A DNA stretch of 64,000 nucleotides from Rhodanobacter thiooxydans (GTDB lineage Bacteria; Pseudomonadota; Gammaproteobacteria; Xanthomonadales; Rhodanobacteraceae), in assembly GCF_030291135.1 (NCBI RefSeq), contig NZ_CP127409.1, positions 496,001-560,000 on the forward strand, read 5' to 3'. Positions 1-64,000 of the stretch are shown here, one piece after another; within the stretch, counting starts at the first letter, position 1; each line of letters begins with the position of its first letter. Both the position numbers and the translations under genes were made by a program. The notes beneath the pieces were generated by a model. The model worked only from the letters and a program-made list of their open reading frames with translations. It was not told the origin of the DNA and did no database searches.

Positions 1-2
1 CC

Positions 3-170
3 ACTGCCTACGGTGTGCTTGCCTCGCACATCGGCATGCACTACGCCAAACGCACCACCTTCCTGATTGATCCGCAGGGCAGGGTGGCCAAGGTCTACGT
101 GGATGTCGACCCGGAAAAGAACTCGGCCCAGGTGCTGGGCGATCTCGCCGCGTTGAAGGCGGCGCCCTGA
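3..170 (+). CDS. Peroxiredoxin (AhpC/TSA, Bcp-like), C-terminal fragment
   Basis: The reading frame is open from the left edge and stops at 168-170, so only the last 55 residues are present. The fragment contains YAKRTTFLIDPQG, the strand-turn that follows the active site in thioredoxin-fold peroxiredoxins, and ends with the helix pattern VDPEKNSAQVLGDLAAL typical of Bcp-like enzymes. These reduce hydroperoxides in the cytoplasm using thioredoxin. The peroxidatic cysteine lies outside the window, so the subtype cannot be fixed. The stop overlaps the next start by one base (TGATG), which suggests translational coupling. Confidence 0.75.
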   Translation, partial: TAYGVLASHIGMHYAKRTTFLIDPQGRVAKVYVDVDPEKNSAQVLGDLAALKAAP

Positions 171-643
171 TGCCGCTGGCGGTGCGCATCGACCCCGCGC
201 CGGCGCGGGGTTTCACGGCCTGGGCGATCGGCGTGTGGATCCTGCTGCTGTTTGCCGCGCTGGGTGCCGTGCAGTATCTGCAGCATGCCGAATACTCCTA
301 TCTGGCGGCATCGCTGGTGGTCTTCGCGACCTGCGCCGGCGGCATCCTGCGCCAGGCGTGGGCACGGCCGGTGCTGCAGGTGCTGGCCGTGCTGCTGGCC
401 GTGTGGGCGCTGGTCTCGGGTGCGCTGATGCTGCAGCAATGGGGCGATTTCGACACCGCCAGGCAGCATGCGCAGGCGCAGCCGCAACTGGGCGAGGTGG
501 CGCTGTGGATGATCGCGCGGGCCGAGCGCACCTGGCAGGTCGGCCTGGCGCTCAAGGCTGCCGCGATCCCGCTGCTGCTGGGGCTGGCCTGGCAACTGGG
601 CCGGCCGGCGGTGCGCGCGCAGTTCCGTCCGCGCCCACGTTGA
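170..643 (+). CDS. Small hydrophobic membrane protein of unknown function
   Basis: I do not recognise a family. The 157-residue protein has three or four hydrophobic stretches (about residues 17-37, 42-60, 64-85 and 125-143), so it is probably an inner-membrane protein with a short basic C-terminus. Its ATG overlaps the stop of the peroxiredoxin gene by one base, so the two are probably co-translated. Whether it is linked to redox stress is only an inference from this position. No catalytic or metal-binding motif is evident. Confidence 0.7.
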   Translation: MPLAVRIDPAPARGFTAWAIGVWILLLFAALGAVQYLQHAEYSYLAASLVVFATCAGGILRQAWARPVLQVLAVLLAVWALVSGALMLQQWGDFDTARQHAQAQPQLGEVALWMIARAERTWQVGLALKAAAIPLLLGLAWQLGRPAVRAQFRPRPR

Positions 644-712
644 GCGAGCAGTTCAGCGGCGGTTGCGGCAACGTCGGCTATCGCTGAGCGGGTCCATTTC
701 CAGGGAATTTTC

Positions 713-1465
713 ATGCGCCTGTCGCGATTGCCGTTCCTGTTCACCCTGCTGCTCGCTGCGCCGTGGCTGCACGCGCAGGACCTGGCGACGACCTGCCACG
801 CCAGCAGCAGCTACGACGTCACCCTGAAACCCGGCAGCCTGCTGTTCGATCGGCCGGCGCCCGCGCCGTTCCACGTCGAGCTGCGGCAGGGGACGCTGCG
901 CACCGACGGTGCCATCGTGAAGCTGAATGCGGAGGACGAGGACCGGCTGGCCCTGTTCGAACGCGACCTGCGCGCACTGGCGCCGCGGGTGCGCACGGTG
1001 GCGCGCAACGGCGTGGACATCGCCGCGCAGGCGCTGCGGGCAGAAGCCGACGGCATGGGCCTGGGCGCCGATACGCGGGCCGAATTCAACCGCCGGCTGG
1101 ATGCGCATGCGGCCGAGTTGAAACGGCGCATCTCGGTCAGCCAGAGCACGCACGACTGGCAGGGTGATGCCGCCAACCAGGCCATGAACCAGATCGCCGG
1201 CGACCTGCTGCCGCTGCTGGCGGCCGACCTTGGCCAGCAGGCGATCAACGCGGCGCTGGCCGGCGACCTGCAGGCGGCCGCCAGCCTGCGCGATCGCGCC
1301 ACCGACCTCGCCACCGCGTTGCGCCCGCGCCTGCAGTCGCGCCTGCAGGTGCTGCGTCCGCAGATCGAGGCGCTGTGCCCGTCGATCCAGCGGCTCGCGG
1401 CCTTGCAGCAGGGCGTGCGCGGCAGCAACGGGCAGCCGCTGGATCTGCTGCAGGTCCAGCAGTGA
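713..1465 (+). CDS. DUF2884 family periplasmic protein (YggN-like)
   Basis: The 250-residue protein starts with a signal peptide (cleavage probably after HAQ at about residue 22). It matches the DUF2884/YggN pattern in length and layout: an N-terminal beta-rich part with a conserved Cys (TTCHASS), a central helical region and a second conserved Cys near the end (ALCPSIQ), perhaps forming a disulphide in the periplasm. The family has no established biochemical role. An AGGGA ribosome-binding site lies just upstream of the ATG. The gene stands alone, followed by a 114-base gap. Confidence 0.8.
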   Translation: MRLSRLPFLFTLLLAAPWLHAQDLATTCHASSSYDVTLKPGSLLFDRPAPAPFHVELRQGTLRTDGAIVKLNAEDEDRLALFERDLRALAPRVRTVARNGVDIAAQALRAEADGMGLGADTRAEFNRRLDAHAAELKRRISVSQSTHDWQGDAANQAMNQIAGDLLPLLAADLGQQAINAALAGDLQAAASLRDRATDLATALRPRLQSRLQVLRPQIEALCPSIQRLAALQQGVRGSNGQPLDLLQVQQ

Positions 1466-1579
1466 GCAGGGCCTGTCGTCAGCTGACTGCCGCACGGTTG
1501 GTCGCGTGGTTAATCTCCGGCTAAGTGGGCCGGGGCCAGGATGGCGCACCGATCGACCCCGATCCGCCCGGAGGCGGCC

Positions 1580-2020
1580 ATGCCGCGGCAGTTGCCCGTA
1601 TCCACCTGCAATACCCTGATCCGGCGCAGCATCGATCTGCGCCAGCTCTATCGCCATGCCGCGGCGGCGTGCGAACCGGGCCTGCGCATGGTGCTGAACG
1701 ACAACGTGCACACGCTGGACCTGTTGATCGCCGACCTGCAGGCGCAACTGCGCGACCGCGGCGACAGGCCGTGCGAGCACGGCAGCTGGCACGGCACCGT
1801 CCACCGGCATCTCGCCGGCTGGCTGGTGCGCACCGCCGCGCGCCACGACAGCGCCTGGATCCGCGTGCTGGCGCATGGCGAGAGTGCCTTGCTGCATGGC
1901 TTCGAGCAGGCCATCGCCGCCGCCCCCGCCGAGTCGGTGCTGGTGCTGCGCCGGCAATTGCCGCGTTTGCGCGGCATCCACCTGGACATGCACAGCCTGG
2001 CCGGTACCGCGCGCTATTGA
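1580..2020 (+). CDS. DUF2383 / PA2169-like four-helix-bundle protein
   Basis: The 146-residue protein is entirely helical in character and follows the layout of PA2169-type DUF2383 proteins: a first helix with a CNTLIRRSIDLRQLY pattern, a second helix of aliphatic heptads, the loop plus GSWHGTVHRHLAGW, then ALLHGFEQAI and a closing helix. These proteins have a ferritin-like fold and no proven function; stress roles have been proposed. I chose ATG 1580 because GGAGG lies five bases upstream; an in-frame ATG at 1541 would add 13 residues but lacks such a site. Confidence 0.75.
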   Translation: MPRQLPVSTCNTLIRRSIDLRQLYRHAAAACEPGLRMVLNDNVHTLDLLIADLQAQLRDRGDRPCEHGSWHGTVHRHLAGWLVRTAARHDSAWIRVLAHGESALLHGFEQAIAAAPAESVLVLRRQLPRLRGIHLDMHSLAGTARY

Positions 2021-2032
2021 ACGAAAGTGGCC

Positions 2033-2608
2033 ATGCCCGCGACCGCACAGGACGTCCTCGATTTCTGGTTTGCCGAAGCGGGCGCCGACCACTGGTTCGC
2101 CGCCGATGCCGTGTTCGATGCGCAGATCCGCGAGCGCTTCGGCGAAGCCGTCGAGGCTGCCGCTGACGGCCGGCTGGACGACTGGGCGGGTACGCCATCG
2201 GGCTGGCTCGCGCTGTTGATCCTGCTCGACCAGTTCCCGCGGAACCTGTACCGCCACGACCCGCGCGCCTGGGCGACGGACGCCGGCGCGCAGCGCGTGG
2301 CGCTGTCGGGGCTGGCTCGTGGTGATGACCGGCAACTGCCCGCCGTGCAGCGCGTGTTCGCCTACCTGCCGCTGGAACATGCCGAGAATCTGGCGTTGCA
2401 GCGGCGTTCGGTGGCGTTGTTCGAGGCGTTGTGCGCGGAAGTGCCGACGGCACAGCGCCAACCGTTCGAGGAATTCCTGGACTATGCTCGCCGCCACTGC
2501 GAGGTGATCGCGCGCTTCGGCCGCTTTCCCCATCGCAACGCCGCACTCGGTCGGACCGATACGCCGCAAGAAGCGCTCTACCTGGCCCAGCCGGGCACCG
2601 GTTTCTGA
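2033..2608 (+). CDS. DUF924 family protein
   Basis: The 191-residue protein shows DUF924 hallmarks: an N-terminal VLDFWF motif, the LALLILLDQFPRNLYR core and a C-terminal GRFPHRN motif. The fold is a TPR-like all-helical bundle and the function is unknown; it is soluble and probably cytoplasmic. GTG at 2027 is an alternative start two codons upstream. The gene follows the DUF2383 gene by 12 bases and may share its transcript. Confidence 0.85.
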   Translation: MPATAQDVLDFWFAEAGADHWFAADAVFDAQIRERFGEAVEAAADGRLDDWAGTPSGWLALLILLDQFPRNLYRHDPRAWATDAGAQRVALSGLARGDDRQLPAVQRVFAYLPLEHAENLALQRRSVALFEALCAEVPTAQRQPFEEFLDYARRHCEVIARFGRFPHRNAALGRTDTPQEALYLAQPGTGF

Positions 2609-2674
2609 GACGCGACGCGATCGGCGGTTCCGGGGTTGCAGTCAGTCCATTCCAGTCAGACCAGGGAGCAGGTC

Positions 2675-2983
2675 ATGCGCATTCGTCTCGTCATCGCCTT
2701 GTTCGCGTTCAGTGCCGCCGTGCAGGCGTCCAGCACCCTGCGCGTGGGCAACCAGGTACTCACCGCCGGCGACAGCCGCGAGCGGGTGGTCGAGCTGCTG
2801 GGCAAGCCCACCTCGAAATCACACGCACGCAAGCCGCGCAGCCACGGCGGCCGTCGCGGCGGCGTGCGCGTGGTGGACAACCACCAGGGCGGCGAGCAGT
2901 GGCGCTACCGCCGCGGCGACCACGTCACCGTGGTGACCATCGTCGATGGCCGGGTCAGCGAGATCGAGGATCGCCGGCTCTGA
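2675..2983 (+). CDS. Secreted DUF2845 domain protein
   Basis: The 102-residue protein has a signal peptide (about residues 1-19, ending VQA). A compact domain follows, with LRVGNQVLTAGDSRERVVEL near its start and WRYRRGDHVTVVTIVDG near its end. This is the DUF2845 pattern, a small SmpA/BamE-like fold found in periplasmic proteins of Xanthomonadales and Pseudomonas. An Arg/Lys-rich loop lies in the middle. I chose ATG 2675 because GGGAGCAG precedes it at suitable spacing. The molecular function is not known. Confidence 0.75.
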   Translation: MRIRLVIALFAFSAAVQASSTLRVGNQVLTAGDSRERVVELLGKPTSKSHARKPRSHGGRRGGVRVVDNHQGGEQWRYRRGDHVTVVTIVDGRVSEIEDRRL

Positions 2984-3056
2984 AGCGCCCGGGTTGGCGA
3001 TGATTTCATCGCCGCCTGTTAGGCTGGCCTCCGGTTTTTCTACGGAAGGCGAAGCG

Positions 3057-3917
3057 ATGTTCGATATCTCCGTCGCGTCGGCCGCGCGTGCTGCTGCAAC
3101 GCCCGATGTTTCCAGCTATACCGACCAGGCGGTGCAGCTAGGGTTGCGCCTGGCGGGCGCGCTGCTGGTATTGCTGGTCGGCATGTGGGTGGCACGCCGG
3201 CTGGCCAATTTCGCGCAGCGCGCGCTGGGCCGGGCCAGTGTCGATTCCACGCTTGGCGGCTTCCTGCGCAACCTGATCTACGGCGTGCTGGTGGTTTTGC
3301 TGGTGGTGACCGCGCTGGGCGTGCTGGGCGTGCCGTCGGCGCCGATGGTCGCCGCGCTCGGCACCGCCGGGCTGGCGATCGGGCTGGCCCTGCAGGGCTC
3401 GCTCAGCAACCTGGCGTGGGGCGTGCTGCTGGTGGTGTTCCGGCCGTTCCGGGTCGGCGACTACGTCAGCGCCGGCGGCACCGAGGGCACCGTGCAGAGC
3501 ATCAACCTGATGCATACCCAGCTGCTGCTGCCGGACAACCGCGAGGCGATCCTGCCGAACGCGAAGGTCGGCGGCGACGCCATCATCAACTACAACCGCC
3601 GGGGCACGCGGCGCTTCGAGCTGAAGTTCGGCATCGCCTATCGCGACGATGCGGAGCAGGTGATGGCCACGATCATGCAACTGATGGCGGCGGACCCGCG
3701 CATCCTGAAGGATCCGGCTCCCGGCGTATGGATCGAGGGCCTGAGCGGGCAGACGGTGAACCTGGTGCTGCGCGGCTGGACCCTCGGCAGCGACAACTGG
3801 GGCGCGCAGACCGACCTGCTGCACGCGATCAAGCGGCGGATCGACGCGCAACAGATCAGCGTCCCCGTGGTGCCGCGCGAAGTCACCCTGGTGCAGGGCG
3901 TGCCAAAGGCCGATTGA
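3057..3917 (+). CDS. mscS: Small-conductance mechanosensitive channel (MscS family)
   Basis: At 286 residues it equals the usual length of E. coli MscS. It has three transmembrane segments, the pore-lining third one rich in Gly/Ala (AALGTAGLAIGLALQGS), then the beta domain (FRVGDYVSAGG, EGTVQSINLMHTQL, LPNAKV) and an alpha/beta C-terminal vestibule. It would open under membrane tension to release solutes during hypo-osmotic shock. ATG 3057 is preceded by GGAAGGCG; earlier in-frame starts lack support. It is monocistronic and converges on the long minus-strand gene, with only two bases between stops. Confidence 0.93.
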   Translation: MFDISVASAARAAATPDVSSYTDQAVQLGLRLAGALLVLLVGMWVARRLANFAQRALGRASVDSTLGGFLRNLIYGVLVVLLVVTALGVLGVPSAPMVAALGTAGLAIGLALQGSLSNLAWGVLLVVFRPFRVGDYVSAGGTEGTVQSINLMHTQLLLPDNREAILPNAKVGGDAIINYNRRGTRRFELKFGIAYRDDAEQVMATIMQLMAADPRILKDPAPGVWIEGLSGQTVNLVLRGWTLGSDNWGAQTDLLHAIKRRIDAQQISVPVVPREVTLVQGVPKAD

Positions 3918-3919
3918 AG

Positions 3920-6900
3920 CTACTGCACCTCCACCGCGTGGCGGTTGTCGCCGGAGACCTTGTCGATCAGTTCGTTGTAGGGATCGATACCGGCCAGCGC
4001 GGGCTTGCCGTCGACGGTCACGGTGAGCGTGCTGTCACCGTCGGGCAGCAGGCGTTTTCCCAGGTACAGCGGCTTGCCGTCCTTGCCGTTGCCTGGCGGA
4101 GCGGCGAACACGCCGATCTCGATCGGGATGTCCGGCTTCGCCGCGGTTTCCTTGCCGCTGCCGTCGACGTAGACCTTGCCGGCGTGCACCTGCAGGGTCA
4201 CTTCGTACTTGCCGTTCGGCAGCTTCTTCGCGGTGGCGCCGGTGAGGCGGTTGTCGAACAGGGTGATCTTCCAGAACAACTCGTCCAGCAGCGGCTGCCA
4301 CTTCGGGTCGAGCGCCTTGCCCAGCGCGTCCATGAATTCCTGCGAAGTGGTGTACGGCGGTTGCTGGAAACCCTTGTCGATGAGGAACTGCTTCAGCACC
4401 GCGTTCAGCATGCCTTCGCCGACGTAGTCCTGCAGGGCGTAGAACACCAGCGAACCTTTCTTGTAATGGATGTACTGCTGGTTCTCGACCTTCGCCAGCG
4501 GCTCCTCGGCCAGCTTCTCGGTGGCACGTCCCGCCAGATAGCCGTCCAGTTCGTACTTCAGGAACTTGTGCATCTGGCCGGCGCCGTACTTCTGTTTCAT
4601 CACCATCAGCGCGGAGTACTGCGCCAGCGATTCGCTGAGCATCGTCGAGCCCTGCATGTTCGCGCCGACCACCCGGTGCGCCCACCATTGGTGCGCCACT
4701 TCGTGCGCGGTGACGTAGTAGGGATAGTCGATCCGGCTCTTGTCGCGCAGGTCGGCGATGAAGCCCAGTGCCTCGGAAAACGCGATGGTGCCGGGGAAGG
4801 ACTGCGCGAAGCCGTAGTAGTTGGGCACTTCGGCGATGCGCAGCTGGCGGAACTGATAGGGCGTGTAATGCGTGTCGTAGTACGCCAGCGCGTCCCGCGC
4901 GCCCTCGATCATGCGGTCCACGTTCCAGGAGTGGGCGGGGTTGTAGTACACGGCGATGGTGGTGCCGTGGTCGTCCACGCGCTTCACCGCCCAGCGCGCC
5001 GACATCCACGCAGCGAAGTTCAGCATCGGGTGCTGCCCGCCGTCATGAAGCGTGGTGTAGTGGAAATGATGCCGGCCGCCGGCGATCCACTCCTTCTGCA
5101 GCTCGCCGGGCGCCAGCGCGATCTGGTCGGCGGCGGTGGAGACTGTGGTATCGAAGTCGATCCAGTCGGCGTCGTTGCTGATGTAGGTGTTGGCGCGCGC
5201 CTTCTGGTCGCCCAGTGGAGGCATGCGCGGCACGTCCAGCGGCAGGCCGTACTTGCGGCGGTCGTTGCGGTCGACGAGCTGGTTCTGCGGCTGGTAGCCG
5301 AACTGCGGCAGCACGCCGCTGTTGAAGAACGTGCCGTTGTGGGCGAGGAACTTGCCGTCGGGTTCGTTGGTGAAACCCTGCGGCGCATAGGTGATGTCGA
5401 AGTCGAACGGCATCGACGCGCCCGGCGCCAGCGGCGTGCGCAATGTGTAGATGGCGAAGCCGATGCGCTTGTCGTCGCTCACCGTGTCGTGCGGCGCGAA
5501 GTCCAGCGAATTCACCGTGAAGTCGGGGTCGAAGTTCACGTACAGCGTGTCGATCGGCGCCGTGGTCCTGTTGAGCAGCGTGTAGTGGCCACGGATCTCC
5601 AGCCGGCGCCGGTAGGGGTGGATGTCCACCTCGGTGCGTACCGAAGTGATGCGCGGCTGCGGTGCGTCGAGGTATTTCGCGTACCGCTTCTCGTAGTCGG
5701 CGCGCCCGCGTTTTTCCGCGGCGCCGCTGCGATAGTGGTTGAGCACGTTGGTGTTGTAGTAGATCCAGAGACCGCTGCCCGCGAAGGCCAGCAGTGCCAG
5801 CCCCAGCGTGATACGCGACGGTCCGTGGAAGCGCGCGCCTGCCTCGCGCCACCGCTCGCGCCACGACTGCCCGGTGCCGCGCACCCAGAACAGCGCCGCC
5901 AGCACCAGCAAGGCGACGGCGCAGCTAGCCCAGTAGAAGTCGAACCACAGCGTGGCCTTGAGGAAATGGCCGAAGCCATTGAGGTCCGAATACGGCGTGG
6001 AGGGCGCGGCGGCGTAGTTGTAGAGGTTGTGCTCCCAGTGCAGCAGAGGGAAGGCGATCTGGCAGACGAACCACAGTACGGTCAGCAGATAGCCGAGGAA
6101 GCGGTTGTTGGACATCACCTGCAGGAACAGCGCCAGCACCGCCAGCAGTGCGAGCGGAATCGCCTGCAACGCCAACGTGCCCAGGTACAGGCCTGGCTCG
6201 ATGTCTGTGTAGCCGTGGGCCAGCTGCCAGCCGATGCCGAACACCGCACCGCAGGCGAGGAAAACCACGATCACCGCCAGCAAGGCGCCCAGCTTTGCCG
6301 CCAGCGGCACCCAGTCCCGCAGCGGGAACGCGTCACTGACCTCGGCGCTGCGCTGCATGCGTTCGCGCCAGACCAGCTCGCCGGCGTAGAACATCACGAT
6401 GACGTACAGCAGCCATTGCAGGGCACCCTGCGATATCTCCAGCACGCTGTGCGTCACCGGCCAGGTGGCGGTGCCGTAGATGCGCCCGGACAGCGCCAGG
6501 CTGAAAGCGAGGTTGACCAGGCCGAACACCAGCATCACCAGGAACGGCACGCCGCGCAGCACGCTCCAGGTATCGAACACCAGCAGGTGGCGCAGCTGGA
6601 CCCATTGCGCACGTCCGTCGCTTGCCAGCTGCGCCGCCGGCGGCGCCGGCGCGGTGGTGCCGGCGGCGTGGCGCAGGATCGGCGGCTCTGCGCGCCGCGT
6701 GCGCCGGCGCCACCGCAGGCCCTCGCGGTCGGTGCGGAACAGCGCGAACGCGGCGCCGGCAAGCACTACCGCGATGCCGGTCCACAGCAGTCGGTTGAAC
6801 AGCAGCAGGCCGTCCAGCGCCGGCAACTGTCGGTTGAGCTGGTCCGCCGACCAGTAGCGGGTGACGATCTGCAGGGTGCGGTTGCCGAATGGGTCGAGGA

Positions 6901-7519
6901 TCGCGGCCAGTGCGTGGTGGTTGACGTCCTGGGTCAGCAGCCTGGCCACCGAGAGCAACACGATGAAGGCGATCACGCCGATCAGCGTGGCCAGCAGCGA
7001 GCGGGTGGCGGTGGCGAGCAGGAACAGCCATGCCGCGATGAACAGCAGGTTCGGCAGCAGCATCACGCCGAACGCCCAGGCGTAGCCGCGCCAGTCCGGC
7101 GGCCCCAGCCGCGCCGCCTCGATCCACGGCATGCTGCCACCCGCCGCCAGCCCCAGCGCGCACAGCAGCATGATCGCCACCGTCACCAGGTAGCCCGCTG
7201 CGAAGCGCCCGCCGAGATAGGCGCGCTTGCGCACCGGCGTGGTGAACATCAGTTCGGCGGTGCCATGGTCGAAGTCGCGCAGGGCCGCGCCGGCGACGAA
7301 GACGGCCACCAGCAGCAGGCACAGCGGCGCGAGGTTGTCGAGCAGCCGCACGATCACCAGCGGCGCATTGCGCAGCACGTTGCCGCTGGCGCCGCCGACG
7401 ATCACCGCGTCGGTGCTGGCGAAAGCGAAGGCCAGCGCGGCGAACACCGCCGCGATGATCCAGAACAGCGGTGCCTTCAGTTGCTGGCGCAGCTCGAAGC
7501 GGAGAATTTCGGAAAACAT
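3920..7519 (-). CDS. ABC-2 type permease fused to M1 family aminopeptidase
   Basis: The 1199-residue membrane protein has two parts. The first half (about 1-560) holds two sets of ABC-2-type transmembrane helices, starting FELRQQLKAPLFW, split by a loop. The second half is an M1 gluzincin domain with zinc motif HEVAH at 939-943 followed by QWW, and a downstream glutamate in LSESLAQY. This fusion occurs in many Proteobacteria and Bacteroidetes, usually beside a dedicated ATPase, as here. The transported substrate is unknown; coupling of export to peptide processing is inferred. The ATPase gene lies just upstream on the same strand. Confidence 0.9.
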   Translation of the reverse strand: MFSEILRFELRQQLKAPLFWIIAAVFAALAFAFASTDAVIVGGASGNVLRNAPLVIVRLLDNLAPLCLLLVAVFVAGAALRDFDHGTAELMFTTPVRKRAYLGGRFAAGYLVTVAIMLLCALGLAAGGSMPWIEAARLGPPDWRGYAWAFGVMLLPNLLFIAAWLFLLATATRSLLATLIGVIAFIVLLSVARLLTQDVNHHALAAILDPFGNRTLQIVTRYWSADQLNRQLPALDGLLLFNRLLWTGIAVVLAGAAFALFRTDREGLRWRRRTRRAEPPILRHAAGTTAPAPPAAQLASDGRAQWVQLRHLLVFDTWSVLRGVPFLVMLVFGLVNLAFSLALSGRIYGTATWPVTHSVLEISQGALQWLLYVIVMFYAGELVWRERMQRSAEVSDAFPLRDWVPLAAKLGALLAVIVVFLACGAVFGIGWQLAHGYTDIEPGLYLGTLALQAIPLALLAVLALFLQVMSNNRFLGYLLTVLWFVCQIAFPLLHWEHNLYNYAAAPSTPYSDLNGFGHFLKATLWFDFYWASCAVALLVLAALFWVRGTGQSWRERWREAGARFHGPSRITLGLALLAFAGSGLWIYYNTNVLNHYRSGAAEKRGRADYEKRYAKYLDAPQPRITSVRTEVDIHPYRRRLEIRGHYTLLNRTTAPIDTLYVNFDPDFTVNSLDFAPHDTVSDDKRIGFAIYTLRTPLAPGASMPFDFDITYAPQGFTNEPDGKFLAHNGTFFNSGVLPQFGYQPQNQLVDRNDRRKYGLPLDVPRMPPLGDQKARANTYISNDADWIDFDTTVSTAADQIALAPGELQKEWIAGGRHHFHYTTLHDGGQHPMLNFAAWMSARWAVKRVDDHGTTIAVYYNPAHSWNVDRMIEGARDALAYYDTHYTPYQFRQLRIAEVPNYYGFAQSFPGTIAFSEALGFIADLRDKSRIDYPYYVTAHEVAHQWWAHRVVGANMQGSTMLSESLAQYSALMVMKQKYGAGQMHKFLKYELDGYLAGRATEKLAEEPLAKVENQQYIHYKKGSLVFYALQDYVGEGMLNAVLKQFLIDKGFQQPPYTTSQEFMDALGKALDPKWQPLLDELFWKITLFDNRLTGATAKKLPNGKYEVTLQVHAGKVYVDGSGKETAAKPDIPIEIGVFAAPPGNGKDGKPLYLGKRLLPDGDSTLTVTVDGKPALAGIDPYNELIDKVSGDNRHAVEVQ

Positions 7520-7539
7520 CGGTCGTCCTCGCCGCGCGG

Positions 7540-8424
7540 TCAGGCGGCTTGCACCGTGGCCTGCGCGCGCAGGCGGCCGAAGTAGACGTCCTCCAGGTCG
7601 GGCGCGACGGCTTCGAAGCCTTCTTCCGGCAACGCGTCGGCCAGCACGTGCAGCAGGGTGCGGCCGCCGGCGAGGCGGGTGGACAGGATGTTCATGCGGG
7701 CGCGGTAGCCGTCCAGTTCGGCCTTGTCGATCGTGCGTCGCCATACCCGGCCATCCAGCGAGCGGATCGCCTCGGCCGGCTCGCCGCTGAGCAGCACCTG
7801 GCCCTGGCCGATGATCGCCATGCGCGAGCACAGGTCGGTGACGTCCTCCACGATGTGGGTGGACAGGATCACCACCACCCGCTCGCCGATCTCGGCCAGC
7901 AGGTTGAGGAAGCGGTTGCGTTCCTCCGGGTCGAGCCCGGCGGTGGGTTCGTCCACGATCACCAGCCGCGGGTCGCCGATCAGCGCCTGGGCGATGCCGA
8001 AGCGCTGGCGCATGCCGCCGGAGTAGGTGCCCAGCTTGCGCTTGCGCACGTCCCACAGGTTCACCTGGCGCAGCAGCGATTCCACCAGCTCGCGCCGCTC
8101 GCCCTTGGCGACGACGCCCTTGAGCACGGCAAAGTGTTCCAGCAGGGCCTCGGCCGACACCTTCGGGTAGACGCCGAATTCCTGCGGCAAGTAGCCGAGC
8201 AGGCGGCGGGTGGCCTGCTTGTCGGCCAGCAGGTCCATCCCGCCCAGCCGGATCGTGCCTTCGTCCGGGCCCTGCAGCGTGGCGATGGTACGCATCAGCG
8301 AGGACTTGCCGGCGCCGTTCGGGCCGAGCAGGCCGAACATGCCGTTGGGGATGTCCAGCGACACGCCGCGCAGCGCCCGCACGCCGTTGGCGTAGGTCTT
8401 CGACAGGTCGCGAATGGTCAGCAT
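7540..8424 (-). CDS. ABC transporter ATP-binding protein
   Basis: The 294-residue ATPase has Walker A (GPNGAGKSS), a Q-loop (YLPQEFG), the ABC signature (YSGGMRQR), Walker B (LVIVDEPT) and the switch His (LSTHIVED). It resembles the CcmA/NatA-type ATPases that drive ABC-2 permeases, so it should power the permease-peptidase encoded 20 bases downstream. ATG 8424 has AGGA upstream; ATG 8460 would add 12 residues. The last 80 residues (from RTIDKAELDGY) are a subfamily-specific tail. Confidence 0.92.
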   Translation of the reverse strand: MLTIRDLSKTYANGVRALRGVSLDIPNGMFGLLGPNGAGKSSLMRTIATLQGPDEGTIRLGGMDLLADKQATRRLLGYLPQEFGVYPKVSAEALLEHFAVLKGVVAKGERRELVESLLRQVNLWDVRKRKLGTYSGGMRQRFGIAQALIGDPRLVIVDEPTAGLDPEERNRFLNLLAEIGERVVVILSTHIVEDVTDLCSRMAIIGQGQVLLSGEPAEAIRSLDGRVWRRTIDKAELDGYRARMNILSTRLAGGRTLLHVLADALPEEGFEAVAPDLEDVYFGRLRAQATVQAA

Positions 8425-8511
8425 GGGGTGTTTTCCTGCGCCGCCATGCGGCTTGGTCATGCGGGTCAGGTTACGGGAAGGGGGCGGCCCGGTGCGTGCG
8501 CTCAAGGTCAT

Positions 8512-8523
8512 GCATACGTATGC
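8512..8523. promoter_or_regulatory. 12-bp perfect palindrome in divergent promoter region (candidate operator)
   Basis: GCATACGTATGC is a perfect palindrome in the 222-base gap between the divergent ABC ATPase and aceF genes. It could bind a dimeric regulator of either gene. No known operator consensus is claimed. A TATGATT hexamer region about 60 bases closer to aceF (near 8582) could be its -10 element, but no convincing -35 box is visible. Confidence 0.3.
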
Positions 8524-8646
8524 GCATGGTAAATGGCGCGGCGACCCCACGATCCGGGCGTACGGATCGGCCCTGCCTTCGTTATGATTGAACTCTTGTA
8601 TGCGGCCGCCATCCCCGAGCGGCACGCCATCGCCGCAGGAGTCACC

Positions 8647-10005
8647 ATGGCCGACCTCAAAGAAGCCCGCGTTCCCGATATCGGCCACGCGGACGTTCCC
8701 GTCATCGAAGTGCTGGTCAAGGCCGGCGACCGGGTGGAGAAGGAACAGAGCCTGATCACGCTGGAATCGGACAAGGCGACGATGGAAGTGCCTTCGCCGT
8801 TCGCCGGCACGGTGAAGGAAATGAAGCTGAAGGTGGGCGACGAGGTGTCCGAGGGCGCGGTGATCGCGGTCATCGAGGCCGATGGCGCAGCCGCCGAAGC
8901 GGTCGCCACCAGGCCCGCCGCAGCTCCGGCCCCAGCTCCGGTCCCAGCAGCTTCCGCACCGGCACCGGCATCCGCCGCAGCCAAGCCCGCGCCGAGCGCC
9001 GGCCAAGGCGCGCAGCCGGGCCACGCGCCCGAGGGCGACGTGTCGCCGCAGGCGCGCCCGCCGATGGATGCCAGCATCGTGATGCCCGGCGACGCGCCGT
9101 ACGCCAGCCCGGCGATCCGCGCCTTCGCGCGCGAGCTCGGCGTGGACATCCAGCAGGTGAAGGGCAGCGGCCGCGGCGGCCGCATCCAGCGCGAGGACGT
9201 CAGCGCCTACGTCAAGCACGCGCTCGCTTCCGGCGCGCGTCCGGTGGCTGGCGCCAGCGCCTCGGTGGGCGGCCTGAACCTGCTGCCGTGGCCGAAGGTC
9301 GACTTCGCCAAGTTCGGCGAGATCGAGGAGAAACCGCTGTCGCGCATCCAGAAGATCTCCGGCGCGAACCTGGCGCGCAACTGGGCGATGATCCCGCACG
9401 TCACCCAGCACGAGGACGCCGACATCACCGAGATGGAGGCGTTCCGCAAGAAGCTCGGCGAGGAAAACAAGGACCTGAAAGTTTCGCCGCTGGTGTTCCA
9501 GATCAAGGCCGTGGTCGCCGCGCTGAAGCAGTTCCCGCAGTTCAACGCCTCGCTGGACGAGTCGGGCGAGAAGCTGATTCTGAAGAAGTACTTCCACATC
9601 GGCATCGCGGTGGATACGCCCGACGGCCTGGTGGTGCCGGTGATCCGCGATTGCGACAAGAAGGGCCTGCTCGACCTGGCCCGCGACCTGGCCGAGATCT
9701 CCAAGAAGGCGCGCGACAAGAAGCTCGGCCCGGCGGAGATGTCCGGCGGCTGCTTCTCGATCAGCTCGCTCGGCGGCATCGGCGGCACCTACTTCACGCC
9801 GATCGTCAACGCACCGGAAGTGGCCATCCTGGGCGTCTCCAAGTCGGTGATCAAGCCGGTGTGGAACGGCAAGGAATTCGCGCCGCGGCTGATCCTGCCG
9901 CTGTCGCTGTCGTACGACCACCGGGTGATCGACGGCGCGCTCGCCGCGCGCTTCGCCAGCTTCCTCGCCAACCAGCTCGGCGACATCCGCCGGCTGCTGC
10001 TCTGA
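8647..10005 (+). CDS. aceF: Pyruvate dehydrogenase E2, dihydrolipoamide acetyltransferase
   Basis: The 452-residue E2 moves the acetyl group from lipoate to CoA. Domains in order: one lipoyl domain (about 1-80, lipoylated Lys in [10 protein letters not shown]), an Ala/Pro-rich linker, a peripheral subunit-binding domain ([14 protein letters not shown] to [10 protein letters not shown]), and the catalytic acyltransferase domain with the active-site SYDHRVIDG near the C-terminus. E. coli AceF has three lipoyl domains, so this is the short one-domain form. ATG 8647 follows GCAGGAG. The E3 gene follows 15 bases downstream, but no E1 gene is in the window. Confidence 0.95.
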
Positions 10006-10020
10006 CCGGAGGCGATGACG

Positions 10021-11838
10021 ATGGCGAACACGATCGAGATCAAGGTTCCCGACATCGGCGGCCACGACAACGTGCCGGTGATCGAGGTGCTGGTGAAAGT
10101 CGGCGATACGGTGGCGAAGGAACAGGGCCTGGTCACGCTGGAGTCGGACAAGGCAACCATGGAGATTCCCTCCAGCGCCGCCGGCGTGATCAGGGAGTTG
10201 AAGCTGAAGGTCGGCGACGAAGTTTCCGAGGGGGCGGTGATTGCGGTGCTGGAGGTTACTGGTGAGGCTGCTGCGGCACCGGCGGAAGCCGCGGAGCCGG
10301 AAGCGCCCAAGGCCGCTGTACCGACGACGGCCGCCGTTCCGGCGGCCACCCCTCCCCAACCCTCCCCTGCCAGCAGGGGAGGGAGTGACGTGGCACCGCA
10401 GGCGGCGGCCGGCACCGGCCGCAAGGCCGACATCGAATGCAAGCTGGTCGTGCTCGGCTCCGGCCCCGGCGGCTACAGCGCCGCGTTCCGCGCCGCCGAC
10501 CTCGGCGTCGACACCGTGCTGGTGGAGCGCTATGCCAGCCTCGGCGGCGTCTGCCTCAACGTGGGCTGCATCCCATCCAAGGCGCTGCTGCATGCCGCCG
10601 CAGTGATCGACGAGGCTGCGGCGATGGGCGCGCACGGCGTCACGTTCGGCGCACCGAAAATCGACATCGACAAGCTGCGCAGCTTCAAGAGCAAGGTGGT
10701 CGGCCAGCTCACCGGCGGCCTTGCCGGCATGGCCAAGGCGCGCAAGGTGCGCACGGTCGAAGGCAGTGGTGCGTTCGTGTCGCCGCACGAAATGGAAGTC
10801 CAGACGGCCGAAGGTACGAAGCTGATCCGCTTCGAGCACGCGATCATCGCCGCCGGTTCGCAGTCGGTGAAGCTGCCGGCGTTCCCGTGGGACGACGAGC
10901 GCGTGGTGGACTCCACCGGCGCGCTGGAACTGAAGGATGTGCCGAAGAACCTGCTGGTCGTCGGCGGCGGCATCATCGGCCTGGAGATGGCCACGGTGTA
11001 TTCGGCGCTGGGCAGCGCGGTGACCGTGGTGGAATTCATGGACCAGCTGATTCCGGGCGCGGACGCCGACCTGATCAAGCCGCTGGCCAAGCGCCTGGGC
11101 GGCAAGCTCAAGGGCGTGCACCTGAAGACCAAGGTGGTCAGCGCCAAGGCCACCAAGAAGGGTATCGAGGTCGGCTATGAAGGCGACAGCATCCCCGAGA
11201 CCACGCTGTTCGACCGCGTGCTGGTTGCGGTGGGCCGCTCGCCGAACGGCGGCAAGATCGGCGCGGACAAGGCCGGCGTGGCGGTGACCGAGCGCGGCTT
11301 CATCAACGTCGACACGCAGATGCGCACCAACGTGCCGCACATCTACGCCATCGGCGACCTGGTCGGCCAGCCCATGCTGGCGCACAAGGCCACCCACGAG
11401 GCGCATGTCGCGGCGCAGGCAGTGGCCGGACAGAAGAGCCACTTCGACGCGCGTGTGATCCCGTCTGTCGCCTACACCGATCCGGAAATCGCCTGGGTCG
11501 GCGTGACCGAGCGCGAGGCGAAGGAGAAGGGCCTGAAGGTCGGCGTGGGCAAGTTCCCGTGGGCGGCGTCGGGTCGCGCGATCGGTATCGACCGCACCGA
11601 GGGTTTCACCAAGCTGATCTTCGACGAGGACACCCACCGCATCGTCGGCGCCGGCATCGTCGGCGTGCACGCCGGCGACCTGATCTCCGAACTGGCGTTG
11701 GCGATCGAGATGGGCGGCGAGGCGGCCGACATCGCGCTCACCATTCATCCGCATCCGACCCTGGGCGAGTCGGTCGGCATGGCGGCGGAAGTCTACGAAG
11801 GCACCATCACCGACCTGTACCTGCCGAAGAAGAAGTGA
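10021..11838 (+). CDS. lpd: Dihydrolipoamide dehydrogenase with N-terminal lipoyl domain (E3)
   Basis: The 605-residue flavoprotein reoxidises the lipoyl arm of E2 and passes electrons to NAD. It carries an extra N-terminal lipoyl domain (about 1-80, [10 protein letters not shown]), an Ala/Pro linker, then the E3 core: FAD-binding VLGSGPGG, redox disulphide [16 protein letters not shown]-binding [19 protein letters not shown] and catalytic HPHPTLGES near the end. The linker is partly encoded by a REP-type palindrome at 10361-10383, which keeps frame. I prefer ATG 10021 because GGAGG at 10008-10012 is eight bases away; ATG 10015 is only two bases away. It forms an operon with aceF. Confidence 0.95.
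10346..10384 (+). repeat. REP-type palindrome inside the lpd coding sequence
   Basis: The core CCCTCCCCTGC / GCAGGGGAGGG (11-bp perfect arms at 10360-10370 and 10373-10383, two-base loop) is preceded by a CCACCCCTCCCCAA head. The same head-plus-palindrome unit occurs in gaps at 28895-29002 and in the 45.7-45.9 kb array. Here it lies in-frame within the linker between the lipoyl and E3 domains and encodes roughly [11 protein letters not shown]. It tolerates insertion because the linker is disordered. Confidence 0.8.
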
Positions 11839-11852
11839 TCCGAGTTACAGGG

Positions 11853-11881
11853 AAAAAGCCCGGAGCGATCCGGGCTTTTTT
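11853..11881 (+). terminator. Rho-independent terminator of aceF-lpd
   Basis: Fifteen bases after the lpd stop is a perfect 12-bp inverted repeat (arms 11853-11864 and 11869-11880) with loop GCGA. Its GC core AGCCCGGA/TCCGGGCT is followed by a run of T. The A-run on the 5' side makes it potentially bidirectional, but no minus-strand gene ends here. Confidence 0.92.
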
Positions 11882-12018
11882 GTGGGCGGGTTTCGGGAAG
11901 GACCCGCCCGCGTCCGTGTTCGATCCGAGGCGGCTATTGTCCGGCTCCTCCTGAACGTCGATCATGGCGACATCGCTCGCAGGTTGGCGGGCGCATTGAC
12001 CAGACAGCGAGGCATCTC

Positions 12019-12666
12019 ATGTCGAAACTTCGCGTCGCGAGCTTTGCCCTTTCCATCGATGGCTATGGCGCCGGACCGGACCAGGATCTCCAGCATCCGC
12101 TCGGCCTCGGCGGCCCCGCGCTGATGGAGTGGATCTTCCACACCCGCGCATGGTCGAAGATGCACGGCGGCGACGAGGGTGAGAAGGGCGTCGACAACGG
12201 CATGGTGGAGCAGGGCTTCGCCGGCATCGGCGCCTGGATTCTCGGGCGCAACATGTTCGGACCGGTCCGCGGTCCGTGGCCGGACGACGGCTGGAAGGGC
12301 TGGTGGGGCGACGAGCCGCCGTACCACACCCCCGTCTTCGTGCTGACGCACCATCCGCGCGCACCGCTCAGGATGGCGGGAGGCACCGAGTTCCGCTTCG
12401 TCACCGAAGGTATCCACGCCGTGCTGGAGCAGGCGACCGCTGCCGCGGGTGGCCGCGATGTCCGCCTGGGCGGCGGCGTATCCACCATCCGGCAGTATCT
12501 GCGCGCGGGCCTGGTCGACGAACTGCATCTCGCCATGCGGCCGGTCCTGCTCGGCTCCGGGGAACATCTGCTGAACGGCCTCGATCTGCCTGCTCTCGGC
12601 TACGAATGCACGGGACACGTCGCGGGCGAACGTGCCACCCATGTGTTCCTGAGCAGGCGGGCGTGA
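12019..12666 (+). CDS. Dihydrofolate reductase-like (RibD C-terminal domain) protein
   Basis: The 215-residue protein belongs to the RibD_C / DHFR-like superfamily: N-terminal SFALSIDGYGAGP, AWILGRNMFGP in the middle, VRLGGGVSTIRQYLRAGLVDELHL with the NADPH-binding glycines, and a closing PVLLGSGEHLL. Such stand-alone proteins (YwjB/YyaP type) are probable NADPH-dependent reductases with unknown substrate. They are usually not the folate enzyme, and no folate or riboflavin gene lies nearby. GAGG upstream of the ATG supports the start. It stands alone between two terminator-flanked units. Confidence 0.85.
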   Translation: MSKLRVASFALSIDGYGAGPDQDLQHPLGLGGPALMEWIFHTRAWSKMHGGDEGEKGVDNGMVEQGFAGIGAWILGRNMFGPVRGPWPDDGWKGWWGDEPPYHTPVFVLTHHPRAPLRMAGGTEFRFVTEGIHAVLEQATAAAGGRDVRLGGGVSTIRQYLRAGLVDELHLAMRPVLLGSGEHLLNGLDLPALGYECTGHVAGERATHVFLSRRA

Positions 12667-12792
12667 CCTGTCGGCCCTGCTGGCCGTGCGCCGTCGTGGG
12701 GATCGAGCGTCTGGCCGTGGCGAACGATCGGAACTGGCGATAGTGTCGACTCATTGCCGGCGCTGGAACATCCCCATCAGGACGAGGTCGAT

Positions 12793-13593
12793 ATGCCATT
12801 GAAAGTATGTCTCGCCGGTGCCACCGGTTGGGCCGGGTCCGAACTGGCGCGAGGGATTGCCGCGGCCGACGACCTCGCGCTGGTCGCCGCGGTCTCGCGC
12901 CGGCAGGCAGGGCGGTCACTGGGCGAAGTGCTGGGCGAACCGGAGCTTGCCGCGCCGGTCTTTGCCAGCGCCGCCGAGGCGCTGGCACGGCCCTGCGACG
13001 TGTTCGTCGAGTACACCCATCCGGGCAGCGCCAAGGCGAACGTCCTCGCTGCGCTGGGACACGGCGCGCATGTGGTGATCGGCACCTCGGGCCTCACCGA
13101 TGCGGATTACGCCGAGATCGATGCGCGGGCACGCGAGCGGCAGCGTGGCGTGCTGGCTTGCGGCAACTTCGCGCTCACCGCGGTGCTGCTGATCAAGTTC
13201 GCCGAGATGGCGGCCAAGCTGATCCCGCAGTGGGAGCTGATCGACTACGCCAGCGCGGGCAAGCCGGATGCGCCCAGCGGCACCGTGCGCGAACTGGCCA
13301 CGCGCATGGGCAAGGTGCGCCAGCCGCAGCTGGAGGTGCCGCTGGAGGAAACCCGCGGCCTGCGCGAGACGCGCGGCGGCACGCTGGCCGGCAGCCAGGT
13401 GCACGCGCTGCGCCTGCCGGGTTTCGTGATCGGCGCCGAGGCGATCTTCGGCATGCCCGACCAGACGCTGACGATCCGCCACAATGCCGGCAGCAGTGCG
13501 AAGCCCTATGTGGATGGTGCGTTGCTGGCGATCCGCAAGGTGTCGGGCCTGGTCGGCCTGCACCGCGGGCTGGATGCGGTGCTGGAGCTGTAG
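12793..13593 (+). CDS. DapB-like dihydrodipicolinate reductase family protein with altered active site
   Basis: The 266-residue protein has both DapB domains: an N-terminal Rossmann part (VCLAGATGWAGSELAR, FVEYTHPGS, IGTSGL, CGNFALTAVLL) and the C-terminal domain with KPDAPSGTVRELA. DapB reduces hydroxy-tetrahydrodipicolinate in lysine/DAP synthesis. The usual catalytic signature before DAPSGT contains two His (HHRHK in E. coli); here it reads YASAGK, so both are absent while the Lys remains. It may be a paralogue acting on another substrate, with the genuine dapB elsewhere. ATG 12793 has GAGG upstream. No lysine-synthesis gene is adjacent. Confidence 0.75.
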   Translation: MPLKVCLAGATGWAGSELARGIAAADDLALVAAVSRRQAGRSLGEVLGEPELAAPVFASAAEALARPCDVFVEYTHPGSAKANVLAALGHGAHVVIGTSGLTDADYAEIDARARERQRGVLACGNFALTAVLLIKFAEMAAKLIPQWELIDYASAGKPDAPSGTVRELATRMGKVRQPQLEVPLEETRGLRETRGGTLAGSQVHALRLPGFVIGAEAIFGMPDQTLTIRHNAGSSAKPYVDGALLAIRKVSGLVGLHRGLDAVLEL

Positions 13594-13669
13594 GGCACCC
13601 TGCCACACGACTGCAGGAGTGCTCGTGGCCGTGGCAGCGCCCACGTCTTGTGCGCAGGCGACTGCTGAC

Positions 13670-14149
13670 TCAGTTCGCCCGTTCTTGAGCGTGCCGTTGC
13701 CATTGCCCCAGCAGCCACGACGCGCCGAGGCAGCCGGCCAGCGCCAGCAGCCAGCGAGTGGTCGGTGCATGCGGGGTCGGCAGGATCGTGACGAACGACG
13801 GCAGCCAGGCACTGCCGTACATCGCCACCACGACGCCCGCGGCGACGGCCAGGGCGGCAGCCAGCGCCAAGGTCAGCGCGAATTCGAACGCGGTGCCGGA
13901 GGCCGCCCGCCGGGTCGGAACAGCGGCGACGCACCTGGCCAGCTGCTGCGCGAAGTCCGCCGGCAAGGCATCCGGCAACGGTTCACGCAAGGCGCGTGCG
14001 AGCAGCCGGTAGCGCCGGCCGCGCGCGTCGTCGCCGGCGGGGTCGAGCTGCAGGCGTTCGCGCCGCATCGCGCGTTCCTGCACCAGCCATTCGCGCTCGT
14101 GGGCCGGGTCGTCGAAAGGGGGGATGGGATCGTCGATATGCTGGTTCAT
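13670..14149 (-). CDS. Putative anti-sigma factor, membrane-anchored
   Basis: The 159-residue protein has a charged N-terminal region (1-65, including HEREWLVQERAMRRERLQ), a hydrophobic segment at about 88-110 and a second at about 131-147. It starts inside the stop of the ECF sigma gene (four-base ATGA overlap), the usual arrangement for a sigma factor and its membrane-bound inhibitor. It has no clear zinc-binding HxxxCxxC motif, so it is not a ZAS-type anti-sigma factor by sequence. The assignment rests on context and topology. Confidence 0.6.
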   Translation of the reverse strand: MNQHIDDPIPPFDDPAHEREWLVQERAMRRERLQLDPAGDDARGRRYRLLARALREPLPDALPADFAQQLARCVAAVPTRRAASGTAFEFALTLALAAALAVAAGVVVAMYGSAWLPSFVTILPTPHAPTTRWLLALAGCLGASWLLGQWQRHAQERAN

Positions 14150-14724
14150 GCTGCAACTCCGGTCCGCGCTTCGAGCGCGCCGCGCAGGCGCAGGCGTGAG
14201 CGGAACAAGTGGCTCTTGATGGTGCCGCTGGCCAGTCCGGTGATTCGCGCGATCTCCGGGATGCCGGTTTCTTCGAGGTAGTACAGGGTCAGCAGCGTGC
14301 GTTGCAACGGTGGCAGCTGCTCGATCGCCGCGTGCAGGTGCCGCGCGGTTTCCTCGTCGGCGCAGGCGGCTTCCAGGTCGAAGTCGTCGCCGACGTTTTC
14401 CACCAGGGCGTAGTCATCGTCACTACCGTTGTCGATGAGCGGGATGCGCTTGTGCTGCAGGTGGCGCAAGGCGATGGTGTAGGCCACGCGGCCGATCCAC
14501 GATTTCAGCGCGCTCTCGTAACGGTACTGGTGCAGGCATTGGTGCACGCGCAGGAAGGTGTCCTGGCACAGCTCGCGTGCGTCCTCGGGGTTGCGCACCA
14601 TGCGCTGGATGATGTGCCAGCAGAGTCCCTGGTACTCGCGCACGAGCCGTTCGAACGCGCCCGGCCGGTTGGCCAGCACGGCGTCGACCAGTTCGCGGTC
14701 GGGGCTGCTGCGGATGTCATCCAT
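14146..14724 (-). CDS. ECF RNA polymerase sigma factor (RpoE-like)
   Basis: The 192-residue sigma factor has region 2 (about 10-85: AFERLVREYQGLCWHIIQ, ARELCQDTFLRVHQ, ALKSWIGRVAYTIALRHL) and region 4 (about 125-180: LPPLQRTLLTLYYLEETGIPEIARITGL, GTIKSHLFRSRLRLR). It would direct RNA polymerase to stress-type promoters when its partner, encoded downstream with a four-base overlap, releases it. ATG 14724 matches the expected length; longer upstream starts add unlike residues. A divergently transcribed small membrane protein begins 122 bases away and may be its target. Confidence 0.93.
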   Translation of the reverse strand: MDDIRSSPDRELVDAVLANRPGAFERLVREYQGLCWHIIQRMVRNPEDARELCQDTFLRVHQCLHQYRYESALKSWIGRVAYTIALRHLQHKRIPLIDNGSDDDYALVENVGDDFDLEAACADEETARHLHAAIEQLPPLQRTLLTLYYLEETGIPEIARITGLASGTIKSHLFRSRLRLRGALEARTGVAA

Positions 14725-14746
14725 GAGCAAGGGATACGCGCAGACG

Positions 14747-14774
14747 GTGGACGGTTGCAAGTGGACGGCTGCAA
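14747..14774. promoter_or_regulatory. Tandem 14-bp direct repeat between divergent sigma and membrane-protein genes
   Basis: GTGGACGGTTGCAA is followed directly by GTGGACGGCTGCAA (13 of 14 identical) about 25 bases upstream of the sigma ATG and 70 bases before the divergent gene. Closely spaced direct repeats in a small divergent promoter region suggest a regulator or repeated -35 element (TGCAAC). The assignment is inference. Confidence 0.35.
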
Positions 14775-14845
14775 CCGGCGCGGCGGTGGCTGTATCTAAC
14801 TTTCCGACAGCCACCATCACCAGATCCACTCACCAGGAGAGAACC

Positions 14846-15172
14846 ATGAATTTCGGCGAATTGATCCCGATCAGCCTGTTTGTCTGCATCGCCTATTCGA
14901 TCAAGGTCTGCGTCGACGCCATGGTGCGCCGGCACATGGTCAACGCGGGCGGCTCGGAGGAGCTGGTGAACTCGCTGCTGCGCGACGAGGAGCAGCGCCG
15001 GCGCCATTCCTCGCTGCGCTGGGGCATCGTGCTGGTGGCGCTGGCGGCCGGTTTCGGGCTGATCCAGTGGTACGGCTGGCAGGAAGTCACCCCGGGCATG
15101 ATCGCCGTGCTGGCCGGCGCGACGGGCCTGGGCAACCTGGCGTTCTTCGCGATCTCGCGGCGGATCGGCTAG
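14846..15172 (+). CDS. Small two-helix membrane protein
   Basis: The 108-residue protein has an N-terminal hydrophobic helix (about 5-25), a charged middle (RRHMVNAGGSEELVNSLLRDEEQRRR) and two further hydrophobic stretches (about 56-76 and 80-100). I know no function. It is divergent from the ECF sigma gene, so a place in that sigma factor's regulon is plausible. GGAGAG before the ATG gives a good ribosome-binding site. Confidence 0.7.
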   Translation: MNFGELIPISLFVCIAYSIKVCVDAMVRRHMVNAGGSEELVNSLLRDEEQRRRHSSLRWGIVLVALAAGFGLIQWYGWQEVTPGMIAVLAGATGLGNLAFFAISRRIG

Positions 15173-15227
15173 ATTCACCGGCGGGATACCGCCGCCATGT
15201 CGGCACGCCATGAAGTGAGCCGACCGC

Positions 15228-15857
15228 ATGAACGAACAACTGCTGTTCAACCTGGTGGACCTGGCTGGCACGTTCGCGTTCGCGATCAGCGGCGCGACCG
15301 CGGCACGGCGCTGCAATCTCGACCTGTTCGGTATCCTGGCGGTCGCCTACATCACCGCCTGCGGCGGCGGCATCGCGCGCGACCTGTGCATCGGCGCGGT
15401 CCCGCCGGCGGGCCTCTCCGACTGGCGTTACCTGTTCACCGCGATGGTCGCCGCTTTGCTCACGATCGTGGCGTACCGGTGGGTGGAGCGGCTGACCTAC
15501 CCGGTGCGTCTGTTCGACGCGATGGGGCTGGGCCTGTTTGCGGTGTACGGTGCGCACAAGGCGCTGCTGTTCGGCCACAACGCTGAAGTGGCGATCCTGC
15601 TCGGCATGATCACCGCGATCGGCGGCGGCGTGGCGCGCGACGTGTTGCTGGCGCGCGTGTCGGTGGTGCTGCAGAAGGAGATCTACGCCCTGGCCGCACT
15701 GGCCGGTGCCGCGCTGGCGGTGGTCGGCGAACACCTGCACTGGCCCGTGCTGTGGGCGACCTGGTTGCCGATCCTGCTGTGCTTCGCGTTGCGCGTCCTG
15801 TCGCTGTACCTCCACTGGAACCTGCCGCGCTTCGGCCTCGGCCGCGCCGACAGCTGA
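15228..15857 (+). CDS. TRIC-type (UPF0126) membrane protein, YadS/YicG-like
   Basis: The 209-residue protein has the duplicated three-helix layout of the UPF0126/TRIC family: first repeat with FAFAISGATAARR and YITACGGGIARDL, second with FAVYGAHKALL and GMITAIGGGVARDVLL. The paired GGG(I/V)ARD motifs mark the pore kinks. Prokaryotic TRIC relatives are trimeric monovalent-cation channels; glycine uptake has also been proposed for some members. The gene ends before a shared bidirectional terminator. Confidence 0.9.
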   Translation: MNEQLLFNLVDLAGTFAFAISGATAARRCNLDLFGILAVAYITACGGGIARDLCIGAVPPAGLSDWRYLFTAMVAALLTIVAYRWVERLTYPVRLFDAMGLGLFAVYGAHKALLFGHNAEVAILLGMITAIGGGVARDVLLARVSVVLQKEIYALAALAGAALAVVGEHLHWPVLWATWLPILLCFALRVLSLYLHWNLPRFGLGRADS

Positions 15858-15910
15858 CGCCTGCCCGATGGCGTGAGCTTGCGCACGTTCGCACGACGCC
15901 TGCACAAACG

Positions 15911-15940
15911 AAGGGGCCGGATCGCACGATCCGGCCCCTT
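15911..15940. terminator. Bidirectional hairpin terminator
   Basis: A perfect 14-bp inverted repeat (arms 15911-15924 and 15927-15940, core GGGGCCGGATCG) sits between the convergent TRIC-family and His-rich peptide genes. The arms end in short AA/TT runs only, so it is a strong hairpin with weak T-tracts. Confidence 0.75.
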
Positions 15941-15955
15941 CATGACACGGGACGC

Positions 15956-16234
15956 TCAGTGGTGATGATGGTGCTTGGTGTGGCCCTTGGCTGTGTGCTT
16001 GCCCTTGTTCTTGTCGTTGGCGACCGGGCTGACGGCCTTGCCGACGTTGGTGTCGTCCGCCTTCGCCTCGTTTGCGGCGGTGGACACGGCGTCGCCGTGC
16101 GAGTCGTGGTTCATCGACGCCGACGGCGGGCTCGGCGGGGTGTGGCCACCGCCATGCTGCGGTGCCGCCAGGGCGTACGACAGCGGCAGGGCGAAGGCAG
16201 CGGCGATCAGGGCGGCGGTGATGGTCTTGGTCAT
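15956..16234 (-). CDS. Small secreted His-tailed peptide
   Basis: The 92-residue precursor has a signal peptide (about 1-23, ALPLSYALA). The mature part is hydrophilic and disordered: QHGGGHTPPSPPSASMNHD near the start, a Lys/Asp middle and a C-terminus ending HTKHHHHH. The His clusters suggest binding of divalent metal such as Ni, Zn or Cu in the periplasm. GAGG lies seven bases before ATG 16234. No family is recognised and there is no metal transporter beside it. The penta-His end is part of the native frame, not vector. Confidence 0.7.
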   Translation of the reverse strand: MTKTITAALIAAAFALPLSYALAAPQHGGGHTPPSPPSASMNHDSHGDAVSTAANEAKADDTNVGKAVSPVANDKNKGKHTAKGHTKHHHHH

Positions 16235-16394
16235 GGCGTAACCTCGGTTGGGTTGGACCATGCGGCGCATGGTGAAATCACGATAGGGCTGTGCAAGGAC
16301 GGCAGAATGAACGGCAGATATGCGCAGGAAATTGCGTGAGAACCGCGTCACGCGGGCGGCGTGCCGGCGTCGCGCCACTCGTCCGCAGATGGCG

Positions 16395-17477
16395 TCAGCC
16401 CGCGCCGAACAGGTCTGCCTGCGCCTGGTAGCTGTCGCGGTCGACGAATCCGGCCAGGCCCACGCCGACCAGGCGGTAGCGGCTGTCGGCGGGGCGTTCG
16501 ATTCGTTCGCGCAACGCGCAGGCGATGTCGGCCAGCTCGCTGGCGGATTGCGGGCGCAGTACCGGCGTGAGGCTGCGGGTGAGGGTATGGAAGTCCGCGG
16601 TCTTCAGTTTCAGCACCACGGTGCGCGCGACGCGGGCATGTTCGTGCTGATAGCCGGCCCACGCCTTGTCGGCGAGCCGGCGGATGTGTGGTTCGAGCTC
16701 CTCCAGCAGCAGGTCGTGCTCGAAGGTGTCTTCGGCGGAGATCTGCAGGGTGGGGCGCTCCGGCTGCACCGGGTGCTCGTCGATGCCGTGTGCCAGTTCG
16801 TGCAGGCGCCGGCCCCAACGACCGAAACGCTGCTCCAGTTCCGCCTGTGCGAATGCGCGCAGTTCGCCCACGGTGCCGATGCCGAGCACCGCCAGTTTCG
16901 CTTCCATCACCTTGCCCACGCCGGGCAGGCGGCCGACCGGCAGCGGGGTGAGGAACGCCTCGACCTGCAGCGGGCGCACCACGAACAGGCCGTCGGGCTT
17001 GCGGAAATCCGAGGCGATCTTGGCCAGGAACTTGTTCGGCGCCACGCCGGCCGATGCGGTCAGCTGCGTTTCCTCGCGGATCGCCGCGCGGATCGCCTCG
17101 GCGACAGCGGTGGCCGAGGGCAGGCCGCTCAGCGTGTGGGTGACGTCGAGGTAGGCCTCGTCCAGCGACAGCGGCTCGATCAGCTCGGTGTGCCGCGCGA
17201 AGATTTCGCGGATCTGCCGTGACACCGCCTTGTAGCGCAGGAAATCCGGCGGCACGAAGATCAGCTGCGGACATAGCCGCTCGGCACGGATCGCCGGCAT
17301 CGCCGAGCGCACGCCGAACACGCGCGCCTCGTAGCTGGCCGCGCACACCACCGAACGTGCGCCGCGCCAGGCCACCGCCACCGGCTTGCCGCGCAGCGAC
17401 GGGTCGTCGCGTTGCTCCACCGACGCGTAGAACGCGTCCATGTCGACGTGGAGAATCTTGCGTGGGGCGGAGGACAA
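16395..17477 (-). CDS. dinB: DNA polymerase IV (translesion, Y family)
   Basis: The 360-residue polymerase shows the family order: palm start RKILHVDMDAFYASVEQ with metal-binding Asp, fingers YEARVFGVRSAMP, palm SLDEAYLDVT with the catalytic acidic pair, helix-hairpin-helix thumb LPGVGKVMEAKL, and the little finger to the C-terminus. It copies damaged DNA. The residue before SSAPRKI is encoded by TTG at 17477, the only in-frame start that gives the normal N-terminus; I see no in-frame ATG or GTG just upstream. It lies 68 bases from the preceding membrane-protein gene. Confidence 0.94.
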   Translation of the reverse strand: MSSAPRKILHVDMDAFYASVEQRDDPSLRGKPVAVAWRGARSVVCAASYEARVFGVRSAMPAIRAERLCPQLIFVPPDFLRYKAVSRQIREIFARHTELIEPLSLDEAYLDVTHTLSGLPSATAVAEAIRAAIREETQLTASAGVAPNKFLAKIASDFRKPDGLFVVRPLQVEAFLTPLPVGRLPGVGKVMEAKLAVLGIGTVGELRAFAQAELEQRFGRWGRRLHELAHGIDEHPVQPERPTLQISAEDTFEHDLLLEELEPHIRRLADKAWAGYQHEHARVARTVVLKLKTADFHTLTRSLTPVLRPQSASELADIACALRERIERPADSRYRLVGVGLAGFVDRDSYQAQADLFGAG

Positions 17478-17544
17478 GCGCGTGGCCGGACCAGTGGGGA
17501 CCGGGCCATTCTAGCGAGCGGCACGCGTCGCGCCGAACCAAGGT

Positions 17545-18480
17545 TCAGCGACGTCGACGCCCGCGCCACTCGAACACCGCCAGCGCGGCGCTGGCCAGCA
17601 CGAACGGCAGTGCGGTGTAAGTCAGCCGGTAGCACAGGATCGCGGCGAGCAGGTCGGCGCGCGCCTCGGGCGGAAACGACGCCAGCATGATCGTCTCGAA
17701 CACGCCCAGCCCGCCCGGCGCATGGCTGACGATGCCGGCCAGCACGGCGGCCACGTAGATCGGCAGGAAATCCACGAACGGCGGCGCGCTCGCCGCCGGC
17801 AGCAGCACATACAGCGCGCCGAGCGCGGCCAGCATCTCCACGCCGCCGACCAGCATCTGCGCGGCGGCGATGCGTGCGCTGGGCAGCGCCAGCGTCAATC
17901 GCCCCAGCGCGAGCACGCGCGGGCGTGCCAGCCAGGCGAGCAGCGCGGCCAGCAACAGCAGTAGCGCCACGCCCGGCCAGCGGCCCCAGCCCTGCGTGAT
18001 CGCGGGTTGCCAGCACAGCGCGCCGGTGATCACCACCGCGAAACCCAGCCCCACACCGAACCCGGCCAGCGCCACGATGCGCGCGATGTCGCCGGCACCC
18101 AGCCCGGCGGTGGCGTAGATGCGGTAGCGCAGCGCGGTGCCGGTGATCGCGTGGAAACCCAGCGTGTTCGAGATGCCCTGGGTGACCGCGCCGGCGAACG
18201 CGGCCAGCTTCGCCGGGATGCGGTCGCCCACCACGGTGCGCGCGGCCAGCACGTCGAACATCGCCAGCATCGTCAGGCTGAGCAGCGCCGCCCCGGCCGA
18301 ACACGCGATGCGCCAACCCGGCAACTGCGACCAGGCCGCTGCCACGTCGTGCCAGCTGAGGTGGGTGACGTAGCGATGCAGCAGCCACAGCGCCAGGGCA
18401 AACGCCGCCAGCGAACTCGACCACGACAGCAGGCGCAGCCAGCGTACGGGCGAACCGGCGGGAGCGTGCGGGTCCGCCAT
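17545..18480 (-). CDS. UPF0104 / lysylphosphatidylglycerol synthase-like membrane protein
   Basis: The 311-residue protein has eight or so transmembrane helices and the UPF0104 signatures: QGISNTLGFHAITGTALRYR in the first half and IVSHAPGGLGVFETIML in the second. It corresponds to the membrane flippase-like part of MprF without the catalytic domain. Related proteins are linked to lipid or hopanoid handling; the substrate is unknown. It starts two bases after the stop of the ATP-grasp gene, so the two form an operon and may act together. Confidence 0.85.
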   Translation of the reverse strand: MADPHAPAGSPVRWLRLLSWSSSLAAFALALWLLHRYVTHLSWHDVAAAWSQLPGWRIACSAGAALLSLTMLAMFDVLAARTVVGDRIPAKLAAFAGAVTQGISNTLGFHAITGTALRYRIYATAGLGAGDIARIVALAGFGVGLGFAVVITGALCWQPAITQGWGRWPGVALLLLLAALLAWLARPRVLALGRLTLALPSARIAAAQMLVGGVEMLAALGALYVLLPAASAPPFVDFLPIYVAAVLAGIVSHAPGGLGVFETIMLASFPPEARADLLAAILCYRLTYTALPFVLASAALAVFEWRGRRRR

Positions 18481-18482
18481 GC

Positions 18483-19388
18483 TCAGCGCGCTTCCGCCAG
18501 CGCGGCCGACGACAGCCGGGCGGCCACGTCCCGTGCCAGTCGCTCGGCGGCGGCCGGGTGTGCGGCCAGGTGCAGGAACGGTTCGATCAGCTCCAGCTCC
18601 ATCACCAGGAAACGCCCGCCGCTGACCACGCCGTCGACGCGCACGTAGGCGTGGTCGCCATGGCCGATCGCGGCCACCGCCGCCAGTGCGCGGTTGGCCG
18701 CGGCCAGGATCGCGGCATCGGGTTGCGCCGGCTCGGCGCTGCCGCCGTACTCGCCCTGCACGCGGTAGTCGCCGGCGGCCGGGCGCTTGATCACCGCATG
18801 GCTGAACGTACCGGCGAAATACAGCAGCGACCATTCGCCGTCGCTGACGATCTCCGGCACGAACGGCTGTACCAGGTAGTCGTGGCCGCGCGGCAGTTGC
18901 GCCACGGCATCGGCGAACGCCGCGTCGCCGGCCGTGCCGCGCAGCGTGTGCCACGCGCTGCCGCTGACGCTGGGCTTGATCACCACCGGCTGCCCCGCCA
19001 TCGCCGCCAGCACGCCGGGCAGCGCGGCGGCACTGGCCAGCCGGGTGGGGATGATCGCCACGCCATGCTGCGCGAGTTCGAGCAGGTAGCGCTTGTCGCT
19101 GTTCCAGCGCAACAGCGCGCTGTCGTTGATGGTGGGGACGCCCAGCGCATCGAGCCGGTCCAGCCAATGCAGGAACGCCGCGTGGTGCTTGAAGTAGTCC
19201 CAGATGGTGCGGATCAGCACCGCGTCGAATGCCGACCAGTCCACCGCCGGGTCGTTCCACACGCAGACCACCGGCTGGATATCCAGCCGCTGCAGCGTAG
19301 CGGCCAGGTGTGCGTCGTCAGGCTGGATCGAGGGATGGTCGGCGGAGGTGGCGACGGCGAGCCGGCGAGGAACAGCGTGCGTGGACAT
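18483..19388 (-). CDS. ATP-grasp enzyme (RimK/glutathione-synthetase-like)
   Basis: The 301-residue protein has the ATP-grasp layout: an N-terminal alpha/beta domain (VWNDPAVDWSAFDAVLIRTIWDYF), a central ATP-binding region (PVVIKPSVSGSAWHTLR, LVQPFVPEI) and a C-terminal part with acidic metal ligands in RVDGVVSGGRFLVMELELIEP. Such enzymes join a carboxylate to an amine through an acyl-phosphate. The substrate is unknown; DcsG-type and RimK-type relatives make peptide-like bonds. GGAGG sits just upstream of ATG 19388. It is coupled to the downstream UPF0104 gene. Confidence 0.82.
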   Translation of the reverse strand: MSTHAVPRRLAVATSADHPSIQPDDAHLAATLQRLDIQPVVCVWNDPAVDWSAFDAVLIRTIWDYFKHHAAFLHWLDRLDALGVPTINDSALLRWNSDKRYLLELAQHGVAIIPTRLASAAALPGVLAAMAGQPVVIKPSVSGSAWHTLRGTAGDAAFADAVAQLPRGHDYLVQPFVPEIVSDGEWSLLYFAGTFSHAVIKRPAAGDYRVQGEYGGSAEPAQPDAAILAAANRALAAVAAIGHGDHAYVRVDGVVSGGRFLVMELELIEPFLHLAAHPAAAERLARDVAARLSSAALAEAR

Positions 19389-19618
19389 GGCGACACCTCC
19401 AGGAGTGGAAAGGGCGCCCTTGCACTGGAGTCGCCAGCCGAGCGTGGCGGGCATGGCCCGCTGCAGCACCCCTCGGCGGCGATGGCGCAGCGCGCGTCGC
19501 TGCGTCACCAACCGGCACAGTCTTCCGGCGCGGCCGGCGCTTGTCAATTTGCCGGCCGGCACGGCCGCATGTCGTACGGGACTGGTCGAACCGGCGTCGA
19601 CAATGGCAAGGTAGCCGG

Positions 19619-20950
19619 ATGCTGACCGAACCCGCCAATGCCTATGCCCGCCGCCTGAACACCTGGGACGCCGCGATGATCGTCATCGGTGGCGTGATCG
19701 GGGCAGGCATCTTCCTCACCCCGGCCACGGTGGCGCGCAACACGTCGTCGGGCACGGAGGTGCTGGTGCTGTGGGCGATCGGCGGCCTGCTGACCCTGGC
19801 CGGCGTGCTGTGCTACGCCGAGCTGGGCGCGCGGCGGCCGCAGGCGGGCGGCATCTACGTCTACCTGCGCGAGGCGTTCGGGCTGCTGCCGGCATTCCTG
19901 TTCGGCTGGACCATGGCGCTGATCAACTACCCGGGCAGCGTCGCCGCGGTGGCCACCATGTTCGCCGAATATTTCTGCACGGCGGTCGGCCTGCCGCAGC
20001 TGTACGTGAAGCCGGCGGCGGTGGGCGCGATCGTGTTCATCGTCGGCGTGAACCTGTTCGGCATCCGTGCCGGCGCGTGGATGCAGAACGTGTTCACGGT
20101 GCTGAAGCTGGCGGCGATCGCGCTGCTGGTGGTCGCCGGGCTGGTGCTGGCGCACGGCCACCTCGGTCTGGCGCCGGTGGCGGAGGCCAGCCACCCGGCG
20201 TCGCCATGGTCGTTCGTCGGCGCCTTGCTGCCTGTGCTGTTCACCTACGGCGGCTTCCACTACCTCAATGACCTCGCCGGCGAAGTGCGCGACCCGCAGC
20301 GCACGTTGCCGCGCGCGCTGGGCCTGGGCATGGCCGGCGTGGTGCTCTGCTACCTGCTGGCCAACTTCGCCTACCTGGCGGGCTTGGGTCACGCCGGCCT
20401 CGCCGCCAGCCAGGCACCGGCGGCGGACCTGATGCGCCGGCTGTTCGGTGCACACGGCGCCACCGTGATCGCGGTGGGCATCGCCTGTTCCACCTTCGGC
20501 TACTGCAGCATCGCGATCGCCGGCGGCGCGCGCGTGCTGCAGACGATGGGCGCAGACGGCGTGTTCTTCCGCGCCGCGGGCCGCGTCGATGCGCGCACGC
20601 GCGCGCCGCAGATCGCGCTGGCCCTGCTCGGCGCCTGGGCGGTGGTGCTGACCCTGTCGGGCAGCTTCAACCAGCTGCTCAACTACACCACGGTCGGCGA
20701 GTGGCTGGGCCACGTGTTCGGCATCGGCACGCTGTTCTGGTACCGCAAGCACTTCATCGACGATCCGGCGCCGTACCGGGTGCCGTTCTACCCGCTGCTG
20801 CCGCTGGTCTTCGTGATCACCGTGTTCGGCGTGATCGTGGCCAGCGCGATCCACGCGCCGAGCGACGCCGGCATGAGTCTGGCGATCATCGCGCTGGGCG
20901 TGCCGGTGTACTACGGCTGGCAGCGCTGGGCGCGCCGTCAGCCGGGTTGA
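19619..20950 (+). CDS. APC family amino acid permease
   Basis: The 443-residue permease has about twelve transmembrane helices. The first holds the APC substrate/Na site VIGGVIGAGIFLTPATVA, and helix 3 follows ARRPQAGGIYVYLREAFG, a strong APC mark. FTYGGFHYLNDLAGEVRDPQRTLPRAL is the helix 6-7 motif of LAT-like permeases. It would import or exchange amino acids at the inner membrane; specificity cannot be read. It is divergent from the ATP-grasp operon across a 230-base gap, and a strong hairpin follows its stop. Confidence 0.92.
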   Translation: MLTEPANAYARRLNTWDAAMIVIGGVIGAGIFLTPATVARNTSSGTEVLVLWAIGGLLTLAGVLCYAELGARRPQAGGIYVYLREAFGLLPAFLFGWTMALINYPGSVAAVATMFAEYFCTAVGLPQLYVKPAAVGAIVFIVGVNLFGIRAGAWMQNVFTVLKLAAIALLVVAGLVLAHGHLGLAPVAEASHPASPWSFVGALLPVLFTYGGFHYLNDLAGEVRDPQRTLPRALGLGMAGVVLCYLLANFAYLAGLGHAGLAASQAPAADLMRRLFGAHGATVIAVGIACSTFGYCSIAIAGGARVLQTMGADGVFFRAAGRVDARTRAPQIALALLGAWAVVLTLSGSFNQLLNYTTVGEWLGHVFGIGTLFWYRKHFIDDPAPYRVPFYPLLPLVFVITVFGVIVASAIHAPSDAGMSLAIIALGVPVYYGWQRWARRQPG

Positions 20951-20964
20951 GGCATTACGCTCCA

Positions 20965-21030
20965 TAGGGCGGGCACTGCCCGCCGGCTTCCGGCTTCGTG
21001 ATGCAAGAGCGGCGGGCGGTGCCCGCCCTA
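20965..21030. repeat. 20-bp inverted repeat (GGGCGGGCACTGCCCGCC family)
   Basis: Arms 20965-20984 and 21011-21030 pair with one mismatch around a 26-base loop. Each arm is itself partly self-complementary (GGGCGGGCA/TGCCCGCC). It lies between the permease and the agarase-like gene and may act as a terminator or be a mobile palindrome. A decayed relative lies near 63336-63388. Confidence 0.8.
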
Positions 21031-21049
21031 CAAAGTGCGAGGGCCGATG

Positions 21050-23179
21050 ATGAAACGTCTTGCATGGATCTGGCTTGGCCTGTGCGGTCTCGGTACCTGC
21101 CACGCTGCGGGCGTGGTTGACCTGGCGGCCAGCGATGCCAGGGTTCGCATCAGCCTCGACCACGTGCAGCGCATCGGCGGTACCGAACGCGCCGGCGACG
21201 GCGTGGCGCAGCAGCGCTATGCGTTCCAGCCGGCGGCGCAGCCGCAGCTCGTGATCGCGCCGGCGAGCGGCGCATGGGACTGGTCGGGCCAGGGCGAACT
21301 TCGCCTGCGCGTGCAGAACGCGATGCCGTGGGCGGTGACGCTGATGGTGGAGATCGACGGCGCGGCGGACCAGCGCCTGCAGGCGACGGTCGGTGTGCCG
21401 GCCGGGCCGGCGCAGACGCTGGTGGTTCCGCTGCAGGCGACCTCGCCGCGCGGCGAAGGCATGCAGGTGGGGCCACCGATGCCGTTCGACGACCGCGGCC
21501 AGCCGACTCTGCTGGCAACCACCGTGCAGGGCACGCTGGACCTGCGCAAGGTCGGTGCGATCCGGCTCGGCATGCCCGCGCCGCAAGCGGCGCAGACCTT
21601 GCTGCTCGGCCGCGTCGACGTGATGCCGGGCGTGGCTACCCTGCGTGACGCGTACGCCGGCATCGTCGACTGCTACGGGCAATACACCCGCGGCCGCTGG
21701 CCGGAGAAGATCGGTTCCGATGCCGCGCTGCGTGCGGCAGTGCAGGCGAAGCCGGCCGCGCTGCAGCGCGCCGGGCTGGATGCGTACGGCGGACGTCTGG
21801 ACGTCCAGGGTCTGCACAAGACCGGCTGGTTCCACACGCAGAAGCGGGATGGCCGCTGGCACCTGGTGACGCCCGACGGCCATGCGTTCTTCTCGCTCGG
21901 CGTCAACGCGGTGGTCACCGACGGCGGGCGCAGCTATGTCGAGGGCCGCGAGTCCATGTTCCGCGACCTGCCGCCGGACCGCGGCGAATGGGCGGCGTTC
22001 TACGGCCATGACGACAACCGCAACCCGGAGCAGGGCGCCAGCCGCGGCATCGGCTACCACCACGGCCGCTGGTTCGATTTCTACGCGGCCAACCTGTATC
22101 GCGTCGACGGCAAGGACTGGCTGGCGGCCTGGCGCACGCGCGCGCTGCAACGGCTGCCAGCGTGGGGCTTCAACACTCTCGGCAACTGGAGCGACGACGC
22201 GCTGGGGCAGGCGCACCGCTTGCCGTACACCCGCTCGATCGACATCGGTGGCGACTATGCCAGCGTTTCGAGTGGCTACGACTACTGGGGTCGCATGCCC
22301 GACCCGTTCGACCCGCGCTTCGTGCAGGCCGCCGAGCGGGCGGTGATCAAGGCCAGCGCCGGCGTGCGCGACGATCCGTGGCTGCTCGGCTACTTCGCCG
22401 ACAACGAGCTGGCCTGGGCCGGCAGCGGCCCGCAAGGCCGTTGGGGCCTGGCGCTGGGCACGTTGGCCGGCGAGGCGAACAGCCCGGCCAAGCGAGCCTT
22501 CATCGCGATGCTGCGCAAGCAGTACGTCACGCCGGAAACGCTGGCCGCGGCGTGGGGCATCGCGCTCGCCTCATGGGATGCGCTCGACGCCACCGGCTTC
22601 GCCGCGCCCGCGCCGAACGAGGCACATCCGGCGATCGCGCGCGACTACAGCACGTGGCTGCGCCGCTACGCCGACACCTACTTCCGCACCGTGGCCGAAG
22701 CGATCCGCCGCCACGACCCGCACCACCTGTTCCTCGGCGGCCGCTTCGCGGTGCGCACGCCCGAGGCTGTCGCTGCCTGCGCCGTGTACTGCGACGTGCT
22801 CAGCTTCAACGTCTACGCCGACCTGCCGCAGCACGGCCTTGACCTCGCCGCGCTGCATGCGCTCAACAAGCCCGTGCTGATCGGCGAATTTTCGTTCGGC
22901 TCCACCGATCGCGGCCCGTTCGGTGCGGGACCGGAGGCCGTCTGGAACGAGCAACAGCGCGGCGAGGCCTACGCGAAGTTCGTTGCCGCGGCAGCGAGCG
23001 ATCCGAACATCGTCGGCGCGCACTGGTTCGACTACGCCGACCAGCCCGTCACTGGCCGCGTGCTCGACGGCGAGAACAGCCATTTCGGACTGGTGGGGAT
23101 CACCGATATTCCGTTTGGTGGGTTTGTGGAGGCGGTGCGCGCAGCGAACCGGCGCCTAGATAGCGGAAGACCTCATTGA
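21050..23179 (+). CDS. Beta-agarase-like glycoside hydrolase (GH50-like), secreted
   Basis: The 709-residue enzyme has a signal peptide (about 1-20, GTCHAAG). Next comes a beta-rich carbohydrate-binding-like domain (to about 190), then a TIM barrel beginning with GWFHTQKRDGRWHLVTPDGH, the typical agarase entry motif. The likely acid/base is Glu453 in ADNELAW and the nucleophile Glu613 in LIGEFSFG. GH50 enzymes release neoagaro-oligosaccharides from agarose; in a probable soil bacterium the natural substrate may be another galactan. ATG 21047 is an equal start. No sugar transporter or sulphatase gene accompanies it. Confidence 0.8.
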   Translation: MKRLAWIWLGLCGLGTCHAAGVVDLAASDARVRISLDHVQRIGGTERAGDGVAQQRYAFQPAAQPQLVIAPASGAWDWSGQGELRLRVQNAMPWAVTLMVEIDGAADQRLQATVGVPAGPAQTLVVPLQATSPRGEGMQVGPPMPFDDRGQPTLLATTVQGTLDLRKVGAIRLGMPAPQAAQTLLLGRVDVMPGVATLRDAYAGIVDCYGQYTRGRWPEKIGSDAALRAAVQAKPAALQRAGLDAYGGRLDVQGLHKTGWFHTQKRDGRWHLVTPDGHAFFSLGVNAVVTDGGRSYVEGRESMFRDLPPDRGEWAAFYGHDDNRNPEQGASRGIGYHHGRWFDFYAANLYRVDGKDWLAAWRTRALQRLPAWGFNTLGNWSDDALGQAHRLPYTRSIDIGGDYASVSSGYDYWGRMPDPFDPRFVQAAERAVIKASAGVRDDPWLLGYFADNELAWAGSGPQGRWGLALGTLAGEANSPAKRAFIAMLRKQYVTPETLAAAWGIALASWDALDATGFAAPAPNEAHPAIARDYSTWLRRYADTYFRTVAEAIRRHDPHHLFLGGRFAVRTPEAVAACAVYCDVLSFNVYADLPQHGLDLAALHALNKPVLIGEFSFGSTDRGPFGAGPEAVWNEQQRGEAYAKFVAAAASDPNIVGAHWFDYADQPVTGRVLDGENSHFGLVGITDIPFGGFVEAVRAANRRLDSGRPH

Positions 23180-23272
23180 GTGCGTCCCATGACGTGCGTG
23201 CGAGGTAAGTGCATATGATTTATCTGCGTTACCCTTCGCCCCAACTCCGATAGTCAGGCGATGCAATACGGT

Positions 23273-23683
23273 TTACATGCGTAGCCAGACGCCCAAATCT
23301 CTACCTTTACCACCGCCTACGATCACGGCATCGCATGCTTGATTGCCGGAGTTGTGCGCGCGCCATTTTCTGGCTCTTGCGCGAGACAGGTAGCCAACTT
23401 TCATATTACCGATCGACACACTCACTGCCTTCGGATCGTATTCGTTGTCATCTTCGGGCGCGACTACAGCACGGCACCCATGCCGGACCTCACCAGGGCC
23501 GACGATGGATCGAAGTGCTGTCTGATAGTTCGACTCGCCCACGATCTGCTGGTTGTAGCCGTCAGCGTATGAACGCAACCCCGTCGTCTTTTTGTTATGG
23601 CGATTTGCTCCGAGCATGGCATCCGGAAATTTCACGCAAAGAAACACAAGTGCGACGGCGGCTACGGCAATCCAGATCCACAT
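23273..23683 (-). CDS. Membrane-anchored HIRAN-like domain protein
   Basis: The 136-residue protein has an N-terminal transmembrane helix (about 2-18) and then a small beta-rich domain with IVGESNYQTALRSIVG, PEDDNEYDPKAVSVSI and KVGYLSRARA. This order matches the HIRAN domain, which binds ssDNA ends in eukaryotic Rad5/HLTF and occurs in bacterial phage-related or DNA-repair contexts. The surrounding 700 bases have visibly lower GC than the flanks, suggesting horizontal transfer. A REP-transposase fossil lies just upstream. Function with a membrane anchor is unclear. Confidence 0.65.
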   Translation of the reverse strand: MWIWIAVAAVALVFLCVKFPDAMLGANRHNKKTTGLRSYADGYNQQIVGESNYQTALRSIVGPGEVRHGCRAVVAPEDDNEYDPKAVSVSIGNMKVGYLSRARARKWRAHNSGNQACDAVIVGGGKGRDLGVWLRM

Positions 23684-23753
23684 TGCAGACTTCTCCGAGC
23701 ACTGATCTGAAGCGATTTTGTCACGGGACGAGCGATGGGGTGAGGTGATGAAA

Positions 23754-23871
23754 TCAAAGCGGACGGAGGTAATTAAACCTGTACCGGTTCTGGTTACCTG
23801 AGAAAACCGCGCGGCGATTCACACCACGCTGGGTAACGCGCCATGGAATTCCCAAGTCTGGGGGGATGTGA
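23754..23871 (-). pseudogene. Fragment of REP-associated tyrosine transposase (RAYT/IS200-like)
   Basis: Read on the minus strand, this stretch encodes GIPWRVTQRGVNRRAVF, then GNQNRYRFNYL, then a stop. This is the N-terminal motif of RAYT (Y1_Tnp) proteins, whose consensus reads roughly G.P.HV.QRG.NR..VF....D...F...L. The catalytic His-x-His and Tyr regions are gone, so it is a fossil of at most 38 codons. It ends the frame next to the lower-GC patch. RAYTs mobilise REP palindromes, and several REP-type units occur in this window. Confidence 0.65.
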
Positions 23872-23872
23872 A

Positions 23873-25222
23873 TCAGGCATTCCTCTCGTCGCGCTCGCGC
23901 CGCCGATGCTCCCCCTCGGCCATCGCCTTGAACCGGTTCAGTGACTGCAGCCACAGCGCGTTGTGTTCGGCTTCGTGTTCGCTGCCGGCATCGGGTACGC
24001 GGTTGAAGGGGATGCGCATCGGCGCGGCGTCGTGCGCCAGTGCGTCCTGCATGCCGCCGAAGTAGACCTTGTTGAGGCCGAACTTCGTGTTGATGCGGTC
24101 GATCACCGCATCGACATCGCGTTGTGGCGTGGTCGGCGCGAACAGCGAGCCGCTGCTTTGCGTGCGCGGCACCAGGCGCATCAGGGTCACGCTGACCGAC
24201 AGCGGGGTGGCATTGGCGGGGCCGGGTAGCGGGCGGCGGCGGTCGCCGCTGTCGAGCATGCCGCTGAGCAGGCGCAGCAACTCGCGGCTGTCGTCGGTGG
24301 GGTCGAACGCGAGGTCGCGTTCCCAGCGCTGGTCGTGGCCGATGAAGCGGATGCGCACGGCCAGAGCGCCGCCGAGCATCTCCTCGCGGCGCAGGCGCAT
24401 GGCCGCCTTCACCAGCAGTTTCTTCAGCACCGCGCGGGTGCCGGCGGCGTGGCGCAGTTCCGGGCCGAGCACGTGCGAGTGGCCGATCGAGCCGCGTGCG
24501 GTGGGTGCGACGGGCAGCCATGCGCCGCGCAGCAGGCCCCACATGCGTTCGCCTTCGATGCCACCCCAGGCGCGGCGCAGCACCAGCTTCGAGGCGGCGG
24601 TGAGCTGGGCCACGCTGGTGATGCCGGCTTCGAGCAGGCGCATTTCCATCGACGGGCCGATGCCGCACAGGTCGCGCAGCTTCAACTCGTGCAGCGCGTG
24701 TGGCAGGTCGGCCAATTCGATCACGGTGAGGCCGTCGGGTTTCCGCATGTCCGAGGCGGTCTTGGCCAGGAAGTCGTTCGGCGCGATGCCGATCGAGCAG
24801 CGGATCGCGCCGCCGGGCGCGGCCAACGCGATCTCGTCCTTCACCTGCTGCGCGATCGCCTCGGCGACCTCGCGCCGGCGCTGGCGGCCGACCAGTTCGC
24901 AGGCGACCTCGTCGATCGAGCCGACGTGGCCGATCGGTATCGCGTGGTCGATCGCCTGCATCAGCTGGTGGTGCCAGTGCACATAGCGCTCCGGCCGTGC
25001 CACGCGGATGGCGATGCCGGGGCACAGCCGCCGTGCGTCGCGCACCAGCGTGCCGGTGCCGACGCCACATGCCTTCGCTTCATAGCTGGCGGCGATCAGG
25101 CTGGTGGTTTCGGCGGCCACTGGCGCCACGCCGACCGGGCGCCCGCGCAGGCTCGGTTCCTCGTGCTGCTCGACCGAGGCGAAGTAGCTGTTGAAGTCGA
25201 CGAACAGGCTGCGCAGGTTCAT
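23873..25222 (-). CDS. Y-family DNA polymerase, second copy (DinB/UmuC-like)
   Basis: The 449-residue protein has the palm start LFVDFNSYFASVEQHEEPSLRGRP with metal-binding Asp, then YEAKACGVGTGTLV, the acidic motif SIDEVACELVG, GIAPNDFLAKTASDMRKPDGL and a thumb LCGIGPSMEMRLLE. It is clearly a Y-family translesion polymerase but lacks the canonical SLDEAYLD of DinB and is about 90 residues longer, so it is a separate subfamily. The Arg/Glu-rich C-terminal tail may hold interaction sites. No umuD- or imuA-like gene is adjacent. GAGAG precedes ATG 25222. Confidence 0.88.
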   Translation of the reverse strand: MNLRSLFVDFNSYFASVEQHEEPSLRGRPVGVAPVAAETTSLIAASYEAKACGVGTGTLVRDARRLCPGIAIRVARPERYVHWHHQLMQAIDHAIPIGHVGSIDEVACELVGRQRRREVAEAIAQQVKDEIALAAPGGAIRCSIGIAPNDFLAKTASDMRKPDGLTVIELADLPHALHELKLRDLCGIGPSMEMRLLEAGITSVAQLTAASKLVLRRAWGGIEGERMWGLLRGAWLPVAPTARGSIGHSHVLGPELRHAAGTRAVLKKLLVKAAMRLRREEMLGGALAVRIRFIGHDQRWERDLAFDPTDDSRELLRLLSGMLDSGDRRRPLPGPANATPLSVSVTLMRLVPRTQSSGSLFAPTTPQRDVDAVIDRINTKFGLNKVYFGGMQDALAHDAAPMRIPFNRVPDAGSEHEAEHNALWLQSLNRFKAMAEGEHRRRERDERNA

Positions 25223-25377
25223 GGCACATCTCTCAAGCGGCCCGATGGTATAGCGCAGGCGGATCTCGCTGCGGGAGACGCCGGCACGGCCATCGGTTAG
25301 GCTGGCGCAACCGCCGGGGAGAGCGGATGGCGCGGGGTGCCGTCCGGGCGGTTTCCTTCCATTGACCAGGGGGTTGT

Positions 25378-25806
25378 ATGGGTACTTCGATGTTGGCCGC
25401 GCTGGCTGGCATGGGCCTGTTCGCGATGCTGGTGATGATCGTGGTGGGCATCCTGCTGGCGGCGCTGATGCTGAGCGTGGCGTTCCGGCTGGTGGTCGGC
25501 TACATGCCGTCCTACCTGCGCGCAATCGGCGCGCTGGTGCTGACCTGGATTGCGGTGGCCATTGCGATGGTGGTGGTGGGCATGGTCTCGCACGGCAGCA
25601 CGGGCGGGTTGCTGTCGCTGGTGGTGCAGTTCCTGGTCGGCGCCGCCGTGGTGAACTACCTGCTGCTGGCGCAGAACGGCAGCCAGATCGGCTATGGCAA
25701 GGCGTGCATGGTGCAGCTGGTCTACAGCGTGATCGGCATCGTGCTGGGGGTGATCATCTTCGGCATCATGCTGGTGTTCTTCGGCAGCATGCTGGCGCAC
25801 GCGTGA
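25378..25806 (+). CDS. Small integral membrane protein, unknown function
   Basis: The 142-residue protein is very hydrophobic, with four predicted transmembrane helices (about 5-36, 47-69, 75-95 and 113-138) and almost no soluble part. I know no family. It stands alone with CAGGGGG upstream of its ATG, and converges with the next minus-strand gene. Confidence 0.7.
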   Translation: MGTSMLAALAGMGLFAMLVMIVVGILLAALMLSVAFRLVVGYMPSYLRAIGALVLTWIAVAIAMVVVGMVSHGSTGGLLSLVVQFLVGAAVVNYLLLAQNGSQIGYGKACMVQLVYSVIGIVLGVIIFGIMLVFFGSMLAHA

Positions 25807-25851
25807 GTTGTGCGCGGGGCGGGCAAACCGCCCCGCGCGTCTTCGTGGATC

Positions 25852-26259
25852 TCAGGCCAGGCTGGTGGCGACGCCGAAGCTGATCGCCATGATCACCGCC
25901 ACCGCCATGCAGGCGCTGCCGGGGCGGATGCGGCGGGCGTCGATGCGCGGCACCAGCCGCCACAGCAGCACGCTGCCGATCAGCATGTCCAGCACCAGCA
26001 TCCAGCGCAGCAGGCCGGAGCTCAGCAGCGCGCCATAGGGCGGATGCAGGTGGCCTTCGTACGCGGCCACGCCGACCACCAGCAGCAGGCCGATCAGGGT
26101 CCACAGCAGGCAGGCGAGGTAGATGCGGTTGAACACCACCGCGCAACGCTCGGCCCAGCGCAATACGGACCAGCCGAGCAGGGCGAACACCAGCGCAGCC
26201 ATGCTGCTGTACAGCACCCACCAGAGCAGGCTGCTGATCACGGTAAGCAGGGTGGTCAT
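25852..26259 (-). CDS. Small membrane protein co-encoded with Mpo1-like protein
   Basis: The 135-residue protein has about four hydrophobic helices (5-30, 45-66, 83-102 and 115-134). No conserved motif is recognised. Its ATG overlaps the stop of the Mpo1-like gene by four bases (ATGA), so the two are translationally coupled. Confidence 0.7.
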   Translation of the reverse strand: MTTLLTVISSLLWWVLYSSMAALVFALLGWSVLRWAERCAVVFNRIYLACLLWTLIGLLLVVGVAAYEGHLHPPYGALLSSGLLRWMLVLDMLIGSVLLWRLVPRIDARRIRPGSACMAVAVIMAISFGVATSLA

Positions 26260-26726
26260 GTGACTTGCTTGAATCCCAGTTTGCGCAGCAGCTTGGCCAT
26301 CAGCCAGGCCGGGCCGATCAGCAGGTAGGAAAGATCGGTGAGGAAACTCGGCTTGCGCCCCTCGAACTTGTGCCCGATGAACTGGCCGATCCAGGCGACC
26401 ACGAACACGCCGACCGCGAGCCAGCACAGCTGCGCGGCGCCGAGCTGCCCATACAGGAAGTTGGTGAGCAGGCCGAGCAGCGCAAACACGATCAGCAGTC
26501 CGACCGCCAGCCGGTGCGAGCGCTTCCAGTACCAGTAGAACGCCAGCACCATCACCAGCACCGCCCAGGAACCCGGGCGCAGCTGGCTTACCGGCACCGG
26601 GATCGCCCACAGCAGCGCGATCACCGACCACACGATCGGCGGCACGCAGAACCAGTGGAACATCTGGTTGGTCGGGTTTTGATGGTCGCCGCTGTAACTG
26701 TCGAGCCAGTCCTGCATGGTGCGCAT
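26256..26726 (-). CDS. Mpo1-like (DUF962) membrane protein
   Basis: The 156-residue protein begins with WLDSYSGDHQNPTNQMFHWFCVPP, the family's first conserved block, and has a second block AWIGQFIGHKFEGRKPSFLTDLSYLLIGPAWL. Yeast Mpo1 is an Fe(II)-dependent dioxygenase in fatty-acid alpha-oxidation; His residues in the two blocks (NQMFHW, IGHKFEG) are the likely metal ligands. Four transmembrane segments are predicted. The bacterial role is not established. It is followed by an overlapping small membrane-protein gene. Confidence 0.85.
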   Translation of the reverse strand: MRTMQDWLDSYSGDHQNPTNQMFHWFCVPPIVWSVIALLWAIPVPVSQLRPGSWAVLVMVLAFYWYWKRSHRLAVGLLIVFALLGLLTNFLYGQLGAAQLCWLAVGVFVVAWIGQFIGHKFEGRKPSFLTDLSYLLIGPAWLMAKLLRKLGFKQVT

Positions 26727-26749
26727 GAGCGTTCCCCCCGATGGAACCT

Positions 26750-27646
26750 TCAGTCGAGCCGGATACCGGCCAGCCGCTGCAGCGCCTCGGCGTACTTGGC
26801 GGCGGTGCGTGCGATCACCTCGTCCGGGATCACCGGACCGGGCGCGGTCTTGTTCCAGTGCTGCGTCTCCAGCCAGTCGCGCACGAACTGCTTGTCGTAG
26901 CTGGGCGGGCTGATGCCCACGCGGTATTCGTCAGCCGGCCAGAAGCGCGAGGAGTCCGGGGTCAGCATCTCGTCCATCACGTACAGCTTGCCGTCCGCAT
27001 CGGTGCCGAACTCGAATTTTGTGTCGGCGATGATGATGCCGCGCTCGGCCGCATAGGCGGCGGCCCAGCGGTAGATCGCCAGGGTGGCGTCGCGCACTTG
27101 GTTGGCCAGGTCGGCGCCGACCGCGTCCACCACCGCATCGAAGTTGACGTTCTGGTCGTGGTCGCCCACCGCGGCCTTGGTCGACGGCGTGAAGATCGGC
27201 GCGGGCAACTGCTGCGCCTGCTTGAGGCCGGCGGGCAGCGCGATGCCGCACAGCGAGCCGGTGGCTTGGTAATCCTTCCAGCCGGAACCGATCAGGTAGC
27301 CGCGGGCGATCGCTTCCACCGGCACCGGCTTCAGCCGCCGCGTCACCACGGCGCGCTTCTCGTACAGCTTGAGGTCGGTGCCGGGCGGCAGCACCTCGGC
27401 CAGCGGCACGTCGAGCAGGTGGTTCGGTACCAGGTGCGCGGTCTTGCCGAACCAGAAGTTGGAGATCTGGGTGAGCATCTCGCCCTTGCCGGGGATCGGG
27501 TTCGGCATCACCACATCGAACGCCGACAGCCGGTCGGTGGCGACCATCAGCAGCCGATCGTCGGACAACGCGTAGACATCGCGCACCTTGCCGCGGTGGA
27601 TCAGCTCAAGGCCGGGCAGGTTCGATTGCGGCAGGGTGGTGGGCAC
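26750..27646 (-). CDS. purC: SAICAR synthetase (purine biosynthesis)
   Basis: The 298-residue enzyme joins aspartate to CAIR, using ATP. It shows [50 protein letters not shown] and the C-terminal [10 protein letters not shown], all characteristic. At about 300 residues it is the long form seen in many proteobacteria and yeast. I chose GTG 27646 because relatives start with PTTL..SNLPGL; GTG 27661 would add five residues. Neither has a strong ribosome-binding site. It stands apart from other purine genes. Confidence 0.94.
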
Positions 27647-27773
27647 GGCGGCGGGTTCCACGTGGCGGGGAAGCGCCCATTCTAGCCGCTGCGGCCGCGG
27701 CGCCGGGAACGCCACCCTGGGGAATCCGGGGGCGCTGCTAGAATTGGCGGCCTGTGGCCCCCATTGGTTGCCG

Positions 27774-28082
27774 ATGCGAACCTTATTGACCGCGGCGCTG
27801 TGCCTGCTCGCCGCCCTCCCGCTCCGTGCACAGACTCCGACGCCGCCGACCCGGCTGGGCCTGTGTGCGGCCTGCCACGGCGCCAGCGGCCACGCCGGCA
27901 TGCCTGGCGTGCCGCACCTGGCCGGCCAGCGGCTGGACTACCTGCGCGACGCGCTGAAGCAATACCGCGACGGCCGCCGCAACATCCCGGTGATGCGCGC
28001 CGCGATCGGCCCGGTCAGCGACGCCGAACTCGACGCGCTGGCGCGCTGGTACAGCGCGCAGCCGCCCCAGGGGAATCCATGA
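27774..28082 (+). CDS. Small c-type cytochrome, periplasmic
   Basis: The 102-residue precursor has a signal peptide (about 1-20, ALPLRAQ). One haem site CAACHG follows, and a distal Met (probably in the NIPVMRAA stretch) would be the second axial ligand. It is a class I cytochrome c domain of the c4/c5-like type and could carry electrons to a terminal oxidase. Its stop overlaps the djlA start by four bases (ATGA). Confidence 0.85.
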
Positions 28083-28885
28083 GCTACACCTACACGCTGT
28101 GGTTCGCCTTCTTCGGCCTGCTCATCGGCCACCTGCCCGGCGCCATCACCGGCGCGGTGCTGGGCTTCGTCTTCGACAACATGCGCTACAGCCAGCGCAA
28201 GCACGCCACGCCGGAAGCCGGCGGCTTCGTCGGCCCGCTGTTCACCCTGCTCGGTGCGGTGGCGAAGTCCGATGGCCGCGTGTCGGAGCAGGAGATCGCG
28301 GTCGCCGAGCGCCTGATGACGCGGATGAACCTGGGTGCCGAGCAGCGCAAGCAGGCGGTGGTCAGCTTCAACGTCGGCAAGCAGCCGGAGTTCGACGTCA
28401 CCCAGACCATCACCGCGTTGCGCAACTGGGTCGGCCTGCGTCGCGACCACGCGTTCCCGGTGCTCGACGTGGTGATCGAGACCGTGCTGGCCGAGGGCAA
28501 CCCGCCGCCGGAGAAGATGTCGATCCTGCGCCAGCTGGCGTTCGCGCTGCGCATCAGCGACATGGAACTGATGGCGCTGATGGCGATGAAGGGCTACGCG
28601 TGGAACGCCGGCCCCGGCGGTTCGCGCGGTCACGCTTACGGCACCGGCGGTGGCTACGTGCCGCCGCAGCGCGCGCCGCAGGGGCCGGACCCGTACGCAG
28701 TACTCGGCATCGACCGCAACGCCGACGACCGCGCGGTGAAGCGCGCCTATCGCAAGCTGATCTCCGAACACCACCCCGACCGCCTCGGCGACCTGCCCGA
28801 CGACATGCGCAAGCGTGCCGAAGCGCGCGCCAGCGAGATCAATGCGGCGTACGACCGGATCAAGGAACAACGCGGCTTCAAATAG
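28079..28885 (+). CDS. djlA: DnaJ-like co-chaperone DjlA
   Basis: The 268-residue protein has an N-terminal transmembrane segment (about 8-30), a TerB-like helical domain (about 50-170: LFTLLGAVAKSDGRVSEQEIAVAE), a Gly-rich linker and a C-terminal J domain (about 200-265) with the HPD tripeptide in SEHHPDRLG. This order is that of DjlA, an inner-membrane-anchored partner of DnaK. It overlaps the cytochrome gene by four bases. A REP pair lies between its stop and rpe. Confidence 0.92.
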   Translation: MSYTYTLWFAFFGLLIGHLPGAITGAVLGFVFDNMRYSQRKHATPEAGGFVGPLFTLLGAVAKSDGRVSEQEIAVAERLMTRMNLGAEQRKQAVVSFNVGKQPEFDVTQTITALRNWVGLRRDHAFPVLDVVIETVLAEGNPPPEKMSILRQLAFALRISDMELMALMAMKGYAWNAGPGGSRGHAYGTGGGYVPPQRAPQGPDPYAVLGIDRNADDRAVKRAYRKLISEHHPDRLGDLPDDMRKRAEARASEINAAYDRIKEQRGFK

Positions 28886-28894
28886 GCGGAATAT

Positions 28895-29002
28895 TCTCCC
28901 TCCCCTGCAAGGCAGGGGAGGGCCGAGGAGGGGTTGCTCTTGATCTTCGAGTCAAGAGCGCACCCCCTCCTCCCAGCCTCCCCCTGCTGCGCAGGGGGAG
29001 GA
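28895..29002. repeat. Pair of opposed REP-type palindromes (BIME-like)
   Basis: Two palindromes of the CTCCCCTGC/GCAGGGGAG family stand in opposite orientation: arms 28898-28908/28912-28922 and 28977-28987/28991-29001. Between them a third hairpin GCTCTTGA/TCAAGAGC (28936-28943/28952-28959) makes the whole unit roughly symmetrical. It fills the gap between djlA and rpe and may slow mRNA decay or attenuate transcription between them. Confidence 0.85.
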
Positions 29003-29056
29003 GCCCGGCGGCAACGTCGTGGCAGACTTGCAAACGTCCTCATCCTGGTCATCGCC

Positions 29057-29725
29057 ATGTCCAAGCAATCTCCGATCATCGCCCCGTCCATCCTCGCCGC
29101 TGATTTCGCCCGACTCGGCGAGGACACCGCCGCTGCGCTCGCCGCCGGCGCCGACTGGGTGCATTTCGACGTGATGGACAACCATTACGTGCCGAACCTC
29201 ACGATCGGCCCGATGGTGCTGCAGTCGCTGCGCAAGTACGGCATCACCGCGCCGATCGACGTGCACCTGATGGTCAAGCCGGTCGACCGCATCGTGCCGG
29301 ACTTCGCCAAGGCCGGCGCCAGCCTGATCAGCTTCCATCCGGAGGCCAGCGAACACATCGATCGCACGCTGGGCCTGATCAGGGAATCCGGTTGCCAGGC
29401 CGGGCTGGTGTTCAACCCGGCCACGCCGCTGGATTACCTCGACTACGTGATGGACAAGCTCGACCTGATCTTGATCATGTCGGTGAACCCGGGTTTCGGC
29501 GGGCAGAAGTTCATTCCCGGCGCGCTGGAGAAACTGCGCCAGGCGCGGGCGCGCATCGACGCCAGTGGCCGTGCGATCCGGCTGGAGATCGACGGCGGCG
29601 TCACCGCGCAGAACATCGGCGCGATCGCCGCGGCCGGCGCCGACACCTTCGTGGCCGGCTCGGCGATCTTCCACGCGCCGGATTACCGCGCCGAGATCGC
29701 CGCCATGCGTCAGGCGATCGCTTGA
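29057..29725 (+). CDS. rpe: Ribulose-phosphate 3-epimerase
   Basis: The 222-residue TIM-barrel enzyme interconverts ribulose 5-phosphate and xylulose 5-phosphate in the pentose phosphate pathway. Motifs: [60 protein letters not shown] and IDGGV. Metal ligands His and Asp lie in HFDVMD, DVHLMV and the final IDGG. ATG 29057 matches the family N-terminus. A REP pair precedes it; in many gammaproteobacteria rpe lies near trpE, which here follows about 4 kb on. Confidence 0.96.
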
Positions 29726-29770
29726 GCATTCCCGCCGCCTTGCAGCGTGCGGTTGTCGAATCGCGCGCAT

Positions 29771-29805
29771 AAAAATCCCGACGCAGTGAGCGACTGCGTC
29801 GGGAT
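29771..29805 (-). terminator. Rho-independent terminator on the minus strand
   Basis: The stem ATCCCGACGCAG/CTGCGTCGGGAT with a seven-base loop is followed by TTTTT only when read on the minus strand. On the plus strand it is followed by AAACG, so it is not a proper rpe terminator. Confidence 0.75.
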
Positions 29806-29930
29806 AAACGTCGTCGGAGACGTGAGAGGAAACACCATTGATTGGTGTGCCGGCACGACTGCTTCACAGGGAGGGGGAACCGTCGTGCCGGCACGTTCCA
29901 CGGCAAGAGGAACGGTACCAATCAGTAATA
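29771..29930 (-). ncRNA. Predicted structured small RNA with C-rich loop and own terminator
   Basis: On the minus strand an 8-bp outer stem (TGATTGGT 29924-29917 with ACCAATCA 29846-29839) encloses two hairpins: GTTCC/GGAAC (29913-29909/29899-29895) and a perfect 13-bp stem (29894-29882/29859-29847). The long hairpin carries a 22-base loop with CCCCCTCCC. About 35 bases on, a 12-bp GC-rich hairpin (29805-29794/29786-29775) runs into TTTTT. C-rich loops that pair with ribosome-binding sites are known in Xanthomonas sX13 and related sRNAs. The 5' end is approximate and no clear promoter was found. Confidence 0.55.
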
Positions 29931-30006
29931 CTGACCGGGGTGATCGGGTTTGGTTCCCGGGAGATTTCTGAACGGCTGAGGCCGCAGTCCTGTCCCGTGC
30001 GGGGTC

Positions 30007-30032
30007 AAAAAAATCCCCTCGCGGGGAGGGGA
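30007..30032 (-). terminator. Terminator after the small two-gene unit
   Basis: On the minus strand TCCCCT/AGGGGA (30032-30027 and 30019-30014) encloses a GC-rich loop and is followed by seven T. It lies about 40 bases after the stop of the 43-residue peptide gene. Confidence 0.78.
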
Positions 30033-30074
30033 CAAGGAACCACCATGGGGGACGGAATGCGGGTCGTGGAACGG

Positions 30075-30206
30075 CTACAGGGGTTGCCAGTCGGGATCGA
30101 CCTGCTCTTGCCCCGCATCCGGCACGATTCCCTTCGCGCCGGATGCACCGCCATCTTCCACGGAGAAGGGATCGAACAAGGACGGGTCGAAACAGGACTT
30201 GAACAT
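30075..30206 (-). CDS. 43-residue acidic peptide, unknown
   Basis: A strong ribosome-binding site (GAGGTGA, six bases before ATG 30206) leads a 43-codon frame: MFKSCFDPSLFDPFSVEDGG, then a Gly/Ala turn, ending VDPDWQPL. It starts 10 bases after the stop of a 38-residue membrane peptide and is closed by its own terminator, which argues for a real gene. One Cys, two FDP motifs and an acidic tail are its only notable points. I know no family. Confidence 0.55.
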   Translation of the reverse strand: MFKSCFDPSLFDPFSVEDGGASGAKGIVPDAGQEQVDPDWQPL

Positions 30207-30216
30207 GGCGTTCACC

Positions 30217-30333
30217 TCACAGGCTGAGTAGTACGCCGAGCAGCAGGGCGCCCCATGCCAGCATCACGCGCAGCGGCTCGAAACCGTGCAGTTCGGCGTT
30301 GGGATCGCGTTCGGGGGATTCGATCTGCGGCAT
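30217..30333 (-). CDS. 38-residue single-pass membrane peptide
   Basis: The frame MPQIESPERDPNAELHGFEP followed by LRVMLAWGALLLGVLLSL gives a hydrophilic N-terminus and one C-terminal transmembrane helix (about 22-38). GCAGGAAG lies at good spacing before ATG 30333. It heads a two-gene unit with the 43-residue peptide. A perfect FNR-type site lies 22 bases upstream of the ATG. Small tail-anchored peptides of this kind often modulate membrane complexes; none is identified here. Confidence 0.55.
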   Translation of the reverse strand: MPQIESPERDPNAELHGFEPLRVMLAWGALLLGVLLSL

Positions 30334-30355
30334 GGGTGGACTTCCTGCAGGTGGC

Positions 30356-30369
30356 TTGATGCACATCAA
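30356..30369. promoter_or_regulatory. Perfect FNR/CRP-type box
   Basis: TTGATGCACATCAA matches the FNR/ANR consensus TTGATNNNNATCAA at every defined position. It lies between the divergent 38-residue peptide (-) and response regulator (+) genes. It is too close to ATG 30333 for classical -41.5 activation of that gene, so it may repress it, or act on the response regulator promoter. Confidence 0.6.
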
Positions 30370-30510
30370 ACCGCCGGCGTGGGCGTTGGCGCCGGCACAA
30401 TCGGGCCGCGCGGCTGCCGGCATGTGGCGAAACGCGGGCAAGTGCAGCACATGGCTTGCGTACGCGCGGCCCGCATAGCACGCTGCGCGCACCACCACAG
30501 GGAGCGCGCC

Positions 30511-31200
30511 ATGGGCCGCAGCATTGCCATCGTCGAGGACGAACCGCTGATCCGCGCCAACTACGTCGAGGCGCTGAACCGCTTCGGCTACGACGCGCGC
30601 GGCTACGGCTCGCGCCAGGAAGCGTCCAGCGCGTTCGCGATGCGCCTGCCTGAACTGGTGATCATCGACATCGGCCTGGGCGACGAGCCGGAGGGCGGCT
30701 TCGACCTGTGCCGCGAACTGCGCGCGAAGTCGGCCACGCTGCCGCTGATCTTCCTCACCGCGCGCGACTCGGATTTCGACGTGATCTCCGGCCTGCGCCT
30801 GGGCGCCGACGACTACCTCAGCAAGGACACCAGCCTGCACCAGCTGGCCGCGCGCATCGCGGCGCTGTTCCGCCGGATCGAGTCGCTGAAGGTACCGGCG
30901 TCCAGCGAGACGGTGATCGAGCACGGGCCGCTGAAGCTGGAATCCGAGCGCATGCGCATCAGCTGGAACGGCGAGGAGATCCCGCTCACCGTCACCGAGT
31001 TCTGGATGGTGCACACGCTGATCCGCTTCCCCGGCCACGTGAAGAACCGCGACCAGCTGATGCGCGAGGCCGAGCTGGTGGTGGACGATGCCACCATCAC
31101 CTCGCACATCAAGCGCATCCGCAAGAAGTTCATCGCGGTGGCGCCGGAGTTCGACGCGATCGAGACCGTGCACGGCGTCGGCTACCGGTGGAAGCCGTGA
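30511..31200 (+). CDS. Response regulator of the proteobacterial dedicated-sortase type (TIGR03787-like)
   Basis: The 229-residue OmpR-type regulator has a receiver domain (acidic pocket in IVEDEP, phospho-Asp53 in IIDIGLGDEPEGGFDLC, Lys in LSKDTS) and a winged-helix output domain (TEFWMVHTLIRFPGHVKNRDQL, VHGVGYRW). The long block TLPLIFLTARDSDFDVISGL is characteristic of regulators paired with Gram-negative sortase systems. Its GTGA overlap with the next gene and the kinase gene downstream make a three-gene operon. No sortase gene is present in the window. Confidence 0.88.
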   Translation: MGRSIAIVEDEPLIRANYVEALNRFGYDARGYGSRQEASSAFAMRLPELVIIDIGLGDEPEGGFDLCRELRAKSATLPLIFLTARDSDFDVISGLRLGADDYLSKDTSLHQLAARIAALFRRIESLKVPASSETVIEHGPLKLESERMRISWNGEEIPLTVTEFWMVHTLIRFPGHVKNRDQLMREAELVVDDATITSHIKRIRKKFIAVAPEFDAIETVHGVGYRWKP

Positions 31201-31778
31201 GGCGGCGCTTGCTGCCGGCGCTGGCGTGCCTGCTGTTCGCCGTCGTGGCGCAGGCCGCCGGCAAGGATGACGACGTGCTGGCGCGCGGCGCCCGCGATGG
31301 CGACGCGCCGGCCTGGGCGATCAGTGCGGCCACGCCGACCGGCTGGACCCGCGACTGTTGCACCTACGCGCGCGCGATCGGCGTCAATGCGGTGGTGTAC
31401 CAGGGTGAATGGAGCGGCAAGCCGCAGCGGGTGATGGTGCTCAACGTGTGGCCGCGCCAGCTGGCCACGCTGGCCGACGAGGTGCAGGCCGACCGCAAGC
31501 GCTACCTGCAGCACGACCCCGCCGGCAAGGTGTCCGGCTTCGCCGTGCGGCATCCGGCGATGCCATGCGAGGCTTCGGTCTACCAGGGTAGCGACCACAT
31601 CGACGACGTGCTGGTGTTCTGCGATCCGGGCGCGGCCAGCGGCGTGCGGCTGAGCTGGTCGATGGCGTTCGACGACGCCGATCCGTCGCGCCGTGCGCTG
31701 CTCGACGACTTCATGCGCGTGGTGGTGACCACGCGCTGGGCCAAGGATGCCGTGACGCCGTCCGCGCATGGCCGCTGA
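31197..31778 (+). CDS. Secreted protein between the regulator and kinase genes
   Basis: The 193-residue precursor starts with GTG overlapping the regulator stop by four bases. It has a signal peptide (about 1-21, VVAQAAG). The mature domain has four Cys, two adjacent in TRDCCTYARAIGVNAV, plus FAVRHPAMPCEASVY and DVLVFCDP, perhaps forming disulphides. I do not recognise a family. Its position suggests it senses or modulates the envelope signal read by the kinase, but that is inference. Confidence 0.72.
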   Translation: MRRRLLPALACLLFAVVAQAAGKDDDVLARGARDGDAPAWAISAATPTGWTRDCCTYARAIGVNAVVYQGEWSGKPQRVMVLNVWPRQLATLADEVQADRKRYLQHDPAGKVSGFAVRHPAMPCEASVYQGSDHIDDVLVFCDPGAASGVRLSWSMAFDDADPSRRALLDDFMRVVVTTRWAKDAVTPSAHGR

Positions 31779-31790
31779 TCGCCGGCCCCG

Positions 31791-33803
31791 ATGACCCTGC
31801 GCCGCAAGCTGCTGCTGGTCGCGTTGTGCACGCTGGCGCTGCCGGTGGCCGGCTGGTTGTACGTGCGTCAGATGGAAACGCTGTTGCGCGAGGGGCAGTC
31901 GCAGGCGCTGCTGGCCTCGGCCGGCGTGGTGGCACGCAGCCTGGTGGTGACCGGCGCGGTGGCGCCGGGATCCGCCGGCCCGGGCTGGTACGTGCAGCAG
32001 ACACCGAATCCGATCACCGTGGACGGCTACGGCGACGACTGGGCGCCGCTGACGCCGTGGAGCCAGCCGCTGGGTGCTCGCGGCAAGCTGCTGCTGGCTG
32101 CGGACGACGACTGGCTGTACCTGTACGCCGACGTGCGCGCCACCCGGCGCAGCCGTGCCGATGCGGATGACGCGGGTGCGCTGGCGGCCGATCACCTGAT
32201 CCTCGCGCTGGGCAACGCGAACGGCCAGCGCCGCTACCTGCTGGCCAGCGCGGCGCCGGGGCCGCTCACCGCGCGGCCGCTGGACCCGCCGGTCGACGGC
32301 TTGCCGGAGACGATCGCCGCGCAATGGCAAGAAGATGGCAGCGGCTACCGGGTCGAACTGCGCCTGCCGCGCGATCTTCACCTGCGCGCGCTTGGCGTCG
32401 GCGTGTACGACGCGGCGAGTGGCGGCGAGCGGGTGGCTGCCGACACGCGGCCCCTGCTCGGCTATTCGGACAAGCTCGCCGGCGAACTGGCGCAACTGGT
32501 GCCCGATCGCGTGCAGGCGCGCGTGCTGGCGCCGCGGGGCTGGCTGCTGGCACGCAGCGGCCGCCTGAACACGGCGCCGGGCAGCGACGGCCAGCCGGGC
32601 TGGTTCGCCGCGCTGGTCTACCGCTCGCTGCTGGCGACCCGGTTGGAGGATGCGAGCCTGTGGTCGCAGGACGTGCCGCGGGTGGACACCCGCGAAGTGG
32701 CCGAGGCGGCTGTCGGCCGGCCGGTGGCGGTATGGCGCAGCGGCGAGGAGCGCGGCAGCGTGGTGCTGGCCGCCGCGGTGCCGATCGAGCACGCCGGCCA
32801 TGTCGATGGCGTGCTGCTGCTGGAGCAGGCCAGCCGCACGGTGCCGCTGCTGGCCAACCGCGCGTTGTTCGGCCTGTTGCTGACCAGCTTCGGCGTGCTG
32901 CTGGTGGCCGGCGGCATCCTGCTGCTGTTCGCCGCCCGGCTGAGCCTGCGGCTGGGCCGCCTGCGCAACGCGGCCGAGCGCGCCCAGCTCAACGATGGGC
33001 GTCTGGACGGCCTGTTCGAGCGCGGCAAGTTTCCGATGACCGACGCGCCCGACGAGATCGGCGATCTTGCGCGCAGCTTCGAGCGGCTGTTCGAGGTGGT
33101 CGGCAGCTACACCGACTACCTGCGCACTCTGGCCTCGAAGCTGTCGCACGAGCTCAACACGCCGCTGGCGATCGTGAAATCGTCGCTGGACAACCTCGAG
33201 CATGCCGCGTTGCCGGCCGAGGCGCAGCCGTACCTGGCGCGCGCCCGCGACGGCGTGGCGCGGCTCGGCGCACTGGTGCGCGCGATGAGCGAGTCGAGCC
33301 GGATGGAGCGCTCGATCCTGGCCGCCGAACCCGAGGACGTGGATCTGCGCGAGGTGGTGCGCGGCTGTGCCGATGCCTACCGCCCGCTGGTCGGCGCGCG
33401 CCGACTCGACTGCACCCTGCCGGAGGCACCGCTGCAGCTGCACTGCGCGCCCGAGCTGATCGCGCAGGCGCTGGACAAGCTGCTCGACAACGCGTTGTCG
33501 TTCACCCCGCCCGACGGCTGGCTGCGGCTTACCTTACGCAGCACGCCGGACGGCGCCGAGATCGAGCTGGCCAACCAGGGCCCGCCACTGCCTGCGGCGA
33601 TGCATGGCCGCCTGTTCGACTCGCTGGTCAGCCTGCGCGACAAGGCCACCCCCGGCGACGCGCCGCACCTGGGCCTGGGCTTGTACGTGGTGCGGCTGGT
33701 CGCCGAACGCCACGGCGGCGTGACCAGCGCGCGCAACCTCGACGACGGCAGTGGCGTGGCGTTCTCGCTGCGCCTGCGCGGCATGCCGCGGCAGCGGTTG
33801 TAG
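31791..33803 (+). CDS. Sensor histidine kinase of the dedicated-sortase type (TIGR03785-like)
   Basis: The 670-residue kinase has an N-terminal membrane helix (about 5-25), a long periplasmic part containing a CBM9-like beta domain (DGYGDDWAPL, LLLAADDDWLYLYADV), a second membrane helix near 360-385, a HAMP-like linker, the phospho-His453 in SHELNTPLAIVKSSLDNLEH and an HATPase domain (DNALSFTPPDGW, LGLGLYVVR). The periplasmic carbohydrate-binding-like fold suggests it reads a surface glycan or envelope signal. It pairs with the response regulator two genes upstream. Confidence 0.88.
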   Translation: MTLRRKLLLVALCTLALPVAGWLYVRQMETLLREGQSQALLASAGVVARSLVVTGAVAPGSAGPGWYVQQTPNPITVDGYGDDWAPLTPWSQPLGARGKLLLAADDDWLYLYADVRATRRSRADADDAGALAADHLILALGNANGQRRYLLASAAPGPLTARPLDPPVDGLPETIAAQWQEDGSGYRVELRLPRDLHLRALGVGVYDAASGGERVAADTRPLLGYSDKLAGELAQLVPDRVQARVLAPRGWLLARSGRLNTAPGSDGQPGWFAALVYRSLLATRLEDASLWSQDVPRVDTREVAEAAVGRPVAVWRSGEERGSVVLAAAVPIEHAGHVDGVLLLEQASRTVPLLANRALFGLLLTSFGVLLVAGGILLLFAARLSLRLGRLRNAAERAQLNDGRLDGLFERGKFPMTDAPDEIGDLARSFERLFEVVGSYTDYLRTLASKLSHELNTPLAIVKSSLDNLEHAALPAEAQPYLARARDGVARLGALVRAMSESSRMERSILAAEPEDVDLREVVRGCADAYRPLVGARRLDCTLPEAPLQLHCAPELIAQALDKLLDNALSFTPPDGWLRLTLRSTPDGAEIELANQGPPLPAAMHGRLFDSLVSLRDKATPGDAPHLGLGLYVVRLVAERHGGVTSARNLDDGSGVAFSLRLRGMPRQRL

Positions 33804-33925
33804 TTCCGGTTCTCCGGCGGCGCTGGCGAAGAGGATGAGGGGGTGCCCCTGCGTTGGACGTCCATACCCGTACTGCTCTAGCCTGCTATCTTCAGCAGCC
33901 CGCTTCCGTACAAGATGGCTTATCC

Positions 33926-35401
33926 GTGATCCCCCGAGACGAATTCGACGCGCTGGCTGCCCAGGGGCATACGCGCATCCCGCTGGTGCGCGAGGTGTTC
34001 TCCGACCTCGATACCCCGCTGTCGGTGTACCTGAAGCTGGCTGACGGGCCGTACACCTTCCTGTTCGAATCGGTCGAGGGCGGCGCCACCTGGGGGCGCT
34101 ATTCGATCATCGGCCTGCCGGCGAAGCGGGTGTACCGCCTGCGCGGGCACGAGCTGGAAGTGGAGGACTCCGGCGAGGTCACCGAGCGTCGTCAACTGGA
34201 CGACCCTCTGGCGGAAATCGAGAAACTGCGCGCGCAATACGACGTGCCGCGGCTGCCGCAGCTGCCCGCGTTCTCGGGCGGCCTGGTCGGCTACTTCGGT
34301 TTCGAGACGATCGGCTACATCGAGCCGCGCCTGGCGCAGTGGGATCGCTTTGATGAGCTGGGCACGCCCGACGTGCTGCTGATGCTGGCCGAGGAAGTGG
34401 CGGTATTCGACAACCTCAAGGGCCGCCTCTATCTGATCGTGCATGCCGATCCTTCGCAGCCACAGGCGTATGCCGAAGCACAACGCCGGCTCGACGCGCT
34501 GGTCTACCGGCTGCGCCAGGGCGGTGCGTCGTATCCGCAGCTCACCCAGTCGATCGCGCTGGACGAGAGTGATTTCAAATCCTCGTTCACCAAAGACGAG
34601 TTCGAGGCGATGGTCGAGCGCGCGAAGGAATACATCCGCGCCGGCGACATCTTCCAGGTCGTGCCGTCGCAGCGGCTAAGCGTGGGCTTCAACGCGCGGC
34701 CGGTGGACGTGTACCGCGCGTTGCGCGCGCTGAACCCGTCGCCGTACATGTACTTCGTCGATCTCGGCGAGACCCAGATCGTCGGTTCCTCACCGGAGAT
34801 CCTGGCGCGCCTCAAGGACGGCAAGGTGGTGGTGCGCCCGCTGGCCGGCACGCGCAAGCGCGGCGCCACCGAGGAAGAGGACCAGGCGCTGGAAGCCGAG
34901 CTGCTGGCCGACCCGAAGGAGCGCGCCGAGCACGTGATGCTGATCGACCTCGGCCGCAACGACCTGGGCCGGATCAGCGAGACCGGCAGCGTGGAAGTGA
35001 GCGACTCGTTCGCGATCGAACGCTACTCGCACGTGATGCACATCGTTTCGCAGGTGCAGGGCACGGTGCGCGCCGGCCTGTCCTACATGGACGTGCTCAA
35101 GGCCACGTTCCCCGCCGGCACCCTGAGCGGCGCGCCCAAGGTTCGTGCGCTGGAGATCATCCAGGAACTGGAACCGGCCAAGCGCAACATCTACGGCGGC
35201 GCGATCGGCTGGATCGGCTGGTGGGGCGACGCCGACACCGCCATCGCGATCCGCACCGCGGTGATCCACGGTGGCCGCCTGCACGTGCAGGCCGGTGCCG
35301 GCATTGTCTACGACTCCGATCCCGCCGCCGAGTGGGAGGAGACGATGAACAAGGGCCGCGCGCTGTTCCGCGCGGTGGCGCAGGCGGCGAAGGGCTTGTA
35401 G
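33926..35401 (+). CDS. trpE: Anthranilate synthase component I
   Basis: The 491-residue enzyme converts chorismate to anthranilate with ammonia from TrpG. Conserved blocks: the tryptophan-binding region near the N-terminus (PLSVYLKLADGPYTFLFESV), GDIFQVVPSQR, NPSPYMYF, the active-site PLAGTRKRG, DLGRNDLGR, FPAGTLSGAPK and QAGAGIVYDSDP. GTG 33926 gives VIPRDEFDALAAQG, the usual family start; an in-frame TTG at 33854 would add 24 unlike residues. No leader peptide or attenuator is obvious upstream. trpGDC lie 25 kb downstream. Confidence 0.95.
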   Translation: MIPRDEFDALAAQGHTRIPLVREVFSDLDTPLSVYLKLADGPYTFLFESVEGGATWGRYSIIGLPAKRVYRLRGHELEVEDSGEVTERRQLDDPLAEIEKLRAQYDVPRLPQLPAFSGGLVGYFGFETIGYIEPRLAQWDRFDELGTPDVLLMLAEEVAVFDNLKGRLYLIVHADPSQPQAYAEAQRRLDALVYRLRQGGASYPQLTQSIALDESDFKSSFTKDEFEAMVERAKEYIRAGDIFQVVPSQRLSVGFNARPVDVYRALRALNPSPYMYFVDLGETQIVGSSPEILARLKDGKVVVRPLAGTRKRGATEEEDQALEAELLADPKERAEHVMLIDLGRNDLGRISETGSVEVSDSFAIERYSHVMHIVSQVQGTVRAGLSYMDVLKATFPAGTLSGAPKVRALEIIQELEPAKRNIYGGAIGWIGWWGDADTAIAIRTAVIHGGRLHVQAGAGIVYDSDPAAEWEETMNKGRALFRAVAQAAKGL

Positions 35402-35666
35402 GCACGCGGCCATCGCCGGCGGGTTCGCCCAGCCTGCAATTCATTTCGAACGGCGCTCCATGCACGGCTGTTCCGATGCTCGCGGTGCGACTCGACGGGC
35501 GGGACTGAGCGTGGGGCTCCGTGATTGCCTGCGCATCGCCTTGGCGCAATTTCTTGCAGGGTTTCGCGGCGATCTTGGTACGTTATATCGTTGCGGCTCC
35601 GATCTTCTCGCCAAGACGCGTCCGAATGAACAACCTCTGGTTCGAGTGCTTGCCGGCATCGTCGAC
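35402..35666. other. 265-base gap upstream of the efflux operon
   Basis: No gene is supported. A region around 35560-35600 is locally AT-rich (GGTACGTTATATCG) and is the best candidate for the efflux promoter. I could not assign a convincing -35/-10 pair or a metal-regulator operator. Confidence 0.4.
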
Positions 35667-37259
35667 ATGAGGGCAGCGATGCTCGGGCGGATGCGCTCGT
35701 TGCCATCCGCGACGCGGTTGCCGCTGCGGCGCCTCCTTGCGACGGTCGCCGTGCTGGGCATGGCCGGGTGCGCGGTGGGACCGGATTTTCAGCGGCCCGC
35801 GGCGCCCACGGTCGGCAGCCTGACCGCCGCCCCGCTGCCGGCCACCACCGCCAGCGCGGATGTCGCGGGCGGGCAGCCCCAGCACTTCGTTCCCGCCGCC
35901 GACATTCCCGCGCAGTGGTGGACACTGTTCCATTCCACCGAGCTCAATGCGCTGATCGAACAATCGCTGGCGCACAACTCCGATCTGAAGGCCGCGCAGG
36001 CGGCGTTGGCGGTGGCGCACGAGAATGCCCGGGCGCAGCGCGGTGCCTACTACCCCGCTGTCAACGCCGGCTTCTCGGCCACCCGCCAGATGCAATCACA
36101 GCAGGTTGCGCCCGGGCCGAACTATCCGGTGGTGCCCCAGGAGTATCTGTACAGCTTCTTCACTCCGCAGCTCAGCATTTCGTATGCGCCGGACCTGTTC
36201 GGCCTGAACCGGCGCACGGTGGAGTCGCTGGAGGCGCAGGAGCAGTCCGTGCGTTTCCAGATGATCGCCGCCCGCATCACGCTGAGTACCAACGTGGTGG
36301 CCGCGGCCGTGCAGCAGGCTTCGTTGCGCGCGCAGATCGCCGCGACCCGCGACTTGATCGCGATCAACACGAAGATGGTCGGCATCCTGCGCTACCAGCT
36401 GAGCAAGGGTTATGCCGGCCGGCTCGATCTTGCCGCGCAGGAATCACAGCTGGCCCAGCTGCAGGCCACGCTGCCGCCGTTGCTGACCCAGCTGGATCAG
36501 CAGAACAACCTGCTGGCGGTTCTGGCAGGGCGGTTGCCCAGCGAGGCGCCGACGCAGGCATTCGACCTGGCCAGCCTGCACCTGCCGCAGCAACTGCCGT
36601 TGAGCCTGCCATCAAGCCTGGTGGCACAGCGTCCGGACGTGCGCCAGGCCGAGGCGAACATGCACGCGGCCAGCGCCAATATCGGCGTGGCCATCGCGAA
36701 TCGGTTGCCGAATATTTCGTTGACCGCGAACGCGGGCAGCACCGCGGTGGCGATGGACCAGGTATTCAAGGCCGGCACGGGCTTCTGGGGCATCGGTGCC
36801 GATATCGCCGCGCCGATTTTTCACGGCGGCAGCCTGCTGCACCAGGAGCGCGCCGCCAAGGCGGCCTATGTGGAATCGGCCGAGCAATACCGCGGCACGG
36901 TGCTGACCGCGTTCCAGAACGTGGCCGATACGCTGGCCGCGCTGCAGCACGACGCCGAGGGCCTGCAGGCCGCGGCCACGGCCGCGGATGCCGCCAGACT
37001 CACGCTCGATCTGTCGCAGCGTCAGTACCGGGATGGCTACGCCAGCTACCTGACCTTGCTCAGTGCGGAGCAGGGCTACCAGCAATCGCGCATTGCGCTG
37101 GTGCAGGCGCAGGCGAGCCGCTACGCCGACACGGCGGCGTTGTTCCAGGCGCTGGGCGGCGGCTGGTGGCACGACACCAGGGCCGAAGGCGGGACTGCCG
37201 CTGCCGCTTCGCCCACCTCAACCCATGCCGCTGCATTCCGGGATAGCGATGAAAAATGA
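35667..37259 (+). CDS. NodT-type RND efflux outer-membrane lipoprotein
   Basis: The 530-residue protein has a lipobox (VLGMAGC) and then GPDFQRP, the usual start of mature NodT/OprM factors. It has two outer-membrane efflux repeats typical of TolC-like channels (about 90-290 and 310-500). It would form the exit duct for the pump encoded downstream. The start is uncertain: ATG 35667, 35679 and 35691 are in frame, and 35679 has the best ribosome-binding site (GAGGG); all give a signal peptide. It overlaps the adaptor gene by 11 bases. Confidence 0.88.
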   Translation: MRAAMLGRMRSLPSATRLPLRRLLATVAVLGMAGCAVGPDFQRPAAPTVGSLTAAPLPATTASADVAGGQPQHFVPAADIPAQWWTLFHSTELNALIEQSLAHNSDLKAAQAALAVAHENARAQRGAYYPAVNAGFSATRQMQSQQVAPGPNYPVVPQEYLYSFFTPQLSISYAPDLFGLNRRTVESLEAQEQSVRFQMIAARITLSTNVVAAAVQQASLRAQIAATRDLIAINTKMVGILRYQLSKGYAGRLDLAAQESQLAQLQATLPPLLTQLDQQNNLLAVLAGRLPSEAPTQAFDLASLHLPQQLPLSLPSSLVAQRPDVRQAEANMHAASANIGVAIANRLPNISLTANAGSTAVAMDQVFKAGTGFWGIGADIAAPIFHGGSLLHQERAAKAAYVESAEQYRGTVLTAFQNVADTLAALQHDAEGLQAAATAADAARLTLDLSQRQYRDGYASYLTLLSAEQGYQQSRIALVQAQASRYADTAALFQALGGGWWHDTRAEGGTAAAASPTSTHAAAFRDSDEK

Positions 37260-38430
37260 ATTGCCTTCGGTGGCGCCGTCGACGCCGCGAACGACGGCCA
37301 TACTGTTGTCGGTCTTCGCGCTGGCGGCGGGGATAGCCCTCGCCGGATGCTCGTCGAAGGCCGATCCGCAGGCCGCGGCCGCCACCGACAAGCCACAGAA
37401 CGTGACGCTGACGCCGGCGCAGCGCCAGCACATCCAGCTGCTCACCCTTGCGCGCAGCAGCTTCCACCGCGGCATCGAAACCAGCGGCGTGGTGGATTTC
37501 GACCACGACCGCGCGACCCAGGTGCTGGCGCCGTTCTCCGGCCCGGTGACCGAGGTGCTGGTGAACCAGGGCGAAAAGGTCAAACAGGGCCAGCCGCTGG
37601 CGCGGGTGGATTCCCCCGACTTCGCGGCGGCGGCCAGCGCCTATCGCAAGGCGCTCGCTGCGGCGCAGGCTGCCGATCAGGTGGCTGCCAGGGATCGCGA
37701 CCTGTTCGCGCACCAGGCGGTCTCGCAGCGCGAACATGCGCAGGCGCAATCCGATGCCATCGGTGCGGACGCCGATCGCGATGCCGCGCTGCAGGCGCTG
37801 CTGGCCCTGCATGTCGATCAGCCGACCATCGCGGCGATCCGCGAGGGCAGGCCGGTGGCGCGCGGCCAGGGCGTGATTCGCGCGCCGATCGCCGGCACCG
37901 TGGTCGAGAAGTCGATCGCGCCCGGGCAGTTGCTGGCGGCGGGTTCGACCCCCTGTTTCACCCTCGCCGACACCTCGACGATGTGGGTGATGGCGCAGCT
38001 GTTCGGTGACGAGCCGGCGGTGGTGCGGAATGGTGACGTGGCCACGGTCGATACCGCTGCGGGTGGCGCGAAGATCCACGGCAAGGTCACCAATGTCGGT
38101 GCGGTGGTCGACCCGGATACGCGCTCGGTCGGCGCGCGCGTGCTGGTCGACAACCCGGACGGCACGCTGCGGCGGCAGATGTACGTACGCGTGCAGATCC
38201 AGTCGAGCGAGGCGCAGCAGGGGTTGCTGGTGCCGGTGTCGGCGGTGCTGCGCGACGACGAGAACCTGCCGTTCGTGTATGTGGTCGCGGCCGACGGTAG
38301 CTACGCGCAGCACGCGGTGACGCTGGGCGCGCGCGTCGATGATCGCTTCGTGATTCCCGAGGGCCTCCACGCCGGCGACAAGGTGGTGGTGGACGGCGCG
38401 ATCTTCCTGCGCTTCATCCAGACCCAATGA
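37249..38430 (+). CDS. RND efflux periplasmic adaptor, CzcB-like
   Basis: The 393-residue membrane-fusion protein has a lipobox (IALAGCSSK), a biotinyl/lipoyl-like half (VLAPFSGPVTEVLVNQGEKV), an alpha-hairpin (about 120-180), the second lipoyl half (GVIRAPIAGTVVEKSIAPG) and beta-barrel and membrane-proximal domains to the C-terminus. It links the inner-membrane pump to the outer-membrane channel. It has no Met- or His-rich N-terminal metal-binding stretch. Its stop overlaps the pump start by four bases. Confidence 0.9.
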   Translation: MKNELPSVAPSTPRTTAILLSVFALAAGIALAGCSSKADPQAAAATDKPQNVTLTPAQRQHIQLLTLARSSFHRGIETSGVVDFDHDRATQVLAPFSGPVTEVLVNQGEKVKQGQPLARVDSPDFAAAASAYRKALAAAQAADQVAARDRDLFAHQAVSQREHAQAQSDAIGADADRDAALQALLALHVDQPTIAAIREGRPVARGQGVIRAPIAGTVVEKSIAPGQLLAAGSTPCFTLADTSTMWVMAQLFGDEPAVVRNGDVATVDTAAGGAKIHGKVTNVGAVVDPDTRSVGARVLVDNPDGTLRRQMYVRVQIQSSEAQQGLLVPVSAVLRDDENLPFVYVVAADGSYAQHAVTLGARVDDRFVIPEGLHAGDKVVVDGAIFLRFIQTQ

Positions 38431-41400
38431 GCGAGCAAACGCCACCCGAGGGAACGTCGCCGCGCCCGACGTCGCTGATCAACCGGATCGTCGCGTTCGC
38501 GCTGCAGCAACGCATGCTGATGGTGCTGCTGGCGCTGGGCCTGGCGGCGGCCGGCGTGTGGGCCTACCACACGCTGCCGATGGACGCGTACCCGAACCTG
38601 TCGCCGCCGATGGTGGACATCGTCACGCAGTGGCCGGGTCATTCCGCCGAGGAAGTGGAGCGGTTGATCACGGTGCCGGTGGAGCTGGGACTGAACGCCA
38701 TTCCCGGGCTGGTCACCAAGCGCTCCATTTCGCTGTATGGCCTGTCCGACGTCACCCTGACCTTCGCCGACGGCACCGATCCCTACTTCGCGCGCCAGCG
38801 CGTCTACAACCGCCTGCCCGGCATCACGCTGCCCGATGGCGTGGCGCCGTCGATGTCGCCGATGTCGCCGCCGTCCGGACTGGTCTATCGCTACGTGCTG
38901 CAGAGCACCGATCGCTCGCCGATGGAGCTGAAGACGCTCAACGACTGGGTGGTCGCGCCGCAGTACCGCTCGGTGCCCGGGGTGGCCGATGATTCCGGGT
39001 TCGGTGGCGGCACCATGCAATACCAGGTGCTGCTCGATCCGATGAAGATCGCCGCGCTCGGCATGACGGTGGCGCAGGTCGAGGCGGCGCTGGCCGCCAA
39101 CAACAGCAATGCCGGTGGCGGCTTCTATTCGCAGGGCGGGCAGTTCTTCTACGTGCGCGGGCTGGGCCGGCTCGAGACGGTGCAGGACATCGGCAACGTG
39201 GTGCTGGCGGTGCACGACGGCACGCCGATCCTGGTCAGGAACGTCGGCACGGTGGAGATCGGCATCGCGCCGAGGCTGGGCGAGTTCGGCTACATGAACC
39301 AGGACGACGCGGTGGAAGGCGTGATCCTGGCGCTGACCGGATCGAAGACCGAGAACGTGCTGCAGCGGGTCGAGGCGAAGACGAAGGAGCTCAACAGCGA
39401 GATCCTGCCCAGGGACGTGAAGGTCCACCCGTTCTACGACCTCACCAACCTGATCCAGCAGACCAAGGGCGTGGTGATGCACAACCTGCTGCTGGGCATG
39501 CTGCTGGTGATCGCGGTGCTGATCTTCTTCCTGTACGACGTGCGCGCCGGGCTGATCGTGGCCGTGACGATCCCGCTGGCGTTGTTGTTTGCCTTCGTCT
39601 GCCTGGACTTGAAGAACGCGTCGGCCAACCTGCTGTCGATCGGCGCGGTGGATTTCGGCATCCTGGTCGATGGCGCGATCTTCATGGTCGAGAACATCTA
39701 CCGCGAACTGGCCGCGCGGCAGGGCACCGAGTTCAACATCCGCGAAGTCATCCAGAGCGCCGCCTCGGAAGTCGACCGCCCGCTGGTCTACGCGGTGGCG
39801 GTGATCGTGGCCAGCTTCCTGCCGATCTACGTGCTCAGCGGGCCGTCCGGCACGCTGTTCAAGCCGATGGCCGACACCATGATCTTCGCCCTGGTCGGCT
39901 CGCTGCTGGTCACGCTGACCCTGCTGCCGGTGCTGTGCGCGCTGCTCATGCGCCGCGGCGTGCGCGAACGGCGCAACGCGATCTACGAGAAGTTCAAGGC
40001 GTGGTACGTGCGCGCGCTCGGGCGCTTCGAGCGCCATGCGTGGCGGGTGACCGCGGCGTCGGCGCTGTTGCTGGTGCTGGCGCTGGTGATGATGCGCGGC
40101 ATCGGCGCCGAGTTCATGCCGCACCTGGACGAAGGCTCGCTGTGGGTGCGTGCCACCATGCCGTACACCATTTCCTTCAAGGAAGCGTCGAAGATCTCGC
40201 CGCAGATACGCGAGATCCTGCGCTCGTTCCCCGTGGTCACCACGGTCACTTCGGAATTGGGCAGGCCCGACGACGGCACCGATTCCACCGGTTTCTTCAA
40301 CGATGAGTTCTTCGTCGGTCTGAAGCCGTACTCGCAGTGGGGCGGCAAGTACCGCAACAAGCAGGACCTGATCGACGCGATCAACAGGAAGCTCGAGGTA
40401 TTTCCCGGCATCCAGTTCAACTACTCGCAGCCCGCCGAGGACGCCGTGGACGAGGCCGAGACCGGCCTGAAGAGCGCGCTGGCGGTGAAGATCTACGGAC
40501 CTGACCTGCACGTGCTGCAGGCCAAGGGCAAGGCGATCAAGCAGGTGATGGGGAAGGTGCGCGGCATCACCGACCTGACCCTGGTGCACGAACTCGGCCA
40601 GCCAAACCTGGCGATCAGGATCGACCGCGCCAAGATCGCCCGCTACGGGATCAATGTCGACGACATCAACAAGCTGATCGAGGCGGCGATCGGCGGCGAC
40701 GTCGCCACCGAAGTGGCGCAGGGCGAAAAGCAGTTCGACTTGCTGGTGCGCCTCGAACCGCAGTATCGCGACAACCCGCAGCAGATCGGCGAGATCCCGG
40801 TCGCCACGCCGGGCGGCCAGCAGATTCCGCTGAAGGAGCTGGCCGACATCAGCGTCGCCAACGGCGCCTCCTTCATCTACCGCGAGAACGGTTCGCGCTA
40901 CATCGGTGTGCAGTTCTCGGTGAGCGGGCGCGACCTGGCCGGTGCGGTCAACGACGCGATCACGCAAGTCGCCCGCGACGTGAAACTGCCGCACGGCTAT
41001 CGGCTGGAGTGGGGTGGCGAGTACCAGGAGTACACCGCCTCGCGGGCGCAGATGAACGTGATCCTGCCGCTCACGCTGCTGCTGATCTTCGGCCTGTTGT
41101 TCGTGCTTTACGGCAACTTCAAGTTCCCGTTCATCACCGTGGTCGGCGTGCTGCTGTCCGCGCCGTTCGGCGCGATCCTGGCGATGTGGCTCACCGGCAC
41201 GCCGTTCTCGGTGTCATCGGGCATCGGCTTCATCGTGCTGTTCGGTGTCTCGGTGCTGACCGGCGTGGTCTACATTTCCTGCGTCAACGAACTGCGCCTG
41301 GGCGGCATGCAGATCGGCAAGGCGGTGCACGAGGCGGCGGTGCTTCGCCTGCGTCCGATCACGATGACCGCCCTGGTGGCGGCGTTGGGCCTGTTGCCGG

Positions 41401-41552
41401 CGGCGATCGCCAGCGGCGTGGGCACCGACTCGCAGCGCCCGTTCGCGCTGGTGATCGTGGCCGGCATGCTGTCGCGACTGCTGATCGGCATGTTCCTGAT
41501 GCCGGCGCTGTATGCGCTGGTGGCGCGACCGGCGGATCGGTTGCAGGTGTAG
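38427..41552 (+). CDS. Heavy-metal-type RND efflux pump, CzcA/CusA-like
   Basis: The 1041-residue pump has twelve transmembrane helices and two large periplasmic loops. The first helix block begins NRIVAFALQQRMLMVLLALG, and helix 4 holds the proton-relay motif AVDFGILVDGAIFMVEN, which identifies the heavy-metal-efflux (HME) branch. Substrate metal cannot be fixed from sequence alone; Co/Zn/Cd/Ni or Cu/Ag are possible. It completes a three-gene operon with overlapping ends, giving the classical CBA order. No metal-sensing regulator is adjacent. Confidence 0.93.
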   Translation: MSEQTPPEGTSPRPTSLINRIVAFALQQRMLMVLLALGLAAAGVWAYHTLPMDAYPNLSPPMVDIVTQWPGHSAEEVERLITVPVELGLNAIPGLVTKRSISLYGLSDVTLTFADGTDPYFARQRVYNRLPGITLPDGVAPSMSPMSPPSGLVYRYVLQSTDRSPMELKTLNDWVVAPQYRSVPGVADDSGFGGGTMQYQVLLDPMKIAALGMTVAQVEAALAANNSNAGGGFYSQGGQFFYVRGLGRLETVQDIGNVVLAVHDGTPILVRNVGTVEIGIAPRLGEFGYMNQDDAVEGVILALTGSKTENVLQRVEAKTKELNSEILPRDVKVHPFYDLTNLIQQTKGVVMHNLLLGMLLVIAVLIFFLYDVRAGLIVAVTIPLALLFAFVCLDLKNASANLLSIGAVDFGILVDGAIFMVENIYRELAARQGTEFNIREVIQSAASEVDRPLVYAVAVIVASFLPIYVLSGPSGTLFKPMADTMIFALVGSLLVTLTLLPVLCALLMRRGVRERRNAIYEKFKAWYVRALGRFERHAWRVTAASALLLVLALVMMRGIGAEFMPHLDEGSLWVRATMPYTISFKEASKISPQIREILRSFPVVTTVTSELGRPDDGTDSTGFFNDEFFVGLKPYSQWGGKYRNKQDLIDAINRKLEVFPGIQFNYSQPAEDAVDEAETGLKSALAVKIYGPDLHVLQAKGKAIKQVMGKVRGITDLTLVHELGQPNLAIRIDRAKIARYGINVDDINKLIEAAIGGDVATEVAQGEKQFDLLVRLEPQYRDNPQQIGEIPVATPGGQQIPLKELADISVANGASFIYRENGSRYIGVQFSVSGRDLAGAVNDAITQVARDVKLPHGYRLEWGGEYQEYTASRAQMNVILPLTLLLIFGLLFVLYGNFKFPFITVVGVLLSAPFGAILAMWLTGTPFSVSSGIGFIVLFGVSVLTGVVYISCVNELRLGGMQIGKAVHEAAVLRLRPITMTALVAALGLLPAAIASGVGTDSQRPFALVIVAGMLSRLLIGMFLMPALYALVARPADRLQV

Positions 41553-41584
41553 TAGATGGCGCCGGGTGGCCCGGCGCCGCTTGC

Positions 41585-42355
41585 TCAGCCGCCGCCTTCG
41601 GATTCGATCTGCTGCACGAGGTTGCCGAGGATGCGCAGGTCCTGCGCGTCGAGCTGGTCGCCGTCCATGCCGCGGAAGTGGTGGTGGAAGGCACGCACCG
41701 CCGCGGCGCGATCATCCAGTGGATAGCCGATGACGGCCAGCGCCATCCACGGGTCGAAGCCGGCGGGCGGGTCGACCAGCACGCCCTGTGGCCAACGCCC
41801 GAAACCTGCGGCAGCCAGTTGCGGCCAGGGGAACAGCGGACCGGGATCGTCCTTGCGCGCGGGCGCGAAATCCTCGTGGCCGACGATCTGCGTGCGCGGG
41901 ATATGCAGGCGTTCGGTGAGGTCGGCGAGCAGGCGCAGCAGGCTGTCGATCTGTGCTTGCGCGAACGGCGTCGCGCCGTCGTTGTCCAGCTCGATGCCGA
42001 TCGAGGCGGAATTGATGTCGGTGATCGTGCCCCAGTGCCCCGGGCCGCCATGCCAGGCGCGCAACTGGTCGGACACCAGCTGGTAGATGTGGCCGTCGGC
42101 GCCGATCAGGTAATGCGAGCTCACCGGGCCGCCGCTGTTCTTCGTGCGCAGGGTATCCAGGCTTTCCTGCACCGAATGCTGGTTGGTGTAGTGCAGCACG
42201 ATCAGCACCGGCCGGCGGATGTCGTGGTTCGGCGACGGCACCCAGGTCGCCAGCGGATTGCGCGGCGGCAGTGGGGCGCAGGCGGCGAGCAGCGCGACCA
42301 GCGCCAGCACGGTCGCGCGGCGCAGCAGGCGGTTCGACATAAGCGGACGTCTCAT
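41585..42355 (-). CDS. N-acetylmuramoyl-L-alanine amidase, AmiD/AmpD-like lipoprotein
   Basis: The 256-residue precursor has a lipobox (LLAACAP, Cys26) and an Amidase_2 domain. Zinc ligands are His55 in LIVLHYTN, the His in IVGHEDFAP and the Asp in KDDPGPLFPW; the substrate-binding WHGG and IGIELDNDG are also present. Such enzymes cut between MurNAc and L-Ala, and the lipid anchor places it at the outer membrane. I chose ATG 42355, which overlaps the preceding stop (ATGA); ATG 42340 is an alternative. It is the last gene of the minus-strand peptide-processing operon. Confidence 0.92.
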   Translation of the reverse strand: MRRPLMSNRLLRRATVLALVALLAACAPLPPRNPLATWVPSPNHDIRRPVLIVLHYTNQHSVQESLDTLRTKNSGGPVSSHYLIGADGHIYQLVSDQLRAWHGGPGHWGTITDINSASIGIELDNDGATPFAQAQIDSLLRLLADLTERLHIPRTQIVGHEDFAPARKDDPGPLFPWPQLAAAGFGRWPQGVLVDPPAGFDPWMALAVIGYPLDDRAAAVRAFHHHFRGMDGDQLDAQDLRILGNLVQQIESEGGG

Positions 42356-43410
42356 CGGGCTCGCTGCAGGTAGGGTTGGGCGATCGCCAGCGCGGTGCGG
42401 TACGGTTCCGGCTCGTTGCGGTTGCTGAGCAGGATCACGGTGAGGTGCTGCTGCGGCCAGCGCACGATCGCGTTGCGGAAGCCGATGCTCTCGCCCGAAT
42501 GCCACACGGTGTCGCCGGTGATGCGCCAGCCGTAGCCGTAGCTGGCCTCGTACGGCTCGCCGGTGACCTTCACGCGCGGGCTGAAGGCGAGCTTGCGCGA
42601 AGCGTCGCTGAGCAGCCGGTTGTCGTACAGCGCGGCGTCCCACTTCGCCAGGTCGTCGATCGAGGAATAGATGCCGCCGTCGCCGCGGGTCGCGCTGGTG
42701 ACGCTCTGGTCGGTGCGCGTCCAGCGGCCGTTCTCCTCGCTGTAGCCGTAGGCGCGATCAGCCACGTCGGGGCCGCCGCGCTCATACAGCAGCGTGTGGT
42801 CCATGTGCAGCGGCCGGAAGATGCGCTGCTGCAGGTACAGCGGCAGGCTGATGCCGGAAGCGCGCTCCACCACCAGGCCGAGCAGCACGTAGCCCGAGTT
42901 GCTGTAGCGGTACGTGGTGCCCGGCGCGAAGTAGGTTTTCGAGGTGGCGGACAGCAGGCGCAGCACGTCGTTGTCGCTGACCTGCGCGGTGGTGCCGGGC
43001 GGGATCAGGTCTTCGTAGTCGACCAGGCCGCCGGTGTGCGTGAGCAGCTGGCGCAGGGTGACCGTGGCCGTCGTTTCCGGCAGCGAAGGCAGCCAGCGGC
43101 GCACCGGATCGTCGAGGTTGAGCCGGCCGTTCTCGGCCAGCAGCAGGATCGCCGCAGCGGTGAACTGCTTGCTCACCGAGGCGAGCCGATAGTTGCTGGC
43201 CGGCGTGGCCTTGTCTTCTTTTTCGAGATTGGCCAGGCCGTAGCTGCGGCGGATGATCGGCTTGCCGTCCTTGAGCACCAGCAGCGAGGCCCCGGGGACG
43301 TCGCCGGCGTAGCGCTGCATCAGCGCGTCGATCGGGTCGACCGGCCGGGTGTCGCTGGCACAGCCGCCGAGCAGCAAGGTCAGCGCAAGACCGGCGAGCA
43401 GTTTTCGCAT
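42352..43410 (-). CDS. Class C beta-lactamase-fold serine hydrolase, lipoprotein
   Basis: The 352-residue precursor has a lipobox (LLGGCAS). Its hydrolase domain carries the SxxK motif Ser78-Val-Ser-Lys81, the YSN motif (TYRYSNSGYV) and an HSG motif (VWHSGESIG). These are the catalytic elements of DD-peptidases, class C beta-lactamases and related esterases. Given its neighbours, it is more likely a D-amino-peptide hydrolase than a resistance enzyme. ATG 43446 would add 12 residues. It is coupled to the amidase gene by an ATGA overlap. Confidence 0.88.
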   Translation of the reverse strand: MRKLLAGLALTLLLGGCASDTRPVDPIDALMQRYAGDVPGASLLVLKDGKPIIRRSYGLANLEKEDKATPASNYRLASVSKQFTAAAILLLAENGRLNLDDPVRRWLPSLPETTATVTLRQLLTHTGGLVDYEDLIPPGTTAQVSDNDVLRLLSATSKTYFAPGTTYRYSNSGYVLLGLVVERASGISLPLYLQQRIFRPLHMDHTLLYERGGPDVADRAYGYSEENGRWTRTDQSVTSATRGDGGIYSSIDDLAKWDAALYDNRLLSDASRKLAFSPRVKVTGEPYEASYGYGWRITGDTVWHSGESIGFRNAIVRWPQQHLTVILLSNRNEPEPYRTALAIAQPYLQRAR

Positions 43411-43442
43411 GGCAGATTCCCCCTGGATTTTCCGCGGTGCCG

Positions 43443-44162
43443 TCATTGCACCGGCACGTCGTAGAGCGTGTGCGGCGTCGGCTCCGGCACCAGCGTGTAA
43501 TGCCACCATTCCATCGGATAGTTGCGGAAGCCCTCGCGCTGCATCGCATCGCGCAACAGCAGGCGGTTCGCGTGTTGCTGCGCGGTGACGTCGGGGGCGT
43601 CGGTGTGCGCGCGCACGTCGAAGAAGTCGAAGTCGGTGCCCATGTCCAGCGGCTCGCAGCGCGTGCCGTCGGCGGCGCAGCGTTCCAGCGTGAGGTCGAT
43701 GGTGGCGCCGCGGCTGTGGCCGGAGACGGGTGCGATGTAATCGCCGAGCAATTTCGACTTGTCCAGCGTGGGGTAGTGCTGCGGCTTGGTGCGCTGGTCG
43801 GCCAGGTCGTGCGCCCAGCGCACGAAGTGCGCCACCGCGCGGGCGGGGCGATAGCAGTCCCAGATCTTCAGGCGCAGCTGCCGCGCGCGCAGTTCGCGCT
43901 CGACCCGCGCCAGCGCTTCGGCGACCGGACGCAGCAGCAGGCACTTCGGCGCCAGGTAGCCGTCCACCGGCGTACCCACGAAGTTGTCGCTGCCGGCGTA
44001 CCTGATGTCCTCGGCGATGTCCGGCACCAGCGTGCGGATATCGACCAGGTTCGCCGCGGCGGCGGTCTTCGCCGGCGACAGCGTCGGCGGCTGGTCCGCC
44101 AGGCTGGCGGCGGACCAGCCGATGGCCCCGAGCAGTGCGATGGCGGCGAGCGGGCGGCGCAT
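43443..44162 (-). CDS. D-alanyl-D-alanine dipeptidase (VanX/DdpX family)
   Basis: The 239-residue precursor has a signal peptide (about 1-22) and an M15D domain. Zinc ligands are His149 and Asp156 in SGHSRGATID and His221 in EWWH, with catalytic base Glu218. The enzyme splits D-Ala-D-Ala. In VanX this removes the vancomycin target, but in Gram-negatives (DdpX) it frees D-Ala as nutrient, which fits this operon. It begins one base into the upstream stop (TGATG), so it is co-translated with the serine hydrolase. Confidence 0.92.
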   Translation of the reverse strand: MRRPLAAIALLGAIGWSAASLADQPPTLSPAKTAAAANLVDIRTLVPDIAEDIRYAGSDNFVGTPVDGYLAPKCLLLRPVAEALARVERELRARQLRLKIWDCYRPARAVAHFVRWAHDLADQRTKPQHYPTLDKSKLLGDYIAPVSGHSRGATIDLTLERCAADGTRCEPLDMGTDFDFFDVRAHTDAPDVTAQQHANRLLLRDAMQREGFRNYPMEWWHYTLVPEPTPHTLYDVPVQ

Positions 44163-45892
44163 CAGCGGCAACCTCCGACGCGCTGGAAATCGAGATCCTC
44201 GTAATCGGAGCTGAAGTCGCCCAGCGGATCGAGCTTGGCCATGCGCAGGCCGATCGGCCGGCCGCCGGAGGCCGCCTGGAAATCCAGCCACGCGTCGAGG
44301 TCGGCCGAATCGTCCCAGTGCACCAGGTAGCGATCGCCCAAGCGCATCACGGTGCCGGCCAGCGTCGGCGACTTAGCGGCGGCGAAATGCATCGTTCCAT
44401 CGCGCGGGCACAGCATGACGTCGCCGAACCACGGGTCGCGATACTGCCCGCTCCAGCGTGCCAGTTCGGCGGCGCTGGCCGGCTGCTGGCGCGAAGTGTC
44501 AATGGCGGACGCTGCCGCGGGCTTCTGTTTCGCCCGCTGCTCCAGCGCGTCGGCATACCAGTCCACGCCGCGATGGTCGCCCGGGGCGGTGAAGTGTTTC
44601 ATCAGAACCTCGCCGAGCACGGTGCGCGCGTCGCCGGCGTCGCCGTTGATCATGAACACGAAGCCGCTGCGGCGATCCGGCAGCAGGGCCAGCATCGAGT
44701 ACATGCCGTTCAACGTGCCGGTGTGCCACACGCTCCACTGGCCGTCGACGTCGGCCATGCGCCAGCCGTAGCCGTAGGCCATCACGTGGGTGTGGTCCCA
44801 AGCGCGGCGTTGCGCGGAGACAGGGATCAGCATGTGCGGCGCCTGCAGCACGTCGCGCTGCACCGGCGACAGCCACTGCAGCTGCGCGTGCGTGGGCACC
44901 AGCCAGTTGCGCGCCCAGCTCAGCATGTCGGTGAGATCGCAGCGGATGCCACCGGCGGCTGCGGAGGTGATCGCGGGGATCGCCGCGTCCTCTGGTATCG
45001 CCACGTTGCGACCGGCGTCGCGGCGATGCGGCGTGGCGACGTCGCCGACCGTGTCGCGGTTCCACGCACCGACCTGGCAGCGGTCCAGCCCCAGCGGAGC
45101 GAACACCTCGCGCCGCATCAGCGTTTCGTAGGACGCGCCGCCCGCAGCGGCGGCCACTTCGCCGGCGACCACGTAGAGCAGGTTGTCGTACTGGTACTGC
45201 GAGCGGAAGCTGTAGCCGGGCTTGATGAAGGCCAGGCCGTGGATGATGTCGGCGCGGGTGAACGTGTTCGGCTCCGGCCACAACATCAGGTCGCCGCCGC
45301 CCTCGGGCAGGCCGCTGGAGTGAGTGAGCAGGTCGGCCACGCGCATGTTCGCGGTGACCCACGGGTCGTTCATGCGGAACTGCGGCAGGTACTCCGTCAC
45401 CGGGTCATCCCAGCGCAGCTTGCCCTGGTCGACGAGGCGGCCGAGCAGGGCGGTGGTCATCGCCTTGCTGTTGGAGGCGATCTTGAACAGGGTGCGCGGA
45501 GTGATCTTCTGACCTGAGCCGGCGACGGTTTCGCCGACGGTGCGGGTGTAGACGACCTGACCGTTTTCGATCACGCCGACAGCGATGCCGGGAAGGTGGT
45601 AGCGGGCAACGACGGCGTCGACGATTTTGTCGTAAGCGCGGCTGGCGGATTGGGCGGCGGCGACCGGTGGTGCGAGCAGGAGCAGAAAAGCAAGAGCACC
45701 CCACCCCAATCCTCCCCTGCGTTGCAGGGGAGGGAGCAGGGCGTCGGTGCCTCGCTCCTGACTCCTCCTCCTGCTTGCAGGGGGAGGTTGGGAGGGGGTG
45801 GCTCGAGCGTGCGGAGAAGCACCGTTCTCGGACTCTCCCCTGCGTTGCAGGGGAGAGGGAGCGTCGACCCCTTGTTGCTCAATGCTGCGCAT
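44162..45892 (-). CDS. Serine hydrolase (beta-lactamase fold) with REP-derived N-terminus
   Basis: The hydrolase domain has SNSKAMT (SxxK), YQYDNLLY (YxN) and WHTGTLNGM (HTG), followed by a C-terminal lipocalin-like domain of the DUF3471 type (from about 470). A hydrophobic signal-like stretch, ALAFLLLLAPPVAAAQ, precedes the domain, but it lies about 65 codons inside the frame from ATG 45892. That ATG has an excellent ribosome-binding site (GAGGT, eight bases away), and the first 60 codons run through three REP-type palindromes without a stop. TTG 45709 could start closer to the signal sequence. Activity is probably on D-amino peptides. Confidence 0.85.
   Translation of the reverse strand: MRSIEQQGVDAPSPLQRRGESENGASPHARATPSQPPPASRRRSQERGTDALLPPLQRRGGLGWGALAFLLLLAPPVAAAQSASRAYDKIVDAVVARYHLPGIAVGVIENGQVVYTRTVGETVAGSGQKITPRTLFKIASNSKAMTTALLGRLVDQGKLRWDDPVTEYLPQFRMNDPWVTANMRVADLLTHSSGLPEGGGDLMLWPEPNTFTRADIIHGLAFIKPGYSFRSQYQYDNLLYVVAGEVAAAAGGASYETLMRREVFAPLGLDRCQVGAWNRDTVGDVATPHRRDAGRNVAIPEDAAIPAITSAAAGGIRCDLTDMLSWARNWLVPTHAQLQWLSPVQRDVLQAPHMLIPVSAQRRAWDHTHVMAYGYGWRMADVDGQWSVWHTGTLNGMYSMLALLPDRRSGFVFMINGDAGDARTVLGEVLMKHFTAPGDHRGVDWYADALEQRAKQKPAAASAIDTSRQQPASAAELARWSGQYRDPWFGDVMLCPRDGTMHFAAAKSPTLAGTVMRLGDRYLVHWDDSADLDAWLDFQAASGGRPIGLRMAKLDPLGDFSSDYEDLDFQRVGGCR
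45699..45858. repeat. Array of three REP-type palindromes
   Basis: Arms are 45711-45720/45724-45733, 45764-45774/45777-45787 (one mismatch) and 45833-45843/45847-45857, all variants of CTCCCCTGC-NNN-GCAGGGGAG. The first two units are opposed and carry CCACCCC-type heads. The array covers the region between the dipeptidase stop and the serine-hydrolase signal sequence. Confidence 0.88.
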
Positions 45893-47090
45893 GGCGCTCG
45901 ACCTCGCCCCATACGCGCAGCAGATTGCCGCCCCACAGCTTGGCGATATCGGTGTCGCTGAAGCCAGCCTTGCGCAGCGCGGCGGTGACGTTGCGGGTTT
46001 CGCTGGCGTCCTTCCAGCCGGTGATGCCGCCGCCGCCGTCGAAGTCGGAGGCGATGCCGACGTGGTCGATGCCGGCGACTTTCACCATGTGCCGGATCTG
46101 CTTCACGTAGTCGTCCAGGGTGGCCAGCGGATACTTTTTCTGGATCTCGGCCATGCCCGCTTCCATCTCGGGCCGGTAGTCGTCATTGTCGCTGTCGTAT
46201 GCCTTCTCGCCGGCCTGTTTCGCCACGGCCTCCTGCAATTTTTTCTCGGCGGCCTCGCGGCCGGGGTCGTGCTTCAGGAATTCCTTGTACGCCACCGCCT
46301 GGATCACGCCGCCCTTGGCGGCGATCGCGCGCAGCAGGTCGTCGGGCACGTTGCGCGGGTGGTCGAGTACGGCGCGCGCGCCGGAGTGCGAGGCGATGAG
46401 CGGCGTGGCGGACACCTTGAGTGCGTCGCGCACGCAGCGATCCGAGGCGTGCGAGATGTCGACCAGCATGCCGAGCTGGTTGGCGCGCTTGACCGCGGCG
46501 CGGCCGAAGTCGCTCATGCCGGTGTCGCCGGCGCTGTTCATCGCCGGCTCGCCGTGTTCGGTATCCGGCAGCGAGCTGGTGCACAGGTCGTTGTTGCCGA
46601 CGTGGACCAGGCCGACCGAACGCGCGCCGCGGTCGAACGCGGCGTCGAGGCGGTGCAGGTCGTGGCCGAGCGAGTAGGCGTTCTCGATCTCGATGGTGGC
46701 CGAGAGCAGGCCCGCCTTGCGGTTGGCCATCAGTTGTTCGGGTGTGGTGGCCAGGCGGATGCGGTCGGGATACATCATCAGCATGCGGCCGATGCCGTCG
46801 TATTTCTGGCTGGCCTGTTGCACCGCCTTGGCATAACCGGCGGCGTCGAGCTGGTGCTGCGGCACCCAGACCACGAAGAACGCCGCGTTCAGGCCGCCGC
46901 GCTCCATCTTGCCCAGGTCGACCAGCAGGCGGGTGTCATGCCCCACGTCGAAGCGTGGCTCGCCCATGTAGTTGAACGGGATGTCGATGTGGGTGTCGAT
47001 GGTGACCGGCGGATCCTGCTGCGCCTGCGCGGGCAACACAGCGGCGAAGCCCAGGGCGGCGAGGATGGCGAGGCGGGCAGTCGTGTTCAT
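45879..47090 (-). CDS. Membrane dipeptidase (peptidase M19)
   Basis: The 403-residue precursor has a signal peptide (about 1-24, LPAQAQ). The metal-site motifs are all present: IDTHIDIP (His34, Asp36), IEIENAYSLG, VDISHASDRC, ASHSGARAVLDHPRNVPD and HVGIASDFDG. M19 enzymes cleave dipeptides including those with a C-terminal D-residue, so L-Ala-D-Glu or D-Ala-D-Ala are possible substrates here. ATG 47090 overlaps the lysA stop (ATGA). Its own last bases overlap the ATG of the next gene, 14 bases in. Confidence 0.93.
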   Translation of the reverse strand: MNTTARLAILAALGFAAVLPAQAQQDPPVTIDTHIDIPFNYMGEPRFDVGHDTRLLVDLGKMERGGLNAAFFVVWVPQHQLDAAGYAKAVQQASQKYDGIGRMLMMYPDRIRLATTPEQLMANRKAGLLSATIEIENAYSLGHDLHRLDAAFDRGARSVGLVHVGNNDLCTSSLPDTEHGEPAMNSAGDTGMSDFGRAAVKRANQLGMLVDISHASDRCVRDALKVSATPLIASHSGARAVLDHPRNVPDDLLRAIAAKGGVIQAVAYKEFLKHDPGREAAEKKLQEAVAKQAGEKAYDSDNDDYRPEMEAGMAEIQKKYPLATLDDYVKQIRHMVKVAGIDHVGIASDFDGGGGITGWKDASETRNVTAALRKAGFSDTDIAKLWGGNLLRVWGEVERHAQH

Positions 47091-48391
47091 GGCGTTTCCC
47101 AGTTCCGGGCCGGCTGTTCGCCGGCGATCATTTCCTCGAAGTGCTGGCGGCGGCGCACCACGGCATAACGGCCCCGCTGCAACAGTACCTCGGCGGCCAG
47201 CGGTCGCGAGTTGTAGGTGGAGGCCATCGACGTACCGTACGCGCCGGTGGCCTTGATCAGCAACAGGTCGCCGGCCGCGCACTCGGGCAGTTTGCGGGCG
47301 CGGGCGAAGGTGTCGCCGGTCTCGCAGACCGGGCCGACGATGTCGTAGGTGGTCGTCGGGCGCGGCTCGTCCGCTACCGGCACGATGTCGTGCCAGGCGT
47401 CGTACAGGCTGGGCCGCTGCAGGTCGTTCATCGCCGCGTCCAGCACCAGGAAGCTGCGCTCGATGCCGGGCTTGACGCGGATCACCCGGGTCAGCAGCAC
47501 GCCCGCCTCGGCGACCAGGTAGCGGCCCGGTTCCAGCAGCAGCTTGCCGCGGTAGTCGGCCAACGCTTCGCGGATCACGCCCACGTAATCGGCCGCGGCC
47601 ACCGGCTGGTCCACGCCGGCGCGATAGCAGACGCCCAGTCCGCCGCCGACGTCGATGCTGTTGACCGGATGGCCGGCCTGTTCGAGTTCGCGCCAGAACG
47701 CGGCGACCCGCTGCAGCGCGAGCCGAAACGGTTCGACGCTGAGGATCTGCGAACCGATGTGCACGTGCAGGCCGTCGAGTTGCACGTGGCTAAGCTGCTT
47801 GCGATCGGCGAACCAGCGGCGTGCCTCGTCGATGCTGACGCCGAACTTGTTCTCCGACCTGCCGGTGGAAATCTTCGCGTGGGTCTGCGCGTCCACGTCG
47901 GGGTTGATGCGTACCGCGGCGCGTGCCGTCACATCCTGCGCCTTGGCGACGCGCTGCAGGGTATGCAGCTCGTCCAGCGATTCGACGTTGAAGCGCAGGA
48001 TGCCGACGTTGAGCGCGCCGGCGATCTCGTCGGCGCTCTTGCCGACGCCGGAGAACACGATGCGTTCGGCCGGGATGCCGGCGTTGAGTGCGCGGCGCAG
48101 CTCGCCCACCGAGACGATGTCGGCGCCGACGCCGGCGTTTGCCATCAACTGCAGGATGGCGAGGTTGGGATTGGCCTTCGCCGCGAAGCAGATGGTGGCG
48201 TCGAGGCCAGCCAGCGCGGCCTGGAGTTCGCCGATGCGCCGATGGATCGCGCTGGCGGAGTAGGCATGAAAGGGGGTGGCGATGCGTTCGGCCAGTTGCC
48301 GCAGGTCGACGCCGTCGAACATGCCAGGGGCACCGTCCGCTTCCCGGGCGGTTTCCTGCACGGTCGGGCGGTTCGTCGTCTGCGTGGACAT
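47087..48391 (-). CDS. lysA: Diaminopimelate decarboxylase
   Basis: The 434-residue PLP enzyme has a lysine Schiff-base site Lys72 (CFAAKANPN), HVHIGSQ, GGGLGVCY, EPGRYLV, CETGDTF and YNSRPL, all LysA hallmarks. It removes CO2 from meso-diaminopimelate to make lysine. Here it heads an operon of peptidoglycan-peptide enzymes rather than lysine synthesis, so it may drain DAP released from muropeptides. An extra N-terminal stretch of about 25 residues precedes the usual start of the family. Its ATG lies about 40 bases after the TonB-receptor terminator. Confidence 0.93.
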   Translation of the reverse strand: MSTQTTNRPTVQETAREADGAPGMFDGVDLRQLAERIATPFHAYSASAIHRRIGELQAALAGLDATICFAAKANPNLAILQLMANAGVGADIVSVGELRRALNAGIPAERIVFSGVGKSADEIAGALNVGILRFNVESLDELHTLQRVAKAQDVTARAAVRINPDVDAQTHAKISTGRSENKFGVSIDEARRWFADRKQLSHVQLDGLHVHIGSQILSVEPFRLALQRVAAFWRELEQAGHPVNSIDVGGGLGVCYRAGVDQPVAAADYVGVIREALADYRGKLLLEPGRYLVAEAGVLLTRVIRVKPGIERSFLVLDAAMNDLQRPSLYDAWHDIVPVADEPRPTTTYDIVGPVCETGDTFARARKLPECAAGDLLLIKATGAYGTSMASTYNSRPLAAEVLLQRGRYAVVRRRQHFEEMIAGEQPARNWETP

Positions 48392-48426
48392 GGGTTCGCT
48401 ATCAGTGGTTGGTGTGATGATGCCGG

Positions 48427-48459
48427 AAAAAAGAGCGGCCCGGCAGTTGCGCGGGCCGC
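48427..48459 (-). terminator. Terminator after the TonB receptor
   Basis: On the minus strand GCGGCCCG/CGGGCCGC (48459-48452 and 48442-48435), a perfect 8-bp stem with a nine-base loop, leads into TCTTTTTT. It lies between the receptor stop and lysA, so lysA needs its own promoter or read-through. Confidence 0.85.
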
Positions 48460-48475
48460 GATCGGGGGAGGGCGA

Positions 48476-51472
48476 TCAGAAGTTGACGGACATGGTCAGC
48501 TGGGTGAACCGCGGCGACTGGAAGCCCAGTGGCTGGCGGAACGTGTCGCTGGTGGAGTTGGAGATGGACGTCTGCAGGTCCTGGTCCACCGCCGTGGTGT
48601 GCTTCTGGTTGAGCAGGTTGTAGACGGCCAGCTTGATCCGGAACTCGCCGCCGTTGAACGGCTGGATGTAGCTGATGCCGGTGTTGAGCGTGAAAGTCCA
48701 CGGCAGGCGACCGTACTTGCCGCGCGGCGAGCGTTCGTAGACGCGGTTCTCGGATACCGGCGAGTCGCAGTTCTGCACGCAGATGAAGTAGCTGTGGTAG
48801 TTGGTGGCGTCGTAGGGGTTGCCCACGCCGAAGCCGGTGATCGGGCCGCCGGAGACGGCGTTCACGTCGGCGCCGAGCTGCCAGTGCGGGGTGAGCGCAT
48901 AGGTGCCGCGCAGCTTGAACTGGTGGCGACGGTCGTTCGGCAGGTAGCCGTCGCCGCCCAGGTTTACCCACGGATCGTCGAAGTTCTCGGTGCGGCCGGT
49001 GTCGTCGAAGTCGGTGTCCGAATTGACCGGGCCTTCCGCGTTGCCGCGGTTCCACGACATCGTGTACGAGGCGTTCATCGCCCACTTCTCGTCCCACGCG
49101 CGGTTCAGCTGCAGCTCGACGGCGGCATAGGTGCGCTTGGGCTTCACCCAGCCGCGCTGGCCTAGGTAGTTGCCGCTGGCGTCGTACATCGCCCAGCCTT
49201 CCTTGGAGGTGTCCACGGTGAGGTAGCCGTCAGGGGTGCCATCGCAGTTGGTGTCTCCCCACACGGTGACCTTCTTGCCCGGGTTGGCCATCACCCAGCC
49301 GATGTAGCCGTTCTCGCCGCACTGCGCGGTGGCGCTGATCTCCATGTCGTCGATCGCGTTGTGCAGGCGCCGGTAGGTGGCGCTGACGCCCCACGACCAC
49401 TGCGAGGTGATCAGCTGCTGGAAGCCCAGGATTGCCTCGTCCTGGTAGACCGGGTCCATGTTCTTGTCGACCTCGGAGCGCAGGTCGCCCACGGTGCCGT
49501 CACCCTGGGAATTGTCGACCGCGCCGATCTGCGGGCCAAGCTTCGGGATCGCGTACTGCACGCCGTTGAGGGTCTGGTAATTCCAGCCGTCGAACGCGTA
49601 GTAGGTGCGCTCGTCGAGCAGGCCGCCGGCCTGCTTGATGTTGATCACGTTGGCCACCGGCAGGAAATAGCGGCCGAGGTTGCCAAACAGCTTGGTGCTG
49701 CCGTCGCCCTTCATGTCCCAGGAGAAGCCCAGCCGTGGCGCGATCTGCCGGCTCATCTTGATGTAGCTGCGGCCGGCGGCGTCCTGGTTGTCGAAGCTGT
49801 CGTTGCGCACGCCGGCGTTGAGCACCAGGTTCGGCGCCACCTGCCAGCTGTCCTCGATGTAGTACGCGGCATTCTTGGTGGTGAAGGTGCCGGCGATCTC
49901 GTAACGCCGCGCGCGCACGTAGGCGTCGTAGCCGGCCGGCACCACGCCGCCGTTGGAAATGGTGGAGCCGGCGCTGGCGGCGTACAGGTTGTAGTAGTAC
50001 GCGCCCGGCCCGGCGTAGTGGCGGCTGTAGTCGGAGGTGTCGTTCTCGTGGTCGTAGCCGAAGCGCAGCAGGTGGTCGCCCAGCGTCCACTCGAAGTCGG
50101 CACGCGCCTGCTTGCGGGTGTCGTTGCGCTTGTACACGGTGGAGCTGCTGGTGCAGCCCAGCTGCACGCCCGGGTCGTGGATCGCCCTGAACGCGTTGTT
50201 CGCCGAGATGTAGTTGCAGTCGATGTCCAGCTGCGAGCGAGTGAATGCCTCGCGCTCGTTGCGGCCGTACATCAGCTTCATCGACAGGTCGTTGGTGAGG
50301 TAGCTGGTCCAGGTCAGCGCCCAGTTCTTGCCGCCGGTGTCGCTGAAGACCTTGTTGGTGCGCGTGCCGAGGGTGCTGCTGTTGTAGTCGTAGCTGTAGA
50401 CGTCGCCGGTGTTCTTGTTCTTGTCGGAGAAGGCCATCAGCTGCAGCACGTTGCTGTCGGTGACGTTCCAGTCGATGGTGGTGCCCCAGAAGCCGGTGTC
50501 CGAGTTGTTGGAGGTCAGCGTGGTGCCGGCGTTGTTGGTGTTGCGCGGGCTGCTGCCACGGGCCTCGTACATGGCGAAGATGAACAGCTTGTCCTTGACG
50601 ATCGGGCCGGAGGCCCAGACGTTCGTCTTCACCAGCGAGTCCTGGTCGCGACTGGCGGTGAGGTAGCGATGGCCGCTGGCGTCGTAGTGGTCGTCAGCCC
50701 GCGAATGCCAGTTGCCGGGCTCCAGGGTGACCTCCATGCCGCCCTTGAATTCGTTGGAGCCCGAACGCGCCACGGCGTTGACCACGCCGCCGGTGGTGCG
50801 GCCGAATTCGACCGAGTAGCCACCGGTCTTGACCTGGAACTGGTCGTAGAACGCGAACGGCGCCTCGGAGAAGCCGTTGCGGTTGTAGAAGTCGGTGACG
50901 TTGAGGCCGTTGACGTAGAACGCGTTCTCGGCGATCGAGGAGCCGCCGAAGGAGATGCCGCCGAAGCCGGCGTTGCCCTTGACCACGCCCGGCGCCAGCA
51001 GCGCCACCGAGGTGACGTTCTGGTCCACCGGCAGGCGCACCAGGTCGGCGCGCGAGACGATGGTGGCCGACTCGGTGGAACTCACGTCGATCACCGGCAG
51101 CACTGAGCCGGTGACGTTGATCGCGCCCAGGCTGGTTGCGTTCGTCGCGCCCAGGTCCACCGTGGTGGTGGTGCCCAGCGCCACGGTGACGTTGCGCGTC
51201 GAACCCACCGGCTGGCCGCTGCTGCTGGCGTTGATGGTGTACTGGCCCACCGGCAGGAACGGGAAGCGGTAGTTGCCGTCGCTGTCGGCGGTGATCGTGC
51301 GGGTCAGGCCGGTGGCCGGATTGGTCACCACCACGGTGGCGCCGGCCTGGGTGCGGCCGGCCACCGAGCCGTCGTTGTTGGCCGCGTACGCCTGCGGGCC
51401 GCCGAAGGCGGCGAGCGCCAGTCCGAGCGCCGTGCCGAGCACGGTCCTGCGCAATGTCCGGGTGTTGCTCAT
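48476..51472 (-). CDS. Oar-like TonB-dependent outer-membrane receptor
   Basis: The 998-residue receptor has a signal peptide (about 1-30, QAYA), a carboxypeptidase-regulatory-like domain (about 35-105, GLTRTITADSDGNYRFPFLPVG), a plug (IDVSSTESATIVSRADLVRLPV, NAFYVNGLNVTDFY) and a long beta-barrel ending in aromatic Phe. This is the Oar type found in Xanthomonadales, which import large or proteinaceous ligands using TonB energy. Neighbours suggest muropeptides as ligand. ATG 51472 has GGGGAG nine bases upstream; ATG 51481 has none at proper spacing. It follows the transglutaminase-like gene on the same strand. Confidence 0.9.
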   Translation of the reverse strand: MSNTRTLRRTVLGTALGLALAAFGGPQAYAANNDGSVAGRTQAGATVVVTNPATGLTRTITADSDGNYRFPFLPVGQYTINASSSGQPVGSTRNVTVALGTTTTVDLGATNATSLGAINVTGSVLPVIDVSSTESATIVSRADLVRLPVDQNVTSVALLAPGVVKGNAGFGGISFGGSSIAENAFYVNGLNVTDFYNRNGFSEAPFAFYDQFQVKTGGYSVEFGRTTGGVVNAVARSGSNEFKGGMEVTLEPGNWHSRADDHYDASGHRYLTASRDQDSLVKTNVWASGPIVKDKLFIFAMYEARGSSPRNTNNAGTTLTSNNSDTGFWGTTIDWNVTDSNVLQLMAFSDKNKNTGDVYSYDYNSSTLGTRTNKVFSDTGGKNWALTWTSYLTNDLSMKLMYGRNEREAFTRSQLDIDCNYISANNAFRAIHDPGVQLGCTSSSTVYKRNDTRKQARADFEWTLGDHLLRFGYDHENDTSDYSRHYAGPGAYYYNLYAASAGSTISNGGVVPAGYDAYVRARRYEIAGTFTTKNAAYYIEDSWQVAPNLVLNAGVRNDSFDNQDAAGRSYIKMSRQIAPRLGFSWDMKGDGSTKLFGNLGRYFLPVANVINIKQAGGLLDERTYYAFDGWNYQTLNGVQYAIPKLGPQIGAVDNSQGDGTVGDLRSEVDKNMDPVYQDEAILGFQQLITSQWSWGVSATYRRLHNAIDDMEISATAQCGENGYIGWVMANPGKKVTVWGDTNCDGTPDGYLTVDTSKEGWAMYDASGNYLGQRGWVKPKRTYAAVELQLNRAWDEKWAMNASYTMSWNRGNAEGPVNSDTDFDDTGRTENFDDPWVNLGGDGYLPNDRRHQFKLRGTYALTPHWQLGADVNAVSGGPITGFGVGNPYDATNYHSYFICVQNCDSPVSENRVYERSPRGKYGRLPWTFTLNTGISYIQPFNGGEFRIKLAVYNLLNQKHTTAVDQDLQTSISNSTSDTFRQPLGFQSPRFTQLTMSVNF

Positions 51473-51530
51473 GTTCCCCATCTCCCCATCGACGCCGTCG
51501 ATGCCATGTTCATGAAAAGCTGCTGGTTGG

Positions 51531-53051
51531 TTAGTTGCTGCCGCGTCCCTGCGCCGCTGGCAGGACCTGCCAGTCGAAGTCGTAATCCAGTTGATCGAAA
51601 TAGAGGTTGCCGCCGCGCCATTCGGCTTCGCCGCGTTGCGAGTCCACGTCGTCGGAGCGGAACTGCCGTTTGGACGGCTGGAAGCGGCGGCCGTAGTCGT
51701 CGTTGAAGGCGATGCGCCAGTTGTCGAGGCCGCCGAGGTAGAACCATTCCAGCGCCTTGTCGTCGGAAGGCGCCGGATGCAGGCGGCCGGTGGTGACGTC
51801 CATCGGCACCCAGCCGTACGGCGGCAGGTACAGGTAGCCCCAGTCGTGGATGTTGCTGTAGCGGCTGCCGTCGTCCGAATAGACCATGCCGGACTGCCAG
51901 CGTGCGGGGATGCCGTTCAGGCGCAGCAGGGTCATCAGCAGCAGGGTCTGCTGGCCGCAGTCGGCGTGGCCGGCGTGCAGCGCGTAGTCGCTGATGTTGC
52001 TGATGGTGGAGTATTCGCGCGCGCCGGCCCAGGGGATCTGGTCGACCGCGGTGAACAGCTTCTGCGCGATGCGGTACGGGTTCTTCTCCTCGCCCACGAC
52101 CTTGCGCGAGAACGCGCGCATCGCGTCGGTGAACACGATGTGCGGCGCGCGCTCGGCCACGAACGGAGCCAGTGCCGGCGTGATCTTCTCCACCGTGACC
52201 CTGGCCGGGTCGATCGCGTGGTACTGCGCCAGCAGGGTCAGCTCGTAGGTGACCGAGAACACCGTCTTCTGCCCGGCTACTGCCGGCTTCTCCAGGTACA
52301 CCGTGCGCTGCGGCGCCGACGCGGGCGCGATCTGGTGTGTCGATGGCACGCTGGCCACGTAGCGGATGTCTTCCTGCTGGCCCGGCACCGCCTGCGGGTA
52401 CGGAATCCACGCGCGCACGGTTTCGCCGGCGGGCACCGCGTCGGCATTGACGGTGAGCGTCTGCGTCATGCGCAGGCGCTGCGGCAGCACGCTGCTCTTG
52501 TGTTCGGCCAGTGCGGCCCGGTAGATCGCGCGCTGGTGGTCGTTCAGCGCTTCCATCGGGCCGTCGGTGATCGGTGTCTGCACCGCGCGCCGCGCCACCG
52601 CTTCGGGGCTGAGCCGGAACAGGTTGCCGGGCGAGCGCTTGAAGTACAGCGTCCTGCCGTCGATGAGCTGGTGCTCGAACAGGCCGGCCGCGTTCCACTT
52701 CGCGAACTCGGCGTCGGTGAGGTCGGGGATCTGCTTGCGCACGCGCGCCTTGACGTCGTCGGCGCTCAAGGTGAAGTCGAGCAGGATGCGGCGCATCCGT
52801 TCGCGCTGGAACGTGAGCGCACTGCGCGTGTCGGCGGACAGGCCGGGCTGCGCCAGGGCGCCGCTGATCGCCGCGTCGGCCGCCTTGAAGTGGCCGGCAT
52901 CGATCTGGGCGATGATGGGGGTGACGGCCTTGCCGCCGGTGCCGGCGAAGGCAAACGGGGCGACCAGCAACAGGGTGAGCAGGGACGCGGCGACGCGCGC
53001 GCCACGTGCATGGCGGCGTACTTTGGGTGCGACAGGTAGCAACGTATCCAT
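51531..53051 (-). CDS. Periplasmic transglutaminase-like protease-fold protein
   Basis: The 506-residue precursor has a long basic signal sequence (cleavage probably after FAFAG, about residue 36). A helical N-terminal part and a beta domain (TQTLTVNADAVPAGETVRAWIPYP) are followed by a transglutaminase-like core. The catalytic Cys lies in HAGHADCGQQTLLLMTLLR, the His in NIHDWGYLYLPPYGW and the Asp in PMDV. In bacteria this fold usually acts as a cysteine peptidase or amidase. It heads the minus-strand arm of the locus, just before the TonB receptor. A start at 53105 would add 18 residues. Confidence 0.82.
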   Translation of the reverse strand: MDTLLPVAPKVRRHARGARVAASLLTLLLVAPFAFAGTGGKAVTPIIAQIDAGHFKAADAAISGALAQPGLSADTRSALTFQRERMRRILLDFTLSADDVKARVRKQIPDLTDAEFAKWNAAGLFEHQLIDGRTLYFKRSPGNLFRLSPEAVARRAVQTPITDGPMEALNDHQRAIYRAALAEHKSSVLPQRLRMTQTLTVNADAVPAGETVRAWIPYPQAVPGQQEDIRYVASVPSTHQIAPASAPQRTVYLEKPAVAGQKTVFSVTYELTLLAQYHAIDPARVTVEKITPALAPFVAERAPHIVFTDAMRAFSRKVVGEEKNPYRIAQKLFTAVDQIPWAGAREYSTISNISDYALHAGHADCGQQTLLLMTLLRLNGIPARWQSGMVYSDDGSRYSNIHDWGYLYLPPYGWVPMDVTTGRLHPAPSDDKALEWFYLGGLDNWRIAFNDDYGRRFQPSKRQFRSDDVDSQRGEAEWRGGNLYFDQLDYDFDWQVLPAAQGRGSN

Positions 53052-53099
53052 CGACAAACGTCCCCGCAACGAATCCCCTGAAACCGCTGTGTAACACGC

Positions 53100-53127
53100 T
53101 TGCAAATGCCGGTCAATAATTTATGCT
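53100..53127 (+). promoter_or_regulatory. Candidate promoter of the plus-strand muropeptide arm
   Basis: TTGCAA (53100-53105) and TATGCT (53122-53127) are separated by 16 bases in a short AT-rich patch (53100-53160) that stands out from the GC-rich surroundings. An imperfect inverted repeat AAGAAT...ATTCCTT lies at 53143-53160 and could bind the MurR/RpiR-type regulator encoded downstream. Both are inferred from sequence pattern only. Confidence 0.4.
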
Positions 53128-53211
53128 TCTATCTAAGTCGACAAGAATCAGCTATTCCTTGATGGTGGAAACCAGCCAGCCTGCGAATACCCGCGAACGA
53201 TCCACGAGGGG

Positions 53212-54369
53212 ATGCATGTGATCCACACGGTCTGGCCCTACCTGGCGCTGATGTTGCTGGTCGCTGGTTTGTTTCCGGCGATGGAACGCCGCTTCGGCTG
53301 GAAGCTGTTTTCGGTGCTGCCGCCGATCGTGCTGACCTATCTGTTCGTCACCGCGCTGGCGGTGTCCGGGCTGTGGCAGGTCAACGCCGAGATCAAGGCG
53401 GCGCAGTCGATGCTGGTCTCGCGCATGGTGCCGGCGCTGCTGTTCCTGCTGATGATCAACTGCGACCTGCGCGCGATCTGGCGGCTCGGTCCGCGGGTGC
53501 TCGGCGTATTCGCCTGTACCTCGGTCAGCCTGTTCGTGGCCTTCATCGGCACCTATCTGCTTTACCGCCACTGGCTGCCCGGCAACGACTGGCAGCCGCT
53601 GGCCGCACTCTCCGGCAGCTGGGTGGGCGGCAGCGCGAACATGATCGCGGTGAAGCAGGCGATCGGCATGTCCGACACCTATCTGGCGATGTCGCTGCTG
53701 ACCGATGCGCTGGGTTATTCGATGTGGGTGGTGGTGCTGTTCTCGGTGGCGCGACTGGCGCCGGCGTTCAACCGCTGGACACGGGCGGCGTCCAGCGGCG
53801 ACATCCCGCTGGCGCCGGTGAAGACCAGGGCGCCGACCACCTACGACAGCGTGCTGCTGTGGCTGGGCATGGCGTTGGCGGTGGCGGCGCTGTCGGGCTG
53901 GCTGGCCGGCTGGCTGCCGGTATCCGGCATGGTCAGCGCCACCACCTGGACCATCCTGCTGGCCACCGGCTTCGGCCTGCTGGTGGCGCACACGCCGCTG
54001 GCGGAGTTTCCCGGCGCCAGCACGATTTCCAGCGCGATGCTGATCAGCGTGGTGGCGGTGCTGGCCTCGCAGAGCAACTTCCAGGGCATCGCCGCGGCGC
54101 CGCTGTACCTCTTGTGCGGCGTCACCGTCATCGCGATCCACGCGGTGCTGCTAGTCGGCTTCGCCAAGCTGTTCCGCTTCGACCTGTACCTGTGCGGGAT
54201 CTCCTCGCTGGCGCATATTGGCGGCGTGGCGGCCACGCCGATCCTGGCCGCCAGCTATTCGGCCGCACTGGTGCCGGTCGGTATCCTGCTGGCCCTGCTC
54301 GGTTACATCCTGGGCACCGGCTTCGGCCTGCTGGTGGCGACGATCCTGTCCACGCTGGCGGGCGCGTGA
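53212..54369 (+). CDS. DUF819 family membrane protein (YjcL-like)
   Basis: The 385-residue protein has about eleven transmembrane helices and the DUF819 blocks LSGSWVGGSANMIAVKQAIG and SLLTDALGYSMWVV. Its relatives are found near peptidase and amino-acid genes and may be transporters. In this locus it is the first plus-strand gene and is a good candidate for import of muropeptide-derived peptides across the inner membrane. ATG 53212 abuts GAGGGG; GTG 53218, six bases after it, is an equally likely start. The next gene begins at its stop (TGATG). Confidence 0.85.
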   Translation: MHVIHTVWPYLALMLLVAGLFPAMERRFGWKLFSVLPPIVLTYLFVTALAVSGLWQVNAEIKAAQSMLVSRMVPALLFLLMINCDLRAIWRLGPRVLGVFACTSVSLFVAFIGTYLLYRHWLPGNDWQPLAALSGSWVGGSANMIAVKQAIGMSDTYLAMSLLTDALGYSMWVVVLFSVARLAPAFNRWTRAASSGDIPLAPVKTRAPTTYDSVLLWLGMALAVAALSGWLAGWLPVSGMVSATTWTILLATGFGLLVAHTPLAEFPGASTISSAMLISVVAVLASQSNFQGIAAAPLYLLCGVTVIAIHAVLLVGFAKLFRFDLYLCGISSLAHIGGVAATPILAASYSAALVPVGILLALLGYILGTGFGLLVATILSTLAGA

Positions 54370-54395
54370 TGCGCTTTCAACATAGGACCAAGACG

Positions 54396-55799
54396 ATGCG
54401 AATCCCCCTGCTTGCCGTCACCGCGCTCGCGCTCGCCTTCGCCGGCGCACCGCTGCAGGCGCGCGAGGCGAACGATGCGTTGACCGTGCCGCCGTCCGGC
54501 GTGCTCGGCGTCGGCGAGGCGCAGCTCACCCCCGCGTTCTGGATCGGCCTGCAGGCCCAGCCCGACCGAGTGATCCTCGACCGCGCGGCGATCGAGGCGC
54601 AGAACGCGAAGCTGCTGCAGGTCGACCCGTCAGTGCACGACCTGCGCGCGTTGCCAAAGACCTTGAGCCGCGAGCAGGTCACTGGCTGGATCACGGCGTT
54701 GTCCGGGCGGCCGGAGCGCCCGCTGTTCGACGTCGACGGCCAGCCGGTGCCGGCCGCCACGCTGGATGCCGTGGTCGCCAACCGTGCGCTCGACGCGATC
54801 CCCGCGCAGCAGCCCGCGCGTTACGGCCTGGTGGTGCGTCGCGCCGCGTTGCGCACGTTCCCTACCGCGCTGCGCGTGTTCAGCGAGAAGGGCGACACCG
54901 ACATCGACCGTTTCCAGGAAACGGCCGAGTTCCCCGGCACGCCGGTGGCGATCGTGCACGCCAGCGCCGACGGCAAGTGGCTGTTCGTGGTCAGTCCGCG
55001 CTACGCCGCCTGGACTGAGAGAGAGAACGTGGCTGAAGGCAGCGACGCGCAAGTGTTCGGCTACGCCGGCAAGGCGCCGTACCGGGTGATCACTGGCGCC
55101 ACCGAGCACACCGTGTTCACCCGCGAACAGCCCGCGGTATCGCAGCTGCAGCTGGACATGGGCACGCGCGTGCCGCTGGTGACGGACTTGCCGCCGGACC
55201 AACCGGTCAACGGGCAGACGCCATACACCTCGCACGTACTCGAGCTGCCGCTGCGCAAGGCCGACGGCACGCTCGGGTTCAGTCCGGCGCTGCTGCAGAA
55301 GAACACTGATACCGCCGCCGACTACCTGCCGTTGACCCGCGCCAACATCATCCGCCAGGCCTTCAAGTTCCTCGGCGAGCGCTACGGCTGGGGCCACGCC
55401 TACGATGGCCGCGACTGCTCGGGCTTTGTCTCCGACGTGTACCGCAGCATGGGCGTCGAGATGCCGCGCAACACCAGCAAACAGGCGATCAGCCCGGCAC
55501 TGGAGCATCGCGCGTTCACCGCGAAGGACAGCCGCGAGGAACGCATCAAGGCCGCGCAGGCGCTGGAGGTCGGCGACCTGGTCTACATCCCCGGCCACGT
55601 GATGATGGTGATCGGCCGCCTGCACGGCCAGCCTTACGTGATCCACGACACCACCGGCATGAGCTACCGCAAGGCCGACGGCAGCAAGGCACGGATCAAG
55701 CTCAACGCGGTGTCGGTGACGCCGCTGCTGCCGCTGCTGTTCAACGACAAGCAAAGCTATGTCGATCGCATGACCAGCATCGTGCACATCCGCCCCTGA
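54396..55799 (+). CDS. NlpC/P60 endopeptidase with SH3-like domains
   Basis: The 467-residue precursor has a signal peptide (about 1-21). Two SH3b-like regions follow (about 135-195 and 200-280), then the NlpC/P60 domain with Cys341 (DCSGFVSDVY), His401 (PGHVMMVIG) and His417 (VIHDTTG). The layout matches YkfC-type gamma-D-glutamyl-L-diamino-acid endopeptidases, which cut D-Glu from DAP in free stem peptides and leave L-Ala-D-Glu. The epimerase gene for that product follows directly. ATG 54369 overlaps the previous stop and would add nine residues; AGGA favours 54396. Confidence 0.92.
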   Translation: MRIPLLAVTALALAFAGAPLQAREANDALTVPPSGVLGVGEAQLTPAFWIGLQAQPDRVILDRAAIEAQNAKLLQVDPSVHDLRALPKTLSREQVTGWITALSGRPERPLFDVDGQPVPAATLDAVVANRALDAIPAQQPARYGLVVRRAALRTFPTALRVFSEKGDTDIDRFQETAEFPGTPVAIVHASADGKWLFVVSPRYAAWTERENVAEGSDAQVFGYAGKAPYRVITGATEHTVFTREQPAVSQLQLDMGTRVPLVTDLPPDQPVNGQTPYTSHVLELPLRKADGTLGFSPALLQKNTDTAADYLPLTRANIIRQAFKFLGERYGWGHAYDGRDCSGFVSDVYRSMGVEMPRNTSKQAISPALEHRAFTAKDSREERIKAAQALEVGDLVYIPGHVMMVIGRLHGQPYVIHDTTGMSYRKADGSKARIKLNAVSVTPLLPLLFNDKQSYVDRMTSIVHIRP

Positions 55800-55850
55800 G
55801 CGCGCCTGCATCAAGAAGAAACAGGACACAGATTCCATGAAGGTTTGCCC

Positions 55851-56948
55851 ATGAAAATCACCGACATCCAGTTCGGCATGCTGCGGGTGCCGCTGAAAAC
55901 CCCGTTCAAGACGGCGCTGCGCACGGTCAACACGGTGGAGGACATCGTGGTGATGGTGCACACCGACTCGGGCCAGGTCGGCTACGGCGAGGCGCCCGCC
56001 ACCGCGGTGATCACCGGCGACACCCACGGCTCGATCATCGACGCGATCCGCCACTACATCTCGCCCCGGCTGATCGGCCAGGACATCGCCGACCTCAACC
56101 ACCTTACCCAGCTGATCCAGTCCTCGATGGAGAAGAACACCAGCGCCAAGGCGGCGGTGGAGATCGCGGTGTACGACCTGTGGGGTCAGCTCTACGGCGC
56201 GCCGCTGTACAAGCTCCTGGGCGGCGGCGACCCGGTGATCACCACCGACATCACCATCAGCGTCGACTACATCGACAAGATGGTGGCCGACTCGGTCAGC
56301 GCGGTGGAACGCGGCTTCGAGTCGCTGAAGATCAAGGTGGGCAAGGACATCGGCGTCGACATCGAGCGGGTCAAGGCGATCTACGCCGCGGTGGAAGGCC
56401 GTGCGCTGCTGCGGCTGGACGCGAACCAGGGCTGGACCGCGAAGCAGGCGGTGTACGCGCTGCAGACGCTGGAGGACGCCGGCATCAAGCTGGAGCTGAT
56501 CGAGCAGCCGGTGAAGGCGCGCGACCTGGCCGGCATGCGCTACGTCACCGAACGCGTGCACACGCCGGTGATGGCCGACGAGAGCGTGTTCGGCCCGATG
56601 GAGGTGATCGAGCTGATCCGCCTGCGCGCGGCCGACATCATCAACATCAAGCTGATGAAGACCGGCGGCATCTCCAACGCGATCCGCATCGCCGACATCG
56701 CCGGCATGCACGGCATCGAGTGCATGATCGGCTGCATGCTGGAAACCTCGATCAGCGTGGCCGCGGCGGTGCACGTGGCGGTGGCCAAATCCAACGTGAT
56801 CACCAAGGTCGACCTGGACGGCCCGTCGCTGTGCCAGTTCAATCCGGTCGACGGTGGGGTAATCTTCAACGAGTCGGAAATCTCGGTGACGGACGCCCCC
56901 GGACTGGGCATCCGCGAGATCCGCGGATTGGAGAGGATCGAAGCCTGA
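55851..56948 (+). CDS. L-Ala-D/L-Glu epimerase (enolase superfamily)
   Basis: The 365-residue enzyme has the muconate-lactonising subgroup signatures. Catalytic lysines are in LKIKVG (Lys160, Lys162) and NIKLMKTGG (Lys267); metal ligands are Asp190 (LDANQ), Glu218 (IEQP) and Asp243 (ADES). GCMLETS near the end matches dipeptide epimerases such as YcjG and YkfB. It inverts the Glu in L-Ala-D-Glu so that normal peptidases can cleave it. It sits directly between the endopeptidase that makes the substrate and the regulator gene. A five-codon frame (55837-55854) overlaps its start by four bases. Confidence 0.93.
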   Translation: MKITDIQFGMLRVPLKTPFKTALRTVNTVEDIVVMVHTDSGQVGYGEAPATAVITGDTHGSIIDAIRHYISPRLIGQDIADLNHLTQLIQSSMEKNTSAKAAVEIAVYDLWGQLYGAPLYKLLGGGDPVITTDITISVDYIDKMVADSVSAVERGFESLKIKVGKDIGVDIERVKAIYAAVEGRALLRLDANQGWTAKQAVYALQTLEDAGIKLELIEQPVKARDLAGMRYVTERVHTPVMADESVFGPMEVIELIRLRAADIINIKLMKTGGISNAIRIADIAGMHGIECMIGCMLETSISVAAAVHVAVAKSNVITKVDLDGPSLCQFNPVDGGVIFNESEISVTDAPGLGIREIRGLERIEA

Positions 56949-57805
56949 TGTCGCCGCTGGTCAAAATCCGTTCGGAACGCGACCAGATGTCGGCAGTGGA
57001 GCGGCGCATCGCCGACTTCATCCTGGAGAACGCGCAACTGCTGCGCGACTACTCCTCGCAGCAGCTGGCCAATGCGCTGGGGATCAGCCAGTCCAGCGTG
57101 GTCAAGTTCACCCAGAAGCTGGGCTTCAAGGGTTATCCGGACCTGAAGTATTCGGTCGGCGAGGCGATCGCCCGCGCCGACAACGGCGACACGCCGCAAG
57201 TCGCGACGGCGAGCGGCGGCGAGGGCGGCGGCGCGTCCGCCGGCAACCTGTGGCGGCGCAAGTCCGAAGCCGAGGAGGCGACCCGGCTGATCAACCCGCC
57301 GGAAACCCTCCACGCCGTGGCGGGTGCGATCGAGCAGGCCGGCCGCGCCGGCAAGGTGTTCATCATCGGACTCGGTGAGGACGACATCCACGCGCGCGGC
57401 TTCGCGCTGAAGCTGTCGCTGCTGGGCATCCTCACCGTGCACAACTTCGACACCGCGCGGATGACCGCGAACGTTTCCGCGGCCAGCGCCGGCGACGTGC
57501 TGCTGGTGTTTTCCGAACACGGCAACCATCCGGCGCTGTGCAAGATCGCCCGCTACTTCCGCGAGCGCCGCGGCCAGGTGATCACGGTGACGCGGCACAC
57601 CGCGAACCCGCTGCGCGCGCTAGCCGACCTCTGCCTGGTGGTGTCGGCGCACGACGAGCTGCCGTACATCCAGCCGCTGCTGTACCAGTCGGCGCTGCAG
57701 CACCTGCTCGACAGCGTGTTCGTGCAACTGTGCGAGGACCACGACGATCGCCACGCGCAGCTGCTGGCCAACCTCGACCGCATCCAGCTGATGCTGGAGC
57801 CGTAG
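56948..57805 (+). CDS. MurR/RpiR family transcriptional regulator
   Basis: The 285-residue regulator has an N-terminal RpiR-type helix-turn-helix (about 1-77: SAVERRIADFILENA, QQLANALGISQSSVVKFTQKLGF) and a SIS domain (about 125-265: KVFIIGLGEDDIHARGFALKLSLLG, DVLLVFSEHGNHPAL). A Gly/Ala-rich linker joins them. SIS domains bind phosphosugars; in MurR the ligand is MurNAc 6-phosphate. No MurNAc catabolic gene (murQ, murP) is here, so the ligand may differ. It overlaps the epimerase stop by one base and probably controls the locus. Confidence 0.92.
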   Translation: MSPLVKIRSERDQMSAVERRIADFILENAQLLRDYSSQQLANALGISQSSVVKFTQKLGFKGYPDLKYSVGEAIARADNGDTPQVATASGGEGGGASAGNLWRRKSEAEEATRLINPPETLHAVAGAIEQAGRAGKVFIIGLGEDDIHARGFALKLSLLGILTVHNFDTARMTANVSAASAGDVLLVFSEHGNHPALCKIARYFRERRGQVITVTRHTANPLRALADLCLVVSAHDELPYIQPLLYQSALQHLLDSVFVQLCEDHDDRHAQLLANLDRIQLMLEP

Positions 57806-57824
57806 GGGCCGGGAATCGGGAATA

Positions 57825-57920
57825 GATATTTGGGAATCGCAGTAGCCCGCTTGCGGGCGATGCTTTTGAGCCGGGATTCGGGACTCGGGATTCGCAGAAG
57901 CACCACCCGCAAGCGGGCTC
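57825..57920. repeat. Inverted repeat with GGGATTCGGGA direct repeats
   Basis: Fourteen-base perfect arms (57844-57857 and 57906-57919, AGCCCGCTTGCGGG) enclose CCGGGATTCGGGACTCGGGATTCG. Similar GGGAATCGGGAAT copies lie just before at 57812-57838. This style of repeat is common in Xanthomonadales genomes. It separates the regulator from the YkuD-like gene and may end or dampen transcription. Confidence 0.75.
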
Positions 57921-57956
57921 ATGTTGCGTGATGAAGAATTGCCGGATGAAAAGCTG

Positions 57957-58736
57957 ATGACTGTTCACCGCCGCACCCTTGCCTTGCTGGCGTTTGCCGC
58001 CACGCTCACCGGCGCCGCGCATGCCGCCGCCGCGGAGGCACCCTGGCAGGACGCCCGCCAGATGATCGTGGTCACCACCGCCGGCTGGAACACCGACCAC
58101 GGCGAGCTGCGCGGCTTCGAGCGCCACGGCGATGCCTGGCGGGAAGTCATCGCGCCGGCACCGGTGACCATCGGCAAGAACGGCGCCGGCTGGGGCCTGG
58201 GCCTGAACGCGCCGCAGCATGACGGGCCGCTCAAGCGCGAGGGCGACAACCGCAGCCCGGCCGGCGTGTTCCGCATCGGCGAGGCGTTCGGCTACGCCGC
58301 GCACGCGGCCACCGCGCTGCCGTACCGTGCGCTCACCGCCACCGACTGGTGCATGGATGTCAGCGGCACGGCGCAATACAACCGCATCGTCGATGCGAAC
58401 GTGGTCGGCGCCGACGCCGTAAAGGGTTCCAGCGAACCGATGCGACGCGACCTACACGCGAACGGCGACCAGCGCTACCGGCTCGGCTTCGTGATCGAGC
58501 ACAACGCGCAGGCGGCGCCGCAGGGCGGCAGCTGCATCTTCGCGCATCTGTGGAAATCGCCCGCCGACGCCACCGCCGGTTGCACCGCGATGACGCCGGC
58601 GCTGATGCAGCGGCTGCTGGCCTGGCTGAAGCCGCAGGATCATCCGGTGTTCGTGCTGCTGCCGCAGGGCGAGTACGAGCGCTTGCGTGCCGACTGGCAA
58701 CTCCCGGCGCTGGCCGCCGCGGATGCTGCGCAATGA
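57957..58736 (+). CDS. L,D-transpeptidase-like (YkuD family) periplasmic protein
   Basis: The 259-residue precursor has a signal peptide (about 1-25, AHAAAAE). Its catalytic block is IFAHLWKSPADATAGCTAM, with His and Cys in the order of YkuD domains. The TAGCTAM form marks the branch related to the stand-alone COG3786 proteins. A true L,D-transpeptidase would cross-link or trim peptides at DAP; a peptidase role is also possible here. ATG 57921 would add 12 residues. Its stop overlaps the symporter start by four bases. Confidence 0.82.
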   Translation: MTVHRRTLALLAFAATLTGAAHAAAAEAPWQDARQMIVVTTAGWNTDHGELRGFERHGDAWREVIAPAPVTIGKNGAGWGLGLNAPQHDGPLKREGDNRSPAGVFRIGEAFGYAAHAATALPYRALTATDWCMDVSGTAQYNRIVDANVVGADAVKGSSEPMRRDLHANGDQRYRLGFVIEHNAQAAPQGGSCIFAHLWKSPADATAGCTAMTPALMQRLLAWLKPQDHPVFVLLPQGEYERLRADWQLPALAAADAAQ

Positions 58737-59968
58737 GTGCGACCACCCGGGTCCTGGTGGGACTGGCCACCGGCGCGCTGATCGGCCTGGTGCTGGCCGG
58801 CTGGAACGAGACCGTGGCGCTGCAGGTGGCGAACGTGGCGCAGCCGATCGGCAAGCTGTGGCTGAACGCGCTGCAGATGACCGTGGTACCGCTGGTGCTG
58901 GCGCTGGTCGTGGTGGGCGTCAATACCGCCACCGATGCGGCCGCCTCGGGCCGCATCGCGCGCCGCGCGATCGTGGTGTTCATCGTGGTGCTGACCGGCG
59001 GCGCGGTGTTCGCGGCGCTGGCCGCACCGCTGGTGTTCTCGCTGTTCCCGCACAATCCGGCACTTATCGCCGCGCTCGATCACGCCAGCGTGCCCGCGGC
59101 GGCGCAGGCGGCGCCGAACTGGATCGACACACTGGTGGCGATCGTGCCGAACAACGCGATCATGGCCGCGGCCCAGAGCGCGATGCTGCCGCTGGTGGTG
59201 TTCGCGCTGTTCCTCGGCTTCGCGCTGACCCGGCTCGCGCCGACGCGACGCGCGCTGCTGATGGAATTCTTCCAGGCGGTCGCGGATGCGATGATCGTGA
59301 TCGTGCGCTGGGTGCTGTGGATCGCGCCGCTGGGCGTGTTCGCGCTGATCTTTTCCGTCTGCGCCCGCTCGGGCCTGGGCATGCTCAGTGCGCTGGGCGT
59401 GTACGTGCTGGTCGAATGCCTGCTGTACCTGTCGGTCACCGTGATGATGCTGCCGCTGGCGGTGGTGTTCGGCGGCGAGAAGCTGCGCCGTTTCGCGCTG
59501 GCGCTGGTGCCGGCGCAGGTGGTGGCGATCAGCACGCAGTCCTCGCTGGCCTCACTGCCGGCGATGCTGGAAAGCGCTGATCGCCGGCTCGGCTACCCGA
59601 AGCAGGTGGCCGCGCTGGTGCTGCCGATGGCGGTGAGCCTGTTCCGCCTGACCAGCCCGGTGCAGTACGTCACCTCGGCGGTGTTCATCGCCTGGGCCTA
59701 CGGCATCGACCTCAGTACCGCGCAGCTGCTGGCTGGCGCACTGCTGGCGGTGGTGATCAGCCTGGGTTCGGTTGGCCTGCCGGGCCAGGTCACCTTCATC
59801 GCCACCAACCTGCCGGTGGCGCAGGCGATGGGTTTGCCGCTTTCCCCGCTGGGCCTGATGCTGGCGGTCGACACCATCCCCGACGCACTGGCCACGCTGG
59901 GCAACGTCACCGCGGACCTCACCGCCACCAGCGTGGTGACGCGGCAGTCGCGGCGCGATACCGCCTGA
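58733..59968 (+). CDS. Dicarboxylate/amino acid:cation symporter (SDF/DAACS)
   Basis: The 411-residue symporter has about eight transmembrane helices and two re-entrant loops. Conserved blocks are [29 protein letters not shown] (serine-rich hairpin 1) and [21 protein letters not shown] to [14 protein letters not shown] (hairpin 2 and helix 8). DAACS proteins import glutamate, aspartate or C4-dicarboxylates with Na or H ions. As the last plus-strand gene it could bring in glutamate released from muropeptides in the periplasm. It is coupled to the YkuD-like gene. Confidence 0.92.
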
Positions 59969-60019
59969 GCGAAGGCCTGGCGGCTGCGCCTGGTGCCGCT
60001 GGCGGAACCGGGGCGGACG

Positions 60020-60039
60020 GCACGGCTATAATGTCGTGC
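60020..60039 (+). promoter_or_regulatory. trpG promoter -10 box with flanking inverted repeat
   Basis: A perfect TATAAT lies at 60027-60032, 45 bases before the trpG ATG. It is flanked by GCACG (60020-60024) and CGTGC (60035-60039), which could be an operator overlapping the -10 region. The -35 region at 17-base spacing is GGAACC, which is poor for sigma-70. Confidence 0.55.
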
Positions 60040-60076
60040 CCGGCGCGTTGCGCCGCCAAGTCCCGCAAGGCGCGCC

Positions 60077-60673
60077 ATGCTGCTGATGATCGACAACTAC
60101 GACAGCTTCACCTACAACCTCGTGCAGTACCTGGGCGAGTTGGGGCAGGCGGTCAAGGTGGTGCGCAACGATGCGCTGGACGTGGCTGGCATCCGCGCGC
60201 TGAAGCCCTCGCACATCATGATCTCGCCGGGGCCGGGTACGCCGGACGATGCAGGCGTGTCGCTGGACGTGCTGCGCGAGCTGGCCGGCGAGATCCCGGT
60301 GTTCGGCGTGTGCCTGGGCCACCAGGCGATCGGCCAGGTATTCGGCGGCAAGGTGATCCGCGCCAAGCGGATCATGCATGGCAAGACCTCGCCGGTGATC
60401 CATCGCGGGCAGGGCGTGTTCGCCGGCCTGCCGAATCCGTTCGAGGCCACGCGCTACCACTCGCTGGTGGTGGAGCAGTCGTCGCTGCCGGATTGCCTGG
60501 AAGTCACCGCGTGGACGGAGAACCCGGACGGCTCGATCGACGAGATCATGGGCCTGCGCCACAAGACGCTGGCGGTCGAGGGCGTGCAGTTCCATCCCGA
60601 ATCGATCCTGACCCAGCACGGCCACGACCTGCTGCGCAATTTCCTGGGCCAGCCGCTGAGGGCGGCGGCATGA
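60077..60673 (+). CDS. trpG: Anthranilate synthase component II (glutamine amidotransferase)
   Basis: The 198-residue class I amidotransferase supplies ammonia to TrpE. Motifs: [23 protein letters not shown], the nucleophile Cys in [10 protein letters not shown] and the catalytic His/Glu in [10 protein letters not shown]. The family length is normal. It could also serve para-aminobenzoate synthesis (PabA), since TrpG is often shared. A perfect TATAAT box precedes it, so it starts the second trp unit. Its stop overlaps trpD by four bases. Confidence 0.95.
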
Positions 60674-61728
60674 ACGGCCACGCCCGTGAGATCACCATCA
60701 CGCCGCAAGAGGCGCTGCAGCGCACGATCGAGCACCGCGAGATCTTCCACGACGAGATGATCGCGCTGATGCGGCAGATCATGGCGGGCGAGGTGAGCCC
60801 GCTGATGACCGCGGCGATCATCACCGGCCTGCGGGTGAAGAAGGAAACGGTGGGCGAGATCACCGGCGCGGCGCGGGTGATGCGCGAGCTGTCGGCGAAA
60901 GTGGACGCGCCGCCGCACGAGCACTTCGTCGACATCGTCGGCACCGGCGGCGACGGCGCCTCCAGCTTCAACATCTCCACCACGTCGATGTTCGTGGCGG
61001 CGGCGGCCGGCGCGCACATCGCCAAGCACGGTGGCCGCAGCGTGTCGTCGAAGTCCGGCAGCGCCGACGTGCTGGAGGCGCTGGGCGCGGCGATCGAGCT
61101 GGCACCAAAGCAGGTGGCCGCGTGCATGGCCGAGACCGGCATCGGCTTCATGTTCGCGCCGAACCACCACCCGGCGATGAAGGTGGTGGCGCCGGTGCGC
61201 AGGGAAATGGGCGTGCGCACGCTGTTCAACATCCTGGGGCCGCTGACCAACCCGGCCGGCGCGCCGAACATCCTGATGGGCGTGTTCCATCCCGACCTGG
61301 TCGGCATCCAGGTGCGCGTGCTGCAGCAGCTCGGCGCGCGTCACGCGCTGGTGGTGTGGGGCCGCGACGGGCTGGACGAGATCTCGCTGGGCGCGGCGAC
61401 CCTGGTCGGCGAATTGCGCGACGGCGTGGTGCACGAGTACGAGGTGGAGCCGGAGGATTTCGGCCTGGCCATGGCGTCCAGCCGCAACCTGCGCGTGGAA
61501 AATGCGGACGAGTCGAAGGTGATGCTGCTGGACGTGTTGCAGGGCCGCCACGGCGTGGCGCACGACATCGTCTGCCTGAACGCCGGCGCGGCGTTGTATA
61601 CGGCCGACGTGGCCGCCTCGATCGGCGAAGGCATCGAGCTCGCCCGTGCCACGATTGCCAGCGGCGCCGCGCATGCGAAAATGCAGGCCTTCGTGGCGGC
61701 CACCCGCCGCCTTGCCGGTTCACGCTAG
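60670..61728 (+). CDS. trpD: Anthranilate phosphoribosyltransferase
   Basis: The 352-residue enzyme couples anthranilate to PRPP. It has the [18 protein letters not shown]-binding motif, [21 protein letters not shown], the anthranilate-site [12 protein letters not shown], and [11 protein letters not shown]. It is a separate protein, not the TrpGD fusion of enterobacteria. It overlaps trpG by four bases, and trpC follows 92 bases downstream. Confidence 0.96.
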
Positions 61729-61774
61729 AACGCACGCGGTGTGCGAAGCTGCTGCCGCCCCCGATGTGCCGGGG

Positions 61775-61804
61775 TTCTTGTCGCGCATGGGATGCGCTCC
61801 TACA
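61775..61804. repeat. Short dispersed repeat (TGTAGGAGCGCATCC type)
   Basis: Read on the minus strand it is TGTAGGAGCGCATCCCATGC followed by GCGACAAGAA, a unit widespread in intergenic DNA of Pseudomonas and Xanthomonadales and usually seen as REP-like. It lies in the 92-base gap between trpD and trpC, so it interrupts an otherwise tight operon. Confidence 0.65.
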
Positions 61805-61820
61805 CCATCAGTGAGATGCC

Positions 61821-62615
61821 ATGACTGACATCCTCAATCGCATTCTTGCCCGCAAGGCGGAAGAGGTTGCCGAACGCCGGGCACGGCTGCCGGAGGCCGA
61901 ACTGATCGCGCGCATCGCGGACCTGCCCGGCACCCGCGGTTTCGCCGCGGCGATCGAGGCAAAGATCGACGCCGGCCTGCCGGCGGTGATCGCCGAGGTG
62001 AAGAAGGCCAGCCCCAGCAAGGGGCTGATCCGCAAGGATTTCGACCCGGCAGGGATCGCGAAGAGCTACGCGGCCGCCGGCGCGGCCTGCCTGTCGGTGC
62101 TGACCGACAGCGACTTCTTCCAGGGTAGCGAGGCGTTCCTGCAGCAGGCGCGCGAGGCGTGCTCGCTGCCGGTACTGCGCAAGGACTTCATCATCGACGC
62201 CTACCAGGTGTACGAGGCGCGCGCGATCGGCGCCGACTGCATCCTGCTGATCGTCTCGGCACTGGACGACGACGTGCTGCTGCAGCTGTCGCTGCTGGCG
62301 GCGGAGCTCGACCTGGACGTGCTGTGCGAGGTGCATGACGAAGATGAGCTGGAACGCGCGCTGGCGTTGCCGGTGCCGCTGATCGGCGTGAACAACCGCA
62401 ACCTGCGCAGCTTCGAGACCTCGCTGGAGACCTCGCTGGCCCTGCAGGAACTGGTCGAGTACGACCGCGTGCTGGTGGCCGAATCGGGCATCCATACGCC
62501 GGAAGACGTCGCGCGCCTGCGCGAGGGCGGCATCCAGGCGTTCCTGGTCGGCGAGGCGTTCATGCGCGCCGAAGACCCGGGTGCCGAATTGCGGCGGTTG
62601 TTCTCGATCCCGTGA
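61821..62615 (+). CDS. trpC: Indole-3-glycerol phosphate synthase
   Basis: The 264-residue TIM-barrel enzyme closes the indole ring. Characteristic blocks: [33 protein letters not shown] (catalytic Lys), [51 protein letters not shown] and [15 protein letters not shown]. It is monofunctional, not fused to TrpF. The following HAD gene overlaps its stop by four bases (GTGA), so that phosphatase is part of the same transcript. Confidence 0.96.
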
Positions 62616-63313
62616 CCGTGATGCCGGAGCAGGGGGCGCTGGCGCCAGCAAGCACGGATGCGGCATTGCCGCGCGTGGTGCTGTTCGATTTCGATGGCGT
62701 GCTGATCCGCGGCGATTCGTTTTATCTGTTCATGCGCGAGCGCTACCGGCGTTCACCGTGGCGTTGCGCGCTGGCCCTGCTGTGTTCGCCGCTGCTGCTG
62801 TTGCTGCGTCCGTTCTCGCGGCGCGGGCCGATGCACACGCTGGTGCGTATCGCCCTGTTGGGTCTGGATGAACGGCGTTACCAGACCGCTGCGGGCGCGT
62901 TTGCCGCGACCCTGGCGCGGCGGCCGAAGCAGTTCTGTCGTGATGGCCTGCAGGCACTGCGCCGACACCAGTTGCAGGGCGACCGGGTGATCGTGGTGAC
63001 CGGCTGCGAGCACACCCTGGCCAGCGGTATCCTGCAGCAACTGGGATTGACCGATCTGGAAGTCCTCGCTTCGCAACTGCGTCCCGGCTGGCTCGGCATG
63101 CGCCTGCTGCGGCACAACGTGGGGCGGCGCAAGGTGCAGTCGCTGGCCGAGCGCGGCGTCGAGGCATGGCAGCTGGCCTATGGCGATTCGATGTACGACG
63201 CGCCGATGCTGAAACTGGCCGCCGAGGCAGTACTGGTCAATGGCACGCCCACGCTGTGCAAGAAGATGGAGAGGGCGCTGGGCCGCGCGGTCACCCGCGT
63301 CGAGTGGTTCTGA
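62612..63313 (+). CDS. HAD-superfamily phosphatase (SerB/PGP-like, subclass IB)
   Basis: The 233-residue protein has HAD motif I ([13 protein letters not shown]), motif II (VIVVTGC), the motif III Lys in GRRKVQSL and motif IV ([11 protein letters not shown]). The layout with a helical cap ([16 protein letters not shown]) matches subclass IB phosphatases related to SerB and phosphatidylglycerophosphatase C. The substrate is unknown. GTG 62612 overlaps the trpC stop; ATG 62621 is an alternative. Co-location with trpC is common in this order but does not prove a role in tryptophan synthesis. Confidence 0.83.
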
Positions 63314-63335
63314 TTACGGTTTCGTGGTTTCGCAG

Positions 63336-63388
63336 CACGGGCACTGCCGCCGGTTCTGCCCGGCGCGAGCGGTGGGTAGTGCCGCCCT
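63336..63388. repeat. Decayed copy of the GGGCGGGCACTGCCCGCC palindrome
   Basis: CACGGGCACTGCCGCCGG and GCGGTGGGTAGTGCCGCCCT resemble the two arms at 20965-21030 with several changes and a shorter loop. It lies in the 114-base gap between the convergent HAD and TauE/SafE genes and may still form a hairpin. Confidence 0.45.
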
Positions 63389-63427
63389 GCGCAGCAACCT
63401 CCGGCACGGGAATCACTTCCCTCGCGC

Positions 63428-64000
63428 CTACAGCAGTGCCTGCGCCAGTTGGCCCAGGCTGATCAGCACGATCAGGCTGCCCACGGCGGCCATCACGGCC
63501 TGCTCGGGCAGGTGGCGCACCAGCCAAGCGGCGAACGGCGCGGCGATCACGCCGCCGGTGAGCAGGCCGAGCACGATCGGCCAGTGGCCGACGCCGACGT
63601 GCCAGACCAGGGTGGCGGAGACGCAGACCGTCACCACGAACTCGGCGGCGTTGACCGAGCCGATCGTGCTGCGCACGCCGCCACCGCGCGCGATCAGGGT
63701 GCTGGTGGCCAGCGGCCCCCAGCCGCCGCCGCCGATCGCGTCGAGCAGCCCGGCGAAGAAGCCCAGCACGCCGCTGTGCTGCACCTGGTGGCGGGTCAGC
63801 CGCTTGCCGAAGGCGCGCAGCAGCACCATCGTGCCGAGGATCAGCAGGTAGGCGTTGACCCAGGGCCGGATCGCCTCGCCCGGCACGCTGGCCAGGAAGG
63901 TCGCGCCAAGGATGCCGCCGATCGCGCCGGGAATGGCCAGTTGCCAGAACAGGCTCCAGCGCACGTTGCCGAACCAGGCGTGCGACGCACCGGAGACGCC
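63428..64000 (-). CDS. TauE/SafE family transporter, 5' end beyond window
   Basis: The frame stays open to the right edge, so the N-terminal part is missing; 190 residues are present. The second TauE/SafE repeat is clear: SGASHAWFGNVRW, PGAIGGILGATFLA, FFAGLLDAIGGGGWGPLATSTLI and VNAAEFVVTVCVS. About five transmembrane helices are visible. Members export or import sulfite, sulfonates or organic anions. The GTG at 63964 is an internal codon, because the family pattern continues upstream of it. Confidence 0.9.
   Translation of the reverse strand, partial: GVSGASHAWFGNVRWSLFWQLAIPGAIGGILGATFLASVPGEAIRPWVNAYLLILGTMVLLRAFGKRLTRHQVQHSGVLGFFAGLLDAIGGGGWGPLATSTLIARGGGVRSTIGSVNAAEFVVTVCVSATLVWHVGVGHWPIVLGLLTGGVIAAPFAAWLVRHLPEQAVMAAVGSLIVLISLGQLAQALL

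Follow-up and report, generated by a model that had tools for sequence, protein, structure and literature searches.

The closest described systems are the ykfABCD genes of Bacillus and the MpaA-YcjG-PepD system of Escherichia coli, each of which, like the locus described here, pairs a dipeptide epimerase with a gamma-D-Glu-DAP endopeptidase; the adjacency of ykfB and ykfC has been reported in several bacteria (PMC2954226). How does the present locus differ? A TonB receptor, a DUF819 protein and SDF or APC carriers replace the oligopeptide ABC importer, and there is no S66 LD-carboxypeptidase; neither importer nor S66 enzyme has a Pfam match among the 14 locus proteins. The locus adds a DAP decarboxylase, a VanX-like enzyme, an M19 enzyme, a transglutaminase-like protein, two serine hydrolases and an RpiR regulator, and its endopeptidase has Asn where BcYkfC has Asp256. 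The AmpG-NagZ-AmpD-AnmK-Mpl pathway acts on the same muropeptides, but it recycles rather than degrades them. The DgcN-DgcA pathway (PMC10845958) handles D-Glu and, to go by the NCBIfam names, uses N-acetyl-D-Glu; its loci have a neighbouring LysR gene, whereas this locus has a dipeptide epimerase and RpiR. The MurR-type RpiR regulators of E. coli share the HTH_6 and SIS architecture of our regulator, whose locus however holds peptide genes and not MurNAc genes. Among the literature matches listed, whose excerpts include PMC9143381, PMC6090828 and PMC9928106, we found no account of the present locus.

The breakdown of stem peptides in Gram-negative bacteria has been mapped less fully than recycling. 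A Caulobacter study of 2026 supposes that, in the absence of Mpl, stems are degraded to amino acids; the cited part of it names no enzymes for this (PMC13046382). We propose that the present locus is a regulated system for the catabolism of murein stem peptides, a reading to which we give a probability of roughly three in four, and which is supported by conserved gene order, a shared DNA element and a second locus type linked by orthology. As such it is a candidate for a near-complete stem-peptide breakdown route, it offers a testable role for a DUF819 carrier and a candidate catabolic LysA, and its single predicted operator makes a clean test of regulation possible.

Gene content and organization

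The window is the whole 64,000-nt stretch of Rhodanobacter thiooxydans contig NZ_CP127409.1 (496,001-560,000); all coordinates refer to it, and the locus occupies 41585-59968 (Table 1). Fourteen neighbouring genes, A to N, diverge from a region at 53.1 kb that is comparatively rich in A+T. A sequence-only reading of this DNA had counted thirteen, which needs correcting; its A+T-rich divergent centre is borne out by the lowest G+C bin over 40-62 kb (53000-53499, 0.598), which falls between the divergent genes, and the enzyme, receptor, carrier and regulator families that it named are all where it had placed them. The minus arm (A-H) carries Amidase_2, two beta-lactamase-fold hydrolases, M15, M19, LysA, receptor and transglutaminase-like genes; the plus arm (I-N) carries DUF819, NlpC/P60, epimerase, RpiR, YkuD and SDF genes.

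Table 1. Features of the locus, in window coordinates
Feature	Position	Strand	Assignment	Basis
A	41585..42340	-	N-acetylmuramoyl-L-alanine amidase (Amidase_2), lipobox	PF01510 115.6 bits
B	42352..43410	-	Beta-lactamase-fold serine hydrolase, putative peptidase type, lipobox	PF00144 241.8 bits
C	43443..44162	-	VanX-like D-Ala-D-Ala dipeptidase (M15), export signal likely	PF01427 148.7 bits
D	44162..45892	-	AmpH-like serine hydrolase + DUF3471	PF00144 219.7 bits
E	45879..47090	-	M19 dipeptidase, export signal likely	PF01244 301.6 bits
F	47087..48391	-	Diaminopimelate decarboxylase LysA, second copy, no export signal	TIGR01048 467.9, cut-off 297.9
G	48476..51481	-	TonB-dependent receptor with CarboxypepD_reg domain	PF13620, PF07715, PF25183
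H	51531..53051	-	Transglutaminase-like cysteine peptidase, export signal likely	PF01841 58.3 bits
Block	53088..53158	.	Conserved block between the divergent genes; candidate promoters and RpiR operator	Footprint across relatives
TGTGTAACA	53088-53096		Part of block
GGTCAATAATTTATGCTT	53111-53128		Part of block
AGAATCAGCTATTCC	53144-53158		Part of block
I	53212..54369	+	DUF819 inner-membrane carrier, CitS-like predicted fold	PF05684 252.6 bits
J	54396..55799	+	SH3 + NlpC/P60; Asn359 at BcYkfC Asp256 position	PF12913, PF00877; 3m1u; alignment
K	55851..56948	+	Dipeptide epimerase (enolase superfamily), no export signal	49% identity to 1jpm, aligned stretch
L	56948..57805	+	RpiR-family regulator (HTH_6 + SIS)	PF01418, PF01380; co-occurrence with element
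M	57957..58736	+	Divergent YkuD-domain protein, export signal likely	PF03734 26.5 bits, cut-off 23.4
N	58733..59968	+	SDF (GltP-like) symporter	PF00375 266.2 bits

Export signals were scored by a simple hydrophobicity and lipobox heuristic, from which D was left out because its start is uncertain; its 5' end (about 45695-45892) is a dispersed repeat. By this measure A, B, C, E, G, H, J and M would carry export signals, A and B with lipoboxes, and I and N many membrane segments; F, K and L show no convincing signal. The earlier statement that nearly all the enzymes have signal peptides therefore holds for the first group and does not extend to F, K and L. Because the epimerase K and the DAP decarboxylase F are without export signals, import is required.

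Several assignments stay at the family level. A falls below the AmpD equivalog cut-off (98.2 vs 143) and N below that for GltP (149.3 vs 638); in many Xanthomonadaceae an APC permease stands in place of N. The presumed triad of H (Cys365, His402, Asp418) is invariant in 21 of 21 aligned sequences, and H matches 3isr both by profile and by the fold of its model (pLDDT 76.2). M, which has no significant PDB relative by sequence, is possibly an LD-carboxypeptidase or a transpeptidase. The model of I (pLDDT 87.3) matches CitS in the PDB, and a CitS-like carrier fold is thus predicted. A DUF819 homologue occurs in 12 class genomes and stands beside an epimerase in only 3 of them, our own included; two of the 12, of the same order, have a K orthologue but keep their DUF819 genes elsewhere. 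In two of 274 class genomes, both from one genus of another family, no more than about 15 bp separate DUF819 from an epimerase of 35% identity.

Conservation

An orthologue of K is found in 48 of 97 family genomes, and in 47 family loci besides our own the gene order, for the genes present, is mostly kept; J is counted in 46 of the 47. Relatives in the Rhodanobacteraceae, Xanthomonadaceae and Alteromonadales make up a named set, the best 80 of 575 confirmed loci, which shares genomes with the family set, so that the two are neither independent nor additive. Xanthomonas, Stenotrophomonas, Lysobacter and the Alteromonadales have versions that are reduced or rearranged. Among the named loci, B is on the opposite strand in L112 and L117, D and A lie downstream of N in L131, and A lies between C and D in L140, L142, L150 and L154. 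Since F is missing from 12 of the 48 genomes with K, and only 23 of the 80 named loci (the best of 575) have a counted I, neither would be essential to the pathway. Seven genera have both K-positive and K-negative species, and in them all 13 K-negative species are also without F and the element described below; this within-genus comparison is the better evidence, because Fisher tests ignore relatedness. A search for conserved gene order in relatives, called for by the sequence-only reading, thus came out strongly in its favour. The retention of gene order and of a candidate regulatory element across genera and families is, on comparative grounds, more than chance.

The epimerase and the NlpC/P60 enzyme

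Is the core of the locus of the ykf type, as had been suggested? An SH3b plus NlpC/P60 endopeptidase is indeed linked to an epimerase, as in YkfABC-type systems. K shares 12 of 13 inspected residues with 1jpm, a solved L-Ala-D/L-Glu epimerase (R24, T135, K160, K162, D190, E218, D243, K267, M296, E298, D321 and D323; C295 is Ser in 1jpm), some of which we take to be substrate-binding. By this alignment K appears to have the catalytic and binding residues of a YkfABC-type epimerase; it scores below both NCBIfam L-Ala-D/L-Glu epimerase cut-offs (254 of 500; 112 of 343). The likeness is weaker for J. An Asp at BcYkfC position 256 marks the YkfC enzymes specific for free N-terminal L-Ala (PMC2954226), and among 11 aligned sequences this position is Asn in 10, our own included, and Asp in one; J thus lacks the mark of that subfamily and, having Asn, may be a wall lysin instead. 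Tyr203 in SH3b1 of J is invariant in 11 of 11 and may be the YkfC tyrosine (BcYkfC position 118), though 3h41 did not align by profile over SH3b. The suggested ykf pairing therefore stands for the linkage and for the 1jpm residues, and not for the free-peptide signature. No cytoplasmic dipeptidase for L-Ala-L-Glu is evident in the locus.

The divergent region and its regulator

Within the intergenic block a near-invariant element, GTCAATAATTTATKC, is present once in each of 42 of the 97 family genomes, every time at this locus, and a reversed-pattern control gave 0 of 97. With up to one mismatch, the element is found in all 43 family loci that have L and in none of the four that do not. In two Alteromonadales loci it also stands upstream of the RpiR gene. 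Among the named loci (best 80 of 575), it is absent from 2 of 74 with L; L109 and L112 have an RpiR gene and no element within one mismatch. In L069, L070 and several further loci the element has one mismatch. It is found in five of six named loci in which L was not counted. Of these five, L144 and L153 lie on truncated contigs, the L of L135 (39% identity) is under the counting threshold, and in L147 and L162 the stretch of sequence examined has no L. Both arms are probably under one shared DNA switch. L itself scores below the MurR cut-off (83.8 vs 408). RpiR regulators normally sense sugar phosphates, and there is no sugar enzyme in the locus.

The pattern GGAAT-N5-ATTCC was also considered as an operator in its own right. 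Allowing up to two mismatches, the window has 13 copies against 8.80 expected, and 11 of 100 shuffles reach 13; as it is not clearly enriched, it carries weight only through its position in the footprint. A scan with the sigma-70 consensus returned one other match and not the TTGCAA/TATGCT pair, which was read by eye, so that a promoter there is something we infer.

Proposed pathway

In the proposed pathway, receptor G would admit muropeptides or wall fragments, which the exported hydrolases A, B, C, D, E, H, J and M would trim, with J cutting the gamma-D-Glu-DAP bond and C and E splitting D-Ala-D-Ala and other dipeptides. The CitS-like carrier I may import L-Ala-D-Glu, and N, or the APC permease, the released amino acids. 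In the cytoplasm K would convert L-Ala-D-Glu to L-Ala-L-Glu, and F would decarboxylate the released meso-DAP to L-lysine. L would control both arms through the AATAATTTAT element at 53.1 kb, perhaps in response to a cell-wall sugar phosphate such as MurNAc-6-P. What is observed is the content and order of the genes, the element with its link to L, and the two locus types; the substrates, the direction of flux, the binding of L to the element, the ligand of L and the roles of the carriers are proposals. One may go further, and see in G and I a new outer-to-inner-membrane route for L-Ala-D-Glu or stem peptides, governed by an RpiR protein that senses MurNAc-6-P or a like compound through one operator per genome, ending in a dedicated catabolic DAP decarboxylase, and complemented by a second locus type that handles D-Glu with gamma-glutamyltransferase (GGT), DgcN and DgcA. 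We hold this further reading to be less likely than not.

Other explanations

Does the locus serve foreign peptidoglycan at all? It might instead reclaim peptides that the cell sheds in its own turnover, serving as a catabolic overflow alongside AmpG-Mpl recycling. The enzymes do look periplasmic or cytoplasmic, and outside the locus the genome encodes AmpG (444.7 bits), NagZ (414.3), AnmK and Mpl (646.3 bits). The claim that nagZ, anmK and murQ are absent, and that only the peptide part would be used, accordingly describes the locus and not the genome; MurQ alone has no match above its cut-off in the genome, and across the family AnmK is in 97 of 97 genomes and MurQ above cut-off in 2. Yet Mpl already reuses the tripeptide, and the presence of the TonB receptor in 39 of 47 family loci, and in one Bowmanella and one Lacimicrobium locus, suggests uptake from outside, so we think self-recycling unlikely, if the most serious of the rivals. 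Another thought is that J, H and A attack the intact walls of other bacteria, amino-acid uptake being secondary. J shares its lysin-type Asn with 3m1u, presumably a wall lysin, and H has a transglutaminase-like peptidase fold; but carriers together with K and F, which are without export signals, form a catabolic end, and Tyr203 of J may be the YkfC residue. A wall-lytic locus is rather improbable, and stem-peptide catabolism remains our preferred reading.

Individual genes might also have been misread. B, C and D match at the family level what one expects of antibiotic-resistance genes, but they miss by far the cut-offs for class C beta-lactamases (94.3 for B and 85.2 for D, vs 415) and VanX (190.9 vs 320 for C), and they are conserved together with wall-peptide genes; a resistance role is very hard to credit. 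C also scores below the DdpX cut-off (113.4 vs 176) and D below that for AmpH (93.2 vs 266). F might be an ordinary biosynthetic lysA, here by chance. It does score as a DAP decarboxylase equivalog and matches PDB DAP decarboxylases, but its orthologues, present in 45 of 97 family genomes, occur only in two locus types (36 in K loci, nine in a second type), and all 45 genomes show a second, distant LysA match, which in our genome is an aspartokinase-LysA fusion (1231.6, cut-off 802). A chance placement therefore seems quite improbable, and a catabolic role for F within stem-peptide breakdown is preferred.

In the nine loci of the second type, the F orthologue is found with DgcA, DgcN and usually gamma-glutamyltransferase; the DgcN/DgcA genes have orthologues of F and D next to them in nine of nine and of B in eight. 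The DgcA of L078 also passes the cut-off for the E. coli-type L-Ala-D/L-Glu epimerase (350.8 of 343), so that either substrate is conceivable there. DgcA is above its own equivalog cut-off in all nine, and DgcN in eight, the ninth (L083, 413.5 of 480) being clipped at the contig start.

Gene content and conservation

The cluster of genes around the dipeptide epimerase gene (K) is a real and conserved locus, predicted to serve murein-peptide catabolism and apparently under joint regulation, and it is best filed with systems of the YkfBC/MpaA-YcjG kind. The sequence-only reading had counted thirteen genes; there are fourteen, and the rest of what it had observed stood. Every gene has at least one Pfam match above the curated cut-off, and LysA (F) alone passes an NCBIfam cut-off (467.9 versus 297.9). 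What would be novel here, if the reading is true? Single-site RpiR control, a DUF819 route, a catabolic LysA and a second locus type would be. No description of the locus was found in the literature searched, for which the top-ranked papers of larger result sets were covered in part.

Features of the locus and of compared loci. Counts are loci in which a gene is present; the named loci extend 10 kb from the match, so that A to D are under-counted there.
Feature	Coordinates	Strand	Family loci (of 47)	Named loci (best 80 of 575)
Locus, 14 genes	41585-59968	8 minus, 6 plus		
A, amidase		minus	11 (often located past the end of the stretch compared)	
B, serine hydrolase		minus	38	
C, VanX-like		minus	41	39
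D, serine hydrolase		minus	42	49
E, M19		minus	36	20
F, LysA		minus	35	27
G, TonB receptor		minus	39	67
H, transglutaminase-like		minus	43	65
I, DUF819		plus	41	23
J, SH3b+NlpC/P60		plus	46	75
K, epimerase		plus		
L, RpiR		plus	43	74
M, YkuD		plus	45	62
N, SDF symporter		plus	41	50
G+C minimum of 40-62 kb (0.598)	53000-53499			
GC-rich dispersed repeat	45695-45892			
Similar repeat copies	10345-10398, 28896-29003			
FAD oxidoreductase, example	L089:14268-15389		33	
Core AATAATTTATK upstream of a second TonB receptor, Lacimicrobium	L147:5089			
Adjoining AnmK and AmpG genes, outside the window	G000:C1:3358030-3360822			

The same reading had proposed a search for conserved co-occurrence in relatives, and the search bore it out. 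An orthologue of K (at least 61% identity) is found in 48 of the 97 family genomes, the source genome included; among the matches listed, Rhodanobacter thiooxydans LCS2 and Rhodanobacter sp. Soil772 hold the closest named relatives of K, at 99% identity. Stretches of up to 20 kb around K in the 47 other genomes were compared by tblastn, a gene being counted as present at 45% identity or more (40% for G) and 40% coverage. The genes present keep their order and divergent layout across the 47 loci; the flanking RND gene and trpD, both near or beyond the stretch ends, are seen in one and two loci, respectively. Four reduced loci (L071-L074) are without L, F, G and H. The genes for the receptor, the DUF819 protein and the M19 enzyme are missing together from four family loci (L036, L037, L039 and L049), and this joint absence suggests that the three make up one uptake module. 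The named set, the best 80 of 575 confirmed loci, comes from Rhodanobacteraceae, Xanthomonadaceae and some Alteromonadales, and gene order is rearranged in a few of its members. Bowmanella (L162) has two TonB receptors divergent from DUF819-NlpC-epimerase, followed by VanX; the Lacimicrobium locus (L147) resembles it, with no DUF819 seen.

Two further genes bear on locus content. In the pooled family and named sets (127 loci, the latter the best 80 of 575, with overlapping genomes), N occurs without an APC amino-acid permease in 89 loci, the permease without N in 16, both in 2 and neither in 20, so that the two, the permease family being assigned from a single member, largely replace one another. 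An amino-acid-oxidase-like FAD oxidoreductase, PF01266 in the single member scanned, lies at the downstream end of many family loci; a search of the source genome with that gene found no match.

Gene D carries the repeat listed in the table as a fusion at its 5' end, and similar copies also occur at two GH3-gene loci of the source genome (L164, L165).

Regulation

From 109 sources, the window and 108 loci, the intergenic region separating H from the first plus-strand gene was extracted. Of 67 non-redundant regions, 66 contain GTCAATAA and 65 contain ATAATTTA, where shuffled sequences would be expected to give 0.4 and 0.1; alignment gives the consensus TGTGTAaCA...GGTCAATAATTTAT.CTT...GAAt.A..TATTCc. 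Whole-genome searches place GTCAATAATTTATKC in 42 of the 97 genomes, with a single copy per genome that invariably shares a contig with K, at a distance of 176-2998 bases; a control with the pattern reversed gave no match in the 97. With one mismatch allowed, the element is present in all 43 family loci with the RpiR gene L and in none of the 4 without it. For the named loci (best 80 of 575) the figures are 72/74 with L and 5/6 without a counted L; the five comprise two cut-off contigs, L135, whose L falls under the identity threshold, and L147 and L162, where no L was seen. We infer that the element is bound by L. By eye it reads as putative overlapping divergent promoters, which a consensus promoter scan did not return.

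The core AATAATTTATK is found in 2, 2, 2 and 1 copies in four Alteromonadales loci, against 0.02-0.055 expected, one copy in each being upstream of the first plus-strand gene. A second copy lies directly upstream of the RpiR gene in L135 and L163. In Lacimicrobium the second copy is upstream of a second TonB receptor, which suggests a wider regulon there.

Is the locus inherited as a whole? Seven genera (g1, g4, g5, g15, g19, g22 and g26) mix K-positive and K-negative species, and the F orthologue and the exact element are both missing from all 13 K-negative species; the locus seems to be gained or lost as one unit.

LysA and a second locus type

Orthologues of F (at least 65% identity) occur in 45 of 97 genomes, in 36 of them inside the K locus and in 9 elsewhere, in genomes without K. 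All 45 have a distant second LysA match (34-39% identity, most of the open frames being about 900 aa long); that of the source genome is a bifunctional aspartate kinase/DAP decarboxylase, at 1231.6 against a cut-off of 802. In the nine genomes, none of which has a K orthologue, F lies near a 27-32% identical relative of K, together with D (9/9), B (8/9) and C (counted in 3/9). The K relative is DgcA, above cut-off in all nine loci (L075-L083). DgcN is above cut-off in eight, the ninth being clipped at a contig start; gamma-glutamyltransferase exceeds the TIGR00066 cut-off in eight, and a LysR-like gene, of which one was scanned, is also present in eight. L075 additionally encodes a peptidase of family S58, and L078 encodes GltS and a D-amino acid dehydrogenase. 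On the E. coli-type L-Ala-D/L-Glu epimerase model (cut-off 343) the L078 DgcA scores 350.8 and the other eight 302-334; since these scores are above or close to the cut-off, the DgcA proteins may also be dipeptide epimerases. F, D and B orthologues thus accompany two different D-Glu-handling enzymes, and for F this is our strongest reason for reading it as catabolic.

Uptake and enzyme specificity

What might the DUF819 carrier (I) transport? Of 274 class genomes, 12 have a homologue, the source genome being one of them. In two, from one genus of another family, the match lies about 15 bp or less from a 35% identical epimerase; the other nine have no listed epimerase match nearby, two of them, of the same order, having a K orthologue elsewhere. 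An AlphaFold model (pLDDT 87.3, 19 sequences) has as its top match the Na+/citrate symporter CitS (TM at most 0.69, best E 4.7e-5, 14% identity); the antiporter NapA and AspT, an aspartate:alanine antiporter, rank lower. The modelled CitS-like fold would suit an anionic dipeptide, for example L-Ala-D-Glu.

K shows 49% identity to 1jpm, with 12 of the 13 positions inspected common to both. The closest solved relative of J is 3m1u. In a profile alignment with 3h41, Asn359 of J takes the position of BcYkfC Asp256, a residue stated in PMC2954226 to be essential to YkfC specificity; among 11 aligned J orthologues the position is Asn in ten and Asp in one. Because of this replacement, J may also act on sugar-linked muropeptides.

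Recycling enzymes elsewhere in the genome

The source genome, a single contig of 3,516,421 bases, encodes AmpG (444.7 bits, cut-off 350), Mpl (646.3, cut-off 388.7), AnmK (452, cut-off 24) and NagZ (414.3, cut-off 207; one among three GH3 genes). MurQ is above cut-off in two of 97 family genomes, neither being the source genome; both (G042 with L075, G096 with L083) carry the second locus type. AnmK would produce MurNAc-6-P, with no removal by MurQ, and this would make the compound a candidate ligand of L.
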